Source of the DNA: Mycobacterium pseudokansasii
GTDB taxonomy: Bacteria; Actinomycetota; Actinomycetes; Mycobacteriales; Mycobacteriaceae
Direction of reading: 5' to 3'
Length of the DNA: 64,000 nucleotides
Assembly (NCBI RefSeq): GCF_900566075.1
Contig: NZ_UPHU01000001.1
Location: 4,092,325-4,156,324, forward strand
Both the position numbers and the translations under genes were made by a program. This document shows positions 1 through 64,000 of this stretch, one piece after another. Every line of letters starts with the position of its first letter. Within the stretch, counting starts at the first letter, position 1. The notes beneath the pieces are model-generated. The model saw nothing but the letters and a program-made list of their open reading frames with translations, did no database searches and had not been told where the DNA came from.

Positions 1-41
1 ATGCTCATCTCGCGCCGGGCGTGTCGCGCTCCAAGCATGAT

Positions 42-71
42 GAGGCCCCGCCTCGGGTGAGACGGGGCCTC
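42..71. terminator. Terminator-like GC hairpin
   Basis: A perfect 9-bp stem (GAGGCCCCG at 42-50 pairing with CGGGGCCTC at 63-71) encloses a 12-nt loop. There is no long T tract, which is common for mycobacterial terminators. A plus-strand frame reaches a TGA at 38-40 just before the hairpin, so a gene entering from the left may end there; too little of it is in the window to identify. The rest of 72-163 and 307-405 shows no convincing gene. Confidence 0.6.
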
Positions 72-163
72 TGTCGCTTATCGGTGTGTCCGGTGCCAGC
101 CAGAACCACTTCGACAACCGCGCTCTCAGCGTGCATCACCCGGTGCCCTAAATCAAACACCAA

Positions 164-306
164 TTACATGCGTGTCATTCGCCCGGCCTGCCGCGCACGC
201 TCGTCCAAGAGCTCATCGACCGGGCCGATCGACCGCGGCGGCCCGCCCGCGCCCCGCACTGCGACCAACAGGCGTAGCTGGGGTCGATCACTTCAGGGTC
301 GCGCAT
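164..306 (-). pseudogene. Small broken mycobacterial ORF, frameshifted
   Basis: On the minus strand an ATG at 306 opens a frame reading MRDPEVIDPSYA. The sequence then continues in another frame as LLVAVRGAGGPP followed by RSIGPVDELLDERARQAG, ending at a TAA at 164-166. The joined sequence has the look of the short (about 45-residue) mycobacterial hypothetical proteins with an RDPEVID...LL.AVR...DELLDER pattern. The 143-nt span is not a multiple of three, so one base is lost or gained near 268-272. I recognise the style of the family, not a function. It could be coincidence, because the region is short. Confidence 0.35.
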
Positions 307-405
307 TCCCCCAGCGTAGGACGCCGCGCGCTTCGCTGAGCATGTGTATTTGGTGGGTATCGACAGTACCGCTCGAACTTTTCCGCGCCGCCGTCGAAAT
401 CGGCG

Positions 406-843
406 TCAGGGAGCCCCGGCGATCAGCGCGTCACGTATCCGGGCACCGGAATCGAGCACCAGCAGGATCAAGGTGCGCAGCGCGTCGTCACCCAGCCCGG
501 CGCCGGGAAAGTTGTACCGCAGCATGACATCCCCGGTTTTGGACGCTGTCTTGGCCGCACCCTTGGCCGTACCGTTGCCGGGGCCCTTCTCCAGCACGGT
601 GACTGCGCCGAAATTGACGTCACGCGCCTGCTTGGCCGCCCGATCGCGAATCTTCCTGGTCAGCGGCAGGTCCCAGGCCAGTATCTGGGTGAGCGACACC
701 AACTCGAGGCCCTCGGCGATGCTCACCACCCGTAACGAAGCGAACGTGCCGTTGTGGCGGACCGTCAACGCGCCGTCGGGTTCCTGCTCGACGGAAAGGA
801 CGTCGCGCAGAATCGATGCCAGACGCTGCTGCAGTGAGGGCAC
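406..843 (-). CDS. Conserved hypothetical protein (Rv2360c-like)
   Basis: A 145-residue protein of unknown function that follows uppS in mycobacteria; the M. tuberculosis counterpart is about 142 residues. I place the start at a GTG (843-841) whose first base overlaps the uppS stop codon (TAGTG), which suggests translational coupling. A longer frame reaches back to 897, but those extra residues lie inside uppS and are not family-like. The protein is soluble, with no signal peptide or membrane segment. A Gly/Lys/Ala-rich stretch in the middle (around residues 95-105) looks like a linker. Position suggests co-transcription with uppS and recO. No catalytic motif is evident and I infer no function. 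Confidence 0.8.
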   Translation of the reverse strand: MPSLQQRLASILRDVLSVEQEPDGALTVRHNGTFASLRVVSIAEGLELVSLTQILAWDLPLTRKIRDRAAKQARDVNFGAVTVLEKGPGNGTAKGAAKTASKTGDVMLRYNFPGAGLGDDALRTLILLVLDSGARIRDALIAGAP

Positions 844-1742
844 TAGGCGCTCCCGAACCGTCGATTGCGGGAAGCGTACTCCTCGCAGGCCGCCCACAAA
901 TCGCGGCGGTCATAGTCGGGCCACAACTTGTCCTGGAATATGTACTCGGCGTAAGCGGCCTGCCACAGCATGAAATTGCTGGACCGCTGCTCCCCCGAGG
1001 TCCGCAGGAACAGGTCGACATCGGGGATGTCGGGGCGCTGCAGATGACGGGCGATGGTGGACTCGGTGATCCGCTCCGGGTTCAACCGGCCGGCGGCCAC
1101 CTCGCGCGCGATTTGTCTTGTGGCGTCGGCGATTTCGGTGCGCCCGCCGTAGTTGACGCAGTAATTGATGGTGATGACGTCGTTGTACTTCGTCATCTGC
1201 TCGGCCACCGCCAGTTCGTTGATGACGCTGCGCCACAGCCGCGGCCGCGAACCCACCCACCGGATCCGCACACCCATCTCCTTGAGATTCTCCCGGCGTC
1301 GTCGCACCACATCGCGGTTGAAACCCATCAGGAAGCGGACCTCCTCGGCCGAACGCTTCCAATTTTCGGTGGAGAAGGCATAGAGGCTGAGCCATTTGAT
1401 TCCGAGTTCGATTGCGCCGCAGGCGATGTCGATCACCACCGCTTCGCCCATCTTGTGCCCCTCGGTGCGACGCAGGCCACGCTGGGTGGCCCACCGGCCG
1501 TTGCCGTCCATCACGATGGCGACATGATTGGGCAACCGGTCGGCCGGAATTCGGGGCGCAGCCGCCTTCGAGATGTGCTGCGGCGGCCGGCGCGGGCCGC
1601 CGTCGGGCGACGGCGGCAATGCCGGGAAGACAACCGGCCACGTCGAGGTGTCGGGGAAAGTCGGATAGTCGTCCGGTGCGGGGGGTAGCTGTGGGAAGTC
1701 GGTGGACGTCAGCGTTCGTTCGGCCTTGTTAGCCACACTCAC
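843..1742 (-). CDS. uppS: Decaprenyl diphosphate synthase (long-chain cis-prenyltransferase)
   Basis: A cis-prenyltransferase that condenses isopentenyl diphosphate onto a short allylic diphosphate to make the decaprenyl carrier lipid used for peptidoglycan, arabinogalactan and lipoarabinomannan synthesis. Its 299 residues are close to the 296 of Rv2361c. The first ~65 residues are a Pro-rich, actinobacterial-type extension. The catalytic core starts with [12 protein letters not shown], in which Asp79 is the diphosphate/Mg2+-binding residue. It continues through [11 protein letters not shown] and ends with the [15 protein letters not shown] substrate-binding stretch. The start overlaps the recO 3' end by 14 bp, and the stop overlaps the next gene by 1 bp, indicating a recO-uppS-Rv2360c-like operon. 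Membrane association is expected from the family, although no transmembrane helix is visible. Confidence 0.95.
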
Positions 1743-2526
1743 CTACCTGTCTGATCAGCGCGGCGCGACGCTCGGCAACGGTGTGATCGATCCGATAGGT
1801 CCGCTCCACCAGCGGCAACGTCTTGAGCTGACGTTCCAAGTGCCATTGCAAGTGCGCGGCCACCAACCCGCTGACATAGCCGCGATGCGATTGCGGGGCC
1901 TGCTCGGCGGCCGCCCAATCGCCGTCGTGTAGGGCGGACATCAACTCCAGCACGCCCAGCGGCGGTGTCGTCGCACCGGCGGGACGGCAGTGCGCGCAGA
2001 CACTGCCCCCCGCCGCGATGTGAAACGCACGATGCGGCCCGGGTGTGGCGCAGCGAGCGCACTCGGTCAGCGCCGGCGCCCAGCCGGCGATACCCATGGC
2101 ACGCAGCAGATAGGCGTCCAACAGCAGGTCGCGAGGACGACGTCCGTCGGCGACCGCCCGCAACGCGCCCACCGTGAGCCGGTGCAGGGCCGGGGCGGGC
2201 GCCCGCTCTTCACCGGCAAGGCGTTCGGCGGTTTCCAGCATCGCGCAGCCGCAGGTGTACCGGCCGTAGTCGTTGACGATGTCGGTGGCGAAGGCATCGA
2301 TGGAGACGACCTGGGTGACGATGTCGAGGTTGCGGCCGGGGTGCAGTTGCGCATCGATGTGCGCGAACGGCTCCAGCCGGGCACCGAATTTGCTGCGGGT
2401 ACGACGTACCCCTTTGGCCACCGCACGAACCAGCCCGTGGTCGCGGGTCAGCAGGGTGACGATCCGGTCGGCTTCGCCGAGCTTGTGCTGGCGCAGCACA
2501 ACAGCCCGGTCTCGATATAGCCGCAT
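1729..2526 (-). CDS. recO: DNA repair protein RecO
   Basis: RecO mediates RecF-pathway recombinational repair by annealing single strands and loading RecA onto SSB-coated DNA. I chose the ATG at 2526 ([13 protein letters not shown]), which gives 265 residues, the length of M. tuberculosis RecO. The frame stays open to 2652, but that extension would run into the start region of the divergent amiA2. The N-terminal OB fold carries the [16 protein letters not shown] signature. The C-terminal half contains a CxxC...CxxC zinc-type cluster (CARCATPG, later CAHCRPAG). It is the first gene of the operon with uppS; about 61 bp separate it from divergent amiA2. Confidence 0.95.
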
Positions 2527-2587
2527 CCCCATAGTTTCGCACCCCGCCGCGACATCGCGGGTATCCGCGCCGATAGTCTCGTACCCC

Positions 2588-4087
2588 GTGGTTGGCGCTT
2601 CTGGGTCCGCTTCCGGGTCCGCTTCCGGGGCCGGTAACCAGCGCTTGCCCACCTTGACCGATCTTGTGTATCAGCTGGCCAACGGCTCGGTGACGTCCGC
2701 CGAGCTGGTAGCCCGGTCGCTGCGCGAGATCCAGGCGAGCCAATCGACGTTGAATGCATTCCGGGTGGTCCTGACCGAGTCGGCGCTGGCCGACGCGGCC
2801 GCGGCAGACCGGCGACGGGCGGCCGGCGACACCGGGCCGCTGCTGGGCATCCCGATCGCGGTCAAAGACGATGTCGACGTTGCTGGAGTACCCACCGCCT
2901 ACGGCACCGAGGGGTATGTCGCTCCCGCTACCGCGGATTCGGAGGTCGTCCGGCGGCTCAAGGCGGCCGGGGCGGTGATCGTCGGCAAGACCAACACCTG
3001 TGAGCTGGGCCAGTGGCCATTCACCAGCGGGCCCGGGTTCGGACACACCCGCAACCCGTGGGCGCGCCGGCATACACCGGGCGGGTCGTCGGGCGGCAGC
3101 GCGGCCGCGGTGGCCGCGGGCCTGGTCACCGCGGCAATTGGCTCCGACGGGGCCGGCAGCATCCGGGTTCCCGCGGCGTGGACCCACCTGGTGGGCATCA
3201 AGCCGCAGCGCGGCCGCATCTCCACCTGGCCGCTGCCGGAGGCGTTCAACGGCATCACGGTCAACGGCGTGCTGGCCCGCACGGTAGCCGACGCGGCCCT
3301 GGTGCTGGATGCGGCGGCGGGCAACGTCGAGGGCGACCTGCACCGGCCACCGCCGGTGACCGCATCCGACTACGTCGGCATCGCCCCCGGTCCGCTGAAG
3401 ATCGCCCTGTCAACCCGGCCTCCTTTCAACGGTTTTCGCGCAAAGTTGCATCCGGAGATCCTGGCCGCGACGCGTCAGGTGGGCGAACAGCTTCAGCTGC
3501 TCGGCCATACCGTGGTACGCGGCAACCCCGACTACAGCGTGCAGATGTCGTGGGACTTTCTTGCCCGGTCCACCGCCGGATTGTGGGAGTGGGCGCAGCG
3601 GCTGGGCGACGGCGTCACGCTGGACCCCCGCACAGTGTCCAATCTGCGCACCGGACACATACTTTCCCAGGCCATCCTGCGCAGCGCGCGCCGCCACGAA
3701 GCCGCCGCACAGCGGCGAGTGGGCTCGATCTTCGACATCGTCGACGTGGTACTGGCACCGACTACCGCACAGCCCCCGCCGCCGGCCCGCGCGTTCGACC
3801 AGATGGGCGGGCTGGCCACCGACCGCGCCATGATCGCGGCGTGCCCCTACACCTGGCCGTGGAACCTGCTGGGCTGGCCGGCGATCAACGTGCCCGCGGG
3901 GTTCACCGTCGAGGGCCTGCCGATCGGTGTTCAACTCATGGGACCGGCCAACAGCGAAGGCATGCTGATCTCGCTGGCCGCTGAGTTGGAAGCCGTCAGC
4001 GGCTGGGCAGCCAAGCAGCCGGCGGTCTGGTGGGACGAGGGCACCGACACTCCTGGCCCCGACAGCGTCCGGGCGCCACAGCGTTAG
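2588..4087 (+). CDS. amiA2: Amidase, amidase-signature family
   Basis: A probable amidase (hydrolysis of a carboxamide to acid plus ammonia) of the Ser-cisSer-Lys amidase-signature family; the substrate is unknown. The catalytic lysine lies in IPIAVKDDVD, the cis-serine in the GGSSGGSAAA loop, and the nucleophilic serine in the GSDGAGSIRVPAA stretch. I chose a GTG at 2588 (MVGASGS...) because it matches the known start of Rv2363; the frame stays open much further upstream, but that part is antisense to recO. The result is 499 residues against about 484 for Rv2363. The additional residues are a C-terminal tail after WWDEGTD. It is monocistronic and convergent with era. Confidence 0.9.
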   Translation: MVGASGSASGSASGAGNQRLPTLTDLVYQLANGSVTSAELVARSLREIQASQSTLNAFRVVLTESALADAAAADRRRAAGDTGPLLGIPIAVKDDVDVAGVPTAYGTEGYVAPATADSEVVRRLKAAGAVIVGKTNTCELGQWPFTSGPGFGHTRNPWARRHTPGGSSGGSAAAVAAGLVTAAIGSDGAGSIRVPAAWTHLVGIKPQRGRISTWPLPEAFNGITVNGVLARTVADAALVLDAAAGNVEGDLHRPPPVTASDYVGIAPGPLKIALSTRPPFNGFRAKLHPEILAATRQVGEQLQLLGHTVVRGNPDYSVQMSWDFLARSTAGLWEWAQRLGDGVTLDPRTVSNLRTGHILSQAILRSARRHEAAAQRRVGSIFDIVDVVLAPTTAQPPPPARAFDQMGGLATDRAMIAACPYTWPWNLLGWPAINVPAGFTVEGLPIGVQLMGPANSEGMLISLAAELEAVSGWAAKQPAVWWDEGTDTPGPDSVRAPQR

Positions 4088-4257
4088 CAGCACCGACCCG
4101 GGCGCTCAACGTAACGCGCGATATGACGTTGGCCGATCGCGCCGCCGGGTAATTGCCACAGCATCGCGGTGGTCGGGGTACAGGCATGACCTGCTTGAGA
4201 GATGGGCGGCTTCCCAATCAGGCGCGAGAAAACCGTGACGAACCGGCTGCTCGCCGT

Positions 4258-5178
4258 TCAAAATCCCAGTCGGCCAAGTTGTTTGGGGTCGCGCTGCCAG
4301 TTCTTTGCCACCTTGACGCGCAGGTCGAGATAGACCTTGGTCCCCAGTAGCTTCTCGATCTGACCGCGGGCCGCGGTGCCAACGTGTCGTAGCCGGGCGC
4401 CGCCCTTGCCGATGACAATCCCCTTCTGGCTGTCCCGCTCGACGTACAACACGGCGTGCACGTCGATCAGGTCGTCCCGTCCCTCGCGGGGGCTGACGTC
4501 GTCGATAACCACGGCCAGCGAATGAGGCAGTTCGTCATGGACACCCTCCAGGGCGGCCTCGCGGATGAACTCCGCCATCAGGACCTCTTCGGGTTCGTCG
4601 GTCAGCTCGCCGTCGGGGTAGTACGCCGGGCCGGGTGGCAACGCCCCGGCCAGCACGTCGACCAGCACGTCGACCTGCGCGCCGGTCACGGCCGACACCG
4701 GGACGATTTCGGTTGAGCCGGGCAGGTTTTCCATCAGCTCGCCGACCGCCACCAGCTGCGCCGCCACCCGCTCCTTGGGCAGTTTGTCGATCTTGGTGAC
4801 GATGACGACGAGCTTCTGCGGCGTCGCGCCGGGGGCGACGGAGCGAATCTGCTCGAGGATCCACCGGTCGCCTGGGCCGATCGCTTCGTCGGCCGGGATG
4901 CACAATCCGATCACGTCGACCTCGGCGTAGGTGGCCCGGACCAGGTCGTTGAGCCGCTTGCCCAGCAGCGTCCGCGGGCGGTGCAGGCCGGGCGTGTCGA
5001 CCAGGATCATCTGGAAGTTCTCTCGATGCACGATCCCGCGGATGGTGTGCCGAGTGGTCTGCGGCCGCATCGACGTGATCGCGACTTTGCTACCCACCAG
5101 CGCATTGGTCAGCGTTGACTTTCCGGTGTTCGGCCGGCCGACCAAACAGACGAAGCCGGAACGGAATTCAGCCGTCAT
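4258..5178 (-). CDS. era: GTPase Era
   Basis: Era is a GTP-binding protein that binds the 3' end of 16S rRNA and supports 30S subunit maturation. The 306 residues contain the G1 loop GRPNTGKS (residues 14-21), the G3 motif DTPG (about 61-64) and the G4 motif TKID. The C-terminal KH RNA-binding domain carries IVIGKGGARLRHVG. The start codon overlaps the stop of the upstream gene (5175-5178, ATGA), so translation is probably coupled. It closes the phoH1-ybeY-corC-like-cdd-like-era gene string, which is conserved in mycobacteria. About 170 bp without a gene separate it from convergent amiA2. Confidence 0.96.
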   Translation of the reverse strand: MTAEFRSGFVCLVGRPNTGKSTLTNALVGSKVAITSMRPQTTRHTIRGIVHRENFQMILVDTPGLHRPRTLLGKRLNDLVRATYAEVDVIGLCIPADEAIGPGDRWILEQIRSVAPGATPQKLVVIVTKIDKLPKERVAAQLVAVGELMENLPGSTEIVPVSAVTGAQVDVLVDVLAGALPPGPAYYPDGELTDEPEEVLMAEFIREAALEGVHDELPHSLAVVIDDVSPREGRDDLIDVHAVLYVERDSQKGIVIGKGGARLRHVGTAARGQIEKLLGTKVYLDLRVKVAKNWQRDPKQLGRLGF

Positions 5179-5495
5179 AACGGCGTTCCGGTGCTGTCGG
5201 TGACGATCACCACCGCCATCGGCGACAGCTCGCGTAAGGCCGCGATTCCCGGGTCGGCGACGGATCCGGCGACCAGCGCGGCAGCCGCCAGACCGGTCGC
5301 CCCGCTGGATACGGCAGCAGCCACCGCAGCCTGCAATCCGGTCAGCCGTAGCGCCGACAAGTTCACCGGTACGCCCACGTAGGTGCGCCCGTCGCGGTCG
5401 CGTACCGCTGCTCCGCTGTCGGCCTCGGCCCGCACCATGGCCGCCCGCGCCAGCACCACCAGCTTGGCGTCCTCAGGGTCCGCCGGCTCAGCCAT
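5175..5495 (-). CDS. Cytidine-deaminase-like small protein (Rv2365c-like)
   Basis: A 106-residue hypothetical protein in the position of Rv2365c, between the CBS-domain membrane protein and era. The N-terminal half ([23 protein letters not shown]) and the order of elements resemble the cytidine deaminase fold. However, no HxE or PCxxC zinc-binding motif is visible, so catalytic activity is unlikely. I chose the ATG at 5495 because GAAGG lies 8 nt upstream and the codon overlaps the stop of the upstream gene; an ATG at 5510 is also possible. Its stop overlaps the era start. It is Ala-rich with no membrane segment. A structural or regulatory role is only a guess. Confidence 0.75.
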
Positions 5496-6819
5496 CGGAA
5501 TCGCCTTCATCTGGACGGTGCCCGGGGCCGTCGGTTGCTACGGTTTCGCCCAGCTCTACGGGACTCACCAATACGGTGCCGATCCGCATCCGGCCCCGAT
5601 GGTCGCGGCCCCCCTCAGCCTGCAGGCGCAGGCCATGGGATACCACCTCGGCACCGGGTAGTGGAACGCGGCCCAATTCCAATGCCAGCAAACCGCCTAC
5701 GGTGTCGACGTCGAGATCGCCGTCGAATTCCAAGCCGTACAACTCGCCCACATCCTCGATCGGCAGCCGCGCCGACACACGAAATCGTTTGTCGCCCAGG
5801 TCTTCTACCGGCGCCGTCTCGGCCTCGTCGTACTCATCGGCGATCTCGCCCACGATTTCCTCCAGCACGTCTTCGATGCTGACCAGGCCGGCGATGGCGC
5901 CGTATTCGTCGACCAGGAGCGCCATGTGGTTGCGGTCGCGCTGCATCTCCCGCAGCAACGCGTCCAGCGGCTTGGAGTCCGGCACGAACACCGCTGGGCG
6001 CATAACGTCCGCCACAGTGCTTTCCCGACCGCTGCCTGGCGAGAAGAAGGTCTGGCGGACAAGGTCTTTCAGGTATACCACGCCGAGAATGTCGTCGACG
6101 TTCTCGCCGATCACCGGAATGCGGGAATGGCCGCTGCGCACGGCCAGGTTCATCGCTTGAGCCGGTGACTTGTCCCCCTCGATCCAGATCATCTCGGTGC
6201 GCGGCACCATCACCTCGCGGGCGGGGGTGTCGCCGAGTTCAAAGACCGACTCGATCATCTTGCGTTCGTCGGCGGCAACCACGCCGCGCTGCTGAGCCAG
6301 GTCGACGACTTCGCGCAGTTCGACCTCGGAGGCGAACGGCCCGTTGCGAAATCCACGGCCCGGGGTGAGCGCGTTGCCCAGCAGCACCAGCAACCGGCTG
6401 ATCGGCATCAACAGCCATGAAATCACCTGCAACGGAACGGCTGTGGCCAGCGCGATGGAATAGGCATGCTGGCGGCCGAGCGTACGCGGACCCACACCGA
6501 TAACGACGAAGCTGGTCACCACCATGACGGCCGCGGCCACGAACAACCCGCCGTTGAGATTCAGGTTGTGCCGAAAAAACACCACCAGGAACGCGGTGGC
6601 GGTGATCTCACACACAATCCGCAGCAGCACCACCAAATTGATGTAGCGCGGCCGTTCCACCATCACCTTGAGCAGTGCCACCGCTCCCGGCCGGGCCTCG
6701 CGCACCAGCTCCTGTACGCGGGCCAGCGACACCGTGCTGAAGGCAGCATCCAGCGCCGCGAATATTCCGCCCAGTCCGATCAACACGATCGCACCGAGCA
6801 GCTGAGCAAGACCGGTCAC
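5488..6819 (-). CDS. CNNM/CorC-type membrane protein with CBS domains (Rv2366c-like)
   Basis: A 443-residue integral membrane protein of the HlyC/CorC (DUF21-CBS-CorC_HlyC) family; homologues are linked to magnesium or cobalt efflux and ion homeostasis. The N-terminal ~150 residues hold several hydrophobic segments (for example [20 protein letters not shown] at the start and FLVVFF further on) and form the DUF21 domain. A CBS pair follows (around [15 protein letters not shown] and [24 protein letters not shown]), then an acidic stretch and a C-terminal transporter-associated domain ([20 protein letters not shown]). The start overlaps the ybeY stop (ATGA, 6816-6819) and the stop overlaps the next gene. 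The transported ion cannot be read from the sequence. Confidence 0.9.
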
Positions 6820-7352
6820 GACTCGTCGAAGTACCTGGACTTGTCCAACAGCCGGCGGTCTCGTTCATGCTGGCGGTCGTGATGGTAAGCCTCGACCTGG
6901 GCGGCCACCCACTCTTCCAGCAACCGCTCCTGCAAGGCGAACATCTCCCTCTCCTCGTCCGGCTCACCGTGGTCGTAGCCGAGCAGATGCAGCACGCCGT
7001 GGATTGTCAACAGCGCCAGCTCATGTCCGAGGCTGTGTCCCGCCGCGGCCGCCTGCTCCGCCGCGAATTCCGGGCACAGCACGATATCGCCGAGCATCGC
7101 CGGGCCGGGCTCGGGCGCGTCGGGACGCCCCCCGGGCTCCAGCTCGTCCATCGGAAAGCTCATCACGTCTGTCGGCCCGGGCAGATCCATCCAGCGCATG
7201 TGCAGGTCGGCCATCGCGGCGGTGTCCAGCAACACCATCGACAACTCCGCGCCCGGGTTGACGTCCATCTTCTCGATGACAAATCGTGCGACGCTGACCA
7301 GCTCGGCTTCGGAGACGTCGACGCCCGACTCGTTGGATACTTCGATGCTCAT
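6816..7352 (-). CDS. ybeY: Endoribonuclease YbeY
   Basis: A metal-dependent RNase needed for 16S rRNA 3'-end processing and ribosome quality control. At 178 residues it has the family's usual length. The zinc-binding signature HxxxHxxxxxH is present in [11 protein letters not shown], with His118, His122 and His128. It lies 19 bp downstream of phoH1 and overlaps the next gene by ATGA. The phoH-ybeY-era neighbourhood is widely conserved and supports the call. Confidence 0.95.
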
Positions 7353-7371
7353 GAGATTCTCACGTGCTCAA

Positions 7372-8421
7372 TCATCGACGACCACGGGCGCCGGAGGCCC
7401 GCCGAGCCGCCCGGTTCATCCCGGAGCCGGGCTCCTCGGAGCGGGCGTAGGCTTCGACGATCTCCGAGACCAGTCGGTGGCGCACCACGTCCACGCTGGT
7501 CAGCTCCGCGATGTGAATGTCGTCGATGTCCTCGAGGATGTCGACCGCCGCCCGCAGCCCGGACTTGGCGCCACCCGCCAGGTCGATCTGGGTGACGTCT
7601 CCGGTGACGACGACTTTCGACCCGAACCCTAATCGGGTGAGGAACATTTTCATCTGCTCGGCCGTGGTGTTTTGCGCCTCGTCGAGGACGATGAAGGCGT
7701 CGTTCAAGGTGCGGCCGCGCATATACGCCAGCGGCGCAACCTCGATAACCCCGGCGGTCATCAGCTTCGGGATCAGCTCGGGATCCATCATGTCGTACAG
7801 CGCGTCATACAGCGGCCGCAGGTACGGGTCGATCTTCTCGCTCAGCGTGCCGGGCAGAAAGCCAAGGCGCTCACCGGCTTCCACCGCCGGACGGGTCAAG
7901 ATGATGCGGGTGACCTGCTTGGTCTGCAATGCATGAACCGCCTTGGCCATCGCCAGATAGGTTTTCCCGGTGCCGGCCGGGCCGATCCCGAACACGATGG
8001 TGTTGGCATCGATTGCGTCGACATAGCGCTTCTGGTTGAGCGTCTTGGGCCGGATCGTCTTGCCGCGGCGCGACAAGATGTCAAGGGTGAGCACCTCTGC
8101 CGGTGACTCGTTGCCCGCGCCGAGCAACATGGCAACGCTGTGGCGCACCACCTCCGGAGTCAACGACTGTCCCCGGGCCACAATCGCCACCAACTCCGAA
8201 ATCGCACGTTCGGCCAGCGCGACATCGGCCGGTTCGCCGGAAAGGGTCACCGAGTTGCCACGCACATGCAGGCCGGCGGTCAGGGTGCGTTCCAGCGCGC
8301 GCAGGTTCTCGTCTGCCGATCCGAGTAAGCCCACGACCAAATCAGGCGGAACATCGATGCTGCTGCGAACCTGAGATGAGGCCGATAATGCGTCAGCAGC
8401 CTTGGTTTCGCGGGGCGTCAC
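7372..8421 (-). CDS. phoH1: PhoH-like ATPase
   Basis: A cytosolic P-loop ATPase of the PhoH family, whose members are implicated in RNA metabolism and co-occur with YbeY. The Walker A motif is GPAGTGKTYLAM and the Walker B motif FIVLDEAQN. An N-terminal KH-like region precedes the ATPase. I chose a GTG at 8421 (VTPRETKAADAL...), which matches the start of Rv2368c and gives 349 residues against about 352. The frame runs open to 8877, but that upstream part is antisense to the P450 C-terminus. It heads the phoH1-ybeY-corC-like-era string. Confidence 0.93.
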   Translation of the reverse strand: MTPRETKAADALSASSQVRSSIDVPPDLVVGLLGSADENLRALERTLTAGLHVRGNSVTLSGEPADVALAERAISELVAIVARGQSLTPEVVRHSVAMLLGAGNESPAEVLTLDILSRRGKTIRPKTLNQKRYVDAIDANTIVFGIGPAGTGKTYLAMAKAVHALQTKQVTRIILTRPAVEAGERLGFLPGTLSEKIDPYLRPLYDALYDMMDPELIPKLMTAGVIEVAPLAYMRGRTLNDAFIVLDEAQNTTAEQMKMFLTRLGFGSKVVVTGDVTQIDLAGGAKSGLRAAVDILEDIDDIHIAELTSVDVVRHRLVSEIVEAYARSEEPGSGMNRAARRASGARGRR

Positions 8422-8572
8422 GTGGTTTCTGATGCCTACTTTCTGTGTTCGCGGGCGGCGACAGCCGGTAGTCAAGTCTACCGCCGGGTGCGCCCAGCGG
8501 GCCTGGTCCGCGGGAAAAGCCGCCCCGAAACCGACGCCCACGAACCCTGGGGGCGGTCTCGGCGCCCGGGCG

Positions 8573-10051
8573 CTAGATCCGTTCGGCGGATACCGGCACC
8601 TTGGTGACGACGGCCGGCACGCCACCTTTGACCGGCCACGGCAGCGCAGGGTCGTGTTCGGGAGCCCAGCCGGCGGGGATCTGTATCCGGAACCGTTGAT
8701 GAAGCTGGGCGAGAAAGAATTGGGCCTCCAGGTAACCCATGGCCGCACCGAAACAGCGGTGCGGCCCGGCGCCGAAGGGCATGAAGGCCAGGTTGGGCCG
8801 GGCAGCGACGATGTCCTTGTCGTGGAACCGGATCGGCTCATAGCAGTCGGCGTCGGGGCCCCACCAGCGTGGATCACGCTGCAGGGCGTAGATCGGCAAG
8901 CCGATCAGGGTGCCGCGGCGGATCCGGTAGCCACCGATGACGTCGTCGATCATGGCGAACCGCGGCTGCAGCAGCAGGCCCTGCAGACGCTGGCCCTCGT
9001 CGAAACACGCCTTCGCCCACTCCAGCCTGTCCAGGTCGGCGTAGGAGGGCAGGGCTCCGTTGAGTGCGTCGACCTCGTCGTAGAGTCGCTGCTGCGCCTG
9101 CGGATTCTGCGGAAGCAGCGCCAGCGTCCAGGCCAGTGCGGCGACCACGGTTTCATAACCGCCGCCGATCAGCATGATCGCTTCGGTGATCACATCGCGC
9201 CGGCTGATGGGCGTGCCGTCCTCATAGCGCGCGTCAAGAAGTATCTGCAGCAGGTCGTCGTAGGAGCGGGAGTCGGCCAGCCGTTCCTCGACCCGCCGCT
9301 TCACCCAGCGCCGCATCCGCAACCAGGCTTGCACGGGGTTCCCGTCGCCCGGCAACACCCGCGGCGGGGCACCGAGCAGCAGCGGCGACGATGCGCTCTG
9401 CATCAGGGTGCGGACGTCGACGTCGAGCCGATGCAGCTCGGCATCGCAGAGCCCCATGGTGAACATCGCTCGCATGAACGCCGGAATCACCACGCCGTTG
9501 ATCTCGTGCTGCAGATCGATCGGTTCGCCGGTCTGCGCGAACCGCTCCCATCTGGTCAGGCGGTTGGCGAATTCGTCGGCGACGGTGGCGGCGACCCGGC
9601 TCAGCTGTTGGCGACCCATCATCGGTGTCAGCGGCTTGCGTCGGCGACGGAATTCGGGGCCCTCCATCATCTGCATGGACGCGCCCAGCACCCTCCTCGC
9701 CGCGCCCGCGGCGGGGCCGATCAGGCTGTACTCGCCGTCGCGGTGGCTCATGACGTGGCGCACGTGGTCGGGATGATTCAGGACCACCACGTCGTACAGC
9801 GGCAACGGCAGCCGGTAGACGTCGCCGTAGGTATTCCCCAGCTGCTGTAGGTATCCGAACGGGTCGGACTTCAGTTCGGGAAGCACGCCGACGAAGGGGC
9901 GCCCGCGCGGGCCGGGCGGGCGCGGCACGGCTCGAGGGCCCCTGAATCCTTGAGAGCCTCGCCGCGATCGCAGCGCCTGCCGCGCACAACCGACCGGGTT
10001 ACGGGTCAACCAATAGACGTCTCGTTGGGCCGCCGCTGTCGCCGCTGTCAT
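8573..10051 (-). CDS. Cytochrome P450
   Basis: A 492-residue haem-thiolate monooxygenase. The haem loop FMPFGAGPHRCFGAAMG carries the axial Cys at about residue 433. The K-helix ExxR is DEGQRLQ, and the I-helix oxygen-activation region reads GGGYETVVA. I chose the ATG at 10051 because GGAG lies 8 nt upstream; GTG 10066 and ATG 10060 are alternatives. No signal or membrane anchor is evident. It is the last gene of a three-gene minus-strand set with an NTF2-fold protein and a methyltransferase. This set sits where M. tuberculosis carries Rv2369c-PE_PGRS40. The substrate is unknown; the methyltransferase neighbour suggests a lipid or polyketide-like compound (inference). I cannot assign a CYP family. 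Confidence 0.9.
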   Translation of the reverse strand: MTAATAAAQRDVYWLTRNPVGCARQALRSRRGSQGFRGPRAVPRPPGPRGRPFVGVLPELKSDPFGYLQQLGNTYGDVYRLPLPLYDVVVLNHPDHVRHVMSHRDGEYSLIGPAAGAARRVLGASMQMMEGPEFRRRRKPLTPMMGRQQLSRVAATVADEFANRLTRWERFAQTGEPIDLQHEINGVVIPAFMRAMFTMGLCDAELHRLDVDVRTLMQSASSPLLLGAPPRVLPGDGNPVQAWLRMRRWVKRRVEERLADSRSYDDLLQILLDARYEDGTPISRRDVITEAIMLIGGGYETVVAALAWTLALLPQNPQAQQRLYDEVDALNGALPSYADLDRLEWAKACFDEGQRLQGLLLQPRFAMIDDVIGGYRIRRGTLIGLPIYALQRDPRWWGPDADCYEPIRFHDKDIVAARPNLAFMPFGAGPHRCFGAAMGYLEAQFFLAQLHQRFRIQIPAGWAPEHDPALPWPVKGGVPAVVTKVPVSAERI

Positions 10052-10131
10052 TGGATTCATCTCCACAGTGTTGAGTCAGTGTTGAGTCGCCGGCGCGTGG
10101 CGCCGGCACGGGTATCGAAAGATGGGACGAC

Positions 10132-10923
10132 TCACTCGTTTTCGAAGCAGTACATCCGATACGAGCTCTCGCCGTTCTGCAGCCCGCGACAGATCTTGGA
10201 GTTCGACGTGGCTACGGCGTCGCGGACCAGGCCACGAAGCATTGCCGGGGTACGCCGGGTGAACATGTTCTGCGAGCGCGGCAGGCTCTTTTCGAGCCCC
10301 CGCACGACCTGCTCGCTGATGATCTCTTTGGAACGCATCCGCAGCGGCGCGTCGGCCAGCTCGGCCTCCCACTCGGCGACGTGGTCGCTGTGCCGGACGT
10401 CGGCGTAGAGCAGATGACCGCCCGGGCGCAGCACCCGGGCAACTTCGGCGAGAAATCGGGGCAACGACGGATAGCAGTGCGAGGCTTCGATATTGATGAT
10501 GACATCGAAGGAATTGTCGGGGAATGGCAGGTTCTGGGCGTCCCCCTGGACGAAGTCCAGCCCCGGCACCCGGTGGGTTGTGCGGCAAACCTCGATGCCC
10601 GCCGGGTTGAGGTCCAGGCCGGTGTAGGAGGCCGGGCACAGGGTGCGCATCAGGTAGGAGGCTCCGCCGCCGTGGCCGCAGCTCACCTCCAGCACCTGCT
10701 TTCCGGCGATATCGGCCTGGGTGGCCGTGCGGTGGTAGAGCTGAATGCAATACCGGTCCGGCTCGTCCGACTCCGACAGCGGGATGGCCATCGGCGGGTC
10801 TTCCTCGTAGCCAAGATTCAGCAACGCCACGTCGTCGGCGCCGTGGCGGGTGATGAATGGGTAGTAGTACTTGGCGAAGACTCTCCAGGCGGGGGTCGAC
10901 ACCAGTCTGGTTGCAAGGCCCAT
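10132..10923 (-). CDS. SAM-dependent methyltransferase, Rv2952 (phthiotriol O-methyltransferase)-like
   Basis: A class I SAM methyltransferase of 263 residues. Motif I is VLEVSCGHGGGAS, followed by YTGLDLN and the QGDAQNLPFPDNSFDV acidic loop. The flanking segments (YEEDPPM near residue 40, ESDEPDR, LYHRTATQ, and the C-terminal SYRMYCF) closely recall Rv2952, which methylates phthiotriol and glycosylated phenolphthiotriol dimycocerosates, and the fatty-acid O-methyltransferases of mycobacteria. The acceptor here is unknown, since no pps/pks genes lie nearby. It is 80 bp upstream of the P450 and 92 bp downstream of the NTF2-fold gene, all on the same strand. Confidence 0.88.
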   Translation of the reverse strand: MGLATRLVSTPAWRVFAKYYYPFITRHGADDVALLNLGYEEDPPMAIPLSESDEPDRYCIQLYHRTATQADIAGKQVLEVSCGHGGGASYLMRTLCPASYTGLDLNPAGIEVCRTTHRVPGLDFVQGDAQNLPFPDNSFDVIINIEASHCYPSLPRFLAEVARVLRPGGHLLYADVRHSDHVAEWEAELADAPLRMRSKEIISEQVVRGLEKSLPRSQNMFTRRTPAMLRGLVRDAVATSNSKICRGLQNGESSYRMYCFENE

Positions 10924-11015
10924 GGTTCAGGTATGCCCACTAGCCGGGGGAATACACACCCGCGGTGCCCAGTGATCCCCCTACGTCGGGTCAAAAATCC
11001 TGGCGCGCCGCCGGT

Positions 11016-11561
11016 TCAAACGGGGCGTAGCAGCGTGTTTGCCGGCAGGTCCTTGTCCAGGACCTTGTGCGCTTGGGCCACGCCGGTGACCGGCAGCAGG
11101 TCCTCGTGCAGCAGTCCGACCTGCACCAGCAGCGAGGCCTGATCCCAGTAGATCCGTTCGTAGGCGACTTTCGGCTCCCCGGAATCCGGGTCCACCTCGA
11201 ATCCCATCACGACGACAACGGGCAGCATCACCGCGCGGCCGGTGGGCGCCACGTTGGGCAGAAAGGTCGGCATCGCAATGTCGTGCGTGAACGACATGAT
11301 CATCTCGTCGACGACGCGATCGCTGCCGACGGTACGACAGACCGGGATGATCCTGGTGTCTTCGGGCCAGTGCCCGATGAAGTACTGGCCGTAGAACTCG
11401 GCCACCCCGGCGGCGCCGACGCCGCCCATCATGGTGGGCACATGGTTGACGTAGGGATCGGCGGTCATCGTCGCCATGGTCGCGGCGAGATCCTTCGCGA
11501 CGAACTCGTGAGCGACGTGTTCGTCGAAAATCGCACCCAGGTCGCGGGCGATATCGGTCAT
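11016..11561 (-). CDS. SnoaL/NTF2-fold protein, function unknown
   Basis: A protein of about 181 residues with the features of the NTF2-like/SnoaL superfamily, whose members act as cyclases, isomerases or binding proteins. Visible pieces include DLAATMATMTADPYVNHVP near the N-terminus and the HDIAMPTFLPNVAPTGR segment. The start at ATG 11561 (MTDIARDLG) is fixed by a strong AAAGGAG 8 nt upstream; a longer frame starts at 11630. It lies first in a same-strand trio with a methyltransferase and a P450, which suggests a small biosynthetic or detoxification unit. No catalytic residues can be assigned by eye. Confidence 0.75.
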   Translation of the reverse strand: MTDIARDLGAIFDEHVAHEFVAKDLAATMATMTADPYVNHVPTMMGGVGAAGVAEFYGQYFIGHWPEDTRIIPVCRTVGSDRVVDEMIMSFTHDIAMPTFLPNVAPTGRAVMLPVVVVMGFEVDPDSGEPKVAYERIYWDQASLLVQVGLLHEDLLPVTGVAQAHKVLDKDLPANTLLRPV

Positions 11562-11733
11562 GGGGCACGCTCCTTTTGCACCCGAGAGTCCCACGCCGGC
11601 AACGGTGGTGTGGGAAAATCGCTTCGCCATTTCGCCGTCTGCTGAGGGAGCTGGTGTGTGGTCCCGTCCACAACCCGAGCCAGACTGTGACTGGTCACAA
11701 CGGTCACGCGAGTGTCGAATCGCCGGAGATGCC

Positions 11734-12480
11734 TTAGTCCCACCTCGGGGTCAGCACCCCGAGCGCGCCCAGCGCCACCGCGGCCGCGGTCGACGTCCGC
11801 AACACCGTCGGACCCAGCCGGACCGCGACGGCTCCGGCGCCGGTCAGCGCGTCGATCTCCGCCGGCGCGATGCCACCTTCGGGGCCAACCAGGAGCAGCA
11901 GTGAATCCGCTTGCGCCACAGCGCTATCGGCAAGCCGATCGATCGCCGACTCATGTAGCGCCAGCACCATCGCACCGCGGGCCACCTCGTCACGGACCCG
12001 CACGGTCAACGCGGCCGTGGACAGCGGGCCGTCGACCGCCGGGATATAGGCCCGCCGTGATTGCCGTGCAGCCGAGCGGGCGACCGCTCGCCACCGGCGC
12101 AGACCCTTGTCGACGCGCGAACCGTTCCAGCTCGCCACGCAGCGCGCCGCCTGCCATGCCACGAACGCGTCGGCGCCGGCCTCGGTGGCCAGCTCGATCG
12201 CCAGTTCGGAGCGCTCGGACTTGGGCAGCGCCTGCACCACCGTCACCGCCGGCCGTGTCGGCACGGCGCGCCAACGCTCCAGCACCCGGGTAGCCAGGCC
12301 GTCGCGTCCGGCCCGCTCGACCCGGCAGCGGGCCAGGTCGCCCCCGCCGTCGCCGAGCACTACCTCCTCGCCGGGACGGATCCGCCGCACGGTGGCGGCG
12401 TGAAAACCTTCGTCTCCGTCCACCACGGCCAACGCGCCGGTGTCGGGCAACGCGTCGACGTAGAACAGCATCGCCGCCAT
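11734..12480 (-). CDS. rsmE: 16S rRNA m3U1498 methyltransferase RsmE
   Basis: A SPOUT-class methyltransferase that makes m3U1498 in 16S rRNA. Its 248 residues begin with a PUA-like domain ([18 protein letters not shown]...). The C-terminal SPOUT domain carries the SAM-binding knot motif [18 protein letters not shown] and the closing [17 protein letters not shown]. It sits 18 bp downstream of dnaJ2, as in the M. tuberculosis hrcA-dnaJ2-rsmE string, and is probably co-transcribed. A 172-bp gap then separates it from the NTF2-fold gene. Confidence 0.94.
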
Positions 12481-12498
12481 GTGCGCGCCGCCAACCGG

Positions 12499-13647
12499 CT
12501 AGCGCCCGGTGAAGGTTTCGCGCAGCCGGCTGAACAGCCCGCCGCCGGCGGCGTGCGCCGACCGTACCTCGGCCACGTCGCGGCTTCGGCGGTTCTTGAA
12601 CTCGCGCAACAGCTCGGCGTCGTGGTGGTCCAGCCGGGTGGGGACCACCACCTCGACGTGGACGTGCAGGTCTCCGCGAGTGTTGGAGCGCAGGTGCGGC
12701 ATCCCGCGACCCCGCAGCGTAATGACCGCACCTGGTTGGCTCCCCGGCGGAATGACGATCTCGCTATGGCCGTCCAGGATGGCGTCCAGGGGTACGGTGA
12801 CGCCCAGCGCCGCGTCGGCCATCGGCACCGACACCGTGCAATGCAGGTCGTCGCCCTCGCGCGCGAAGATGTCATGGGCCTGTTCGTGGACCTCGACGTA
12901 CAGGTCGCCCGCCGGCCCTCCCCCGGGCCCGACCTCGCCCTGGGCGGCCAGGCGCACCCGCATGCCGTCGCCGACACCGGCGGGAATCTTGACGGTGATC
13001 TCGCGGCGCGCCCGCACCCGGCCGTCGCCCATGCACTGATGGCAGGGGTCGGGAATGACCACCCCGACACCTCGGCAGGTGGGGCACGGGCGCGACGTCA
13101 GCATCTGCCCGAGCAACGAACGCTGGACGGTCTGCACCTCGCCGCGGCCACCGCAGGTGTCGCAGGGCACCGGCGCGGAATCGCCGTTGGTGCCCTTGCC
13201 CTGGCAGCGGTCACACAGCACCGCGGTATCGACGGTGACCTGCTTGGTGACACCGGTCGCGCATTCCTCGAGATCCAGCCGCATGCGCAGCAGCGAGTCC
13301 GAACCCGGGCGAACACGGCCGATCGGGCCCCGCGACGCCGAACCGCCGCCGAAGCCGCCACCGAAGAACGCCTCGAAGACGTCGCCCAGCCCGCCGAAGC
13401 CGGCGAACCCGGCGCCCGACGCGCCGGCGCTTTCCAGCGGATCCCCGCCCAAGTCGACGATCCGGCGTTTTTCGGGGTCGCTCAACACTTCGTAGGCGAC
13501 GCTGATCTCTTTGAACTTCGCCTGCGCCGCCTCGTCGGGATTGACATCGGGATGCAGTTCGCGGGCCAGCTTGCGATATGCGCGTTTGATCTCTGTGTCG
13601 CTGGCGCCCTTGCTGACGCCGAGCAGCCCGTAGTAATCGCGTGCCAC
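12499..13647 (-). CDS. dnaJ2: Chaperone DnaJ2
   Basis: An Hsp40 co-chaperone that stimulates DnaK ATPase activity and delivers unfolded substrates. The 382 residues match the length of Rv2373c. The J domain carries HPD at residues 32-34. A Gly/Phe-rich linker ([21 protein letters not shown]) follows, then four CxxCxGxG zinc-finger repeats ([32 protein letters not shown]) and the C-terminal substrate-binding domains. It lies 59 bp downstream of hrcA. Confidence 0.97.
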
Positions 13648-13706
13648 GATTGACCTTCCTGTGCCGCCCTACGCGGCTGTCAACAACCTCTGCAGCGGGT
13701 GCGCGA

Positions 13707-14744
<1,038 letters not shown>

Positions 14745-14754
14745 TCACCTCCTT
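14745..14754 (-). promoter_or_regulatory. Near-perfect Shine-Dalgarno of hrcA
   Basis: The minus strand reads AAGGAGGTGA, complementary to almost the whole anti-Shine-Dalgarno tail of 16S rRNA, ending 6 nt before the hrcA ATG at 14738. It fixes that start. Confidence 0.8.
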
Positions 14755-14954
14755 CACGCCCGGTCGGCCGGGTTCATTTTACGGTCTCGGAAGTATCTGA
14801 ACGTCCAGCTGTGGAATAGCACCGCGTCACCAGGACGGTGCCGGCCGGCCCATTCGGCAGATTTGGTGGAGCTCTGCGTCCGCGGCGCGTTTGCGGCTAG
14901 CCTGTTCGGCATGGTCATGTGCGGCTACCACGGCGCGTCAGCGACGATCCGCCA

Positions 14955-15269
14955 ATGATTTTCAAGGGTGTGCGGGAGGGCAAGCCATATCCCGACCATG
15001 GCTTGACCTATCGGGATTGGTCGCAGATTCCGCCGCAACAGATACGCCTCGACGAGTTGGTCACCACGACCACGGTGCTCGCATTGGACCGATTGCTGTC
15101 GGAGGATTCCACGTTCTACGGCGACCTCTTCCCGCACGCCGTGAAGTGGCGCGGGGTGACGTATCTCGAGGACGGCTTGCACCGGGCGGTGCGAGCGGCG
15201 CTGCGTAACCGGACGGTGCTGCATGCGCGGGTATTCGACATGGACATGCAGCCGGGTCGCCAGAACTAG
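14955..15269 (+). CDS. Conserved hypothetical protein (Rv2375-like)
   Basis: A 104-residue protein in the position of Rv2375, divergent from hrcA. The start MIFKGVREGKPYP at 14955 matches the family. A longer frame to 14919 exists but has no added support. It is soluble, without signal peptide or membrane segment. The central stretch LDELVTTTTVLALDRLLSED is strongly conserved in what I recall of the family. No function is known to me. Confidence 0.82.
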   Translation: MIFKGVREGKPYPDHGLTYRDWSQIPPQQIRLDELVTTTTVLALDRLLSEDSTFYGDLFPHAVKWRGVTYLEDGLHRAVRAALRNRTVLHARVFDMDMQPGRQN

Positions 15270-15376
15270 CTTCGACCGACTGGTTCGCTGCTCGCCGGAT
15301 GCGGATCGGCCGGTCACATTCTGCTGCCGCCAGGTGTTCGATCTAAGAAAGACCACCAATCCGTGAGGAACCCACC

Positions 15377-15972
15377 ATGTCTCGCCTTATCGGGGTCTGT
15401 GATCGCGACGCCGGCCCGGCCGCCAAAATCGCCTTCTTCTCCACCAGGCGCAAGCTGGCGAAGCTGACCGGACTGCAAACAGCCGCCATGCTGGAACCAC
15501 TGCGGATGTACGCCCATATTCCCAGATTGCTCAGCGCCTACGGCAGGCTCGAGCAGGCCGAATCGAAACTGGATATGCTCAGTCCCCGGATACGGCCCTG
15601 GCCGAATTGACGGCGGCGACGACGGTGGGCTGTGCATACTGCATCGACCTGGGCTCACAGATCGCCCGCGGCCTCGCGCTCGGCGACCAGGAACTGCTGG
15701 CGCTGGCCGACTTCGAGCGGGCCACCTGCTTCTCCGACGTCGACAAGCTGGTGCTGCGGTACGCCACGGCGATCAGCCGTACCCCGGTCGAGGTCAGCGA
15801 CGAGCTGTTCGAGGCGTTACGCGCGCACTTGGACACGGCTCAACTCGTCGCGCTCACCCACATCGTCACCCTGGGCAATCTGCGTGCCCGGTTCAATATC
15901 GCGCTGGGCATCGGGGCTTCGGGTTTGTCGAGCAACCGGGTGTGCGCGCTGCCCCACACCACGGCACGATGA
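15377..15972 (+). pseudogene. Carboxymuconolactone decarboxylase/AhpD-like gene, frameshifted
   Basis: Two abutting frames give one AhpD-fold protein. The first (15377-15610) starts MSRLIGVCDRDAG with GAGGA 7 nt upstream and runs to LDMLSPRIRPWPN. The second (15607-15972) continues AATTVGCAYCIDLGSQIAR. Between them the reading SPxDTALAEL is recovered only by changing frame at the CCCCGG run near 15584-15589. The CxxC of GCAYC is the redox motif of the family. The 3' end overlaps the sigma factor start (ATGA, 15969-15972). COE-type genes (carboxymuconolactone decarboxylase, oxidoreductase, epimerase) are the usual partners and targets of ECF41 sigma factors. A one-base sequencing error at the homopolymer would also explain the break. 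Confidence 0.75.
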
Positions 15973-16922
15973 CGGCCGACCCGGCGCTGACCGCGCGTTT
16001 CGAGGCGGCCCGGCCGCAGCTGGGCGCGCTGGCCTACCGAATGCTGGGCTCGGCGGACGACGCGGAGGACGCCGTTCAGGAAGCGTGGCTGCGACTCGAC
16101 GCCAGCACGGATCGGGCCGGCGGTATCGCCAACCTCGACGCGTGGCTGACCACCGTGGTGGCGCGGATCTGCCTGAACATGCTGCGCGACCGCCGCGATC
16201 AGGGCCGCGAGGAGCTGGTCGAGCGGCTGCCGGATCCGATCGTGGACCCGGTCGGGAAATTCAACCCGGAGCACCGGGCGATGCTGGCCGACGCGGTGGG
16301 TCTGGCGCTGTTCGTCGTGCTGAATACGCTGCGCCCGGCGGAGCGGCTGGCCGTGCTGCACGACGTGTTCGCCGTCCCGTTCGAGCAGATCGCGTCCATC
16401 GTCGAGCGCTCGCCGGAGGCTGCTCGCAAACTGGCCAGTCGGGCGCGGCGACGCATCGAGCGAGCCGAGGCCGTTCCCGACCGCGGCATCGCTGCGCAGC
16501 GCCGGCTCGTCGACGCCTTCTTCGCGGCGGGACGCAGCGGTGACTTCGACCGGCTGGTGTCGTTGCTCGACCCCGGCGTCGTGTTACGCGGCGACCTGGG
16601 ACCCGGAGCCGTCCGCTCGGCGCACGGAGCCTCGGCCGTGGCCGCACTGGCCCGCAGCTATGCGTCACCCGAACGCGAGGTGCGGCCCGCGACCGTCAAC
16701 GGCGCGGCCGGCGTGGTCGTCTTCGTCGCCGGCCGCCCCGCCGCGGTCATGGGCTTCCTGGTGCGCAAGGGAAGGATCGCCGCGATCGACGTGCTGGCCG
16801 ATCCGCAGCGCATCGCCAAGCTCGATCTGGGCGCGCTGAACCAGCTAGGACGGGTTAGTGTCCCGCGGCCTGCAGCAGTTCCATGGCCGAGCTGCGCGAC
16901 AGCATCCAGCTGCCCTGGTTGA
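15969..16922 (+). CDS. ECF41-type RNA polymerase sigma factor with C-terminal SnoaL-like domain
   Basis: A sigma-70 family extracytoplasmic-function factor of about 317 residues. Region 2 is [13 protein letters not shown], and region 4 includes [20 protein letters not shown]. The linker ERLPDPIV resembles the WLPEP motif of the ECF41 group. A C-terminal NTF2/SnoaL-like extension ([20 protein letters not shown]) takes the role of an anti-sigma factor in that group. I chose ATG 15969 because it overlaps the stop of the upstream COE-type gene; an ATG at 15942 is in frame. The frame runs 68 bp into the convergent cfp2 gene, so the last ~20 residues ([11 protein letters not shown]...) are probably a read-through tail not shared with homologues. 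SigJ of M. tuberculosis has the same architecture. Confidence 0.88.
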
Positions 16923-17352
16923 CGAACGTGACGTTCTGCGTGACCGGCGACGTCAGCTTGGGGCCGGAGACGGCAACGTCGGCCGTGGCAGTCCCGGCGT
17001 CGGCCGACTGGATGTTGGACACCGTGAACGACAACGGCAGGTCCCCGTTCTTGGCAGCCTTCTTCAGCTCATGGTCGGCCAGCCGCGCTTCGGTCCCGCC
17101 GATGCCGCCCTCGACCAAATCGCTCTTGTTGGTGAACGAGACGCTGGGATCGGCAAGGCTATTGAGCAGGCTGGTCAATTGAGCGGCGGTCGGCAGGTTT
17201 GCGGCGGGGGCCGGGTCCTGTGGCATGGGCGCCCCGAAGACCACCGGCAGCACCTGGTTTACCGCCGAACTCTCGGATGCTATGGACGTCACACCCGCGG
17301 CGGCAGCGCCGATTGCGGCGACCACTGCCGCAGCCGTAGCGACTGACTTCAT
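16855..17352 (-). CDS. cfp2: Secreted low-molecular-weight antigen MTB12/CFP-2
   Basis: A secreted protein of unknown function, strongly immunogenic in M. tuberculosis (Rv2376c, 168 residues). I chose ATG 17352 ([15 protein letters not shown]) with GGGGGAA upstream, giving 165 residues and a typical N-terminal signal peptide (hydrophobic Ala-rich core, cleavage likely near residues 26-30). The frame runs open to 17526 without family-like sequence. The mature part has the family stretches [34 protein letters not shown] and [20 protein letters not shown]. In M. tuberculosis mbtH follows directly; here the nitrate cluster and IS elements intervene. Confidence 0.93.
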
Positions 17353-17590
17353 GGTCAATGTTCCCCCTCGACTTGCGCGTTTGATGGCAGTTGTTTGATG
17401 GTAATTGTGCCAGGTGCCAATGCCGTTTGGTTTTGCGCCACGTTGTACTACGTGCCCGCCCCCTGAGGATAGACCTACCGACCGATTCGGTTGCGAGTCA
17501 GGATGCGTCGTTGTTGATTGACACACCGCTGACTTACGCTGATGGGCTTGGCACGGCGAATTTCACTGGAGGAACGGAAGGGGAGGCGAC

Positions 17591-18967
17591 TTGCGCGCGC
17601 TCGGCTATCCCGGCCAGACAACGTTCGCGTTCCGTTCCGGCGTCACCTGCTTGACCACGCCTGCTGGAGCTGTGCTGCTGAATCCACCGCTCAGCGAGAA
17701 GCTGACCCGATTATCCTCGGCTCAACTACAGGCATTGAAATCCCTCAACGGAGGGCCGGCGTCGATTTCGAAGGTCTCTACGGCAGCAGACGAATCCGTT
17801 GTGGGCGCTCTGATCGATCAACTCATGGCGAACGGCTGGCTCGCAATTACGGTGCGCGACAATGGAAAAGACCTCTACTCCATACTGCCGGTCGGACGAC
17901 CCCCGGCCCAGCCGGAACCGCCGCCGACGGGATCCCTCGCGCTGTCGAAGTTCGCCGTACTGCACCGGGACGCAGACGGTTTCGTCCTCGAGCATCCGCT
18001 GGCGTGGTGCGACGTGCGCATCCATGATGCCCGGCTGCTCGCCCTACTCGATGCGCCTCGAGCAGACGGCCACAATACGGCGACTGCGGTCACCTCGCAG
18101 TTCGTCCAGGACCTACGCTGGTGCGGCATGCTCGTCGCGGCTGGCGACGAGGACAGCAGATTCGAGACCCGTAGTTGGAGCGCACCGGATCTGTGGTTTC
18201 ACCGACGCAGCACTCTTGGTGAGCGCACCATCACCTGGGACCATTTCGGGCCGACCAGATGGGCAAAAGGCCGATTCCCCCAGCCGCCCGCGCGCAGGGC
18301 GAACTATCCGGGCCTGCCGATCCCTCTTCTCGTTCCCGATTTGACGGCGACCCGGACACAGGATCCGCCCCTGGCCGCCGTCCTCGAAGACCGGGTTTCG
18401 ACAAGGACATTCGATGACACCGACCCGGTCACCATCGAACAACTCGGCGAGTTGCTGTACCGCACCGCCCGGACGCGACGCACGCTACCGGTCGACGACG
18501 ACGAAGAACTGCTGTCGCGGCCATACCCTTCCGGTGGAGGTCTCTATGAACTCGAGCTTTACCCGGTGGTGCGACATGTCGCCGGACTCGAGCCCGGCAT
18601 GTATCACTACGACTCCTTCGACCATGTGCTGCGCCCGGTGGCACCCGCGGATTCAAAAGCCGTGTCCCAACTGATAAAGCCGGCTGCGGCGACCCTAAGC
18701 CAAGGTGCCGAGCCGCAGGTGCTCCTCGTTATCGCCGCCCGTTCCGGCCGCATCATGTGGACCTACGAACAGGTCGCCTACGCGGCGATTCTCAAGGATG
18801 TTGGCGTCCTTATGCAGACGATTTATCTTGTCGCGACAGCGATGGGCTTAGGTGCCTGCGCGCAAGGCTTCGGGGACACCGCCGCTTTCGTCGCGGCCAC
18901 CGGAGTCGACGAGCTCCAAGAGTGCAACGTCGGCAGTATCATCATCGGCTCGCCTGCCGAAAGCTAG
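17591..18967 (+). CDS. SagB/McbC-like nitroreductase-fold dehydrogenase, orphan
   Basis: A 458-residue protein with a C-terminal nitroreductase-fold domain (from about residue 270) of the SagB/ThcOx type. Supporting stretches are LEDRVSTRTFDDTDPVT, SRPYPSGGGLYELELYPVV, YHYDSFDHVLRPV and ILKDVGVLMQTIYLVATAMGLGA. SagB enzymes use FMN to oxidise azolines to azoles in peptide natural products. The N-terminal ~250 residues form the helix-rich region seen in longer SagB proteins. The start is a TTG at 17591 with GGGGAGG 6 nt upstream; no better ATG or GTG exists. No cyclodehydratase (YcaO) or precursor peptide is visible next to it, so the substrate is unknown. It stands alone between cfp2 and the nitrate cluster and is followed by a terminator-like hairpin. 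Confidence 0.82.
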   Translation: MRALGYPGQTTFAFRSGVTCLTTPAGAVLLNPPLSEKLTRLSSAQLQALKSLNGGPASISKVSTAADESVVGALIDQLMANGWLAITVRDNGKDLYSILPVGRPPAQPEPPPTGSLALSKFAVLHRDADGFVLEHPLAWCDVRIHDARLLALLDAPRADGHNTATAVTSQFVQDLRWCGMLVAAGDEDSRFETRSWSAPDLWFHRRSTLGERTITWDHFGPTRWAKGRFPQPPARRANYPGLPIPLLVPDLTATRTQDPPLAAVLEDRVSTRTFDDTDPVTIEQLGELLYRTARTRRTLPVDDDEELLSRPYPSGGGLYELELYPVVRHVAGLEPGMYHYDSFDHVLRPVAPADSKAVSQLIKPAAATLSQGAEPQVLLVIAARSGRIMWTYEQVAYAAILKDVGVLMQTIYLVATAMGLGACAQGFGDTAAFVAATGVDELQECNVGSIIIGSPAES

Positions 18968-18991
18968 GAGCGCGAGTCAGTAACGGTTCAC

Positions 18992-19014
18992 GGGGTCCGG
19001 CGTTGCCCGACCCC
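18992..19014 (+). terminator. Terminator-like hairpin after the SagB-like gene
   Basis: GGGGTC (18992-18997) pairs with GACCCC (19009-19014), and an inner GGC-GTT-GCC extends the stem with one C/C mismatch. A short T-rich stretch (GGTTTTC) follows. It lies 25 nt after the stop codon. The remaining 19015-19253 contains no gene I can support. Confidence 0.6.
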
Positions 19015-19253
19015 GGGTCAGGTTTTCATTCTGCGCTGAGGGCGACGAGTCGCGATACCGCGGCCCTGGACGCAGTTTGGACGCCCTGGATGCAGACTCG
19101 TGCGTTAAGTTTGGATCTAGCCGACGAGTCTGCGTCGGCCGTCAGTGCGGCAGCGACCCGCCCGCAGACAGTGCTTACAACTTCCGGATTCTCTTAGGCC
19201 GTAGACCTTTCGGGGTACCCGGCGAAGCCGTGGGGCACGGGTCAGCGTTCGGC

Positions 19254-20384
19254 TCAGTCGATGGACAGTCGGTAGCCGCGTTTGACTACGGTCTGGATCA
19301 CGCGCGGGGTGCCCAACGCTGACCGTAGTCGCGTCATTGCCGTTTCCACTGCATGGGTGTCACCGCCGACGGGCAGCCGGGTCAGCAGTTCTTCCCGCGA
19401 CACCACCGCGCCGGGGGTTTCCATCAGCCGCCGCAGCAGAGCCATGCTCGCCGGGGGGATTGTCCGGACTCGCCCGTCGACTGTAACCCCGCCGCTACGG
19501 ACACCGACCAGATGACCACCAGCACTGAAATGCCTTCCACGGCGGGGTAGTTCGTCGGTCATTAGCCGGACAAGCGCGCCGAGGCGGTAATGTTCGGGAT
19601 AGCTGGCGCGGATTCCCAGGCGTCGCAGCGGGGCGGCAGTCACCGGCCCGACGCACATCGCTGCGACCTTGCCGGGCAGCGCGGCGACCAATTCGTCCAG
19701 TACACCCAGGGCCTCCGCCCGCTGCAGCAATGAGGCCACCGCCGGGGCGCTCGTGAAGCTGACCGCGTCGAGCTCGGCGTTAACGATCATGGCAATAAGG
19801 TGGTCCATGCGGCGGGAATCGTCGGGCGGCTCCCAGCGGTACACGCGGACCTTAATGACCTGCGCGCCCGCCATTGTCAGCGCATCACAGATGTCAGTGC
19901 TGGGCTCCCACTGGCTGGCGGCGCCGTGTAGCTGCACCGCGATGCGCAGATGCTCGACGCCATCATCCGCCAACCGCCCCAGCACCTCGGCCGACGATTC
20001 CGAGAGCGGGCTCCACTCCTCGCACAGACCGGCCTGGCGCACCGCGCCGCGGGCCTTGGGGCCGCGCGCCAGGATGCGGGTCGACCCCAACGCCGCAATC
20101 AATTGGTCAGCCACGTCCCAGCCGTGCGCCGCCTCGACCCAGCCGCGAAAACCGATGCCGGTGGTGACCACGACGACGTCGGGTGGCCGCTCGATCAGCA
20201 ACGACGTGACTCGGCGTAGTTCGATGTCGTCGACCAGCGGGACGATGCGGATCGCCGGCGCATGTACGACGGTCGCGCCGCGGCGTTCCAGCATTGTGAT
20301 CAGCTCCTCTGACCGGCGCGCCGCGGTTACACCGATCGTGAAGCCCGCTAATGGTTCACGTGGCGGCGAGTTCGACGAATCCAT
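19254..20384 (-). CDS. Uroporphyrinogen-III synthase-like protein fused to a winged-helix DNA-binding domain (Rv0260c-like)
   Basis: A 376-residue two-domain protein. Residues ~1-265 resemble HemD (uroporphyrinogen-III synthase: ITMLERRGATVVHAPAIRI, VVVVTTGIGFRGW, AVSFTSAPAVASLL). Residues ~280-376 are an OmpR/PhoB-type winged helix (TVDGRVRTIPPASMALLRRL, VETAMTRLRSALGTPRVIQTV, KRGYRLSI). In M. tuberculosis the equivalent, Rv0260c, lies next to narK3. Here it overlaps the end of nirD by 29 bp and is the last gene of the nitrate/nitrite operon. NirB needs sirohaem, which derives from uroporphyrinogen III, so the fusion may link haem supply to regulation of the operon (inference). Homologues are often called nitrate/nitrite regulators. 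Confidence 0.88.
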   Translation of the reverse strand: MDSSNSPPREPLAGFTIGVTAARRSEELITMLERRGATVVHAPAIRIVPLVDDIELRRVTSLLIERPPDVVVVTTGIGFRGWVEAAHGWDVADQLIAALGSTRILARGPKARGAVRQAGLCEEWSPLSESSAEVLGRLADDGVEHLRIAVQLHGAASQWEPSTDICDALTMAGAQVIKVRVYRWEPPDDSRRMDHLIAMIVNAELDAVSFTSAPAVASLLQRAEALGVLDELVAALPGKVAAMCVGPVTAAPLRRLGIRASYPEHYRLGALVRLMTDELPRRGRHFSAGGHLVGVRSGGVTVDGRVRTIPPASMALLRRLMETPGAVVSREELLTRLPVGGDTHAVETAMTRLRSALGTPRVIQTVVKRGYRLSID

Positions 20385-20721
20385 CGATCACCCGGACCTC
20401 GAAGACCGGCAGCGCATGTGACGGGTCGTCGAGACAGCGCCCGTCAACCAGCGAAAAGACGTGTTTGAGAAGCGGTGAGGCCACTGTCGGTTCGCCATGC
20501 CGGTCGCCGGTGATGCCGCGCGACATCACCGCTGCCCGGCCGAACGGGTCTACGTTGCCGATTGCCGCCAGTTTCCCGCCGGGAAGCAAGAAAAGGGCTG
20601 CCTGGTCGCGGCCCGGCAACAGCACGGCCACACCGCGTCCAGGCAGCAGCCTGTCCACCCGGCACGCGCGGGTCCAGCGCTTCACGCCCGGTTCAGTTCG
20701 TACCTCTGCGACAACGGTCAC
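20356..20721 (-). CDS. nirD: Assimilatory nitrite reductase small subunit
   Basis: A 121-residue Rieske-fold partner of NirB in NADH-dependent reduction of nitrite to ammonium. The chain runs from WTRACRVDRLLPGRGVAVLL to the C-terminal LPVFEVRVIDGFVEL. The iron-ligand Cys/His pairs of true Rieske proteins are missing, as is usual for NirD. The start is a GTG with GAGGAG 9 nt upstream. It follows nirB by 49 bp and overlaps the regulator gene. Confidence 0.93.
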   Translation of the reverse strand: MTVVAEVRTEPGVKRWTRACRVDRLLPGRGVAVLLPGRDQAALFLLPGGKLAAIGNVDPFGRAAVMSRGITGDRHGEPTVASPLLKHVFSLVDGRCLDDPSHALPVFEVRVIDGFVELAAT

Positions 20722-20770
20722 GGTGTCAACTCCTCTCTCGCCTTGTTACGGCACCTGCGTTTCGCCGCTA

Positions 20771-23284
20771 TTAACTGCCGTTTTCTGCCGTGTTGACCAT
20801 GCCCGGCATCCCAAGCAGCACCGGCACCTTGCGTGGGCCGGTCTCGTCAAACGCAATAGTGGGGTCGGGCTCGTCGGAAGCGTTGACGAACGACACGAAC
20901 CGCGAGAGCTTCTTCTGGTCAGCAAGCACGCCGGCCCACTCATCGGAATACCCCGCGACGTGGCGCTCCATCGCCGCCTCCAGCTCGGCGGCGATGCCCA
21001 GCGAGTCGTCGCACACCACGGCGCGGATATGATCGAGGCCACCCTCGATGGTTTCCTGCCATACCGCGGTGCGCTGCAGACGATCGGCGGTACGCACGTA
21101 GAACATCAGATAACGGTCGATGTAGTGCACGAGGGTCTCAGCATCCAGGTTGCTGGCCAGCAGTTGCGCGTGTTTCGGAGTGGCGCCGCCGTTGCCGCCG
21201 ACGTAAAGGTTCCAACCTTTCTCGGTCGCGATGACACCGACGTCCTTGGCGCGGGCCTCGGCGCATTCGCGTTGGCAGCCCGAAACACCCATCTTGATTT
21301 TGTGCGGTGAGCGCAGTCCCCGGTAGCGCAGCTCTAAATCGACGGCCATCGCTACCGAGTCCTGCACCCCATAGCGGCACCAGGTCGAGCCGACACAGCT
21401 CTTCACGGTCCGAAGCGCCTTGCCATAGGCGTGGCCGGATTCCATGCCGGCGTCGATCAGCCGCTTCCAGATCAGCGGCAGCTGCTCGACGCGGGCGCCG
21501 AACATGTCAATGCGTTGGCCGCCGGTGATCTTGGTGTAGAGGCCGAAATCGCGGGCCACCTCTGCGATCGCGATCAGCTTCTCCGGGCTGATTTCGCCGC
21601 CCGGCAACCGCGGCACCACCGAATACGTGCCGTTTTTCTGCAAGTTGGCCAGGAAGTGGTCGTTGGTGTCCTGCAGCGAGGCGGCTTCCCCGTCCAGGAT
21701 GTGGTCGTTGGAGGTCGACGCGAGGATCGATGCCACCGCGGGCTTGCAGATGTCGCAGCCGGTGCCGGTGCCGTATTCGCCGATCAGCCCGGAGAAGGTG
21801 CGGATACCGGTGACCTGCACGACCTGAAACAGCTCGGCCCGAGACTGGGTGAAGTGCTCGCACAGGGCCTTCGACTGCTCAACACCCTCGGCTTCCAACA
21901 GCCGCTTGAGCATGGGAACACAACTGCCGCAAGATGTTCCAGCCGCCGTGGTGCCCTTAATGGCCGGAATGTCGCATGCGCCGGTTGCGATGGCCGTGCG
22001 GATCGCACCCTTGCTGACAGCATTGCACGAGCAGATCTGCGCGTCGTCGGGCAGTGCGCCAAGGCCGACTGCCGCACCTGCCGGGGAGATCAGCGACGCG
22101 GGATCGGCTGGCAGCGGGCGGCCGACCAGCGGCCGCAGGGTGCCGTATGCGGTGGCGTCGCCGACGAGGATTCCTCCCAAAAGTGTTGACGCGTCATCGG
22201 AGACGACGAGCTTGGCATAGGTGGCCTTGGTGGCGTCGTTGAGCACGACCTCCAGCGCGCCGGCGGTGTGGGCATGTGCATCACCGAAACTGGCCACGTC
22301 GACGCCGAGCAGCTTGAGCTTGGTGGACAGGTCAGCACCCGGAAATTCGGCGGCGCCGCCGAGCAGGCGGTCGGCCACCACCTCGGCGGTCGCATTGCCG
22401 GGAGCCACCAGCCCGTAGCAGCGGCCCTCGATCGCGGCCACCTCGCCAATCGCATAGATGCGCGGATCTGTGGTGGCGCAGCTGATGTCGGTGAGCACTC
22501 CGCCGCGTTCGCCGATTCCCAGGCCGCAGGCGCGGGCCAGCTCGTCGCGTGGTCGCACCCCGGCGGAGAACACCAGCACCGCGGCGTCGATCGTCTCGCC
22601 ATCCGACAGCGTCACCCGCAAACCGTTGCCGGCATCGTCGATAGCGGAGGTCGACACCCCGGTGTGCACGGTCAGCCCCAGCCTGGTGACCAGACTGGCC
22701 AGCACCGCGCCGCCTCCTTCATCGACCTGCAGCGGCATCAGACGGGGCGCGAATTCCACGATGTGCGGCGTCATACCGAGCAGGCGAAGTGCGTTGGCGG
22801 CCTCCAGACCGAGCAGACCGCCACCGACCACCACCCCCGCCGCCCCCGGCTCGGCGACCGCCCGGATCGCGTCGAGATCATCCAGCGTGCGGTAAACGAA
22901 GCAGCGATCCAGATTGTTACCCGGAATCGGCGGGACGAACGGGTACGAGCCGGTGGCCAGCACCAGCGCGTCGTAGCCGATGCGGGCGCCCGCCGAGGTG
23001 GTGACCATGCGGCTGTCGCGGTCGATCACCGTCGCCCGTTCGCCCACCCGCAGCTCGACCAAACTGTCACCGGTGTAGTCGTTTCCGGCCAGCGCAAGCG
23101 CCTCGCGGTCCCAGTTGCTGACGTACGAGGACAGCGCCACCCGGTCGTAGGCCGGCGTGGGTTCCTCACACAGCACGGTAACGCGCCACTGGTTGTCGCG
23201 GTCACGGTCGCGTAACGCCTCGACGAACCGGTGGCCCACCATGCCGTGGCCCACTACTACGACGGTCTTCGCGCTGGCCATCAC
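20771..23284 (-). CDS. nirB: Assimilatory nitrite reductase [NAD(P)H] large subunit
   Basis: Sirohaem/[4Fe-4S] nitrite reductase producing ammonium in the cytosol. Its 837 residues are close to the 853 of Rv0252. In order: an FAD/NADH pyridine-nucleotide reductase domain (VVVVGHGMVGHRFVEAL at the N-terminus), a BFD-like [2Fe-2S] domain (ICSCNAVSKGAI, then SCGSCVPML), a ferredoxin-like half domain, and the sirohaem/[4Fe-4S] domain with C-x5-C (CVGSTWC) and C-x3-C (GCQREC). The start overlaps the narK stop (23281-23284, ATGA), so the two are coupled. Nitrite made by NarGHI or imported by NarK is the obvious substrate. Confidence 0.96.
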   Translation of the reverse strand: MMASAKTVVVVGHGMVGHRFVEALRDRDRDNQWRVTVLCEEPTPAYDRVALSSYVSNWDREALALAGNDYTGDSLVELRVGERATVIDRDSRMVTTSAGARIGYDALVLATGSYPFVPPIPGNNLDRCFVYRTLDDLDAIRAVAEPGAAGVVVGGGLLGLEAANALRLLGMTPHIVEFAPRLMPLQVDEGGGAVLASLVTRLGLTVHTGVSTSAIDDAGNGLRVTLSDGETIDAAVLVFSAGVRPRDELARACGLGIGERGGVLTDISCATTDPRIYAIGEVAAIEGRCYGLVAPGNATAEVVADRLLGGAAEFPGADLSTKLKLLGVDVASFGDAHAHTAGALEVVLNDATKATYAKLVVSDDASTLLGGILVGDATAYGTLRPLVGRPLPADPASLISPAGAAVGLGALPDDAQICSCNAVSKGAIRTAIATGACDIPAIKGTTAAGTSCGSCVPMLKRLLEAEGVEQSKALCEHFTQSRAELFQVVQVTGIRTFSGLIGEYGTGTGCDICKPAVASILASTSNDHILDGEAASLQDTNDHFLANLQKNGTYSVVPRLPGGEISPEKLIAIAEVARDFGLYTKITGGQRIDMFGARVEQLPLIWKRLIDAGMESGHAYGKALRTVKSCVGSTWCRYGVQDSVAMAVDLELRYRGLRSPHKIKMGVSGCQRECAEARAKDVGVIATEKGWNLYVGGNGGATPKHAQLLASNLDAETLVHYIDRYLMFYVRTADRLQRTAVWQETIEGGLDHIRAVVCDDSLGIAAELEAAMERHVAGYSDEWAGVLADQKKLSRFVSFVNASDEPDPTIAFDETGPRKVPVLLGMPGMVNTAENGS

Positions 23285-24741
23285 GCCGTGGAACAGACCA
23301 TTTCGGGGGCCAGTTCAGTTCCCGCCGCGTTCGGGGTGGATGCCCTGGTGGGCCTGCGCACGTAGGAGACCCAGGTGATGGCCGCGCACAGCACGTAAAA
23401 GCCGAGGAACACCCAAAACGCCATCGTCGCCGACTTCGCCGCGGACAGGTAGGACGCCCGCAGCACGACGTTGATGCCGACTCCGCCGAGTGCGCCGATG
23501 GCTCCGGCTATCCCGATCAAGGCGCCCGACATGCGTCGTGACCAGACAGCCTTTTCGGCGGGGCTCAAATGATCGAGGCTTCGCGACTTGGCGTCGAAGA
23601 TCGACGGGATCATCTTGTACACCGACCCGTTGCCGATCCCCGACAAGATGAACAGCGCCACGAACCCAACAATGTAAGCGGCCATGGAGCCTCCCGTGGG
23701 AGCGCGGTGGCTCGCATCGGTGAGCTCGCTGGCAACCGTGAGCCAGCCGGTCGCCGCAATCATCGCCGCGAACGTATAGAGCGTCATCTCGCCGCCGCCG
23801 AATCGGTCAGATAGCCGACCGCCGATGGGTCGTGTCAGCGATCCCAGCAGGGGGCCGATGAAGGCGACCTGCGCCGCGTGCAGCGAGGCATTGGCGGTCA
23901 TGGCGGCCGTCACGGGCCCGCCATGGCTCAGCTCGGCGAGAAAGTTGATCTGCAGAACCTGGCCGAATGCGAAGCTGAAGCCGATAAACGACCCGAACGT
24001 GCCGATGTAGAGCAGCGCGATCAGCCATGAATCGCGATGGGCCATCACCTGGACCAACGAGCGGACGTCGGTGTGCTGGTTGGTCAGGTTGTCCATGAAC
24101 AGCGCAGCGCCTACGGCGGCGATCGCGATCAACACCAAATAGATCGCGCACACCCAGTGCGGCGAGCGGTTGCCCGCGGCGGCGATCACCAGCAAACCCG
24201 CGATCTGGATTACGGCGACCCCGATGTTGCCGCCGCCGGCATTCAGGCCCAGCGCCCAGCCCTTGAGCCGCTGCGGGTAGAACGCGTTGATGTTGGTCAT
24301 GGACGACGCGAAGTTGCCCCCGCCGAAGCCTGCGATCGCCGCGACGATCATGAACGTGGTATAGGACATGCCGGGGTGCGCGATGTAGTAGAGCGTCAGC
24401 AGCGTCGGTACCAGCAGCACCGTGGCGGAAAAGACGGTCCAGTTGCGACCGCCGAACTTCCCGACGGCGAACGTGTATGGCACCCGCAGGAACGCCCCGA
24501 CCAGTGTCGGCACCGCGACCAGGACGAATTTGTCGGCGGCGTCGATATGATAGATGTTCTGCGGCATAAACAGCACCATGACCGACCAGATCGACCAGAC
24601 CGAGAAGCCGACGTGCTCGGCGACGATCGACCAGATCAGGTTGCGCCGGGCGATCTTTGCGCCCCCGTTGCGCCAAGCGTCGACGTCCTCGGGATCCCAG
24701 CCGTCGATGTGGTGTTTGCGAACAGTCGTTGTGATCGGCAC
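23281..24741 (-). CDS. narK: Nitrate/nitrite transporter, NarK family (MFS)
   Basis: A 486-residue major-facilitator protein of the nitrate/nitrite porter family. It has many hydrophobic helices and the nitrate signatures GFGGGNFASSMTN and LGLNAGGGNIGV, with the helix-8-type motif GRLSDRFGG. The cytoplasmic N-terminus carries IDGWDPEDVDAW, typical of mycobacterial NarK3/NarU-like proteins. It sits between narI (129 bp upstream) and nirB (overlapping), so it is likely to feed nitrate or nitrite to the operon's enzymes. Whether it imports nitrate, exports nitrite or exchanges them cannot be read from the sequence. Confidence 0.93.
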   Translation of the reverse strand: MPITTTVRKHHIDGWDPEDVDAWRNGGAKIARRNLIWSIVAEHVGFSVWSIWSVMVLFMPQNIYHIDAADKFVLVAVPTLVGAFLRVPYTFAVGKFGGRNWTVFSATVLLVPTLLTLYYIAHPGMSYTTFMIVAAIAGFGGGNFASSMTNINAFYPQRLKGWALGLNAGGGNIGVAVIQIAGLLVIAAAGNRSPHWVCAIYLVLIAIAAVGAALFMDNLTNQHTDVRSLVQVMAHRDSWLIALLYIGTFGSFIGFSFAFGQVLQINFLAELSHGGPVTAAMTANASLHAAQVAFIGPLLGSLTRPIGGRLSDRFGGGEMTLYTFAAMIAATGWLTVASELTDASHRAPTGGSMAAYIVGFVALFILSGIGNGSVYKMIPSIFDAKSRSLDHLSPAEKAVWSRRMSGALIGIAGAIGALGGVGINVVLRASYLSAAKSATMAFWVFLGFYVLCAAITWVSYVRRPTRASTPNAAGTELAPEMVCSTA

Positions 24742-24784
24742 ATGCCAACGCTACGAAAGAGTTATTGCAGCAATACTGCGCGAC

Positions 24785-24811
24785 GTGACTTGCTCGTCAC
24801 AACCTGCTCAC
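24785..24811 (-). promoter_or_regulatory. Candidate GlnR-type operator upstream of narK-nirBD
   Basis: Plus-strand reading GTGAC-n6-GTCAC-n6-CTCAC shows three half-sites exactly 11 bp apart, 44 bp before the narK start. Against the remembered GlnR pattern GTnAC-n6-GnAAC-n6-GTnAC, 10 of 12 fixed bases agree. GlnR is known to control nirBD in mycobacteria. The assignment is by eye. Confidence 0.4.
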
Positions 24812-24870
24812 ATCGCTTCCGCCGGCAGCGGTGAGGTACCAGCGGATTGCATCCATTGCGCCACATGCGA

Positions 24871-25614
24871 TCACACCCATTTGCTGCGCACGGGCGGCGC
24901 CTCGGGCGCGACCCATGCCTTGGAGTAGCGGTGGCTGCCCGGCCGCTTCAGATCTGGGCTGCGGTAGATCACGTGCGGGCGCAGCAGATACCCGACCGGC
25001 GCGCTGAACATATGCACCAGCCGGGTGTAGGGCCAGATACCAAGCAACGCAAGCACGATCACGGCGTGAACTTGGAACGTCGGCGGAGCACTGGCCATCA
25101 GTTCCGGTGCGGGGTGCAGCGAGAAGAGGCTGCGGAACCACGGCGACACCGTGTCGCGATAGTTGTAGGTGGCGACGACGTTGGTCAGCGTATTAACCAT
25201 TCCGGTGAGCAGCGCGGCCACCAGCAGCAGGTACATCAGTTTGTCGTTACGGGTCGTCACCCTGCGCACCGCCGGAACTGTGATACGCCGATACAGCAGG
25301 ATGCCCAAACCCGTGACGACGGCAAATCCGGCCAGCGAGCCCAAGGTCACCGACATCAAATGGTAGACGTACTCGGAGATTCCCACCGCCGATGTCCATG
25401 ACTCGGGGACCAGCAGACCAACCACGTGACCACCGAACACACCGAGGAGCCCGAAGTGGAACAACGGGCTGCCCATCCGCAGCAGCCGGCACTCGTAGAT
25501 CTGCGATGACCTAGTGGTCCAACCGAACTGATCGGTGCGATAACGCCAGACGTGGCCGAGGACGAACGAGGTGAACGCGATGTACGGCATGGTCATCCAG
25601 AGCGCGCTGTTCAT
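24871..25614 (-). CDS. narI: Respiratory nitrate reductase gamma subunit (cytochrome b)
   Basis: A membrane cytochrome b that oxidises menaquinol and passes electrons through two b haems to NarH. Its 247 residues hold about five hydrophobic helices and the family's histidines, for example in PLFHFGLLGVFGGHVVGL and YVYHLMSVTLGSLAGF. The start overlaps narJ by ATGA (25611-25614). It is the last of narGHJI. Confidence 0.94.
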   Translation of the reverse strand: MNSALWMTMPYIAFTSFVLGHVWRYRTDQFGWTTRSSQIYECRLLRMGSPLFHFGLLGVFGGHVVGLLVPESWTSAVGISEYVYHLMSVTLGSLAGFAVVTGLGILLYRRITVPAVRRVTTRNDKLMYLLLVAALLTGMVNTLTNVVATYNYRDTVSPWFRSLFSLHPAPELMASAPPTFQVHAVIVLALLGIWPYTRLVHMFSAPVGYLLRPHVIYRSPDLKRPGSHRYSKAWVAPEAPPVRSKWV

Positions 25615-26282
25615 CGGCGGCCACCGGCGGTGAGCGGATCCATCGCGAACGGCTCCAGGCCGACTTCTTCGTCGGGTGGACCCTGCGCGGCCAGCTCGGC
25701 GATCCGGCGCCGGTCGGCCGTGCTGATGGGCGGCAGGGTGGCCAGGATCGCGGTCAGCAGGCCGGCGTAGACCGATCCGCTGTCCTGCAAGGACAGGCGC
25801 AGCAGCTCGAGCACGGGGACGTGCTCAACCAGCAGCCGCTCGCCCTGCACCTGGTCGATCATGGCGGCGAACTCGAGCACCAGCGGCAGATAATCGGGCA
25901 GCTCGCCGTCGCCGATCCCCGTGGCGGCTTGTCGGTACGCGTGCTTGAACCGCAACAACGCCATGCCGCGCTTGCGGGTGTCACCGTAGGCGTAGTACGT
26001 CAGGTGCAAGCTCGCGCGGCGTCTCATGTCGAACGTTTCGACGTAGTTCGCCTGTAGCTGCAGCAGATTGGCTCCACGGAAGTGGTACAAGAATTCGAGT
26101 AGTCCCGCGTGGATCGCCGACGGCAATTGCATTGCGGCCGCGATCAATTGCGCGGTCAATTCGACCGTCTGCTCGCTCGGGTAGTCCAGCAATAGGGCCG
26201 CAACACGCCACACCAGCCGCCGATCCCGTTCGGATAAGTCAATTGCCTGCGCGGGGCGCCGGCTTAGCGCGAGCAGCTTCAT
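25611..26282 (-). CDS. narJ: Nitrate reductase assembly chaperone NarJ
   Basis: A cytosolic redox-enzyme maturation chaperone that binds apo-NarG and allows insertion of the molybdenum cofactor; it is not part of the final enzyme. The length is 223 residues, all-helical in character, with the family stretch ETFDMRRRASLHLTYYAYGD. The start overlaps narH and the stop overlaps narI, as in narGHJI operons generally. Confidence 0.93.
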   Translation of the reverse strand: MKLLALSRRPAQAIDLSERDRRLVWRVAALLLDYPSEQTVELTAQLIAAAMQLPSAIHAGLLEFLYHFRGANLLQLQANYVETFDMRRRASLHLTYYAYGDTRKRGMALLRFKHAYRQAATGIGDGELPDYLPLVLEFAAMIDQVQGERLLVEHVPVLELLRLSLQDSGSVYAGLLTAILATLPPISTADRRRIAELAAQGPPDEEVGLEPFAMDPLTAGGRR

Positions 26283-27874
26283 TTCGCCGGTACCAACCCA
26301 TGCGTGCTCTTGCCGTCCCAGTTCAGCAGGTTGACCCTGGACGACTTGTCTTCCGGTGCAGCGCCATTGGTGTCGGTGAGGTGGAACTTGTCGACCATCG
26401 CATCGAACGCCGTCATACCCGGCCCGCCGTCACCGTCGAGGCTGCAGCCGGTCGCGAGCGCGTCGAGTCGATGTGCCTCCGAGCCCGCGCTGCTGGGGAT
26501 CACGTAGCGTTCGGAGTATTTGGCGATCGCGAGCAGCCGGTACATCGCTTCAATCTCGTTGCCGCGCAGCCGCACCGACGCCGGAATCGTCTCGTCGAAG
26601 TCTTCTCCCAAATTGGCGGCGCGCATATAGGAGCGCATCGCCGCAAGCCGTTGCAGTGCAGCGCGAACCGGCCCGACATCACCTGCGGTAAACAGCTCCG
26701 CCAGATACTCGACCGGGATGCGCAGCGTGTCGATCGCGCCGAACAGGTTGTTCGGGTTCTCCCCGTCGTGGCCGGTTTCCGTGAGCACGTCGACGACCGG
26801 AGATAGCGGCGGCACATACCAAACCATCGGCATCGTGCGGTACTCCGGGTGCAGTGGCAGCGCGACTTGATAGTCGACGATAAGCCGGTACACCGGCGAA
26901 ATCTGGGCAGCCTCAATCCATTCACCAGAAATACCGGCCCGCTCCGCTTCGGCGACCACCCGCGGGTCGTGCGGGTTCAGGAACACGGCAAGTTGCGCGG
27001 GGTAGAGGTCCTTCTCGTGCTCCACCGACGCTGCAGCCTGCACAGCGTCGGCGTCGTAGAGCAGTACGCCGATGTAGCGCAACCGACCCACGCAGGTCTC
27101 CGAACACACCGTTGGGATGCCGACCTCGACGCGTGGGTAGCAAAACGTGCACTTTTCGGCTTTGCCGGTCTTGTGGTTGAAGTAGATTTTCTTGTAGGGG
27201 CAGCCGGTGACGCATTGTCGCCAGCCCCGGCACCGGTCCTGGTCGACCAGGACGATGCCGTCCTCGCTGCGCTTGTAAATCGCGCCTGAGGGGCAGGACG
27301 CCGCGCACGATGGATTGAGGCAGTGCTCGCAGATTCGTGGCAGGTAGAACATGAAGGTCTGCTCGAACTCGAGCTTGACCTTGTCGGACACCTTAGCCAG
27401 CAATGGATCCCGGCCGACCTGTTCGGGTCCGCCGCCGAGGTCGTCGTCCCAGTTGGCACCCCAGGTCACCTTGGTGTCCTGTCCGGTGATCAGCGACTTG
27501 GGCCGCGCCACAGGCGTGGTATCCATCGCCGGGGACGCCAGCAGGTTCTCGTAGTCGTACGTCCACGGTTCGTAGTAGTCGGCCAGCGTGGGCAGGTCCG
27601 GGTTGGCGAAAATGTTGAGTAGCCGCTTGATCCGCGAGCCCGACTTGAGGGTTAGCCGGCCCCGCTTGTTCAGCGTCCAGCCGCCCCGCCACCGGTCCTG
27701 GTCCTGGTACTGACGCGGATACCCTTGTCCGGGCCGGGTTTCGACGTTGTTGAACCAGGCATACTCCATGCCGCCGCGGTTGGTCCACGCCTGCTTGCAG
27801 GTGACGCTGCAGGTATGGCATCCGATGCATTTGTCGAGGTTCATCACCATCGCGAGTTGTGCCATCACGCGCAT
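26279..27874 (-). CDS. narH: Respiratory nitrate reductase beta subunit (Fe-S)
   Basis: An electron-transfer subunit carrying three [4Fe-4S] clusters and one [3Fe-4S] cluster between NarI and NarG. The length is 531 residues. Cluster motifs visible are CIGCHTCSVTC near the N-terminus, CEHCLNPSCAASCPSG, CRGWRQCVTGCP (Trp in place of a Cys, the mark of the [3Fe-4S] site) and CTFCYPR...CSETCVGR. The start at 27874 (MRVMAQLAMVMNLD) matches known NarH proteins and follows the narG stop by 1 nt. Confidence 0.95.
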   Translation of the reverse strand: MRVMAQLAMVMNLDKCIGCHTCSVTCKQAWTNRGGMEYAWFNNVETRPGQGYPRQYQDQDRWRGGWTLNKRGRLTLKSGSRIKRLLNIFANPDLPTLADYYEPWTYDYENLLASPAMDTTPVARPKSLITGQDTKVTWGANWDDDLGGGPEQVGRDPLLAKVSDKVKLEFEQTFMFYLPRICEHCLNPSCAASCPSGAIYKRSEDGIVLVDQDRCRGWRQCVTGCPYKKIYFNHKTGKAEKCTFCYPRVEVGIPTVCSETCVGRLRYIGVLLYDADAVQAAASVEHEKDLYPAQLAVFLNPHDPRVVAEAERAGISGEWIEAAQISPVYRLIVDYQVALPLHPEYRTMPMVWYVPPLSPVVDVLTETGHDGENPNNLFGAIDTLRIPVEYLAELFTAGDVGPVRAALQRLAAMRSYMRAANLGEDFDETIPASVRLRGNEIEAMYRLLAIAKYSERYVIPSSAGSEAHRLDALATGCSLDGDGGPGMTAFDAMVDKFHLTDTNGAAPEDKSSRVNLLNWDGKSTHGLVPAK

Positions 27875-27875
27875 G

Positions 27876-30800
27876 TCAGTACGTCACTTCCTGCGAGCGC
27901 CGACGAATGGTTGTGACTTCATCGCGCTGGTTTCCGGTGGGGCCGTGGTAGTTCAGCGCGAAAGACTGCTGTGCGTACCCGCCTATCAGGTGCGACGGCT
28001 TGATCATCACCCGGGTCAGAGCGTTGTGGATGCCACCACGCTTTCCCGTCTTCTCGGTGCGTGGCACGTCTACCGCCTTGTCCTGCGCGTGATACATAAA
28101 CACCACGCCTTCGGGTATCCGGTGGCTGACGATGGCCCTCGCGTTCACCACGCCGTTGCGGTTGGTGGCTTCGATCCAATCGTTGTCCTTGACGCCGATC
28201 TTTTCCGCGTCCACGTCCGACATCCATACAGCCTGCCCGCCACGGGACAGTGTGAGCATGTGCAGGTTGTCCTGATAAGACGAATGGATCGACCACTTGG
28301 AGTGCGGCGTCAGGTACCGCACGGTGATGGAGTCGCCGGCCGCATTACCCACAACGGGCTCGTCGAATAGCGCGGTCATGTCCAGCGGAGGCCGGAAGAT
28401 CGGCAGCTGCTCGCCAAGTTCGCTCATCCAATCGTGGTCCAGGTAGAAGTGCTGGCGACCGGTTAGCGTGTGCCAGGGTTTGAGGCGTTCGGTGTTGATG
28501 GTGAAGGGCGAGTAGCGGCGACCGCCTGACTCCGAACCGGACCACTCCGGTGACGTGTTGACAGCTACTGGCCGGGACTGTGTGTCGGCGAAGCTGATTC
28601 GCTTGCCCTCGTTCTCCTTCGCCAGGTCGGCGAGTTCGATGCCAGTACGACGCTGCAGTGCTTTGAAGCCCTCGACGGCCAGGCGCCCGTTGGTCGTTCC
28701 CGACAGGGCGAGGATCGCCTCGGCGGCATACGTGTCTTTGGCCAGCGACGGCCGTCCGGCCGCGACCCCGCTGACCACAGCTCCGTTAACGCCGCGCAGG
28801 TATTCGACCTCCGCCTCCGGGTGAGTGGTTACGCCCTTGACTGTGAGCCCGACGGTTTCCACCATCGGGCCTAGCGCCGCCAACTTTTCTGCGACCGCTG
28901 GATAGTCCCGTTCGACCACCACCAGTCGCGGCATGGTCTTGCCCGGAATAGGTTCGCACTCACCGGCTTTCCAATCCATAACGCGACCACCCGGCTGTGC
29001 GGTGGCGTCGGCACTGTCGTGCTGGAGCGGCACCGCAACGATGTCCTTGCGCTTACCGAGATGCTTCTCGGCAAGCCAGGAGAACCCGCGCGCGATCCGG
29101 TGAAATGCCTCGAAATCGGTCTTGGTCTCCCATGGCGGTGATATCGCCGGGGAGAACGCGTGCACGAACGGGTGCATGTCGGTGCTGGACAGATCATGCT
29201 TCTCATACCACGTCGCGGCTGGGAGCACGATGTCGGAGAACAGCGTGGTGCTCGTGTTGCGGAAGTCCAACGACAGCAACAGATCCAGCTTTCCAATCGG
29301 TGCCTCGTCACGCCAGCGAACCTCTTGTGGCCGTACGCCGTCCTGATCGCTGGCGGCGACGTTGGAATCGGTGCCGAGCAGGTGCTTGAGGAAGTACTCG
29401 TTGCCCTTCGCCGATGAGCCCAGAAGGTTCGCCCGCCACACCGTCAAACAGCGCGGAAAGTTCTCCGGCGCATCAGGATCCTCGCAGGCGAACCGAAGGT
29501 GCCCTGACGTCAACCCGTCCACAATGTGCTGCGACGGGTCCTTTCCTAGCTGCATCGCCTCGTCGGCCAGATCCAGCGGGTTCCGATTGAACGTCGGATA
29601 GCTTGGCATCCAACCCAGCCGGCTGGCCAACGCGATGTTGTCCGCTGCGGTGCGGCCAGCGAACCGGCCATCGGCCAGCGGCGAGGTCATCACCTCCGCG
29701 GTGAACCGGTCGTATCGCCACTGATCGGTCGCCAGATACCAGAACACCGTGCCCTGCATCTGCCGCGGCGGTCGCTGCCAATCGAGCCCGAAAGCCAATG
29801 TGGACCAACCCGTCACCGGACGGCACTTCTCCTGACCGACATAGTGCGCCCACCCGCCGCCGTTGACCCCCTGGCAGCCGGTCAACATGATCAGCGTGAG
29901 AAACGAGCGATAGATCTGGTCGGAATGAAACCAGTGGTTGGTCCCAGCACCCATCAGAATCATCGACCGGCCCTCGGAACGCTCTGCGTTGGAGGCGAAT
30001 TCGCGCGCTACCCGTTCGGCCGCCCTGGCCGGGACCCCGGTGATCGACTCCTGCCACGCCGGGGTGTAGGGCTCGGCCGCGTCGCCGTAACCCGTCGGCC
30101 ACGTGCCGGGCAGTCCCTCACGATGCACGCCATACTGCGCGAGCAACAGATCGAACACGGTCGTAACTCGTTGCCCGGCAACGAGCCTTGTTGGAACGCC
30201 ACGCACCAGCACGCCCGGACTGTCGCCGTCGAATCGCGGAAGCAGGACAGTGGCCGCATCGCTATCCACTTCGCACAGCGTGATTAGCGGGTCCATGCCG
30301 TGCAGGTCGAGGTTCCAGTTTCCCTCCCCCGACGCGGTGAACCGATACCCCAGCGAGCCATTCGGCACCCTGGGATTGGCGTCGGCGTCAAGCACTACAG
30401 TCTTGAATTCCGCGCCCTCGGCGGTATCGCCAAGATCGGCTGCAGTGAGAAACTTTCCCGGCACAAACCCGCCATCGCACTCGGCAAGCGTCACCAGGAA
30501 CGGCAAGTCGGTGAACTTCTTCACGTAGTCGGTGAAATAAGGCGTCGGTCGGTCGACGAAGAACTCCTTGAGGATCACGTGCCCCATCGACATCGCCAGC
30601 GCTCCATCGGTTCCCGGCCGCGCCGGTAACCACTCGTCAGCGAACTTGGTGTTGTCTGCATAGTCAGGTGAGACCACGACCACCTTCTGGCCACGATAGC
30701 GAGCCTCAGTCATGAAGTGTGCATCCGGCGTTCGTGTGACAGGGACATTGGAGCCCCACATGATCAGGTAGCTGGCGTCGAACCAATCGGCCGACTCCGG

Positions 30801-31544
30801 CACATCAGTCTGGTCACCGAACACCTGAGGTGACGCCACCGGAAGGTCGGCATACCAGTCGTAGAACGACAGCATCGAGCCGCCTATCAACGAAATGAAC
30901 CGCGCACCAACGGCATGACTGACCATGGACATCGCCGGAATGGGTGAGAAGCCGGATACCCGGTCTGGGCCGTACTTCTTGATTGTGTACACGTGCGCGG
31001 CCGCTGCGAGCTCCGCGGCCTCCCACCACTCCGCGCGTACAAACCCGCCCTTGCCGCGTGCCTGCTTGTAGCGCGCAGACTTCACCGGGTCGTCCACGAT
31101 GTCTGCCCATGCGAGCACCGGGTCGTTCAACCGCTCCTTCGCCTCGCGGTAATATTGCAGCAGTATGCTGCGCACGTACGGATACCGCACGCGCGCAGGC
31201 GAATACGTGTACCAGGAGAATGAGGCGCCGCGAGGACAACCACGCGGTTCGTACTCCGGCTTGCTGGCCCCAACCGACGGATAGTCTGTCTGCTGCGACT
31301 CCCACGTGATCACACCGTCTTTGACATAGATCTTCCACGAACACGACCCGGTGCAGTTAACGCCGTGCGTCGAGCGCACCACCTTGTCATGTGCCCAGCG
31401 GTCACGGTAGAAATCGTCCGCGGATCGGCCGCCCACCTTGTGCAGGGTCCGCTGGTCAGCGGAGATCTCGCCGCGATGAAAGTATCTGCCCAGCCTTAGC
31501 AGGGCGTCCGCAGCCGCCTCCCTGCTGGTGGGCAAATCCACCAT
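27876..31544 (-). CDS. narG: Respiratory nitrate reductase alpha subunit (molybdopterin)
   Basis: The catalytic subunit, containing bis-MGD molybdenum and one [4Fe-4S] cluster (FS0). The HxxxCxxxC ligand set is seen in HGVNCTGSCSW, with the further Cys in EPRGCPRGAS. Other family landmarks are GFSPIPAMSMVSHA, SFYDWYADLPVASPQ, FGDQTDVPESADW and MWGSNVPVTRTPDAH. I chose ATG 31544 (MVDLPTSREAAA) because AAAGGGGGCG precedes it; this gives 1222 residues against about 1232 for M. tuberculosis NarG. The frame stays open to 31679 without homology. It heads the narGHJI-narK-nirBD run. Confidence 0.95.
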   Translation of the reverse strand: MVDLPTSREAAADALLRLGRYFHRGEISADQRTLHKVGGRSADDFYRDRWAHDKVVRSTHGVNCTGSCSWKIYVKDGVITWESQQTDYPSVGASKPEYEPRGCPRGASFSWYTYSPARVRYPYVRSILLQYYREAKERLNDPVLAWADIVDDPVKSARYKQARGKGGFVRAEWWEAAELAAAAHVYTIKKYGPDRVSGFSPIPAMSMVSHAVGARFISLIGGSMLSFYDWYADLPVASPQVFGDQTDVPESADWFDASYLIMWGSNVPVTRTPDAHFMTEARYRGQKVVVVSPDYADNTKFADEWLPARPGTDGALAMSMGHVILKEFFVDRPTPYFTDYVKKFTDLPFLVTLAECDGGFVPGKFLTAADLGDTAEGAEFKTVVLDADANPRVPNGSLGYRFTASGEGNWNLDLHGMDPLITLCEVDSDAATVLLPRFDGDSPGVLVRGVPTRLVAGQRVTTVFDLLLAQYGVHREGLPGTWPTGYGDAAEPYTPAWQESITGVPARAAERVAREFASNAERSEGRSMILMGAGTNHWFHSDQIYRSFLTLIMLTGCQGVNGGGWAHYVGQEKCRPVTGWSTLAFGLDWQRPPRQMQGTVFWYLATDQWRYDRFTAEVMTSPLADGRFAGRTAADNIALASRLGWMPSYPTFNRNPLDLADEAMQLGKDPSQHIVDGLTSGHLRFACEDPDAPENFPRCLTVWRANLLGSSAKGNEYFLKHLLGTDSNVAASDQDGVRPQEVRWRDEAPIGKLDLLLSLDFRNTSTTLFSDIVLPAATWYEKHDLSSTDMHPFVHAFSPAISPPWETKTDFEAFHRIARGFSWLAEKHLGKRKDIVAVPLQHDSADATAQPGGRVMDWKAGECEPIPGKTMPRLVVVERDYPAVAEKLAALGPMVETVGLTVKGVTTHPEAEVEYLRGVNGAVVSGVAAGRPSLAKDTYAAEAILALSGTTNGRLAVEGFKALQRRTGIELADLAKENEGKRISFADTQSRPVAVNTSPEWSGSESGGRRYSPFTINTERLKPWHTLTGRQHFYLDHDWMSELGEQLPIFRPPLDMTALFDEPVVGNAAGDSITVRYLTPHSKWSIHSSYQDNLHMLTLSRGGQAVWMSDVDAEKIGVKDNDWIEATNRNGVVNARAIVSHRIPEGVVFMYHAQDKAVDVPRTEKTGKRGGIHNALTRVMIKPSHLIGGYAQQSFALNYHGPTGNQRDEVTTIRRRSQEVTY

Positions 31545-31879
31545 CACGCCCCCTTTCCAAGCTCGAAATGTGCAACCCAGATCGGGTGATTCACCAAGCG
31601 TAGGACCGGTCAGGAGGGTGTCAAACTTCGCACTGACGGCCGCGCGCCGGCGGTGCGATTGTTTTAACACAACAGTCACCGAACAACGAACGACGTACCT
31701 CTGGAACCTTGGTGTCTACCTGCGAAGATCAGTTGACAGCCGACATGTGCGGGCGACGGCTGTAACACCGGTCTACTCAGCCGTCACGGCTTCGAATTGT
31801 GCATTTTTCATCTAATTAACACCGGCCGGCTGGCAAAATATCAATCGACGATGGCTACGTGACCTATTGACGCCTGGGG
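31545..31879. other. Non-coding leader of narG
   Basis: About 335 bp without a gene between narG and the IS256 element. It is visibly richer in A+T than its surroundings towards 31790-31850 and should hold the narG promoter. Apart from the candidate operator at 31653-31679 I see no convincing promoter or terminator. Confidence 0.5.
31653..31679 (-). promoter_or_regulatory. Candidate GlnR-type operator upstream of narG
   Basis: Plus-strand reading GTGCG-n6-TTAAC-n6-GTCAC has three half-sites 11 bp apart, about 110 bp before the narG start. Nine of twelve fixed bases of GTnAC-n6-GnAAC-n6-GTnAC agree. This is weaker than the site before narK. Confidence 0.28.
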
Positions 31880-33339
31880 GAGGATGTCCCGAGTCCCGTG
31901 GAACTTCGGTGGCGGTCCGGTGAGCATCAGGCTGCGCTCACCTGATCATTGTGCGCGACGGGTCCGACATGTTTGGCGGCTTCATGTTCGAGCGCGGTCC
32001 GTAGTGCCGGCAGGTGCAGGTGACCGTTGACGCGACGGAACTGCTTGCCGGCCTCGACCATCCCAGCCGCGCACCAGCGCAGCGCCATCTGCCCGTCGCG
32101 CCAGCGTTTGACGTTCCCGGCGTGCTCGCGGCACACCGAGATCATCGATTCGATGCAGTTCGTCGAGCGTAGTGTCCGCGCCAGCGTGGGCGGCACGCCG
32201 AGGCGTAGCACCGTGAGCGTCTCATCGAGGCCCTCGCGCAGGCTGGCCGCCGCGCCCGGGTGGGTACGGTCGAGTTCGGCGGCCAGGGCCAGCAGGGCCG
32301 CCTCGGCCTCCAGCGCCGAGTCGGCGTGGTAGGCGTCGGTCATCCTGCGGCCGGCGGTGCTGCGAAGCCGTTGCGGCAGATGGTCTTTCACATTCCTGAT
32401 CTTATGGAGCTGACAACGTTGGATGACCGGATGGTCGAGCACGTCGACTACCGCCTTGCGCAGCGCCTTGGACCCGTCCAGGCCGACCAGCATCGGCCGG
32501 GTCACGTCCAGGCCCCGTTCCCGCAAGTCCACCAGCAGGCCGGTAACCAGGGTCGCGTTCTCCGTGGAGCCCTCCACCAACGCCAACGGATGCTTGACCC
32601 CGTCGATGCCGATACCCAGGGCCACCACACAGCACGATTCGGCGAAGTGCACCCCATCGATCATCAACGCCACCAGATCCAGCCCCGACAGATCCGCGGC
32701 GAGCAGCTCGGCCAGCGCGGTCTCGGTCATCGCGACGAACCTGCGGGAGACCGCTGACTTGCTTGTCGCCGAGGATGTTTCGGTGACCTGCTGCCCGACC
32801 GGCTCCAGCCCGACCGGGTAACGGCGGGTCGAGAGCCCGGCGAGCATCTTCTCCATCGCCATCTTGCCCAGAATCTCCGTCGAACTGAACAACTCATACG
32901 AGGCGACCGGCAGTTCGCCCGCCCCGTCGGCGGCCCGCACCCGTGGGCGGGTCACCGGCACCCGGCGACCACCCAGGGTCACCGAGCCGCGTTCACGGCC
33001 GTGGCGCACCGCTGTCCGCGCCGCATCATGGCGGCCCTTCGGCCCAGCCAACGCTGTCACGTCGGCCTCCATCAGCATCTGCATCACCTGCAGACCGGCG
33101 CCCACGGCCAAAGCCAGCAGGCCCTCCTGCATGTTCTCGGCGATCTCGGCCATCGCCACACTGACGTGTTCTGGGATCGCGGGCGCCGTCGCGTCCACGG
33201 CCAAATTCTGGTTAGTCTTCTTCACGGTGGTGGTCCCCTTGCAGTTGGTGTTCTTGGCGGAACGCCCGACACCTACCACACGGCAGGTCTCAAGCGGGGG
33301 ACCGCCACCTCAAGTTCTACGACGCCCGGGACAACCTCC
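31880..33339 (-). mobile_element. IS256-family insertion sequence, apparently complete
   Basis: An element of about 1.46 kb with imperfect terminal inverted repeats of some 40 bp. The left end (from 31880) and the complement of the right end (to 33339) share GAGG-TGTCCCG and later GGTGGCGGTCC. An 8-bp direct repeat GCCTGGGG flanks it (31872-31879 and 33340-33347), the usual duplication length for the family. The boundary may shift by 1 bp because of a G run. A single intact transposase fills it, so it could be active. Confidence 0.85.
31927..33225 (-). CDS. IS256-family (mutator-type) transposase
   Basis: A DDE transposase of 432 residues. The acidic residues appear in MIDGVHFAE (first Asp), VGLDGSKALRKAV (second Asp) and NCIESMISVCRE (Glu), and the C-terminal RRVNGHLHLPALRTAL closes the family profile. 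I chose a GTG at 33225 (VKKTNQNLAVD) with AAGGGGA 7 nt upstream; an ATG at 33279 is in frame but lacks a ribosome site. No stop or frameshift interrupts it. Confidence 0.9.
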   Translation of the reverse strand: MKKTNQNLAVDATAPAIPEHVSVAMAEIAENMQEGLLALAVGAGLQVMQMLMEADVTALAGPKGRHDAARTAVRHGRERGSVTLGGRRVPVTRPRVRAADGAGELPVASYELFSSTEILGKMAMEKMLAGLSTRRYPVGLEPVGQQVTETSSATSKSAVSRRFVAMTETALAELLAADLSGLDLVALMIDGVHFAESCCVVALGIGIDGVKHPLALVEGSTENATLVTGLLVDLRERGLDVTRPMLVGLDGSKALRKAVVDVLDHPVIQRCQLHKIRNVKDHLPQRLRSTAGRRMTDAYHADSALEAEAALLALAAELDRTHPGAAASLREGLDETLTVLRLGVPPTLARTLRSTNCIESMISVCREHAGNVKRWRDGQMALRWCAAGMVEAGKQFRRVNGHLHLPALRTALEHEAAKHVGPVAHNDQVSAA

Positions 33340-33395
33340 GCCTGGGGTGTATCGGCGGAGACGAGCAGGAATGCCCTCTCTGGCTGGCCGTGACA

Positions 33396-33421
33396 GGGCA
33401 GATTCCAGTCAACGTCGCAAC
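33396..33421 (+). repeat. 26-bp inverted repeat, left copy
   Basis: GGGCA followed by GATTCCAGTCAACGTCGCAAC, 25 of 26 bases identical to the complement of 35209-35234. Read inward, both copies have the same sequence, as terminal inverted repeats do. The copy lies 22 bp before the DUF3024-like gene. Confidence 0.85.
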
Positions 33422-33443
33422 GGACAGCTGTGACGCTAGTGGA

Positions 33444-33785
33444 GTGTCGGGTCTGCCGGAGACGGATGTCGCGCGGGTGCAGCGGTGGTGCCGGGCCAGG
33501 GTGCCTGAGCATGTTCGTGACGAGGTGCGCGTCGAGGCTGACGTTGCTGAGCGTCATCTGACGATCGTGGAGTGCCGCTCGCTGTGGCGGACGGATGTGG
33601 GGACGGAGTGGACCCGCGTCCCCATCGCGCGGCTGCGTTACACGAAGACCACCGGGGTGTGGTCGCTGTACTGGCGTGACCGTAATGTGCGCTTCCACGC
33701 CTATGACGGGGTGTCACCCACTTCTGTTATCGAGGATTTGTTGGCCGAGGTCGATCGCGATCCCACAGCTATCTTTTGGGGCTGA
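33444..33785 (+). CDS. DUF3024-like protein
   Basis: A 113-residue protein of the DUF3024 type, function unknown. It has VARVQRWCRARVPEHVRDEV at the N-terminus, LTIVECRSLWR, WSLYWRDRNVRFHAYD and a C-terminal DRDPTAIFWG. I chose GTG 33444 because it gives the family's usual length; GTG 33390 is in frame but would start inside the inverted repeat. It converges with the IS30-type transposase and lies inside the 26-bp inverted-repeat pair, so it may be a passenger of a mobile element rather than a resident gene. The composition is ordinary for the genome. Confidence 0.75.
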   Translation: MSGLPETDVARVQRWCRARVPEHVRDEVRVEADVAERHLTIVECRSLWRTDVGTEWTRVPIARLRYTKTTGVWSLYWRDRNVRFHAYDGVSPTSVIEDLLAEVDRDPTAIFWG

Positions 33786-33957
33786 GTGTCGTTGCGGGGC
33801 AGAGCAATGCCCACATGACATGACCAAACGTTGCCGGCCGGGTATGGGGGGTAAACATCCGTGCGGGCCTTCGGCCCGCGCGGCGTTCGTCGAACGGGCC
33901 ACCGGGGTTGACGTGGTGAACGCTCCCCGGGCCAGAGCGGGGGGCTGCTGTGACCTC

Positions 33958-35184
33958 TTATGCGGTCTTCACCGCAGCAGCGCTGCTGATCAGATCAGCT
34001 GGCCGGGCCCAGCCGAGAGTCTTGCGTGGCCGGTCGTTGATTTCGTCGGCGACCCGCTGCAATTCCTCCGATGAGATGTGTTCCAGGTCAGTGCCTTTGG
34101 GGAAGTAGTCGCGCAGTAGGCCGTTGGTGTTCTCGTTGGAGCCGCGTTACCATGGTGAGTGCGCGTCGCAGAAGAACACGTCCGTGCCGGTGGCCGCGGT
34201 GATTTGCTGGTGGTAGGAAAGTTCCTTGCCCTGATCCCAGGTCAGCGTTCGTCGAAGATCCGGTGCCAGAGCACCCAGCGCGGCGACGACGCCGTCACGC
34301 ATCGCTTCTGCGCTCGGGCGCCCGGTGGACACGTGGATCAGGATCACAAAGCGGGTGACACGTTCGACGAGAGTTCCTATCGCAGAACGGTTCCCGGCCC
34401 CCATGATGCTGTCCCCTTCCCATTGCCCGACCTGCACCCGGTCGTCGACCTCGGCAGGTCGATCAGCGATCATCGTCATGTTGGCGATCCGGCCAGCACG
34501 CTGCAATCCCTGCAGCTGCCGGCGGCGGCGCCGGCGTCGGCACCTGGCTGGACGGGTTAACTCGACCCGCGGGTCGTAGATCGCCTGATAGATCGATTCG
34601 GTGCACAGCTGCCGCTCGGGTTGGTCGGGGAACCGGATCACCAACTCGTGGGCGATCTGTTCAGGACTCCATCTCTTGGCCAGCAGATCAGAAACAACAC
34701 CGCAGAGTTCCTCGTCACGCTCCACCCGGCGGGTACATGATGATCGCGATCGCCGTCCGACGGCAAGCCGCAGCGCGGTAGCAGGTAGATAACGTCCCTG
34801 GTCATCGCCGCCGCGGCGCAGCTCCCGTGAGATCGTCGAGGCCGCCCGGCCCAGCTGATCGGCGATGCCGCGGACACTGACACCCTCACGGTGCAAGTCA
34901 GCGATCATCGTCCGCTCGTTCAGCGACAAGTATCGGGGATGCGGATCGGGTTGCGCGTCACTCACCGCTGGATAGTGCACCGAATCGCCGGCCTTGTTGA
35001 CCACTGTGCGCCCATAGCGCCAGCGTGTCCCCGTCTTGCGGTCGACACCGACGATCCGGCACGCCTCAGAGTTGCTGATGCCTTGGGCGATCAGCCGGCC
35101 GAACCACTCCCGCTCCTCGACCAGCATTCCGCCACTTGGGCGCCCACGTCCCCGGGCCTTCCGCTGCTTCCGCTCCGCTCCCAT
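33958..35184 (-). pseudogene. IS30-family transposase, interrupted by a nonsense codon
   Basis: It starts at ATG 35184 (MGAERKQRKARGRG), GGAGG 6 nt upstream. The N-terminal helix-turn-helix is SVRGIADQLGRAASTISREL. The DDE core shows GQWEGDSIMG (Asp) and TWDQGKEL (Asp). After CDAHSPW the frame meets a TAA (34147-34149). Reading through restores RGSNENTNGLLRDYFPKGTD, which holds the catalytic Glu, and continues to a TAA at 33958-33960. Relatives usually have Gln at the stop position, so CAA to TAA is the likely change. The truncated protein lacks the third catalytic residue and should be inactive unless the stop is suppressed. Confidence 0.88.
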
Positions 35185-35208
35185 CGCAACCTCCGAAAAG
35201 TCTTCGGT

Positions 35209-35234
35209 GTTGCGACGTTGACTGGAATCCGCCC
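35209..35234 (-). repeat. 26-bp inverted repeat, right copy
   Basis: The complement reads GGGCG then GATTCCAGTCAACGTCGCAAC and pairs with 33396-33421. It lies 25 bp before the IS30-type transposase start. It may be a terminal inverted repeat of that element or the outer edge of the IS21 left end that begins here. Confidence 0.85.
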
Positions 35235-35349
35235 GGCTTGAGGTGGCCCCCGCCTGCGGGGGTGGCGGGGTGTCGTTGTGACGGTCTGATTTGGCCCCAC
35301 CTCTGCGACACGCCGTGACGGTTGGGACGGCTTGAACTGGCCCCACCTC
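35233..35349 (+). repeat. Three IS21-type terminal repeats (left end)
   Basis: Three related 23-bp units of the pattern CGGCTTGAACTGGCCCCACCTC lie at 35233, 35281 and 35327, spaced 48 and 46 bp. The last two agree at 19 of 23 positions. Regularly spaced repeats at the ends are the hallmark of IS21 elements and are thought to bind IstA. They precede the istA remnant. Confidence 0.7.
35247..35262. terminator. Compact GC hairpin at the IS30/IS21 junction
   Basis: CCCCCGC-CT-GCGGGGG, a perfect 7-bp stem with a 2-nt centre. It may block transcription entering the transposase genes on either side. No T tract follows. Confidence 0.45.
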
Positions 35350-35392
35350 ACCGTGAGCAGCATCCGGATGGCCCGGATCGCTGGTCACGAAG

Positions 35393-36997
35393 GTGAGGGC
35401 TTGGAGGGTGAGGTCAGGGGTGGAGCAGTTTGCGGCGATTCGCCGTGATCACCGGGTGGAGGGATTGTCGATTCGGGCGCTGGCCGACAGGCATGGTGTG
35501 CATCGGCGCACGGTGCGCCAAGCGTTGGAGTCGGCGATCCGGCCGGCGCGCAAGACGCCGCAACGGGTCGCGCCACGGTTGGATCCGTTCAAGACGGCGA
35601 TCGATGAGATGCTGCGTAGTGCTCTGGATGCGCCGAAGAAGCAACGCCACACGGCGCGAATGGTTTTGGCGCGGCGGGTGGACGAGCATGACGCGGTGGG
35701 ATTGTCGTATTCGACGGTGCGCGATTATGTCCGCAAGCGCCGCCCCCAAATCCTGGCCGAGGCGGGCAAACCGCTGGAGCAAGGATACGTGCCGCAGACC
35801 CATGAGCCGGGGGCCGAGGCGGAGGTCGACTTTCATGACCTGTGGGTGGTGCTTGGCGGGGTGAAGGCTAAGACCGCGTTGTTCACCATGCGGTTGTCGT
35901 ACTCGGCACGCGCGGCGCACCGGGCGTTTTGACCCAGGGCCAGGAGGCGTTCCTGGAGGGACACGTGTATGGGTTCGAGCGCCTGGGTCGGGTACCGGTG
36001 GACAAGGTGCGCTATGACAACCTCAACAGCGCGGTCAAGCAGGTGTTGTTCGGGCGCTCCCGGCAGGAGAACGAGCGCTGGATCGCGTTTCGCAGTCACT
36101 ACGGGTATGAGTCCTGGTATTGCCAGCCCGGCCATGAGGGCAGCCACGAGAGAGGCGGCGTGGAGGGCGAGGGCGGGCGGTTTCGCCGCAATCATTGCGT
36201 GCCCATGCCGGTGGTGGACTCCATTGAGGAACTCAACACGCCGCTCGAGGCCACCGATGACGCCGACGATGCCCGCCGTGTCGGCAACCGCGCCATCTCA
36301 GCCAGGACTGGGCGTTCGAGAAGACACTGCTGCGCCCGTTACCGACTGAATCATTCGACACCGCACTGCCTTTGACGCCTCGAGTGGACCGCGACGCCCA
36401 GGTGATAGCGCGCTGCAATCAATATTCCGTACCGGTCCGGTTCATCGGGCATCGCGTGCGGGTGAAGCTATCGGCCTCGGCGGTGATCGTCTATGACCGC
36501 AACACGGTGGTGGCCCGACATCAGCGCGCGGTCGGTAAGGGCGCCAAAGTCCTTGATTTGGACCACTATCTGGAAATCCTGCTGCGCAAGCCCGGCGCGC
36601 TGCCCGGGGCGACCGCGCTGGCGCAGGCCCGCGCATCGAAGGCCTTCACTGCTGAGCACCAGACGTTTTGGACGCCACCCGCCAAGCCCACGGTGACGCC
36701 GGCGGCACCCGGGTGCTCGTGGAGGTGCTGCTGCTGCACCGCCACCTCTACCGCGCCGACGTGCTGGCCGGCATCAGCGGCGCGCTCTCGGTCGGGTCCA
36801 CCAGCCCCGATGTGGTGGCCCTGGAAGCCCGCAAGGCCGCCGACCGTCGCGGCGCGGCGAGCGGCCTCCACGATGCCCACCGGGGTGGTCGTGTCGTGGT
36901 GCTGGCCAAGCATCGCAGCGCGGCAGTGCCTGCCGATGAGCGTCCGCTGCCCTCGGTGGAGAAATACGACACGCTGCTGGGGCGGGAAACCTCATGA
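35393..36997 (+). pseudogene. istA: IS21 transposase IstA, three frameshifts
   Basis: Conceptual joining of four frames gives an IstA of about 530 residues. An N-terminal helix-turn-helix (GLSIRALADRHGVHRRTVRQAL) is followed by the integrase core with EAEVDFHDLWV, then YDNLNSAVKQVLFGRSRQEN, ESWYCQPGHEGSHERGGVEG and the C-terminal LLLHRHLYRADVLAGISGAL. The frame changes near 35930 (after RAAHRAF), near 36300 (before QDWAFEKTLLRPL) and near 36668 (after HQTF). Three independent breaks mean the gene is dead, not programmed. The start could be any of the GTG codons at 35393, 35408 or 35420. Confidence 0.88.
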
Positions 36998-37314
36998 CCC
37001 GGCGGCGCAGTGTCACCGCACACGCAGCCGGCGCAGCGATCGAGCAGGGCCGCCGCATGCTGCGCCTGCCGACCATCCGTGACCGATTCGCCGAGATCGC
37101 CGCCGCTGCCGAGCCCGAGCAACTGTCCTATCTGGGGTTTCTGTCGGATCTGGTGATCGCCGAATGCGACGACCGAGCCCGCGGCCGCGCCAAACGCCGC
37201 ATCCGTGACATCCCAGCTTTCCACGACCAAAACGGTTGGAGGAGTCCTCTTTTGATGTCAACCCCGCAATCAACCCCGCCGGCATCGGGCAGTTGGCCAC
37301 CTGCGCGTGGGTTA
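36994..37314 (+). pseudogene. istB: IS21 helper ATPase IstB, 5' fragment
   Basis: The start overlaps the istA stop (ATGA at 36994), as in IS21 elements. The N-terminal part AGAAIEQGRRMLRLPTIRDR and LSYLGFLSDLVIAECDDRAR is family-like. A frame change near 37235-37245 is needed to recover FDVNPAINPAGIGQLATCAWV. The sequence then stops at the TA target of the IS630 element, before the Walker A motif. No functional protein can be made. Confidence 0.88.
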
Positions 37315-38610
37315 AGCTTAGTGGTCGCTGACATAATTACAGTGACGTAATTCAGGTCCCACACTTCCGTACGGTTACGTGGCATGGTTCTCTCGACGAA
37401 GGGACCAACATGCCACGAACCGGTCCGTATCGCCTGACTCTCACCGATGCCGAGCGCACCGAGCTGAAGGCGCGGGCACGAAGATATACGTCACCGTATT
37501 CGGATGTCGTGCGGGCCAGGATCGTGCTCTACGCCGCCCAGGGGATGGGCAACGACGAGATCGCCGCACGCCTGGACACGCCCCGGCAGGTGGTGTCGAA
37601 GTGGCGTAAACGATTCTTTGACGAACGCCTCGCCGGGCTGACCGATTTGCCCCGGGGAGGACGACCCCCGAATTTTTCCCCCTGACGTGGTGGTCGCGAT
37701 CAAGGCGCTGGCCTGCGAACTGCCGGCCAACACCGGCACGCCACTGGCCCGCTGGCATTGCCCCGACCTGGCCCGCGCGGCCGTCGAGCAAGGTATCGCC
37801 GCCTCGATCTCGGGCACCACGATCTGGCGCTGGCTCAGCGCCGATGCGATCAAACCCTGGCAGCACCGCTCCTGGATCTTTCCCCGCGACCCCGACTTCG
37901 GACCCAAGGCGGGCCGGGTGCTCGACCTCTACGCCCACCGCTTCGATGACACGCCGCTGCGCCCCGATGAGTACGTCATCTCCGCCGACGAGAAGACCTC
38001 CATCCAGGCCCGCATTCGCAAGCACCCCACCACACCCCCGGCACCCAGCCAGCCGGCGCGTGTCGAGGCGGAGTACTTCCGCGGCGGCTCCCTGGCCTAC
38101 CTGGCAGCCTGGGACGTGCACCGCGCCAGAGTATTCGGCCGCTGCGAAGCCACCACCGGCATCGACCCCTTCGACCGGCTGGTCGACCAGGTCATGACCA
38201 CTGAGCCCTACGCCACCGCGCGTCGAGTGTTCTGGGTCGTCGACAACGGCTCCTCTCACCGCGGACAGGCCAGCATCGAGCGGCTCCAGCATCGCTGGCC
38301 GAAACTGCACCTGATCCACCTGCCCGTGCACGCGTCCTGGCTCAATCAAGTGGAGATCTACTTCTCCGTCGTACAACGTAAAGTCCTCTCACCCAACGAC
38401 TTCCACACACTCGACGAGGTCCAGGCCCGACTGCTCGACTTCCAGCAGTACTACGAACAGATCGCCACACCGTTCGAATGGAAGTTCACCAAAGACGATC
38501 TGAACGCCCTACCCGAGCGCATCGCCGCCCACAAAGGCGCCGCCCTCACACCCGCCGCATAACGGACCCAACGAATACGTCACCGAAATTCCGCGCCAGA
38601 CCACTTAGGC
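37315..38610 (+). mobile_element. IS630-family insertion sequence
   Basis: A 1296-bp element bounded by the TA dinucleotide target (37313-37314 and 38611-38612), the family's specific duplication. The terminal inverted repeats are imperfect: both ends share TTAGTGGTC or TAAGTGGTC at about 5-13 bp inside, then AATT and GTGACGTA about 25-40 bp inside. The left neighbour is the istB fragment and the right neighbour the 3' end of mbtB. Confidence 0.88.
37410..38562 (+). CDS. IS630-family transposase in two frames (+1 shift at CCC-TGA)
   Basis: Frame A (37410-37685) encodes the helix-turn-helix part, MPRTGPYRLTLTDAERTEL to RGGRPPNFSP, and stops at TGA. Frame B continues DVVVAIKALACELPANTG to the stop at 38562 and holds the DDE residues: ISADEKTSIQAR (Asp), WVVDNGSSHRG (Asp) and NQVEIYFSVVQRK (Glu). 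Reading TTT-TCC-CCC then skipping one T gives an uninterrupted, family-like protein of about 383 residues. The Pro-tRNA on CCC can re-pair with CCT, leaving GAC next, while TGA would slow decoding, so programmed +1 frameshifting is plausible. A simple one-base mutation in the T5C5 run is the alternative. Confidence 0.8.
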
Positions 38611-41600
38611 TAGCCCTCGGCGAGGACTTCCGCATCGGTCAATGCGGCGACCTCGAGGTAGTGGCGGGCGATAATCGGCAGTCGTTCCGGCGTGCCACGC
38701 TGAGCCTCCCGGGCACCGAGCCGTTCGGCGAATCCGGTCACCGTTCGGGTGGCGAACAAGTCCGAGACCAAGGCATGATCGATGTCCAGCCAGTCGCGTA
38801 CCCGCGCAACGACCGTGGTGGCCAACACCGAATCGCCACCGAGGGCCAAGAAATCGTCCTGCACACCAACCGAATCCACACCCAACACCTCGGCGACAAT
38901 GCCAGCGAGCGCGGCCTCCACATCGTTACGTGCAGCACCGTCCTCATGATCTGTGGCTCCGGGTTCCAGCAGCGCGGCCACGGCGCGGCGGTCCAGCTTG
39001 CCGTTCGCGGTCAGCGGAATCTGCTCGAAGAATACGGTGCGACGGGGAATCATGTAGCCGGGTAATAGATTTACGACTGCCGCCGTGACATCGCCGACCT
39101 CGCCCGGATCGCCCGCGATAGCAGCGATCAGCGTGGGCGCGCTGGTACCGACGACAGCCGCGACGGCATGGCGCACGCCGGGCACGGTACGAAGCGCACT
39201 CTCCACCTCGCCAAGCTCGACCCGATACCCGCGAATCTGCACTTGATTGTCTGCCCTGCCCAGGAACTCAATGGTGCCGTCGGGCCAGTACCTGGCGATG
39301 TCACCCGTCTTGTACCAGCGAATACCACCATGCTCGACGAAACGATCTGCGGTCCGTTGCACGTCATTGCGGTAGCCCGCAGCGACATTTGCGCCGCCGA
39401 CCCACAATTCACCGGCAACCCAGTCCGGGCAGTCGCGACCCGACGGCGCCACGATTCGGCACCGTACATTGCGTAGCGGGATGCCGAACGGCACCGTCGC
39501 CCAGTGCGCCGGTGGTTCGCCGACCACTTCGCACATCGTGTGGTGGATCGAAGTCTCGGTCGCACCGCCGAGGCCAGCGAACCGGCATCCCGGGATCTGC
39601 TTGGCTAGCCGGCGGGGCAGATCAGCGCCCACCCAGTCACCACCGAGAATGACGGCACGCAACGAATCACCCAGCCGATCCCCGCCTAGCTCCAGAATCA
39701 TGTCGAGCAGGCTCGGCACACAGTTGAGAATCGAAACCCTTTGGCGGCGAATCAATTCCACCCATGTTGTCGCCACGTGCTGTTGCCCGGCATCGACCAC
39801 TACCAGTGCCCCACCCGCCGAGAACATACCGAAGATGTCGTAGACCGAGAGATCGAACTCGAGGGCGGACAACGCAAGCGCTCGATCGTTGGTGCCGACC
39901 CCGAACCACTCGTTCACGGCGTCGATCGTGTTCATCGCCGCGCTGTGCGGTACCTCGACGCCTTTGGGCAGCCCGGTCGAACCCGACGTGAACAGTACGT
40001 ACGCGATCTCGCCGGTATCAGGAAAAGCCGGCTCCAAAAGCGGTTCCAGAAAACTGCGTGCCGCATCGATGGATAAACACGGAATCGGTGCACCGACATC
40101 CGCCCCTTCGACCGTCAGCGCCGCAACGACATCACCGGTCTGAAGGATCTTGGCGCGCCGCGCATCCGGCTGGTCGAATCCGATCGGCACATACGTGGCC
40201 CCGGCGGCGAGTACCCCGAGCACGGCCAGGACTTGATCGCGCCCCTTTGGTAATTGGACGGCGACCGCATCGCCGGGTCGTACATCGAGGGCGTGCAGTG
40301 CTCCTGCGACGGCAAGGGCGTGTTCCGCGAGTTCTCGGTAACTCCATGCGCCGCCTAGCTCGCCCACGCCCCAGACTACCGCCGGCGCGTCCGGGTTCGC
40401 CGCCGCATGCTCGAAGAACCCTTGATGCAGACACCTGCCGCTCACCGGACCGTCGGTCGCGTTGATCACCGCACGCAACTGTGCCTGCGCGGGGGGCAAC
40501 CGGACCGGGGCCTCAGCGTCCCAGCCGGCATCGCCTGCAGCGAGCCGTTCGACCGCTTCGGTAAAGTTGGCGAACATGGTGCCGACCAGACCGGGTGGGA
40601 AGGCAGACTCGCTTACGTCCCAGTTGAGCAGCAACCCGCCGCGTACCTCGGTGACCTGGGCGTCCAGCAACACCTGAGGCCCCTGCGAAATGATCCACAC
40701 CGGCTCACCGAAGGTCTCGACGACCTTGTCGGTAAACAGCTCACCGAGATCGAGTGCACTGGTGAAGACCACCGGCGCCAGCACCAGCTTATCCCGGTAT
40801 CTGCTCAGATCGCGTAACACCTCAAGTCCGGAATAGGCGGCGTGTGAACCACTTTCGTACATACTGCGTTGAATCGCGCAGGCCCGCTGGGCGACCGACA
40901 TGTTTTCGGTGACGTCGACCTCGAGCATGATCGAGGAAGTGAAGTCTCCGACCACACGGTCGATGTCCGGGTGCACCGGTTCACGCTGAAATAGCGGAAC
41001 GTTCAGCATAAACTTACTCTGCGCAGACCAACCGCCGATGGTATCGGCGAAGACCGCCGCCAACGCCATGGCCGGGGTTATCCCACGAGCATGGGCGCCG
41101 GCTATCAGTCGCTGCTTTGCTTCCGGCGCCAACCAGTGGTCGTAACGGATAGTGCGATGCGAGGCGGTGCGGTTGCCGATCGGGACGGTCGGCAGTTCCG
41201 GCGCACCAGGCATCTCGGGCAACCGCTGCTGCCACCAGTGTCGGTCTCGCTCTCGCACGGCGCGGTCCTCGTGGCGTTCGGTGCGATAACGCCGGTAACT
41301 GTAACCCGGGGCCGGAATCGTTGTTCCCCAGTACAATTCGGCCAGATCCGATACCACAACGCGATAGCTCATCGCGTCACAGGCCAGCATGTCGACGTCC
41401 AGATGCAGCCGGGTACGGTCCTGGTCGTACCGGGTCAGCGTGATATCGATGACCTGACCGTCTTCAATTCCCAGGCGCTGGTGAGTCTTACCGTGGCGCA
41501 GCTCGGCCAGTGTTGATTGGAGCTTATCGGGGCTGTGCCCACGCAGATCGACAACGCCGAACACCGGCCCGCCCGGCCTTGGCATCGTTTGCTGAGTCCC

Positions 41601-42107
41601 GTCCGGGAGGAATCGGGTGCGAAGCATTGGATGTCTCGCGACGAGGTCGGACACCGCCCTTTCCAGGCGTCCTGGATCTATTCCCGCACCGTCGAATTCG
41701 ACGTAGAGATGGGCCGCGACACCGCCGAGCTCCTGTTCATCGGAGCGGCCGACCCAGTACGCGTGTTGCATGGGGGCCAAGGGGAATGGAGTTTCTTCGG
41801 CCGCCGGCACGGGGAGCTGAGCTGCGCCTGGCTCTGCCGCCGTTCCCATCTCATCCGCGGTGAGCAGAGCGTGCCACGAATCGATCGTGGGGCTGGCGGC
41901 AAGTTGGGCGAAAGTTACGTTGGCACCACGTTGACGCCAGCCGCCGGCCAGCGCCATCATACGGATCGAGTTCAGGCCCAGCTGAATGAGATTGTCGTGG
42001 TCGGCCACGTCTGCGGCCGCGCATCCGAGCTGAGCAGCAACCGTCGCCCTGATGGCGTCCCTGCTGATCCGGTCCACTGCGCCGTCCATCCCCCGCACCG
42101 GCTTCAT
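38610..42107 (-). CDS. mbtB: Mycobactin-type NRPS MbtB: ArCP-Cy-A-PCP, thioesterase end missing
   Basis: It loads salicylate and joins it to Ser or Thr to form the (methyl)oxazoline of the siderophore. The 1165 residues show an aryl carrier domain (LIQLGLNSIRMM, phosphopantetheine Ser47 preceded by Asn rather than Asp) and a cyclisation domain from about residue 100 (FPLAPMQHAYWVGR; DVDMLACDAMSYR in place of HHxxxDG). An adenylation domain runs from about 560 to 1030 (LFTSGSTGLPKG, GLGGATETSIHH), followed by a PCP (LALGGDSVLATT). M. tuberculosis MbtB (about 1414 residues) continues into a thioesterase. Here the stop TAG is formed by the TA target plus the first base of IS630, right after YLEVAALTDAEVLAEG. 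The start overlaps mbtF by ATGA. Confidence 0.9.
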   Translation of the reverse strand: MKPVRGMDGAVDRISRDAIRATVAAQLGCAAADVADHDNLIQLGLNSIRMMALAGGWRQRGANVTFAQLAASPTIDSWHALLTADEMGTAAEPGAAQLPVPAAEETPFPLAPMQHAYWVGRSDEQELGGVAAHLYVEFDGAGIDPGRLERAVSDLVARHPMLRTRFLPDGTQQTMPRPGGPVFGVVDLRGHSPDKLQSTLAELRHGKTHQRLGIEDGQVIDITLTRYDQDRTRLHLDVDMLACDAMSYRVVVSDLAELYWGTTIPAPGYSYRRYRTERHEDRAVRERDRHWWQQRLPEMPGAPELPTVPIGNRTASHRTIRYDHWLAPEAKQRLIAGAHARGITPAMALAAVFADTIGGWSAQSKFMLNVPLFQREPVHPDIDRVVGDFTSSIMLEVDVTENMSVAQRACAIQRSMYESGSHAAYSGLEVLRDLSRYRDKLVLAPVVFTSALDLGELFTDKVVETFGEPVWIISQGPQVLLDAQVTEVRGGLLLNWDVSESAFPPGLVGTMFANFTEAVERLAAGDAGWDAEAPVRLPPAQAQLRAVINATDGPVSGRCLHQGFFEHAAANPDAPAVVWGVGELGGAWSYRELAEHALAVAGALHALDVRPGDAVAVQLPKGRDQVLAVLGVLAAGATYVPIGFDQPDARRAKILQTGDVVAALTVEGADVGAPIPCLSIDAARSFLEPLLEPAFPDTGEIAYVLFTSGSTGLPKGVEVPHSAAMNTIDAVNEWFGVGTNDRALALSALEFDLSVYDIFGMFSAGGALVVVDAGQQHVATTWVELIRRQRVSILNCVPSLLDMILELGGDRLGDSLRAVILGGDWVGADLPRRLAKQIPGCRFAGLGGATETSIHHTMCEVVGEPPAHWATVPFGIPLRNVRCRIVAPSGRDCPDWVAGELWVGGANVAAGYRNDVQRTADRFVEHGGIRWYKTGDIARYWPDGTIEFLGRADNQVQIRGYRVELGEVESALRTVPGVRHAVAAVVGTSAPTLIAAIAGDPGEVGDVTAAVVNLLPGYMIPRRTVFFEQIPLTANGKLDRRAVAALLEPGATDHEDGAARNDVEAALAGIVAEVLGVDSVGVQDDFLALGGDSVLATTVVARVRDWLDIDHALVSDLFATRTVTGFAERLGAREAQRGTPERLPIIARHYLEVAALTDAEVLAEG

Positions 42108-45100
42108 TCCGCTCCGTTCTCTGTCATACCAGCGGCAAGCACGGCGATGCCACGTTGCCAGAACTGCATCAAACGGTCGATATCTGAGGGTGTGAATAGA
42201 GCATCACTCCACAGCCAGTTCGCGGTCAGTTGCGGGCCGTCGGGCGTAGAACGTACAAATGCGCTGATGTGCAGGGCAAAGCGCAGTGGCAGATCTGGCT
42301 CGGGATCGACCGGTAAAAATTCAATGTGAGGCCAGGTCAGTGGTGACCAAGGTTGATCCGTGACGCCGCTGAGGTCCAGCCGACCCATGTAATTGAACAT
42401 GATTTGCGGGTCGGGGGCCTCCTGCAATTCGGGGATGTGGTCAACATAACGAAGCAGACCGTAATCCAAACCACCATATGGGATACCCGTGAGGTAGGTG
42501 GTTACCGAATCGAGTACCGCCCGGGCGGCCTGCGGATCCGCCTCGGCCTGCTTGATATCGACAGCCGCAGCACCAGTTCCGAGCCGCACCGGAAACGCGC
42601 TGGTAAACCAACCGACGGTGTTCGTAGTGTCGGTGTCGAGAGTGGCATCAGCACGCCCATGGCTCTCCAGAGCGATGAGCACGCCGGAAGACGGGTCCTG
42701 CGCGTGAACACCACGCCAGCTCGCGACGGCAATCGCGATCGCGGCCAGCAAGAATTCGCGCATTCCCTCCTCTCTGGTGACTGCGGCCAGCACCCGCTCA
42801 GTGGCCTGAACCGCCGTTTCGGTCGGGGTGATCCGCAACGTGGACCAGGTATCCCGGCTGGGGTCTGGATGTCGTGCACCCAACGCGGGATCGGGCCCGC
42901 GGACCTGCGCGACCCAGTATTCGCGTTGGTTCCGCACCTCCGGTGTAGCCGTTCGTTTCCACATCAGCTCCGACCAGTGGCGGTACGAAGTGAACTCTGG
43001 CAGCGCCTTCGGCGTTGCGCCCAAAGTCAACGAACGCCACGCCTCGGCGATATCACCCAACATGATGTGCCAGGACACCACATCCACCGCCAAGTGGTGC
43101 ACGGTGAGGAGCAGCACCTGTTGGTCCACGCCAGACAGCCAAACCGCACGTACCATCGCTCCCGCGCGGGGATCAATCTCGTCGATCACTCGCCGCGCCT
43201 CATATCTTATAGCCGAGTTCAGTTCGGTATCAGTCGATTTCGTCAGCTCCCCGCGGGAAAGTAGGTCGGCGGCGCGGACCACGCCAGGTTCACGAGTCAC
43301 CAGACGCGGCCCGTCGGGCGTGTCGGCCAGAATCGATCGCAGGGTGTCATGCCCATCGAGCAACAACTGCAGCATCAGCTCAATCGAGGAACGCTCGATC
43401 TCGCAGGGCAATCGAAGCAGGATGGTGTGCGTGAAGCGACGATAGTTGCCATACTCGTAAAGGCACGACACTATCGGCAGTGGCAGCACCTCACCGTATT
43501 TGGCACTCTCAACGCACGGACCCGAACCGGCCGCTCCGTCGATCGTGGCCGCGAGTTGGCGAATTGTCGCAGCGGTGAACACCATCCGCGGATTCAATGC
43601 GAGGCCCCGGCGTCGAGCCTTGTGGACCAACGAGATCGCCACAATGCTGTCTAATCCGAGCGAGAAGAAGTCGTCGTCGATGTGCGGCACCATGCCGTTG
43701 AATTGCTCTTCGAATACTGTGCACAGCGACCGCTCGGTGGCGGTGGACGCCGACTCCGCGCCACCGCCTGTGACGTGCCGGACGGCGGTCTCGGCCAGCC
43801 GGTCCAAAGCATGGTTATCCAGCTTGCCGTTGTCATTCACCGGCAGCCAAGGTAATGCCATGATCCGGACCGGGAGCATGTACGCGGGCAGGTGTTCGGT
43901 GAGCGCAGCACGCAGGCGCGCCAGGTCAGCGTGCGCATTCGCTTGCCACACAACGAATCCCACCAGGCTGGTGCCGCCATCACGGCGTACAACGGAGACG
44001 GCCGCGTCGTGTACCCCAGGCTGGCTACGCAGGGCGGCCTCGATCTCGCCAATCTCGACGCGGTAGCCGCGGATTTTGATTTGGGTATCGCTGCGTCCCA
44101 CATAGGTGTAGCCGCCATGAGGTAAGCGACGGACCAAGTCACCAGTGCGGTACATGCGCTGTCCAGGGCGCAGCGGATCGGCCACGAAGCGAGCGGCGGT
44201 CAGTGCTGTTCTGCCGGCATAGCCGCGGGCCAGCTGCGCGCCCGACAGGTAAAGCTCACCTACCACGCCGGTGGGCACTATCCGCAACGCGGAATCCAAG
44301 ACGTACCCGAAGGTTCCAGCGTTCGCCGTGCCGATTGTCGGTGTCTGGTAGTCGTGGACCGAGGCCACCACCGCCTCGACCGTCATTTCGGTGGGCCCAT
44401 AGCAGTTGTAGACCGCGTTGTAGGCCGGGGCCGCCGACAGCGCGCGCAACTGCCCCCAGAGTGCCGCATTGATCGCTTCGCCGCCCAGGGCCAATACCGA
44501 AAGGTTGTGATCCAACAATCCGGCAGCACGCAGCTGCACAAACATCGACGGAGTAGTGTCGATCATGTCGATCCGGTAAGTGGCGATACCTTTCACCAGC
44601 CGATCCGCATCGCGTATCTCGTCGGCGTCGAACAGATGAATCCCATGACCGTCCAGCAGGCCAACCATAGGCTGCCACGAGGCGTCGAAGCTTAACGACC
44701 AGGCGTGCGCGATCCGCAGCCGGCGGCGTAGACGCCGTGCGGCCTCCCGGTAGACCCGCTCGCGGTGGTCGGCGAAATAACTGAGTAATGCGGCATTGGT
44801 GCCAATGACCCCCTTGGGTTCACCGGTCGAGCCAGACGTGAAGATGACGTAGGCGCAGTGTTCCGGATGACGGCGAACCAACGGCGCGGCGGCAGCACGT
44901 CGCGAAATGCGCTCGGCCACGCGGGGATCGTCGAGAACCAACGTGGGAACCCTTGCGCCGACTAGCTTTCCATAACCGGCCTCGGTGATTGCAAACACCG
45001 GATTTGCTTGGCGGAACATAGATTCGATACGAAGTTCAGGAAGCGTCACATCGACGGGCAGATAGGCGCCGCCGGCGGCGAGCACGGCCAGGATGGCGAC

Positions 45101-46672
45101 GAGGGATCTGGTCGAGCGCGACAGCACCAGCGCAACGACCGCTTCCGGACCTACGCCCTGTTCGGCCAGCTCCCCCGCCAGCCGGCTCGCCTCAGCGTGC
45201 AATTCGGCATAGGTATAACGCTCACCACCGCCGGCGGTCAGGGCGACGGCATCCGGTGTGGCGCGGACCTGCCACTCAAACATCTGCCACAGCGTCGTAT
45301 GCGGTGACGGAGCCGACCGTGCCGCAAGATCATCGAACTCTGCACGCTCCGCCGCGGTGAGAATATCCAGCGCGTCTGGCGTGTCGTCGCCAATATCGGG
45401 CAGTTGTCGCAGCACGGCAAGCAGGCGCTCACCGATCTCGCGGGCCGGAAGATGCGGCAGCGCTTCACGAATCAGCTCGACCAGCACCACCAGCTCGTCG
45501 CCGCTGCGGTGCGAGACCACAGTCAACGGGTAGTGCGTCAGACTTTCCATCTCTACCGGAGAAAAGCGGATGCCGTCGGGTGTGCTAACGGTGCGGATGG
45601 CGTCCTCAATCGGTGCATTCTCGAACACGAATAGGCAGTCAAACAGGGTTCCGTGACCATTTTCACGCTGGATTTCCGACAGGCTCAGATAACCGACGTC
45701 ACGCATCGCCGATGACTCGCGCTGCAACCCGGCGCATTGCTTCACCACCGACTCGCTGCTGCTCATCTGGTGCACAACCGGCACGGCGTTGATGAACAAT
45801 CCGACCATGGTCTCGACGCCGGGCAAATCTTCGGGTCGGCCGGAGACGATCGTGCCGAAGACAACATCGCGACGGTCGGTGAGCCTACCGAGCACCACAG
45901 CCCAGGCGAAAAGCACTGCGGTATTGAGCGTGAGGCCGTTGCGGCCGGCCCACTCTCGCAAACGTGCCGTATCGGACGCAGGTAACAGCAGTTTCGTCTT
46001 CTCCGGCACGCCATCACCCGCAGCGATTGTGCCGTCGGCGACCATGAGCGGTCCCGATACGCCCTTCAGATACGCGGTCCACTGGGCGATCGCAGCCGCC
46101 CTGTCCTGCTGGGCGAGCCATACGATGTAGTCACGGTAGGGGCGCGCGGTTGGCAGCCCATCGACCGATCCCGCCGCGCGATACACGGCGAGCATTTCGG
46201 TGAAGAACACGGCAAGCGACCAACCGTCCACCAGAATGTGATGCGCGGTGAAAATCATCCGGCGCCTGGTCTCACCGGGGACGGTGAGCAGAACAACGCG
46301 CAATGCCGGCCCACGACGCAGATCAAACGGCCGGCGCCGCTCCGATCGTCCGATAGCATCGAATTCCGTTGGCAGCGCCAGCCTTTCGGACCACGGCAGC
46401 TCGGCGTGGGCGGGCACGATCTGCACCGGTTTGGGTAAATCGCGATCCCAGAAGGCGGCGCGCAGGTTCGCATGCCGGTCCAACATGGCTTGAGCGCTGC
46501 GGCGAAGCAGCTCGATGTCGACCGGTCCGTCGATATCTATCACGAACTGCATGGTGTAAAGATCGATGCTGTCCCCGGCCATTCGGTATAAGGCGAACAA
46601 CCCTTCCTGCAGAGGGCTGAGGGCGAGAACGTCTTCGATCTGCTGTGGAGCTGCGGTCATGACGGCGTTCAC
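42104..46672 (-). CDS. mbtF: Mycobactin-type NRPS MbtF: C-A-PCP-E
   Basis: An NRPS module for a (hydroxy)lysine unit of mycobactin, by analogy with Rv2379c (about 1461 residues; here 1522). Domain order: condensation (~10-430, TAHHILVDGWSLAVF), adenylation (~470-960, FTSGSTGEPKG, YNCYGPTEMTVE, GRSDTQIKIRGYRVE), PCP (~1000-1050, FFSLGLDSIVAI) and a C-terminal epimerisation-type domain (~1090-1510, LTVHHLAVDVVSWH, TVGWFTSAFPV, FNYMGRLD). Hand-aligned pocket residues start D-A and are not diagnostic to me. It starts at a GTG overlapping the mbtE stop, with AAGGAG just upstream. The next gene, mbtB, also overlaps by 4 bp. Confidence 0.9.
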   Translation of the reverse strand: MNAVMTAAPQQIEDVLALSPLQEGLFALYRMAGDSIDLYTMQFVIDIDGPVDIELLRRSAQAMLDRHANLRAAFWDRDLPKPVQIVPAHAELPWSERLALPTEFDAIGRSERRRPFDLRRGPALRVVLLTVPGETRRRMIFTAHHILVDGWSLAVFFTEMLAVYRAAGSVDGLPTARPYRDYIVWLAQQDRAAAIAQWTAYLKGVSGPLMVADGTIAAGDGVPEKTKLLLPASDTARLREWAGRNGLTLNTAVLFAWAVVLGRLTDRRDVVFGTIVSGRPEDLPGVETMVGLFINAVPVVHQMSSSESVVKQCAGLQRESSAMRDVGYLSLSEIQRENGHGTLFDCLFVFENAPIEDAIRTVSTPDGIRFSPVEMESLTHYPLTVVSHRSGDELVVLVELIREALPHLPAREIGERLLAVLRQLPDIGDDTPDALDILTAAERAEFDDLAARSAPSPHTTLWQMFEWQVRATPDAVALTAGGGERYTYAELHAEASRLAGELAEQGVGPEAVVALVLSRSTRSLVAILAVLAAGGAYLPVDVTLPELRIESMFRQANPVFAITEAGYGKLVGARVPTLVLDDPRVAERISRRAAAAPLVRRHPEHCAYVIFTSGSTGEPKGVIGTNAALLSYFADHRERVYREAARRLRRRLRIAHAWSLSFDASWQPMVGLLDGHGIHLFDADEIRDADRLVKGIATYRIDMIDTTPSMFVQLRAAGLLDHNLSVLALGGEAINAALWGQLRALSAAPAYNAVYNCYGPTEMTVEAVVASVHDYQTPTIGTANAGTFGYVLDSALRIVPTGVVGELYLSGAQLARGYAGRTALTAARFVADPLRPGQRMYRTGDLVRRLPHGGYTYVGRSDTQIKIRGYRVEIGEIEAALRSQPGVHDAAVSVVRRDGGTSLVGFVVWQANAHADLARLRAALTEHLPAYMLPVRIMALPWLPVNDNGKLDNHALDRLAETAVRHVTGGGAESASTATERSLCTVFEEQFNGMVPHIDDDFFSLGLDSIVAISLVHKARRRGLALNPRMVFTAATIRQLAATIDGAAGSGPCVESAKYGEVLPLPIVSCLYEYGNYRRFTHTILLRLPCEIERSSIELMLQLLLDGHDTLRSILADTPDGPRLVTREPGVVRAADLLSRGELTKSTDTELNSAIRYEARRVIDEIDPRAGAMVRAVWLSGVDQQVLLLTVHHLAVDVVSWHIMLGDIAEAWRSLTLGATPKALPEFTSYRHWSELMWKRTATPEVRNQREYWVAQVRGPDPALGARHPDPSRDTWSTLRITPTETAVQATERVLAAVTREEGMREFLLAAIAIAVASWRGVHAQDPSSGVLIALESHGRADATLDTDTTNTVGWFTSAFPVRLGTGAAAVDIKQAEADPQAARAVLDSVTTYLTGIPYGGLDYGLLRYVDHIPELQEAPDPQIMFNYMGRLDLSGVTDQPWSPLTWPHIEFLPVDPEPDLPLRFALHISAFVRSTPDGPQLTANWLWSDALFTPSDIDRLMQFWQRGIAVLAAGMTENGAE

Positions 46673-49600
46673 GACTCCTTGAGCCAGGATGCGGTCAGCT
46701 CGGCCAACGCCTCCCGACTCAGGCCCGATGCACTCGTCGGCGTGTATTCCTGCTCTGGCGCCGAATCGGCCTCGGCGGCCGGCTGTGCGGTGGCCGCATC
46801 AATTGCCGCGGCGAGCTCGGCGATGGTCATGTGCTCGAACACCATTGCCGGGGTAAAGGCCACGCCCTGCGCGGTGGCCTGCGCCGCCCATTTGATGGAA
46901 ATGATGCTGTCACCGCCCAAGGCGAAGAAGTTGTCATCGCGGTCGACGCCGGTGATGTCGAGCAACTCCTCCAGCAAGGCGACCAAGACCCGCTCGGTTT
47001 CCCCCGAGCCGCCGGAGACCGGCTCCGACGGAATAGCGACGGGCGGGCTTGGCGGAGCGAGCAGCTTCTCCAAGTCAGCCGCGGGCAGCAACTCCAGCGT
47101 GGACACCGGACGGTCCGGTGTCATCGCGAACGCATCGAGCGCGGCGTTGAGAGCATCGGCAATGAGTGCGACGGTCGCAGGTTGGTATAGATCGGCATTG
47201 GCAACAACCCGCACGTGCAGTTCTCCCTGCGGTGTCACGCTCATCCCAACGTCCAAATCCAGTAACGAAACCTCGAAGTCAATCGGAACGGGAACGACGG
47301 TGGTTTCGCCCGTCCTGGTGAGATCGCGTGCTACTAGCGCCCAATCCTCGCCACGAAAATGGATCATGCTCTGAAATAGCGGGTTTCGGGACAGCGAACG
47401 CGGCGGGTTGAGCGCCTCGACCAACCGTTCGATAGGAAGTTCCTGGTGTGCGAACGCATCGAGCACTGTCTCGCGGCTGCGGGCGAGCATGGCGCGCGGA
47501 CTTGGATCGCCAGACAAGTCGTTGCGCAGCACCACCACGTTGGCGAACAGGCCGATCAGATTCTCTGTGATCGGATCGACCCGGCACGCCACCGGGCTGC
47601 CGACTGCGATGTCGGTGCCGCCACCGAGTTTGTGCAGCAACACTGCGAGGACGGCCTGATAGACCATGAACTCGGTCACGCCATTTTCCTCGGCAAGCTG
47701 TATAAGGGCCGCCCGGCGCGCTGCGGAAACCGTGAAACTCACCACCTCCCCGCGCTTTCCGAGCACGGGCGGACGCGAGCGATCAGGCGTTATCGAAATC
47801 TCGTCCGGCAAGCCAGCCAATGCATCACGCCAGTACGACAGCTCAGCGTGTCCCCACCCGGACCCCAGCGCATTTCGTTGCCACAATGCGTAATCCGCGA
47901 ATTGGACGGGCAGCGCGGCCCGCTGCGGCTCGACTCCTTGAAGCCGGGCGCGATACGCAGCGACCAGATCGTCAAAGACGACACCCAGCGATGCATGATC
48001 GCTAACGATGTGATGCACGATCAAGAACAGCACGTGCGTATCAGGGCCCAGCGCAAACAGGGTCACCCTGACCAGCGGCCCGGATTCCAGGGTAAACACC
48101 TGCCGGCGCAGCTGCCCCATCGCCTCGTCGAGGTGGCCCGCGTCGATCGTCCGGATAGCCAGTTCCAGATCCAGGCTGGGGTGCACGATCTGATACGGAA
48201 CGCCTTCGTGCTCAGCGAAGTTGGTGCGCAGCGCCTCATGTCGGGCCACGACATCGTTAAGCGCCTTGGCAAGAGCGACGGGGTCCAGCGGACCGTCGAA
48301 GCGAAGCGCAAATGGCATGTTGAAGCCGTCACGCGGGCCATTGATCCGATATTGGAACCACACGGCGAGCTGGGAGTGCGACAGTGGGAGCCGTTCCGGC
48401 CGAACCGATTCGACGAACTCTGGGCGAAGAGATTGTGGCCCGGACTGAGGGTCACGGGAAGCGTCATCGGACGCGTCCTCGACATCCAGCGCGTCCAGGT
48501 CGATCTCGAACTCGGCACGGAACTGCTCTACCAGCGCGGCCGCCAGTCCAGCCGGGGTCGGGGTATCGAACACGGCGCGGACGGTAAGCTCGACACCGAA
48601 CTCGGCACGGATCTGTACGACGAGCCGGGCCGCTAGCAGTGAATGACCGCCCAGCCCGAAGAACGAGTCCTCAGCGCCGACTCGCTCCCAGCCGAACAGC
48701 CGGGCGAAGATCTCGCACATTCGTCGCTCGGTCCGCGTCGCCGGCTCGCGGTAGCGGCGCACCGCGATAGGCGTTGGTGCGGGCAGTGCCCGCTTATCCA
48801 ATTTGCCGCTGACAGTCAGCGGTATGTCGGGGATCACCGCAAATGCACTGGGCACCATGTATTCCGGCAGCACCGAGGCAGTATGTGCGCGGATCTCGTC
48901 AACAGCCACCTGGTCGCAATCAGCCGCTGGGACCAGGTATGCGGCAAGCATGGGCCCGGCCTCGGATTCTTCCGCAACAACCAGGCAGTGCCGCACCGCC
49001 GGATGTGTCGCGATCACGGACTCAACCTCTGCCAATTCGATACGGTAGCCACGAACCTTGACCTGCTCGTCGGCTCGGCCGATGAATTCCAGGCATCCAG
49101 AGATGTTGCGGCGCACTAAATCCCCAGTCCGATACAACCGCATGCCGGGGTTGAACGGGTCGGCGACAAACCGCTGCGCGGTCAGGCCGGGACGCCCCAG
49201 ATACCCGCGTGCCAACTGAACACCCCCGAGATACAGCTCACCGATCACCTCCGCCGGCACCGGCTGCAACTCTGCGTCAAGTACGTAGGCGTAGACATTG
49301 CGGTTCGGCACACCAATGGGCACCACACGCGCGCCGTACGACCCTTCGACCAGGATGTGCGTCGAGCAGACAACCGCCTCGGTCGGGCCGTAGTGATTAC
49401 GTAACTCCGCGTCGAAGTAGCGGGCGAATTTGTCGGCGACCTCACCGGGAAGCGCTTCGCCTCCCACCGGCACGTGACGCAACGCCTGCCACTGCTTGAC
49501 GTGCGGCAGCATCAGCAGGGTGCTTAACATGGACGGCACCATGTGCAGCACGGTGACGCGGTGGCGGGTGATCAGATCAGCAACGTAGCCAAGGTCACCG

Positions 49601-51699
49601 AAAGCCCCGGGCTTGGGTACAACCAGCGCCGCGCCAACCGACAGCGTAACGAAGATGTCGAGCAGCGAAGCATCGAAGCTCACCGACGACGATTGCAGCA
49701 ACCGGTCCTCGACGGTCATGCTCCATTCGGCTATGAAACCGGTGACGTGGTCGGCGATCGCATGATGCGAGACCGCCACGCCCTTGGGTTTGCCGGTGGA
49801 GCCGGACGTGTAGATGACGTAGGCCAAGTGTTCGGGACGCAACGCGTGCCGCCGGTCGGCATCGGTCAGCTCGACGTCCGACATCTCGGCGGCGGCCCAC
49901 CCGGCGGCGTCGAATTCCTGGCGACACATGACCATCTGTGGGCGGGCGTCGGTGACCAGGTATTCAATGCGCTCAGCCGGGTACGCCGGGTCGATCGGCA
50001 GGTAAGCTGCACCGGCCTTCAGGACCGCCAGCACGGCCACGATGAACTCGATCGACGTGGCCATGCGCAAGCCGATGATGTCGTCGGGACCCACTCCCTG
50101 CCGGACCAGCCAGCGCGCCAAGCGATTGGCACGCCGGTGCAGTTCGGCATAGCTCAGTTGTGCCTCGCCGGAAATCAGCGCGACCGCGTCGGGGGCTGCG
50201 ACCGGGCGTGCTTCCAAGACGGCGACCATCGTGGTAGCGGGTGTGTCGACCAGTGTGCCGTGCGACTTTGCCAGGACGGCATCCCGCTCGCCAGCGCCGA
50301 GCAGCTCGAGACTCGCGACGCGCCGCCCGGGCTCACGTAGCGCGTTGTCCAACAGCCGTAGGTAATGAGCCAGCATCTGGTCGACGACTGCAGAACTGAG
50401 CACATCGGTTTGATACTCAGACTCGATGAACACGCCTTCCACGTCGAGTACAACCGCCAGGGCAAGTGGAAGATGGGCGGCGACCGCGCCAAGTCCGAGT
50501 TGTCGCACACTGATGCCGTCCAACACCAATCCACCGGCGCTCTTACGCATACTGAAACCCAGTCGAACCAGCCGGTCCATGCCGTCGTGCCCCATCCGCT
50601 CTGGGTTTGCTTCGCGGACCACACGGTCGATGCCGACGGACTGATGGGCGAAGCCGGCGAGACAGGTTTCGCGCACCGCGTCGACGAACGAAGTGAACGT
50701 ATCGTCTGATCGCGCGGCGATCCGCAGCAACAGCGTGTTGCCGAAATACCCGATGGCACCCTCGGCTTTCGCCCTGCGATCGGTGACCGGAACGGAGACG
50801 AGGAAATCTGTTGCGCCGGTATAACGCCGCACCAACACCCCAAAGACCGCCAGCAACACCATAAACGGTGAGGCGGAGCGTTTTCGGGCAAATTCCTCGA
50901 CTCGGCAGAACAGGTCGACGGGCACCGCCCGAATGCGACGGGCAGCCCGCCGGGACGGGTGTGGCGCGGCCGCACCGGGAAGCTCCACCGGTTCGGGTGC
51001 CGGGCGCAACGTGTCCGCCCAATAGCCCACATCAGCAACGGTAGGTTCCGCCGCGGCCTCGAGCACTTCGACGGTAATGAACTGTGGCGCAGGGCCGCTC
51101 AGTTGGCGACGGTTGTAGACAGCGCTCAGATCGGCGAAGAACACGGCCCAGGAGTCGTCATCCCAACAGACGTGGTGGACAACCAAAAGCAGCACGAATT
51201 CGTCCGCACCGGTGCGTATCAGGGTGATCCGGAGCGGCAGCTCGTTCGTCAGGTCGAATGGCCGGCCGAACTCCTGCCGGGCCAAGTCTTCGATCTGCCG
51301 CTCGCGTTCCTCTTGCGCAAGAGCGGTCACATCGTCGGCTCGCCAATTGATCTCGACATCGTCGGAGAAAACTTGATAGGGCTCCCCCTCGCTATCCACC
51401 GCATATGTGGTGCGCAAAATAGCATGGCGCGCAACAACATCGGCGAAAGCCGCCCGCAAGCGCGCCTGGTCCACCGCACCGGTCAGTCGATAGGCAACGC
51501 AGATGTTCAACGTCACGTCGGCGGGGTCCATGGCCTGCAGAAACCACATCCGGCGCTGGCCGCCGGATAGCCGGTAGCGTTCACCCGCGCAGATGCGCGC
51601 CGCACCGGCCGACTCCCGCGCCGCCACACCGCTTTCGGCAATACGCCGGCGCAGCAGTTCCCGGCGCCGTTCCTGCATCGTCTTCACATCGTCTGCCAT
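46669..51699 (-). CDS. mbtE: Mycobactin-type NRPS MbtE: C-A-PCP-C-PCP
   Basis: An NRPS of 1676 residues (Rv2380c about 1682) for incorporation of a hydroxylysine unit and chain extension. Domains in order: condensation (~40-470, VVHHVCWDDDSW), adenylation (~500-980, IYTSGSTGKPKG, NHYGPTEAVV, GRADEQVKVRGYRIE), PCP1 (~1010-1080, FFGLGGHSLLAA), a second condensation domain (~1130-1560, LIVHHIVSDHASL) and PCP2 (~1570-1640, FFALGGDSIISI). I chose ATG 51699 (MADDVKTMQERRREL), with AGGAG upstream; the frame remains open to 51783. It is the first gene of mbtE-mbtF-mbtB, preceded by an iron box at 51822-51840, so iron-repressed expression is expected. Confidence 0.9.
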   Translation of the reverse strand: MADDVKTMQERRRELLRRRIAESGVAARESAGAARICAGERYRLSGGQRRMWFLQAMDPADVTLNICVAYRLTGAVDQARLRAAFADVVARHAILRTTYAVDSEGEPYQVFSDDVEINWRADDVTALAQEERERQIEDLARQEFGRPFDLTNELPLRITLIRTGADEFVLLLVVHHVCWDDDSWAVFFADLSAVYNRRQLSGPAPQFITVEVLEAAAEPTVADVGYWADTLRPAPEPVELPGAAAPHPSRRAARRIRAVPVDLFCRVEEFARKRSASPFMVLLAVFGVLVRRYTGATDFLVSVPVTDRRAKAEGAIGYFGNTLLLRIAARSDDTFTSFVDAVRETCLAGFAHQSVGIDRVVREANPERMGHDGMDRLVRLGFSMRKSAGGLVLDGISVRQLGLGAVAAHLPLALAVVLDVEGVFIESEYQTDVLSSAVVDQMLAHYLRLLDNALREPGRRVASLELLGAGERDAVLAKSHGTLVDTPATTMVAVLEARPVAAPDAVALISGEAQLSYAELHRRANRLARWLVRQGVGPDDIIGLRMATSIEFIVAVLAVLKAGAAYLPIDPAYPAERIEYLVTDARPQMVMCRQEFDAAGWAAAEMSDVELTDADRRHALRPEHLAYVIYTSGSTGKPKGVAVSHHAIADHVTGFIAEWSMTVEDRLLQSSSVSFDASLLDIFVTLSVGAALVVPKPGAFGDLGYVADLITRHRVTVLHMVPSMLSTLLMLPHVKQWQALRHVPVGGEALPGEVADKFARYFDAELRNHYGPTEAVVCSTHILVEGSYGARVVPIGVPNRNVYAYVLDAELQPVPAEVIGELYLGGVQLARGYLGRPGLTAQRFVADPFNPGMRLYRTGDLVRRNISGCLEFIGRADEQVKVRGYRIELAEVESVIATHPAVRHCLVVAEESEAGPMLAAYLVPAADCDQVAVDEIRAHTASVLPEYMVPSAFAVIPDIPLTVSGKLDKRALPAPTPIAVRRYREPATRTERRMCEIFARLFGWERVGAEDSFFGLGGHSLLAARLVVQIRAEFGVELTVRAVFDTPTPAGLAAALVEQFRAEFEIDLDALDVEDASDDASRDPQSGPQSLRPEFVESVRPERLPLSHSQLAVWFQYRINGPRDGFNMPFALRFDGPLDPVALAKALNDVVARHEALRTNFAEHEGVPYQIVHPSLDLELAIRTIDAGHLDEAMGQLRRQVFTLESGPLVRVTLFALGPDTHVLFLIVHHIVSDHASLGVVFDDLVAAYRARLQGVEPQRAALPVQFADYALWQRNALGSGWGHAELSYWRDALAGLPDEISITPDRSRPPVLGKRGEVVSFTVSAARRAALIQLAEENGVTEFMVYQAVLAVLLHKLGGGTDIAVGSPVACRVDPITENLIGLFANVVVLRNDLSGDPSPRAMLARSRETVLDAFAHQELPIERLVEALNPPRSLSRNPLFQSMIHFRGEDWALVARDLTRTGETTVVPVPIDFEVSLLDLDVGMSVTPQGELHVRVVANADLYQPATVALIADALNAALDAFAMTPDRPVSTLELLPAADLEKLLAPPSPPVAIPSEPVSGGSGETERVLVALLEELLDITGVDRDDNFFALGGDSIISIKWAAQATAQGVAFTPAMVFEHMTIAELAAAIDAATAQPAAEADSAPEQEYTPTSASGLSREALAELTASWLKES

Positions 51700-51821
51700 G
51701 CCTCGTCTACTCCTGCTATCCGCGGCTCTTGACCTGCAACGACACCACACGCACCAATGAACCTCTCTCCACCGGCCATGCAAATGGCGTCCGCTCTGAG
51801 CGGCATCCCCCGCCCAGGGGC

Positions 51822-51840
51822 TTATGTTAGCCTTCGCTAA
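51822..51840. promoter_or_regulatory. IdeR-type iron box between mbtE and the acyltransferase
   Basis: The minus strand reads TTAGCGAAGGCTAACATAA, matching 15 of 19 positions of the IdeR consensus TTAGGTTAGGCTAACCTAA. It sits in the divergent intergenic region (51700-51941), about 120 bp before mbtE and 100 bp before the plus-strand operon, and could control both. Confidence 0.7.
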
Positions 51841-51866
51841 GTTTGATGGCTGTTGCGGCTATAGCG
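51822..51866 (+). repeat. Promoter duplication, copy 1
   Basis: A 45-bp segment repeated at 52580-52624. The first 22 bp, including the iron box, are identical, and most of the rest agrees (ATGGCT, TTGCGGCT). The two copies bracket the acyltransferase gene. Confidence 0.8.
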
Positions 51867-51941
51867 GCTACGGGACCGGATCAACCCTGCGTCCGATACG
51901 TTCATGCGAATTGTGCGGGTCCTTCGGTCGGGAGGTATGCG

Positions 51942-52499
51942 GTGAACACGCTCGACCTGCGGGAACGCCGCGCCGCGCTGGACCATCATCGGTTCTCCGG
52001 AGAGTTCTGGTTGCGTCGGCTCATCCCCAGCCGCGACCTTGACCTGGTGTATTGCTGGATGAACGATCCCGAGGTGGCCCGCTTCTGGGGGAAGCCGTGG
52101 CCGCGGGTCCGAATCGCCTCCTACCTGCGCCAACAGCACCGCAGTACCCACTCGACCCCGTACCTGGGCGTGCTCAACGGCGTCCCGATGAGCTACTGGG
52201 AGCTCTACCGCGCCGATCTGGACCCGCTGGCCCAGTACTACGCCGCCCGCGACCACGATGCCGGCGTGCACTTGCTCCTAGGCCCGGCCGAATGCCGCGG
52301 CCAGCGCCTGGCCGTCGACCTGCTGCGTGCGGTCTGCACGTGGCAGCTGGATGCGGATCCGCGCGCCACCCGAGTGGTGGCCGAACCCGACGTCGACAAC
52401 ACGCGGTCGGTGCGGGCGTTTGAGCGTGCCGGGTTCCGGCGCATCACCGACCTCGATCTGCCGGACAAGCGCGCTGCCCTGATGGTCCGCGAGCGGTAG
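51942..52499 (+). CDS. Siderophore N-acyltransferase, IucB/MbtK type (GNAT)
   Basis: A GNAT-fold acyltransferase of 185 residues resembling IucB/AlcB/MbtK proteins, which acylate the hydroxylamine of N6-hydroxylysine. Typical stretches are YCWMNDPEVARFW, VPMSYWELYRADLDPLAQYY, HDAGVHLLLGPAECRGQRLA (cofactor-binding turn) and AEPDVDNTRSVRAFERAGFRR. The start is GTG 51942, set by GGAGG 6 nt upstream; the frame opens at 51843 but without a ribosome site. In M. tuberculosis MbtK (Rv1347c) lies in a distant locus. Its presence here, with a lysine hydroxylase (mbtG), supplies the hydroxamate step within the cluster. Short-chain or long-chain acyl preference cannot be told from sequence. Confidence 0.85.
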   Translation: MNTLDLRERRAALDHHRFSGEFWLRRLIPSRDLDLVYCWMNDPEVARFWGKPWPRVRIASYLRQQHRSTHSTPYLGVLNGVPMSYWELYRADLDPLAQYYAARDHDAGVHLLLGPAECRGQRLAVDLLRAVCTWQLDADPRATRVVAEPDVDNTRSVRAFERAGFRRITDLDLPDKRAALMVRER

Positions 52500-52579
52500 C
52501 GGTGGACAGCCCGCCAGGCAACTGCGCCAAACATTCGGGAGACACGCCCTAGCCAGGCCCACCCCAGTGCGCCCGAAGA

Positions 52580-52598
52580 TTATGTTAGCCTTCGCTAA
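52580..52598. promoter_or_regulatory. IdeR-type iron box upstream of the thioesterase
   Basis: Identical 19-mer to 51822-51840 (plus strand TTATGTTAGCCTTCGCTAA), 57 bp before the thioesterase start. It suggests a second iron-regulated promoter for the thioesterase-mbtC-mbtD genes. Confidence 0.7.
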
Positions 52599-52624
52599 GT
52601 TGCATGGCTCTTGCGGCTGTCGCG
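52580..52624 (+). repeat. Promoter duplication, copy 2
   Basis: The second copy of the 45-bp segment at 51822-51866, lying in the 155-bp gap between the acyltransferase and the thioesterase. Confidence 0.8.
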
Positions 52625-52654
52625 CAGCGACCGTAAGCGAAGGGGTAGTGGTGC

Positions 52655-53413
52655 ATGCCGCGCACAGTGGGATGGATGAGGCAATTCCATCGGCCGGATT
52701 CGGCCAACAGCCTTCCGCTGCTTGTCTTTCCGCATGCCGGGTCCGGCGCATCGGCCTATCGCGACTTCTCGAAAGTGCTCAGCACGACGTTCACGGTCAT
52801 CGTGTTCCAATACCCGGGACGTCAGGATCGGGCAGCCGAAGCCCCCTTGGACTCGCTTCCCGACATCGCTGCCGGGGCATTCGCCGAGTTTTCGACGACA
52901 GAACACCACCGCGGGATTCCGATCGTCGTATTTGGTCATAGCATGGGGGCGCTGGTGGCTTTCGAGTTTGTCCGGATCGCCGAAACCAGCGGAATCGACG
53001 TGCGGCACCTCCACGTGTCCGCCGCGGTTGCACCTTCCCGAGTCGCGGCCAAACCACCACACCCCAAGGACGACGAGGAGATCCTCGACCATCTGGCAGC
53101 GCTCGAGGGAACCGATACCGACGTGTTCGCGAACCGCGACCTCATGAGAATGGCACTGCCCGTGATCAAAGCCGACTACAACGCCTTTGACGCGTACTGC
53201 TGCGCTGAAGATGTCAAGATAGCGACCCCGGTTCACGCCATGGGCGGTGATCAGGACCCGTTCATCACGCTGGGCGATCTCTACGGGTGGGGCAGACACA
53301 CCGACACCGCCAGGGTCACGATGTTCGACGGCGGGCACTTTTACCTGAAGTCACACATCGGCGCTGTCGCGGAGCTGTTGGTGTCGAGCGCGCGATGTGA
53401 GCAGACCGCGTGA
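52655..53413 (+). CDS. Free-standing type II thioesterase (MbtT-like)
   Basis: An alpha/beta-hydrolase of 252 residues of the GrsT/MbtT family, which clears misprimed carrier domains or releases product. The catalytic Ser96 lies in FGHSMGALVAFEF. The Asp is probably in GGDQDPF and the His in DGGHFYL. LVFPHAGSGASAYR near residue 25 is the family's oxyanion region. It resembles the C-terminal thioesterase of M. tuberculosis MbtB, the domain missing from mbtB here, so it may supply that role (inference). An iron box and promoter repeat lie just upstream. Its stop overlaps the start of mbtC (GTGA). Confidence 0.9.
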   Translation: MPRTVGWMRQFHRPDSANSLPLLVFPHAGSGASAYRDFSKVLSTTFTVIVFQYPGRQDRAAEAPLDSLPDIAAGAFAEFSTTEHHRGIPIVVFGHSMGALVAFEFVRIAETSGIDVRHLHVSAAVAPSRVAAKPPHPKDDEEILDHLAALEGTDTDVFANRDLMRMALPVIKADYNAFDAYCCAEDVKIATPVHAMGGDQDPFITLGDLYGWGRHTDTARVTMFDGGHFYLKSHIGAVAELLVSSARCEQTA

Positions 53414-54717
53414 ACAACGACGCCTCCATCGATCCCATCGTCATTTCCGGCATGGCTGTCGAGGCCCCCGGGGGAATCGATACACCCAGCGCCTGGTGGT
53501 CGGCGCTGACCGAAGCCAGGGAGTTGATCGCCCCCTTTCCGCGCGATCGCGGCTGGCCCCTCGATGAACTGCAGTCGTTATCCCGGCTCGATGGCTGGGG
53601 GCATGTGTGCGACGCCGGCGGATTCCTCGACGGCGCCGGCACATTCGACCCTACCTGCTTTGGCGTCACCCATCGGGAAGCCATCGCGATGCACCCACAG
53701 CAACGAGTGGTGCTGCGAGTGGCGTGGAAGACCTTGGAAAATGCCGGAATTAACCCCGGCAGGCTCGAGGGCGCAGACGTCGGCTGTTTCGTCGGCATGT
53801 CGCAGACGGAGTACGGCCCCCGGGTGGCTACGGTCGACGCCTACAGTGGACACCGGCTTGTCGGTATGGGCCAGCTCGGTGGCGCTGGACGGATCTCGCA
53901 CTGCCTTGGCCTGATCGGTCCATCAATGGCCATAGATTCGGCGTGTGCATCGTCGCTCACCGCACTGCAACTGGCTGCTACCTCGGTTCAGACGGGCGAG
54001 TGCGAATGGGCGCTAGCCGGCGCGGTGTGTGTGATGGGTTCGCCGGCCGCTTTCTACGAGTTTGCACGCCTTCATGCTCTTTCCGATGACGGGCATTGCC
54101 GCGCGTACTCCGACGACGCTACCGGTACTGTTTGGGGCGAAGGCGCCGGGATGGTTCTCGTCGAACGTGAGTCTCGGGCGCGGAAATTGGGACATCGGAT
54201 CTTCGGACGCATCCTGGCCGTTCGCACCAACCACAACGGCAAAGGAAAGCCGATACTCATTCCTCGCGTGCGCGCGCAAGAGCAACTGATGCGCAAGACG
54301 ATCGCTGCGGCGGGAATCGACCCTGTCGATGTGGGAATGATCGAGGGACACGGCACCGCGACTCCAGCGGGTGACCCGGTGGAATTGCTGGCTCTTTTCC
54401 GAACCTACGGCGCATTGGGCTCCGAGGCGCTGGTGGGCTCGGTGAAGTCGAATGCCGGACATGCGCAGGCAGCCTCCGGAATACTCGGCCTCATCAAGCT
54501 GCTGCTCGCCGGCGCGCACGGTCAGATTCCGCCGACTCTCTTTTCGGACAACCCGACCAAGAAGTTGGACTGGGATATGACGGGCCTGCGATTGGCGACA
54601 AAACTGCATCAGTGGGAACCCATAGATGGCGTCCGCTACGGCGCCGTGTCCTCGTTCGGCGCCGGAGGCGCCAATGCGCATGCGATCATCGCGATGCCGG
54701 TGAATAGCGGGGTGTGA
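53410..54717 (+). CDS. mbtC: Polyketide ketosynthase MbtC
   Basis: A stand-alone beta-ketoacyl synthase (435 residues; Rv2382c about 444) for the beta-hydroxybutyrate-type extension of mycobactin, acting with MbtD. The active-site Cys179 sits in DSACASSLTAL, the first His in EGHGTATPAGD and the second in KSNAGHAQAASG. The start is a GTG overlapping the thioesterase stop. It is followed 4 nt later by mbtD. Confidence 0.93.
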   Translation: MNNDASIDPIVISGMAVEAPGGIDTPSAWWSALTEARELIAPFPRDRGWPLDELQSLSRLDGWGHVCDAGGFLDGAGTFDPTCFGVTHREAIAMHPQQRVVLRVAWKTLENAGINPGRLEGADVGCFVGMSQTEYGPRVATVDAYSGHRLVGMGQLGGAGRISHCLGLIGPSMAIDSACASSLTALQLAATSVQTGECEWALAGAVCVMGSPAAFYEFARLHALSDDGHCRAYSDDATGTVWGEGAGMVLVERESRARKLGHRIFGRILAVRTNHNGKGKPILIPRVRAQEQLMRKTIAAAGIDPVDVGMIEGHGTATPAGDPVELLALFRTYGALGSEALVGSVKSNAGHAQAASGILGLIKLLLAGAHGQIPPTLFSDNPTKKLDWDMTGLRLATKLHQWEPIDGVRYGAVSSFGAGGANAHAIIAMPVNSGV

Positions 54718-54721
54718 CAAC

Positions 54722-57700
54722 GTGACACCGCTGACCTACCGGCTTCCGAACGGCACCGTACCCGTCCTGCTGTCGTCGGACACTCCCGACTTGTTGCGCC
54801 ACGAGGCCGCCGCCCTGCTTTCCTATGCGGCAGATCATCCCGACGTCGCACCACAGGCGATCGCCGGAATGTTGTTTCGGACACGGACCGCACGTCGACA
54901 CCGGGCCCTGGCCATGGTTGCCGATCGCGGCGATCTTGTCGAGGCCCTACAGGCGGTCGTCAGTGACCGCGAACATCCTTTGTTGGTACGGACAAACACA
55001 CCCGCGACCATCCGCCGCCGTGCATACGTTTTCCCCGGGCAGGGAAGCCAACGACCTGGGATGGGGCGGCTGCTCTATGAATCGATGCCGGCATTCCGTG
55101 CCGAGGCGGATCGCTGCGCCGCGGCCTTCGCGACACAGTTCAGTGACTCCCCCTTGGATTACCTTCTCGACGAAGGCTTTTCGGCCGGAGACCGCGCCGG
55201 TGTCGTCCAGCCGGCCTTGTTCACGCACATGGCCGGGCTGGCCGCCTTGTGGCGATCATTCGGCATTGTGCCCAACGTCACCATCGGCCACAGCCAAGGC
55301 GAAATCGCCGCGGCGTACGTATCCGGCGCGATGACGTTGGAAGATGCCGTCCGGGTCGTCGGGATACGCGCACAAGCAGCCGACCAGTTCGCTTCCGGTG
55401 ACTACGCGATGGCAGTCGTCGCCGCCGGCCGCGACACCTGTGAGGAGATACTGGCGCGTAGCCCGGGGTGGGCGCAGCTGTCAGTGGTCAATTCTCCTGC
55501 CATGGTGGGCATTTCGGGTGATCGAGAAATGGTGCAGGGCATCGTCGACACGTTCACCCAGCGCGGCACCTTTGCGCGGATCATTCGGGTGCACTACCCG
55601 GCGCACACCAGCTTGATCAACGAGCTTGGCGCCAAGGTGCGCGTCGCCATGCAACGCCAATTGCAGAATCCGAAGTTCCTCGACACGGAGATCGACTGCC
55701 TTGGCGCCACCCTCGGTGGCCCCATGACACCGGACCTGCCGATCGACCAATATTGGTTCTGGAACCTGCGCAATACCGTTCGATTCGACAAGGCGATCGC
55801 GGCCGCGGTGCAGCGCGACGTCGATACGTTCGTCGAACTGGCCGAACACCCGACGCTCCAATTGGCGATTCACGAGAATCTCGCCACGCAGTCGGATGAC
55901 CGCCCGAGGATGGTGGTCGGCACCACAGACCGAGCGGCAGCAGGTCTCGACCAGTTCACCCGCAACCTCGCGCAGCTGGCTCTGGATGACCTGGACTACT
56001 CGTGGGATTGTCTGGGCACCTCGTCGGGCGGACCGATCTCCCTGCCGTTGTTGGATTTTCCCAATACTTGCATGCACCAGACCCGGCTGTGGCTGCCATA
56101 CGAGGACGTCCAGGCGCGCCATGCCCGCCAAACCCCTTCTACCGCATCGGTGGCCGTGGCCGAGGGACAAGGCCCGATTCCCAAGACCACGCCGGCGCGA
56201 CGTCTCGCCGAGGACTGGGTACGGTTGTCGCAGCGCTCGCTGTTACCACCACGTGCCATTGCAATCGCTGATCACACTGGATGCTGCGCGGACCTGGTCT
56301 CCGCGGTCTGTATGGCGGCCGGAGAACTCGGCGCCGCCGCATGCCTGATTGGCGGCGAAAATACGGTTGCCCAAGGCCATCTCGACGCCCAGGTGATCCT
56401 TATTCCGCAATCGCCGGCGCTGGGCGACAGGGCGGCCGCAGCCGAGGTCGCGACGTTCTTCGGCAATCGCACATGGTGGCCGGCACTCAGCGACGGGGTC
56501 AGCGACTGCTGGCTGGTGACGGTCGCCGGTGAGGCGGTCGTCGCCGATGATGTACCGCCCGATCCCGTGCACGCGGCAGCAAGCGCAGGCTTTCGCTGCA
56601 TCGGCGCCGAACATCTGGACGTGAGGTTCCGGCATCTCGATCTACCGGCCGGGCTGACGACAGCAGAATCGGCGGACGCGATCCTCGCGGCGGTCCATAC
56701 CCCCGAAGAACCGGAGCTCGCATTCCGCAACGGCGGCCTCTACGCTAAGCGGCTCGTCGAAAATGAGACCCGCGACGCCGACTCTGGTACCGCGCCTCCC
56801 GAACATGCGCTCATCATCGGTGGGACCGGAAACCTCGGGCTCGAATTCTGCGATCATTTCGCCCACCACGGCGCGCGACGAATCACCCTGGTGAGCAGAT
56901 CCGGGGAGACTGCTGCGGTCGCAGCTCGATTGCAACAGATTCGTTCGGCCACCCCGGCCCAAATCCGGGTCACCAGCTGCGACGTAGGCGATCCAGCGGC
57001 AGTGTCACAATTGGCCTCCGCAAATCGGGACGCACCCACGGATCTGATCATCCATGCCGCCGTCGACGCCTATGCGGTCATCGAGTATGCAGACATCACC
57101 GCCGAGAAGGCGAATCAGGCGTTGCGCGCCAAGGTTGTCGGCATTTCCCGAATACTGCAAGCCTTCCCCCGGACGGACAACTGTCGCGTGGTTCTGTGCT
57201 CTTCGGCGGCGGCGACGATCGGTGGTCGTGGCCAGGTCCTGTATGCGGCAGCCAATCGAATGCTCGACGCCATGGCGCACCGGTTCCGTGCCCAGGGTCT
57301 GGACTGCGTTTCTGTGCAGTGGGGCCAATGGGTACATCATGATCTCGATGCCGCCGGTAGGGCACGGTTGTCCCGGATCGGTGTCCTGCCCATGTCTTCC
57401 GGCGATGCGATCACGATGGGACTGGCGTCGTTTCGTCACAACGTCGTCGTCGCGGCATTCGACTTCGATCGTGCGCGGCCGGTGCTGGAAATGTTGGGAT
57501 ATGGTCCGTTGGTGTCGCAGCTGAGTCCACCGCTCGTCGAAACGGGGGCTTCCGCAGAGCGGACCGAACTGCCACGGCAGTTGATACACCTTTTGGCCGA
57601 GGTCACTGGTGTGGACCGCGCCGAGACAATTGACGTCACCGTCCCCATGGTCGCGATCGGCCTGGATTCTTTGCAGGCACTGGAGTTACGGCGACGTGTC

Positions 57701-57790
57701 CAGACTGAGTTAAATCACGACCTAGAGGTCTCGGATCTTCTCGGCGGGGCCTCCGTTGCCGACATTTTGGCGCAGCTTGGCGCACAGTGA
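54722..57790 (+). CDS. mbtD: Polyketide synthase MbtD: AT-KR-ACP
   Basis: A PKS lacking its own ketosynthase, paired with MbtC; 1022 residues (Rv2381c about 1004). The acyltransferase domain has VFPGQGSQRPGMG and GHSQGEIAAAYVSG, with nucleophile Ser191. A central ketoreductase domain carries the NADP loop IIGGTGNLGLEF, the SSAAATIGG segment with YAAANRMLDAMA, and VSVQWGQW. The C-terminal ACP carries the phosphopantetheine Ser983 in AIGLDSLQALE. The product fits a malonyl extension reduced to a beta-hydroxy unit. The start is GTG 54722, directly behind mbtC. It ends tail-to-tail with the mbtH remnant. Confidence 0.92.
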   Translation: MTPLTYRLPNGTVPVLLSSDTPDLLRHEAAALLSYAADHPDVAPQAIAGMLFRTRTARRHRALAMVADRGDLVEALQAVVSDREHPLLVRTNTPATIRRRAYVFPGQGSQRPGMGRLLYESMPAFRAEADRCAAAFATQFSDSPLDYLLDEGFSAGDRAGVVQPALFTHMAGLAALWRSFGIVPNVTIGHSQGEIAAAYVSGAMTLEDAVRVVGIRAQAADQFASGDYAMAVVAAGRDTCEEILARSPGWAQLSVVNSPAMVGISGDREMVQGIVDTFTQRGTFARIIRVHYPAHTSLINELGAKVRVAMQRQLQNPKFLDTEIDCLGATLGGPMTPDLPIDQYWFWNLRNTVRFDKAIAAAVQRDVDTFVELAEHPTLQLAIHENLATQSDDRPRMVVGTTDRAAAGLDQFTRNLAQLALDDLDYSWDCLGTSSGGPISLPLLDFPNTCMHQTRLWLPYEDVQARHARQTPSTASVAVAEGQGPIPKTTPARRLAEDWVRLSQRSLLPPRAIAIADHTGCCADLVSAVCMAAGELGAAACLIGGENTVAQGHLDAQVILIPQSPALGDRAAAAEVATFFGNRTWWPALSDGVSDCWLVTVAGEAVVADDVPPDPVHAAASAGFRCIGAEHLDVRFRHLDLPAGLTTAESADAILAAVHTPEEPELAFRNGGLYAKRLVENETRDADSGTAPPEHALIIGGTGNLGLEFCDHFAHHGARRITLVSRSGETAAVAARLQQIRSATPAQIRVTSCDVGDPAAVSQLASANRDAPTDLIIHAAVDAYAVIEYADITAEKANQALRAKVVGISRILQAFPRTDNCRVVLCSSAAATIGGRGQVLYAAANRMLDAMAHRFRAQGLDCVSVQWGQWVHHDLDAAGRARLSRIGVLPMSSGDAITMGLASFRHNVVVAAFDFDRARPVLEMLGYGPLVSQLSPPLVETGASAERTELPRQLIHLLAEVTGVDRAETIDVTVPMVAIGLDSLQALELRRRVQTELNHDLEVSDLLGGASVADILAQLGAQ

Positions 57791-57832
57791 ACATGGCTGC
57801 CGAGCGAATCTCGGCTGAATCTGTTGTGGGGT

Positions 57833-57986
57833 CATTACCTCGCGCAAATTCTTCGCGCGCACGTCAGTCCGGTTCTCGTCAACGTACGAAAAGCAATTCG
57901 CGCGGGTGCCACAGACTGTGCTGTTCCTCGTCGTTACCCACGAGGTAGAACGTGCCGTTGTCGTCATCGAACGGACTGGTACTCAC
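57833..57986 (-). pseudogene. mbtH: MbtH remnant with internal deletion and frameshift
   Basis: A GTG at 57986, inside the end of mbtG, opens a 35-codon frame: STSPFDDDNGTFYLVGNDEE then QHSLWHPRELLFVR and a TGA at 57879. The first 26 residues match MbtH-like proteins, which chaperone NRPS adenylation domains. In the next frame CFSYVDENRTDVRAKNLREV, the normal C-terminal part, follows. About 18-20 residues between SLW and the CFSYV part, including the conserved tryptophan region, are missing. M. tuberculosis has mbtG followed by intact mbtH. The remnant cannot encode a working chaperone. Confidence 0.85.
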
Positions 57987-59253
57987 CGCTTCTTCCAATC
58001 GGTCGGTCCTCGACGCCCATCTCGGCGCCCAGCACCCGGTCGGACAGCAGCCCCAGGCAGCTCAAGTTGGGAAATCCCGGACCCTCATTTACACCGGATA
58101 GATTGGGCAAGAACAGTTTCGGGGCGACTCCGACGACAGCCAAGTCATACCCGATGGCCTCCTCCAGCCGCGCACATGTCAACGGCTCGCCAACTTCGAG
58201 CTCCAGCAGATCGACAGCGGCCCGGCTCAATAGCGGCATAAACCACAGCGGATCTGCACCGGATCCGTCGATGACGAGATCGAAGCGATGAAGGGTCTCG
58301 CGCGGTTCACCGCAGTTGTCGGTGCAGAGCGTGATCCAAATTCGGCCGTCGTTTTCGACCACGCCACCAACGCGCCCGCGCAAATGGCGGATCCTCTCGT
58401 CGGCCAGTAGCGCCTCCTGAACCCGCGCAGAAAAGACCCCGCGGTCGGTGCGGGCAATACAGTCCCGCCGTTCGGCTCGGCTGAGGCTGTTCCACCCGGT
58501 GGGGTCGGAAAACAGCGAGTTCTCGAAGAAACCCTCCCCCCGGGTGAAGAGGGTTGCTTGCGGGGAAATCGCCGTGATCGCCGACACCCGGTGATGGAAC
58601 AGCTCGTTGAGAACCGACGCCGCGGTCTCTCCACCGCCGATGACCGCGACATTTTCCGCAACAATGCGCTCGTGTCGCCCGGCTCGCTCCCAGAACTGCG
58701 CGATCGACAACAGTCCCGGAGCACCGGAAAGCATGGACCGTTCCGGCTGACCCGGACCGGTAACCATCAGCGTCTCGGCCGACAAGCTCGACTCACGGGT
58801 GTGCAGTACCCAATGCGATTCGTTGGCCGAAATCTGAACTACTTCACCGCGAACAACTTTCATTGCCACTCGGTCGGCGACCCAACGCAGATACTCGGCC
58901 CAGGTATCGTGTGTCGGAGCCGGCCTGCCCCGGTCGATCCAGCCGACAAGTTGGTCCGTAGCGACCAGATATGACTGCCAGCTAAACCGCATCATTCGTT
59001 CGTCGAGTTCGGCATTGCGCCCTGGAACCAGCGCCGACCGATACGGGAAGCCGACGTCCTTTTCCGGGCTTGTGCCCAGCCGCTGCCGGCCGTCCGTCCA
59101 GCCGCCCCCGGCCCGCCAATTGGCCGCCACGCCGGCGCGTTCGACGGCGACGACGTCGCCCACCTCAATGCCCATGTCCCGCAGCGTCGCGGCCTTCGCA
59201 GCCACCGCCACCGCCTTCGCGCCTGCCCCGACAACCGCGAGCATCGTGTTCAT
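57964..59253 (-). CDS. mbtG: Lysine N6-hydroxylase MbtG
   Basis: An FAD- and NADPH-dependent monooxygenase that hydroxylates the lysine side chain for the hydroxamates of mycobactin. I chose ATG 59253 (MNTMLAVVGAGAKAV), which matches Rv2378c; an in-frame ATG at 59298 adds 15 unrelated residues. The length is 429 residues. Residues 9-11 belong to the FAD-binding glycine loop, and VAVIGGGETAASVLNELF is the NADPH loop. GTSPEKDVGFPYRSALVPG and TLFTRGEGFFENSLFSDPT are family stretches. It shares the divergent promoter region (59254-59435) with mbtA, with two iron boxes. Confidence 0.95.
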   Translation of the reverse strand: MNTMLAVVGAGAKAVAVAAKAATLRDMGIEVGDVVAVERAGVAANWRAGGGWTDGRQRLGTSPEKDVGFPYRSALVPGRNAELDERMMRFSWQSYLVATDQLVGWIDRGRPAPTHDTWAEYLRWVADRVAMKVVRGEVVQISANESHWVLHTRESSLSAETLMVTGPGQPERSMLSGAPGLLSIAQFWERAGRHERIVAENVAVIGGGETAASVLNELFHHRVSAITAISPQATLFTRGEGFFENSLFSDPTGWNSLSRAERRDCIARTDRGVFSARVQEALLADERIRHLRGRVGGVVENDGRIWITLCTDNCGEPRETLHRFDLVIDGSGADPLWFMPLLSRAAVDLLELEVGEPLTCARLEEAIGYDLAVVGVAPKLFLPNLSGVNEGPGFPNLSCLGLLSDRVLGAEMGVEDRPIGRSGEYQSVR

Positions 59254-59356
59254 CGTGGACCCGACGACCGCGCTGAACGGTGGGGACGGTCGTGGCATTC
59301 CGAGTCCGCCTGCACGCCGCCGAGTGATGCGCGGCCCACCACACCACCTCCACTGC

Positions 59357-59396
59357 TTAGCTCAGGCTGCCCTAACTTCGTGTTAGGCTACCCTAC
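59357..59396. promoter_or_regulatory. Tandem IdeR-type iron boxes between mbtG and mbtA
   Basis: Box 1 (59357-59375, TTAGCTCAGGCTGCCCTAA) matches 15 of 19 and box 2 (59378-59396, TCGTGTTAGGCTACCCTAC) 14 of 19 positions of the IdeR consensus. They are 21 bp apart centre to centre and end 39 bp before mbtA. In M. tuberculosis the mbtA-mbtB divergent promoter is IdeR-controlled; here the same control appears between mbtA and mbtG. Confidence 0.75.
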
Positions 59397-59435
59397 GTCC
59401 GAGGGGCAGGACACGTTCGACCCAGGGGGCATTAC

Positions 59436-61073
59436 GTGCCAGTTACTTCTGTCCAGCCGCCGCAACCGGCGTCGCTGTCGGGATTCGTCCCCTTTCCTCC
59501 AGAACGGGCAGCGAGATACCGGGAAGGCGGGTACTGGAGCGGTCACACAGTTGATGCGCTGTTACGGCGGGCCGCGTCGACATGGCCGGACCGCGTTGCT
59601 GTGGTCGATGACGCCGGCAGCCATACCTACTCCGAACTCGACGGACTCGCGGACCGAGCCGCCGCGGGCATAGCCGGTCTCGGTATTGCGCCCACCGACC
59701 GGGTGTTGCTGCAGTTGCCGAATACGCGCCAGTTCGCCGTGGCGCTGTTCGGCCTGCTGCGTGCCGGGGCCATTCCAGTGATGTGCCTGCCCGGGCACCG
59801 GTTCGCCGAACTCAACCACTTCGTCGAGGTCAGTGGCGCGGTCGGCCTCGTCCTCGCCGAGACGGCGGGCGGATTCGACTACCGCGTGCTTGCCCAACAG
59901 TTGGTGGCGGCGCACCCGCAGCTGCGCCACGTCATCATCGACGGGAATGGCGGTCCTTTCCTGTCGTGGTCGGCATTGCCCGGCGGCCAGCCACCCGAAT
60001 TCGCGGCCGACACCACCGCACCGGCCTTGCTGCTGGTGTCGGGGGGCACCACGGGCACCCCGAAGCTCATCCCACGCACCCATGACGATTACGTCTACAA
60101 CGCCACCGCCAGTGCCGAGCTGTGCGGACTGACCTGCGATGACGTCTATCTGGTGGCCCTGCCGGCCGCCCACAACTTCGCGTTGGCATGCCCCGGCATT
60201 CTCGGGACGCTCAGTGCCGGCGGCACCGTCGTGTTCGGCACCGATCCCAGCCCGGAAGCCGCGTTCGCCACGATCGAGCGTCACGGCGTTACCGTGACGG
60301 CCTTGGTGCCGGCCCTGGCCAAATTGTGGGCCCAAGCCTGCCATTGGGAGCCGGTGACTCCAAAGACGCTGCGGCTCCTGCAAGTTGGCGGGTCCAAGCT
60401 GGAGCCTGAGGATGCCCGCGCGGTTCGGGCGGCGTTGACCCCGGGCCTGCAGCAGGTGTTCGGGATGGCGGAGGGACTGGTGAACTTCACCCGGCTCCAC
60501 GATCCTGCGGAAGTGGTCGAGCACACCCAGGGGCGACCGTTGGGCGCCGCCGATGAACTCCGCATTGTCGACGCCGACGGAGTACCGGTGCCTCCCGGTT
60601 GTGAAGGCGAACTATTGACCCGGGGCCCATACACGATCAACGGCTATTTTCGGGCCGCAGATGTCAACGAACTCTGCTTCGATCCCGACGGCTTCTATCG
60701 CAGCGGGGACCTGGTCCGCCTTCGCCAGGACGGCTACCTGGTGGTCACCGGGCGGGTCAAAGACGTCATCTGCCGTGCCGGCGAAACCATTTCCGCCCGC
60801 GACCTCGAAGAGCATCTGCTCAGCCACCCGGGGATCTGGTCAGCTGCGGCAATTCCGCTGCCGAATCCGATTCTAGGCGAAACAATCTGTGCTGCAGTTG
60901 TTTTCGTCGGCCAGCCAGTCACCCTTGCCGAACTGAACGGCTACCTCGACGAGCGCGGCGTGGCTACCCACGCCCGGCCCGACCTGTTGTTGCCGCTGAC
61001 ATCACTGCCCACCACGCCGGTCGGCAAGATCGACAAGAACGCCATCGCGCGCCAGGCTCTCGCGCGGCGATAG
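59436..61073 (+). CDS. mbtA: Salicyl-AMP ligase MbtA
   Basis: A stand-alone adenylating enzyme that activates salicylate with ATP and loads it onto the aryl carrier domain of MbtB. The length is 545 residues (Rv2384 about 565). The P-loop is LLVSGGTTGTPKLIPRTHDD. VALPAAHNFALACPGIL, FGMAEGLVNFTRL and FYRSGDLVRLRQDGYLVVTG are typical of aryl-acid ligases (EntE/DhbE/MbtA). The C-terminal catalytic lysine region is VGKIDKNAI. The start is GTG 59436 with GGGGG 8 nt upstream, just behind the tandem iron boxes. Confidence 0.95.
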   Translation: MPVTSVQPPQPASLSGFVPFPPERAARYREGGYWSGHTVDALLRRAASTWPDRVAVVDDAGSHTYSELDGLADRAAAGIAGLGIAPTDRVLLQLPNTRQFAVALFGLLRAGAIPVMCLPGHRFAELNHFVEVSGAVGLVLAETAGGFDYRVLAQQLVAAHPQLRHVIIDGNGGPFLSWSALPGGQPPEFAADTTAPALLLVSGGTTGTPKLIPRTHDDYVYNATASAELCGLTCDDVYLVALPAAHNFALACPGILGTLSAGGTVVFGTDPSPEAAFATIERHGVTVTALVPALAKLWAQACHWEPVTPKTLRLLQVGGSKLEPEDARAVRAALTPGLQQVFGMAEGLVNFTRLHDPAEVVEHTQGRPLGAADELRIVDADGVPVPPGCEGELLTRGPYTINGYFRAADVNELCFDPDGFYRSGDLVRLRQDGYLVVTGRVKDVICRAGETISARDLEEHLLSHPGIWSAAAIPLPNPILGETICAAVVFVGQPVTLAELNGYLDERGVATHARPDLLLPLTSLPTTPVGKIDKNAIARQALARR

Positions 61074-61155
61074 CTCCACGGTTCCCGACGAGGCGGGCGT
61101 CGCACATTCAAAGCTGCCATTGACTAATGTCACCATTTGGTATTGACTGCGATTC

Positions 61156-62145
61156 ATGACGGACGTCGTTCCGGCTCGCGGGTCATTGCGGTCCCGCACT
61201 GCGGTAGCAGTAAGCACGGTGATCATGCCGACGATCACCGGCGCGATACCGCCGGAGCGCGCCTGGGGGATGTGGCTGACGCGTCAGCTCATCACCCGAC
61301 TCATGGGAACGTTCGGGCCCTCGTTGGCCGGTACCCGGGTCGAATACGTCGATTCCGTGTTGCCAGACGGTCGCCGGGTCCGCGGCGAATGGGTAGTCGG
61401 GCCCCACACGCCGACGACGCGTTGGTCGACCGGTGCCATCTACTACGTGCACGGCAGCGGCTACACGATGTGCTCACCCCGGACACACCGGCGGCTGACG
61501 TCGTGGCTGTCGTCGCTGACCGGACTGCCGGTGTTCTGCGTCGACTACCGCCTGGCGCCGCGTTACCGGTTCCCCACCGCCGCCGACGACGTGCGTGCCG
61601 GCTGGGACTGGCTACCGGGAGCATCTGGATTGCCGCCGGAACGCGTTGTGATCGTTGCCGATTCGGCCGGAGGACATCTGTCGGTCGACATGTTGCTGCA
61701 GCCCGACGTCGCCGCTAGACCGCCGGCGTCGCTGGTGCTGTTCTCACCGCTGATCGACCTCACGTTCGCGCTGTCGGCCGAGCGTGAGCAGCTACGGCCC
61801 GATCCAGCCGTCCGGGCCGCCGCCGCAGCGCGCGTCGTCGGCCTTTATCACGCCGGCGTCGACCCCAGCCATCACCGCATCAGACTCGACGTTGCCGGCG
61901 GACCCGTTCTGCCGAATACGCTGATCCAGGCCGGGGAGGCCGAGATACTGGAGGCCGACGCGCGTCGACTCGCCGCTGACATTCGCGCCGCCGGCGGCAG
62001 TTGTGAGTTGCAGGTGTGGCCCGATCAGATGCACGTTTTCCAGGCGCTGCCGCGGATGGCTCCCGAAGCAGCCAAGGCCATGGCATACGCCTCGCAATTC
62101 ATTGCAAACTCGTTGCTGGACAACGCTGATGCCGAGGCCGTCTGA
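61156..62145 (+). CDS. mbtJ: MbtJ, alpha/beta-hydrolase (hormone-sensitive lipase type)
   Basis: A putative acetyl-hydrolase/esterase found behind mbtA in mycobacteria (Rv2385, 306 residues); its role in mycobactin synthesis is not established. The oxyanion motif is HGSGYTMCSPRTHRRL (HGSG at residues 99-102), and the nucleophile elbow is VADSAGGHLSVD. The C-terminal WPDQMHVFQALPRM holds the probable His. The ATG at 61156 gives 329 residues. An in-frame ATG at 61225 (MPTITGAIPPE) corresponds better to the M. tuberculosis start, giving 306 residues; neither has a clear ribosome site. It lies 82 bp after mbtA. Confidence 0.9.
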   Translation: MTDVVPARGSLRSRTAVAVSTVIMPTITGAIPPERAWGMWLTRQLITRLMGTFGPSLAGTRVEYVDSVLPDGRRVRGEWVVGPHTPTTRWSTGAIYYVHGSGYTMCSPRTHRRLTSWLSSLTGLPVFCVDYRLAPRYRFPTAADDVRAGWDWLPGASGLPPERVVIVADSAGGHLSVDMLLQPDVAARPPASLVLFSPLIDLTFALSAEREQLRPDPAVRAAAAARVVGLYHAGVDPSHHRIRLDVAGGPVLPNTLIQAGEAEILEADARRLAADIRAAGGSCELQVWPDQMHVFQALPRMAPEAAKAMAYASQFIANSLLDNADAEAV

Positions 62146-62146
62146 G

Positions 62147-63007
62147 ATGCTGGGGCCGCTGGACAAGCTGCTGGGTAGGTCGAAAGCCACCACCCACGGC
62201 GCCTCGGCCGTCGTGACCGGTGCCGGCAGCGGAATCGGGGCGGCATTCGCTTTGGAGCTCGGCCGCCGCGGCGGCGCGGTGGTCTGTAGTGACATCGACG
62301 AGGCCGCCGCCCAGCGAACCGTTGACACGCTGATCGAACGGGGCGCGCGAGCCATCGCGGTCCGCTGCGACGTGTCTCGGGTCGAGGAGGTCTATTCCTT
62401 GGCCGAGCAGTCGCAATCCTGGTTCGGCGCGCCGCCCACGCTGGTGATCAACAATGCCGGAGTCGGTGCCGGCGGCGCCCCCGTCGGCGAGGTGCCCCTT
62501 GATGATTGGCAATGGGTGCTGGGGATCAACCTGTGGGGACCCATCCACGGCTGCCATGTGTTCACTCCCATCCTGCGCCATGCCGAGCCGTCGCGAACCC
62601 CACGCGGCATCATCAACGTCGCCTCCGCCGCCGCGTTCGCCGCGGCCGCCGGCATGGCACCTTACAACGTCAGCAAGGCCGGCGTACTTTCGCTGTCGGA
62701 GACGCTGGCAGCCGAATTATCGGGGACTGCAGTCAAAGTCACGGTTTTGTGTCCGACTTTCGTCAAGACCAGCATCGTCGAATCCGGCCGCATCAGCGAG
62801 GAATCCAGTGAGCTTGCCGCCAAACTGATGCGCTGGACCGGGTTTTCGGCTGCCAAGGTCGCACGCGTCTGCCTGGATGCCCATGACCGGGGTGATCTGT
62901 ACTGCATGCCCCAACTCGATGCCAAGCTCGGCTGGAACGTCAAACGCCTGGCACCGGGCACATATACCCGTGCGGTCGGTCTGATCTCGCGGAAAACCAT
63001 GCCCTGA
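62147..63007 (+). CDS. Short-chain dehydrogenase/reductase
   Basis: A 286-residue classical SDR. The cofactor motif is VVTGAGSGIGAAFAL, the structural NNAGVGAG lies about 90 residues further on, and the catalytic region is NVASAAAFAAAAGMAPYNVSK, with Ser, Tyr and Lys in the usual spacing. CSDIDEAAAQ after the second beta strand (an Asp) suggests NAD(H) preference. The start ATG 62147 lies 1 nt after the mbtJ stop, so it is co-transcribed with mbtA-mbtJ. This gene does not belong to the M. tuberculosis mbt locus. The substrate is unknown. Confidence 0.88.
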   Translation: MLGPLDKLLGRSKATTHGASAVVTGAGSGIGAAFALELGRRGGAVVCSDIDEAAAQRTVDTLIERGARAIAVRCDVSRVEEVYSLAEQSQSWFGAPPTLVINNAGVGAGGAPVGEVPLDDWQWVLGINLWGPIHGCHVFTPILRHAEPSRTPRGIINVASAAAFAAAAGMAPYNVSKAGVLSLSETLAAELSGTAVKVTVLCPTFVKTSIVESGRISEESSELAAKLMRWTGFSAAKVARVCLDAHDRGDLYCMPQLDAKLGWNVKRLAPGTYTRAVGLISRKTMP

Positions 63008-63038
63008 ATACCCGTTGTCCGGACGGAAGGAGCCTCCG

Positions 63039-63959
63039 GTGGCCATTGACATGGAAACCATGCTCGCCAAAATCAAGGACCGCCAGTGGGCGCTTGCCGA
63101 CATCGATTGGGACGCACCCGGCGCCGACACCATCAGTGCCGAATTTCGGCCCAAACTCAAGGCGTTCATGGCCGATTTGTGCTGGATCGAAAACATCGGC
63201 GCCCGTGGATTTGCAGCGCTGGCCAAGAAGGCGCCCGACCTCACCATTGCCGAGATCTACCGGTATTTCCACGCCGAAGAGCAGCGCCACGCCAACGCGG
63301 AGCTGGCCCTGATGAAGCGCTGGGGAATGCTCGACGACGGCGAATTGCCCAAGCCCAACGTCAACATCCGGTTGGCCATCGAATGGCTCGACACCTACGC
63401 CGACGGCATGCCGCTGTCAGTGCTGGGCACCGTCATCCCGATGCTCGAGGTAGCGCTTGACGGCGCCCTGCTGAAATTCCTGCTGGACAGCGTCGAGGAC
63501 CCGGTGTGCCACCAGGTCTTCGAGAAGATCAACAATGACGAGTCACGGCACATAGCAGTCGATTTCGAGGTGCTCGAGATGATCGGTCACGCGACAGCGC
63601 GCCGACTGGCTATCGAGTTCGTCGGCAACGTCGCCTCGCCGGGCCTGATCATCGGCGCGCTCATGTACATACCCCTGCTCAATCGGGTACGCAACGAGAT
63701 GGCGGGCATGGGCATGGAACCGGAGCGGTTGTACAACGCGGTCAAGCGCTTCAAGCAGCTGGGAGAGCGGAGCGCGAAAACGCCCCGGGTTCCGGCGTAT
63801 AAGGTGCTCAAGCGGCACGCCGCGATGGTGGTCAACCCGCGTCATCCCTATCATCTGTTCGCCAATTCCATGGTGTGGCTGTCGGATCGCTACCCCAGGC
63901 CGCTCCTGAAGCCCGTTCCCAGCTGGTTCAAAGAACTCACCCACAACCCGGCCGCGTGA
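63039..63959 (+). CDS. Ferritin-like diiron protein, function unknown
   Basis: A 306-residue, mostly helical protein with two ExxH iron-binding motifs: EEQRH (residues 80-84) and DESRHIAVDFE (Glu168, His171). This is the pattern of ferritin-like diiron oxygenases (AurF-like and related families). The start is GTG 63039 with AAGGAG 6 nt upstream; an ATG at 63015 is less likely. It lies 31 bp after the SDR and 2 bp before a probable flavoprotein, so all are in one operon downstream of mbtJ. An N-oxygenase, desaturase or hydroxylase activity is possible; none can be chosen from sequence. Confidence 0.82.
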   Translation: MAIDMETMLAKIKDRQWALADIDWDAPGADTISAEFRPKLKAFMADLCWIENIGARGFAALAKKAPDLTIAEIYRYFHAEEQRHANAELALMKRWGMLDDGELPKPNVNIRLAIEWLDTYADGMPLSVLGTVIPMLEVALDGALLKFLLDSVEDPVCHQVFEKINNDESRHIAVDFEVLEMIGHATARRLAIEFVGNVASPGLIIGALMYIPLLNRVRNEMAGMGMEPERLYNAVKRFKQLGERSAKTPRVPAYKVLKRHAAMVVNPRHPYHLFANSMVWLSDRYPRPLLKPVPSWFKELTHNPAA

Positions 63960-63961
63960 TC

Positions 63962-64000
63962 ATGGCATCCGACCACACCTATGCGACGCTCATTGTCGGA
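63962..64000 (+). CDS. Start of a probable flavoprotein, cut by the window end
   Basis: Only 13 codons are present: MASDHTYATLIVG. A beta strand ending in LIVG at this distance from the N-terminus is typical of FAD-binding Rossmann folds (GxGxxG would follow). The start is 2 nt after the preceding stop. A flavin monooxygenase partner for the SDR and the diiron protein is a guess. Confidence 0.4.
   Translation, partial: MASDHTYATLIVG

Follow-up and report, generated by a model that had tools for sequence, protein, structure and literature searches.

A nocobactin-type gene cluster at the usual mbt site of Mycobacterium pseudokansasii, and an mbtD-G locus without mbtB elsewhere in the genome

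Among the closest described relatives of the locus analysed here are the nocobactin clusters of Nocardia (nbtA-H; PMC7413640), with which it shares enzymes, domain orders and the choice between a GNAT acyltransferase and a formyltransferase; some nocobactin subfamilies also include a SagB-type dehydrogenase, as does our locus. According to the same paper, co-location of sagB goes with oxazole products in Nocardia, and nbtH or terH with acetyl or formyl groups. Among mycobacteria, the siderophores MBT Ab (M. abscessus) and MBT M (M. marinum) carry the lipid tail on a polyketide unit, as is predicted here, and are presented as unusual in PMC9505556. Both are reported there without an N-acyl group, MBT Ab bearing a long alkyl chain on its MbtC-MbtD unit, whereas the present locus has a GNAT gene, nbtH. 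Plasmid pMAH135 of M. avium subsp. hominissuis (PMC4324632) has sagB, nbtF-E-D and nbtH-A-B-C in the order found here and the same 19-base iron box, but the cluster is plasmid-borne, its annotated stretch has no mbtG or mbtA, and its proteins are 59-76% identical to ours. That cluster is named mycobactin in the part of PMC4324632 available, a label which, applied to nbt loci, masks the difference between the two types. The canonical mbt-1 locus (M. tuberculosis type, read in genome G186) has the chromosomal site and mbtA, mbtG, mbtJ and mbtI in common with ours, in which nbt enzymes stand in place of mbtB-F and the canonical mbtD-G set lies elsewhere, without mbtB.

The window, meaning the whole 64,000-nucleotide stretch that we analysed (contig NZ_UPHU01000001.1, positions 4,092,325 to 4,156,324), had been read in a preliminary description as a mycobactin locus in a non-canonical order. 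The genes named there are present, on the strands and in the order given (Table 1), but their enzyme families and the phylogeny of the starter enzyme are of nocobactin type. We conclude, with a probability of roughly 0.87, that the usual mbt site in this stretch is occupied by a nocobactin-type (nbt) cluster, predicted to direct synthesis of a nocobactin-like (M-type) mycobactin with its lipid on a polyketide hydroxy-acid unit and not on lysine. The predicted product belongs to a class already described in M. abscessus, M. marinum and Nocardia, and the earlier suggestion of a different mycobactin agrees with this prediction from gene families.

Table 1. Features of the nbt locus and its surroundings (window coordinates)
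Feature	Position	Strand	Description
cfp2	16855-17526		MTB12 family, 233.6 bits
sagB	17591..18967	+	SagB/ThcOx-type azoline dehydrogenase, predicted oxazoline to oxazole
insert	18968..38609		19.6 kb between sagB and nbtF
nbtF (mbtB in the preliminary description)	38610..42107	-	T-Cy-A-T; predicted salicyl-oxazoline starter module
nbtE (mbtF, likewise)	42104..46672	-	C-A-T, then a terminal domain of condensation fold taken as E
nbtD (mbtE, likewise)	46669..51783	-	C-A-T-C-T; start probably near 51699
predicted iron box	51822..51840		nbtD-nbtH gap
nbtH	51843..52499	+	GNAT N-acyltransferase PF13523; predicted hydroxylysine acylation; start probably downstream of 51843
predicted iron box	52580..52598		identical to the 51822 box; upstream of nbtA
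nbtA	52655..53413	+	thioesterase-like alpha/beta hydrolase; pMAH135 homologue annotated alpha/beta fold hydrolase
nbtB	53410..54717	+	stand-alone ketosynthase
nbtC	54722..57790	+	polyketide synthase, AT-KR-T
mbtH remnant	57823..57986	-	internal deletion and frame change
mbtG/nbtG	57964..59298	-	predicted lysine N6-hydroxylase
two predicted iron boxes	59357-59375 and 59378-59396		mbtG-mbtA gap
mbtA/nbtT	59436..61073	+	predicted salicyl-AMP ligase (aryl-AMP ligase)
mbtJ-like esterase	61156..62145	+	lipase fold; hormone-sensitive-lipase family matches, all below cut-off

The assignment is carried by the polyketide synthase and the starter enzyme. The window synthase scored 1489.1 bits against the NbtC model NF037941, above its cut-off of 1150, and 722.1 bits against the MbtD model NF037940, below that model's cut-off, also 1150, which a canonical mbt-1 synthase should pass. 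The preliminary description had proposed trees of the MbtB, MbtE and MbtF enzymes; in the one run for the starter enzyme, its MbtB (17 NbtF and 8 MbtB rows, with G063 set aside), the window protein grouped with those of pMAH135, Nocardia gamkensis and Williamsia, and not with the eight MbtB rows, which stood apart with support of 100/100. Pfam matches and the sequence itself gave the domain orders T-Cy-A-T for NbtF, C-A-T-C-T for NbtD and C-A-T-E for NbtE, the Cy and E domains being called from motif and position, and these orders agree with those in PMC7413640. The expected tailoring set, the GNAT NbtH and a lysine N-hydroxylase, is present. NbtH and NbtA are normal parts of nbt loci, and not, as had been supposed, an acyltransferase and a free thioesterase brought into a mycobactin locus. 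The three synthetase genes overlap by four bases at each junction. The best NCBIfam match of mbtA was a 2,3-dihydroxybenzoyl-AMP ligase model, at 563.9 bits and below that model's own cut-off of 723.55; of 20 loci compared, 17 have the gene in this position.

The arrangement is also widespread. Siderophores of the polyketide-lipid type are presented as unusual; among the 396 genomes of the genus searched, 69 encode an NbtC of that type scoring above the cut-off, and NbtF homologues occur in 52 of the 396 at 67-100% identity, the next among the matches listed lying at 50-54%. In 46 of these 52 genomes nbtF and nbtC lie within 18.4-20.3 kb, on opposite strands, figures that speak against a lineage-specific version of the pathway. 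The order is identical in all 17 NbtF loci covered over their whole length, and on pMAH135. In M. abscessus, locus tags in PMC9505556 place mbtD-mbtC-mbtT (MAB_2119c-2121c) on the strand opposite to mbtE (MAB_2122). The preliminary description had allowed that its order might turn out to be common in mycobacteria and already described; given pMAH135 and M. abscessus, this is largely so. A copy of the Nocardia order was considered and rejected: the Nocardia NRPS genes found run with nbtA-B-C in 8/8 loci examined (a count made without four loci, one short and three distant), whereas the mycobacterial sets are divergent and, unlike those of Nocardia, have mbtG, mbtA and mbtI alongside.

Where the locus departs from its relatives is in the position of sagB, which is split from nbtF by a nitrate-reductase and transposase insert, an arrangement that is new here. 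The sagB product scored 150.2 bits against TIGR03605 (cut-off 78.4) and also matched PF00881 and PF22767, and its frame is intact despite the separation. The gene is found in 44 of the 396 genomes, 42 of them also with NbtC, and of the 34 NbtF genomes with sagB all but that of the window, 33 in number, have the two genes within 100 bp of each other. The sagB-nbtF stretch is uninterrupted in genomes G057 and G091. Encoded in the insert are a uroporphyrinogen-III synthase-like protein, nirB, an MFS transporter, narG and narH, with narJ and narI assigned by position, and transposases of the IS256, rve, Mu and IS630 types; the bases GCTAG stand at both of its edges. Possession of sagB and of a formyltransferase overlaps, five of 20 formyltransferase loci also carrying sagB.

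From these gene families we infer a pathway to a siderophore predicted to be N-acylated (likely with acetyl), of oxazole type and with its lipid tail on the polyketide unit. MbtI would supply salicylate, with which MbtA would charge the first carrier domain in NbtF; this enzyme would add and cyclise serine or threonine, and SagB would convert the oxazoline to an oxazole. NbtD would add a lysine, to be hydroxylated by MbtG and acylated by NbtH, while NbtB and NbtC would extend a long-chain acyl group to a beta-hydroxy acid, joined as an ester by NbtD. NbtE would add the last lysine, which would be hydroxylated and released as a caprolactam, and NbtA may clear mischarged carriers. The cluster's own mbtH is broken, as had been described: PF03621 matches positions 2-25 of 53 only. 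The synthetases would therefore need another MbtH, and three full-length matches are encoded elsewhere in the genome. Genes of this kind do not fully fix the chemotype, since Nocardia araoensis and N. takedensis have nocobactin-type clusters from which no nocobactin is reported in PMC7413640, N. araoensis having given a mycobactin-type compound.

When iron is plentiful, IdeR would repress the operons. A scan with the published consensus and a five-mismatch rule gave five predicted iron boxes in the window, against 0 or 1 site in each of ten Markov nulls; a stricter search, allowing at most three mismatches, gave no site. One of the five falls within nbtE and the other four in intergenic gaps (nbtD-nbtH, nbtH-nbtA and mbtG-mbtA), so that the three regulated promoters proposed earlier are borne out as a prediction. 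The 19 bases of the box in the nbtD-nbtH gap recur unchanged in 15 of the 17 other loci that were scanned, pMAH135 among them.

Two other accounts of the locus carry little weight. A rearranged canonical locus, with mbtB-H shuffled and an ordinary N-acyl-lysine mycobactin as product, would fit the mbt-site location and the presence there of mbtG, mbtA, mbtJ, mbtI and a remnant of mbtH, and two more PF13523 acyltransferases score above cut-off elsewhere in the genome (C1:1713309 and C1:4676363). The site is the usual one: mbtI is found beyond the window end, where ORFs that we take, from resemblance, to be Rv2387 and hemN also follow. On the canonical side, as first described, cfp2 lies about 21 kb from nbtF. 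The window lacks, however, the canonical order of mbtB-C-D-E-F in one direction and divergent from mbtA, which the G186 control retains as mbtB-TE-C-D-E-F beside mbtA; the enzyme families and tree place the locus with nocobactin; and the true mbtD sits elsewhere in the same genome (C1:4660586; 1412 bits, cut-off 1150). The NbtC and MbtD scores and the NbtF tree rule out rearrangement at the gene-family level, and we give it hardly any credence. An assembly error was likewise rejected, as identical joins recur in independent genomes. That the locus is a decaying relic from which no siderophore is made also seems very unlikely. The separation of sagB and the broken mbtH, the latter shared with G057 and G091 through at least two different lesions, would suit decay, but the nbt reading frames are long and intact, an MbtH is available elsewhere and the predicted iron boxes are retained. 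Against more distant genomes, omega for the nbt genes was 0.11-0.34; against G091 and G057 it was 0.08-0.33, with the exception of nbtH (0.48 and 0.39, on few changes).

Between near relatives, dS is 0.57-1.08 in the nbt block and 0.13-0.35 in the flanks, and the relatives' blocks carry tailoring genes of either acetyl or formyl type; together these observations, also new here, imply horizontal replacement, and the block has probably been swapped between related species. More tentatively, and less likely than not, the mbt site may be a siderophore-type exchange locus, at which whole nbt haplotypes (acetyl with oxazole, formyl with oxazoline) are swapped among near-sister species while the flanks descend vertically, switching chemotype in one step; the displaced mbtC-G line, without mbtB, the MbtE docking helix or a detectable iron box, would persist at a second site in the same clade, having turned into a product line of its own that uses no salicylate. 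Were the block exchanged between species, siderophore type would not track species phylogeny, with a bearing on cross-feeding, cheating and drugs against mycobactin enzymes. It is also possible, though we think it unlikely, that one starter serves two lines, NbtF and MbtA also feeding the canonical mbtD-G set, 0.5 Mb away, to give both nocobactin-type and mycobactin-type siderophores. No mbtB or second T-Cy-A-T protein was found in the genome besides NbtF, and in eight of the 52 NbtF genomes MbtD occurs with no second T-Cy-A-T match. The second locus carries a full-length MbtH match and an MbtK-like GNAT, and its mbtE has an omega of 0.16-0.21 in six comparisons; the omega values used for this locus exclude mbtF2 of G057 and all those of G236. 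Against a shared starter, the MbtE of this locus lacks the RRLELLRRKLAEKG-like N-terminal helix, presumably a docking element, and the stretches read around the locus contain no iron box. The helix is present in 4/4 MbtE of canonical controls and 8/8 readable NbtD N-termini (G091 NbtD aside), and is degenerate in six of seven MbtE from genomes without mbtB, G071 retaining part of it.

PMC10667711 describes three other nontuberculous species with further mbtC-F copies away from the mbt locus, so that having a second locus is not in itself new. An mbtD-G set without mbtB and under purifying selection is new here, and poses a testable question, the role of a mycobactin line without its starter. 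A literature search, with most subscription papers outside it, returned no description of mycobacterial species exchanging the nbt block, nor of an mbt locus lacking mbtB. The second locus could contribute enzymes to the nocobactin-type pathway; its MbtG matches PF13434 and is 67% identical to the window MbtG over 408 residues.

The locus in the window (C1:4092325-4156324 of a 6.43 Mb genome in two contigs) is, on the evidence of its sequence, nocobactin-type. The genes and strands listed in the preliminary description proved right when checked; the mycobactin-type identity that it proposed was not borne out. The polyketide synthase scored 1489 bits against the NbtC model and 722 bits against the MbtD model (cut-off 1150 for each), and the starter-enzyme tree that had been suggested as a check placed the window protein with NbtF rather than MbtB. 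In this 25-row tree, the window NbtF and 16 other NbtF rows (including Nocardia gamkensis, Williamsia and pMAH135, a plasmid of M. avium subsp. hominissuis) were separated from eight MbtB rows at 100/100, with long branches (Williamsia, the MbtB rows) meeting there according to the tool's warning. The NbtF query matched 312 of the 396 genomes of the genus at E 1e-170; identity was 67-100% in 52 genomes and 50-54% among the further matches listed below those. The domain orders of NbtF, NbtE and NbtD also correspond to those given for nocobactin in passages of PMC7413640.

Features of the window and of the second locus, with domain orders (positions in the window unless prefixed C1)
Feature	Position	Strand	Content
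Insert	18968-38609		19.6 kb, separates sagB from nbtF; uroporphyrinogen-III synthase-like gene, nirB, transporter, narG, narH, several transposase genes; narJ, narI assigned by position
nbtF	38610-42107	minus	T-Cy-A-T (Cy from motif and position)
nbtE	42104-46672	minus	C-A-T-E (E from motif and position)
nbtD	46669-51783	minus	C-A-T-C-T
nbtH-A-B-C		plus	GNAT, thioesterase-like hydrolase, ketosynthase, AT-KR-T polyketide synthase
mbtG, broken mbtH		minus (mbtG)	follow the plus-strand set
mbtH remnant	57823-57986		broken
mbtA, mbtJ		plus	follow mbtG
Locus 2	C1:4657000-4677000		0.5 Mb from window; thioesterase, MbtD, MbtE, MbtF, MbtG, MbtH, MbtK-like GNAT

Neighbours among the three NRPS genes on the minus strand share 4 bases. 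The locus occupies the usual mbt site: cfp2 lies on its left side with ORFs that we take to be hrcA and dnaJ, and mbtI (598 bits) was found past the window end, on the same side as presumed Rv2387 and hemN. The mbtH gene is broken in G057 and G091 as well (G-numbers denote other genomes of the genus), the lesion of G091 being a different one; it is degenerate in G074 and G023, and intact in G029, G236, G367, G161, G381 and G105.

The suggestion that the gene order might be peculiar to one lineage did not hold. Of 396 genomes, 69 have an NbtC above the cut-off, and nbtF and nbtC lay on opposite strands within 18.4-20.3 kb in 46 of the 52 NbtF genomes; among the remaining six, the two genes were on different contigs in five and no NbtC was listed in one. 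All 17 NbtF loci read at full length had nbtF-E-D opposed to nbtA-B-C, pMAH135 has the same order as the window, and the covered part of four named loci (M. intermedium, M. colombiense, Mycobacterium sp. 1274756.6 and Mycolicibacter acidiphilus) showed nbtE-D against nbtH-A-B-C in every case. In Nocardia, by contrast, the NRPS genes found were co-directional with nbtA-B-C in 8/8 loci examined, so the gene content is common to Nocardia and the divergent order mycobacterial. Both mbtG and mbtA come after nbtC in 17 of 20 loci (exceptions G088, G050 and G341). An NbtF-type starter was absent in 19 of 70 NbtC genomes; G341, the one of these that was read (the 18th span), has a different layout. 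This layout is a hybrid, with mbtE-F-G followed about 8.7 kb downstream by nbtA-B-C in one direction. In G039, G063, G122 and G313, which have NbtC without NbtF, MbtB lies 27-32 kb from NbtC. A frame change splits each of the nbtC, nbtD and nbtE matches in G045 (pseudogenes or sequencing errors), and in G074 and G219 NRPS-like sequence adjoins mbtA on the side opposite mbtG.

Using the consensus and five-mismatch rule printed in PMC9505556, we identified five predicted iron boxes in the window, four in the nbtD-nbtH, nbtH-nbtA and mbtG-mbtA gaps and one within nbtE; each of ten Markov-1 nulls contained either no site or a single one. Of 17 other loci scanned, 15, among them pMAH135, carry the 19-base box at 51822 without a single change, on one strand or the other, even though many proteins of those loci are only 60-80% identical. 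The boxes of G088 and G050 differ from it, that of M. colombiense has one base different, and a predicted box lies directly ahead of mbtI. We infer that IdeR would bind at these boxes.

The tailoring genes vary. The GNAT gene nbtH lies between nbtD and nbtA in the window, G091, G057, G236, G006, G074, G219, G071, G094 and pMAH135; a minus-strand formyltransferase-like gene occupies this gap in 20 of 52 NbtF genomes, and the roughly 300-base gap of G088 and G050 holds neither. The search for a SagB-family dehydrogenase (150.2 bits in the window; cut-off 78.4) gave matches in 44 of the 396 genomes. NbtC is present in 42 of these; the other two, G140 and G215, showed no NbtC match at the threshold applied. 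Because sagB also occurs in five of the 20 loci with the formyltransferase, the two genes are not mutually exclusive. In Nocardia, according to passages of PMC7413640, acetyl accompanies nbtH, formyl accompanies terH, and oxazole products accompany a co-located sagB; by these pairings, nbtH and sagB predict an N-acetyl, oxazole-type product for the window.

The sagB gene lies within 100 bp of nbtF in 33 of the 34 NbtF genomes that have it (the matches are 3 bases apart in G057 and G091); the exception is the window, at 19,649 bp. GCTAG stands at each edge of the intervening insert and is present once in G057, the frames on both sides are uncut, and the window scan placed no predicted iron box near sagB.

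Synonymous divergence (simple Nei-Gojobori dS) differs between the nbt block and its flanks. Between the window and G074 or G158, dS was 0.13-0.21 for hrcA, mbtI and Rv2387, 0.26-0.32 for cfp2, 0.31-0.35 for hemN and 0.20 for locus-2 mbtE, and reached 0.57-1.08 from sagB or nbtF through mbtA; in G158 the formyltransferase is present and sagB gave no match. The pattern is reversed against G057 (nbtF-nbtC 0.10-0.20; hrcA 0.33, mbtI 0.31, Rv2387 0.39), and against G091 mbtA and mbtJ reached 0.60, with nbtF-nbtC at 0.03-0.11 and mbtI at 0.12. As protein selection alone would not lift synonymous divergence several-fold in one block, exchange of the nbt block between species would best explain these values.

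PMC9505556 documents nocobactin-like mycobactins in M. abscessus and reports them for M. marinum too; other papers describe pMAH135 as bearing mycobactin genes (PMC4324632), name its NbtC (PMC11877719) and record extra mbtC-F copies outside the mbt locus in three other nontuberculous species (PMC10667711). Our literature search found no report of a fixed gene order across the genus, a tailoring-gene mosaic at one site, nbt block replacement between related species, a severed sagB or an mbtB-less second locus.

This second locus (locus 2) was read in the window's genome, G074, G091, G057, G158, G071 and G219, with G216 left out. In the window's genome its MbtD scored 1412 bits (cut-off 1150), MbtH is a full-length match and no mbtB or mbtA was seen there; the six relatives all have a KS at locus 2 and gave no mbtB match in these stretches. 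MbtE has 2178 residues (C-A-T-C-A-T), and its extra A domain is not new to locus 2, since the MbtE of the canonical G186, adjoining mbtB, aligns across all 2178 positions. Omega for mbtE2 lay at 0.16-0.21 over six pairs; mbtD2 and mbtF2 gave 0.21-0.36. MbtD occurs in nine of the 52 NbtF genomes, eight of which have a single T-Cy-A-T match, and no second such protein was found in the window's genome. Locus 2 might simply share the NbtF starter; the absence of a predicted iron box from the stretches read around it and loss of the MbtE N-terminal helix speak against this, the helix being present in 4/4 canonical MbtE proteins and lost in six of seven at locus 2, with part of it kept in G071.
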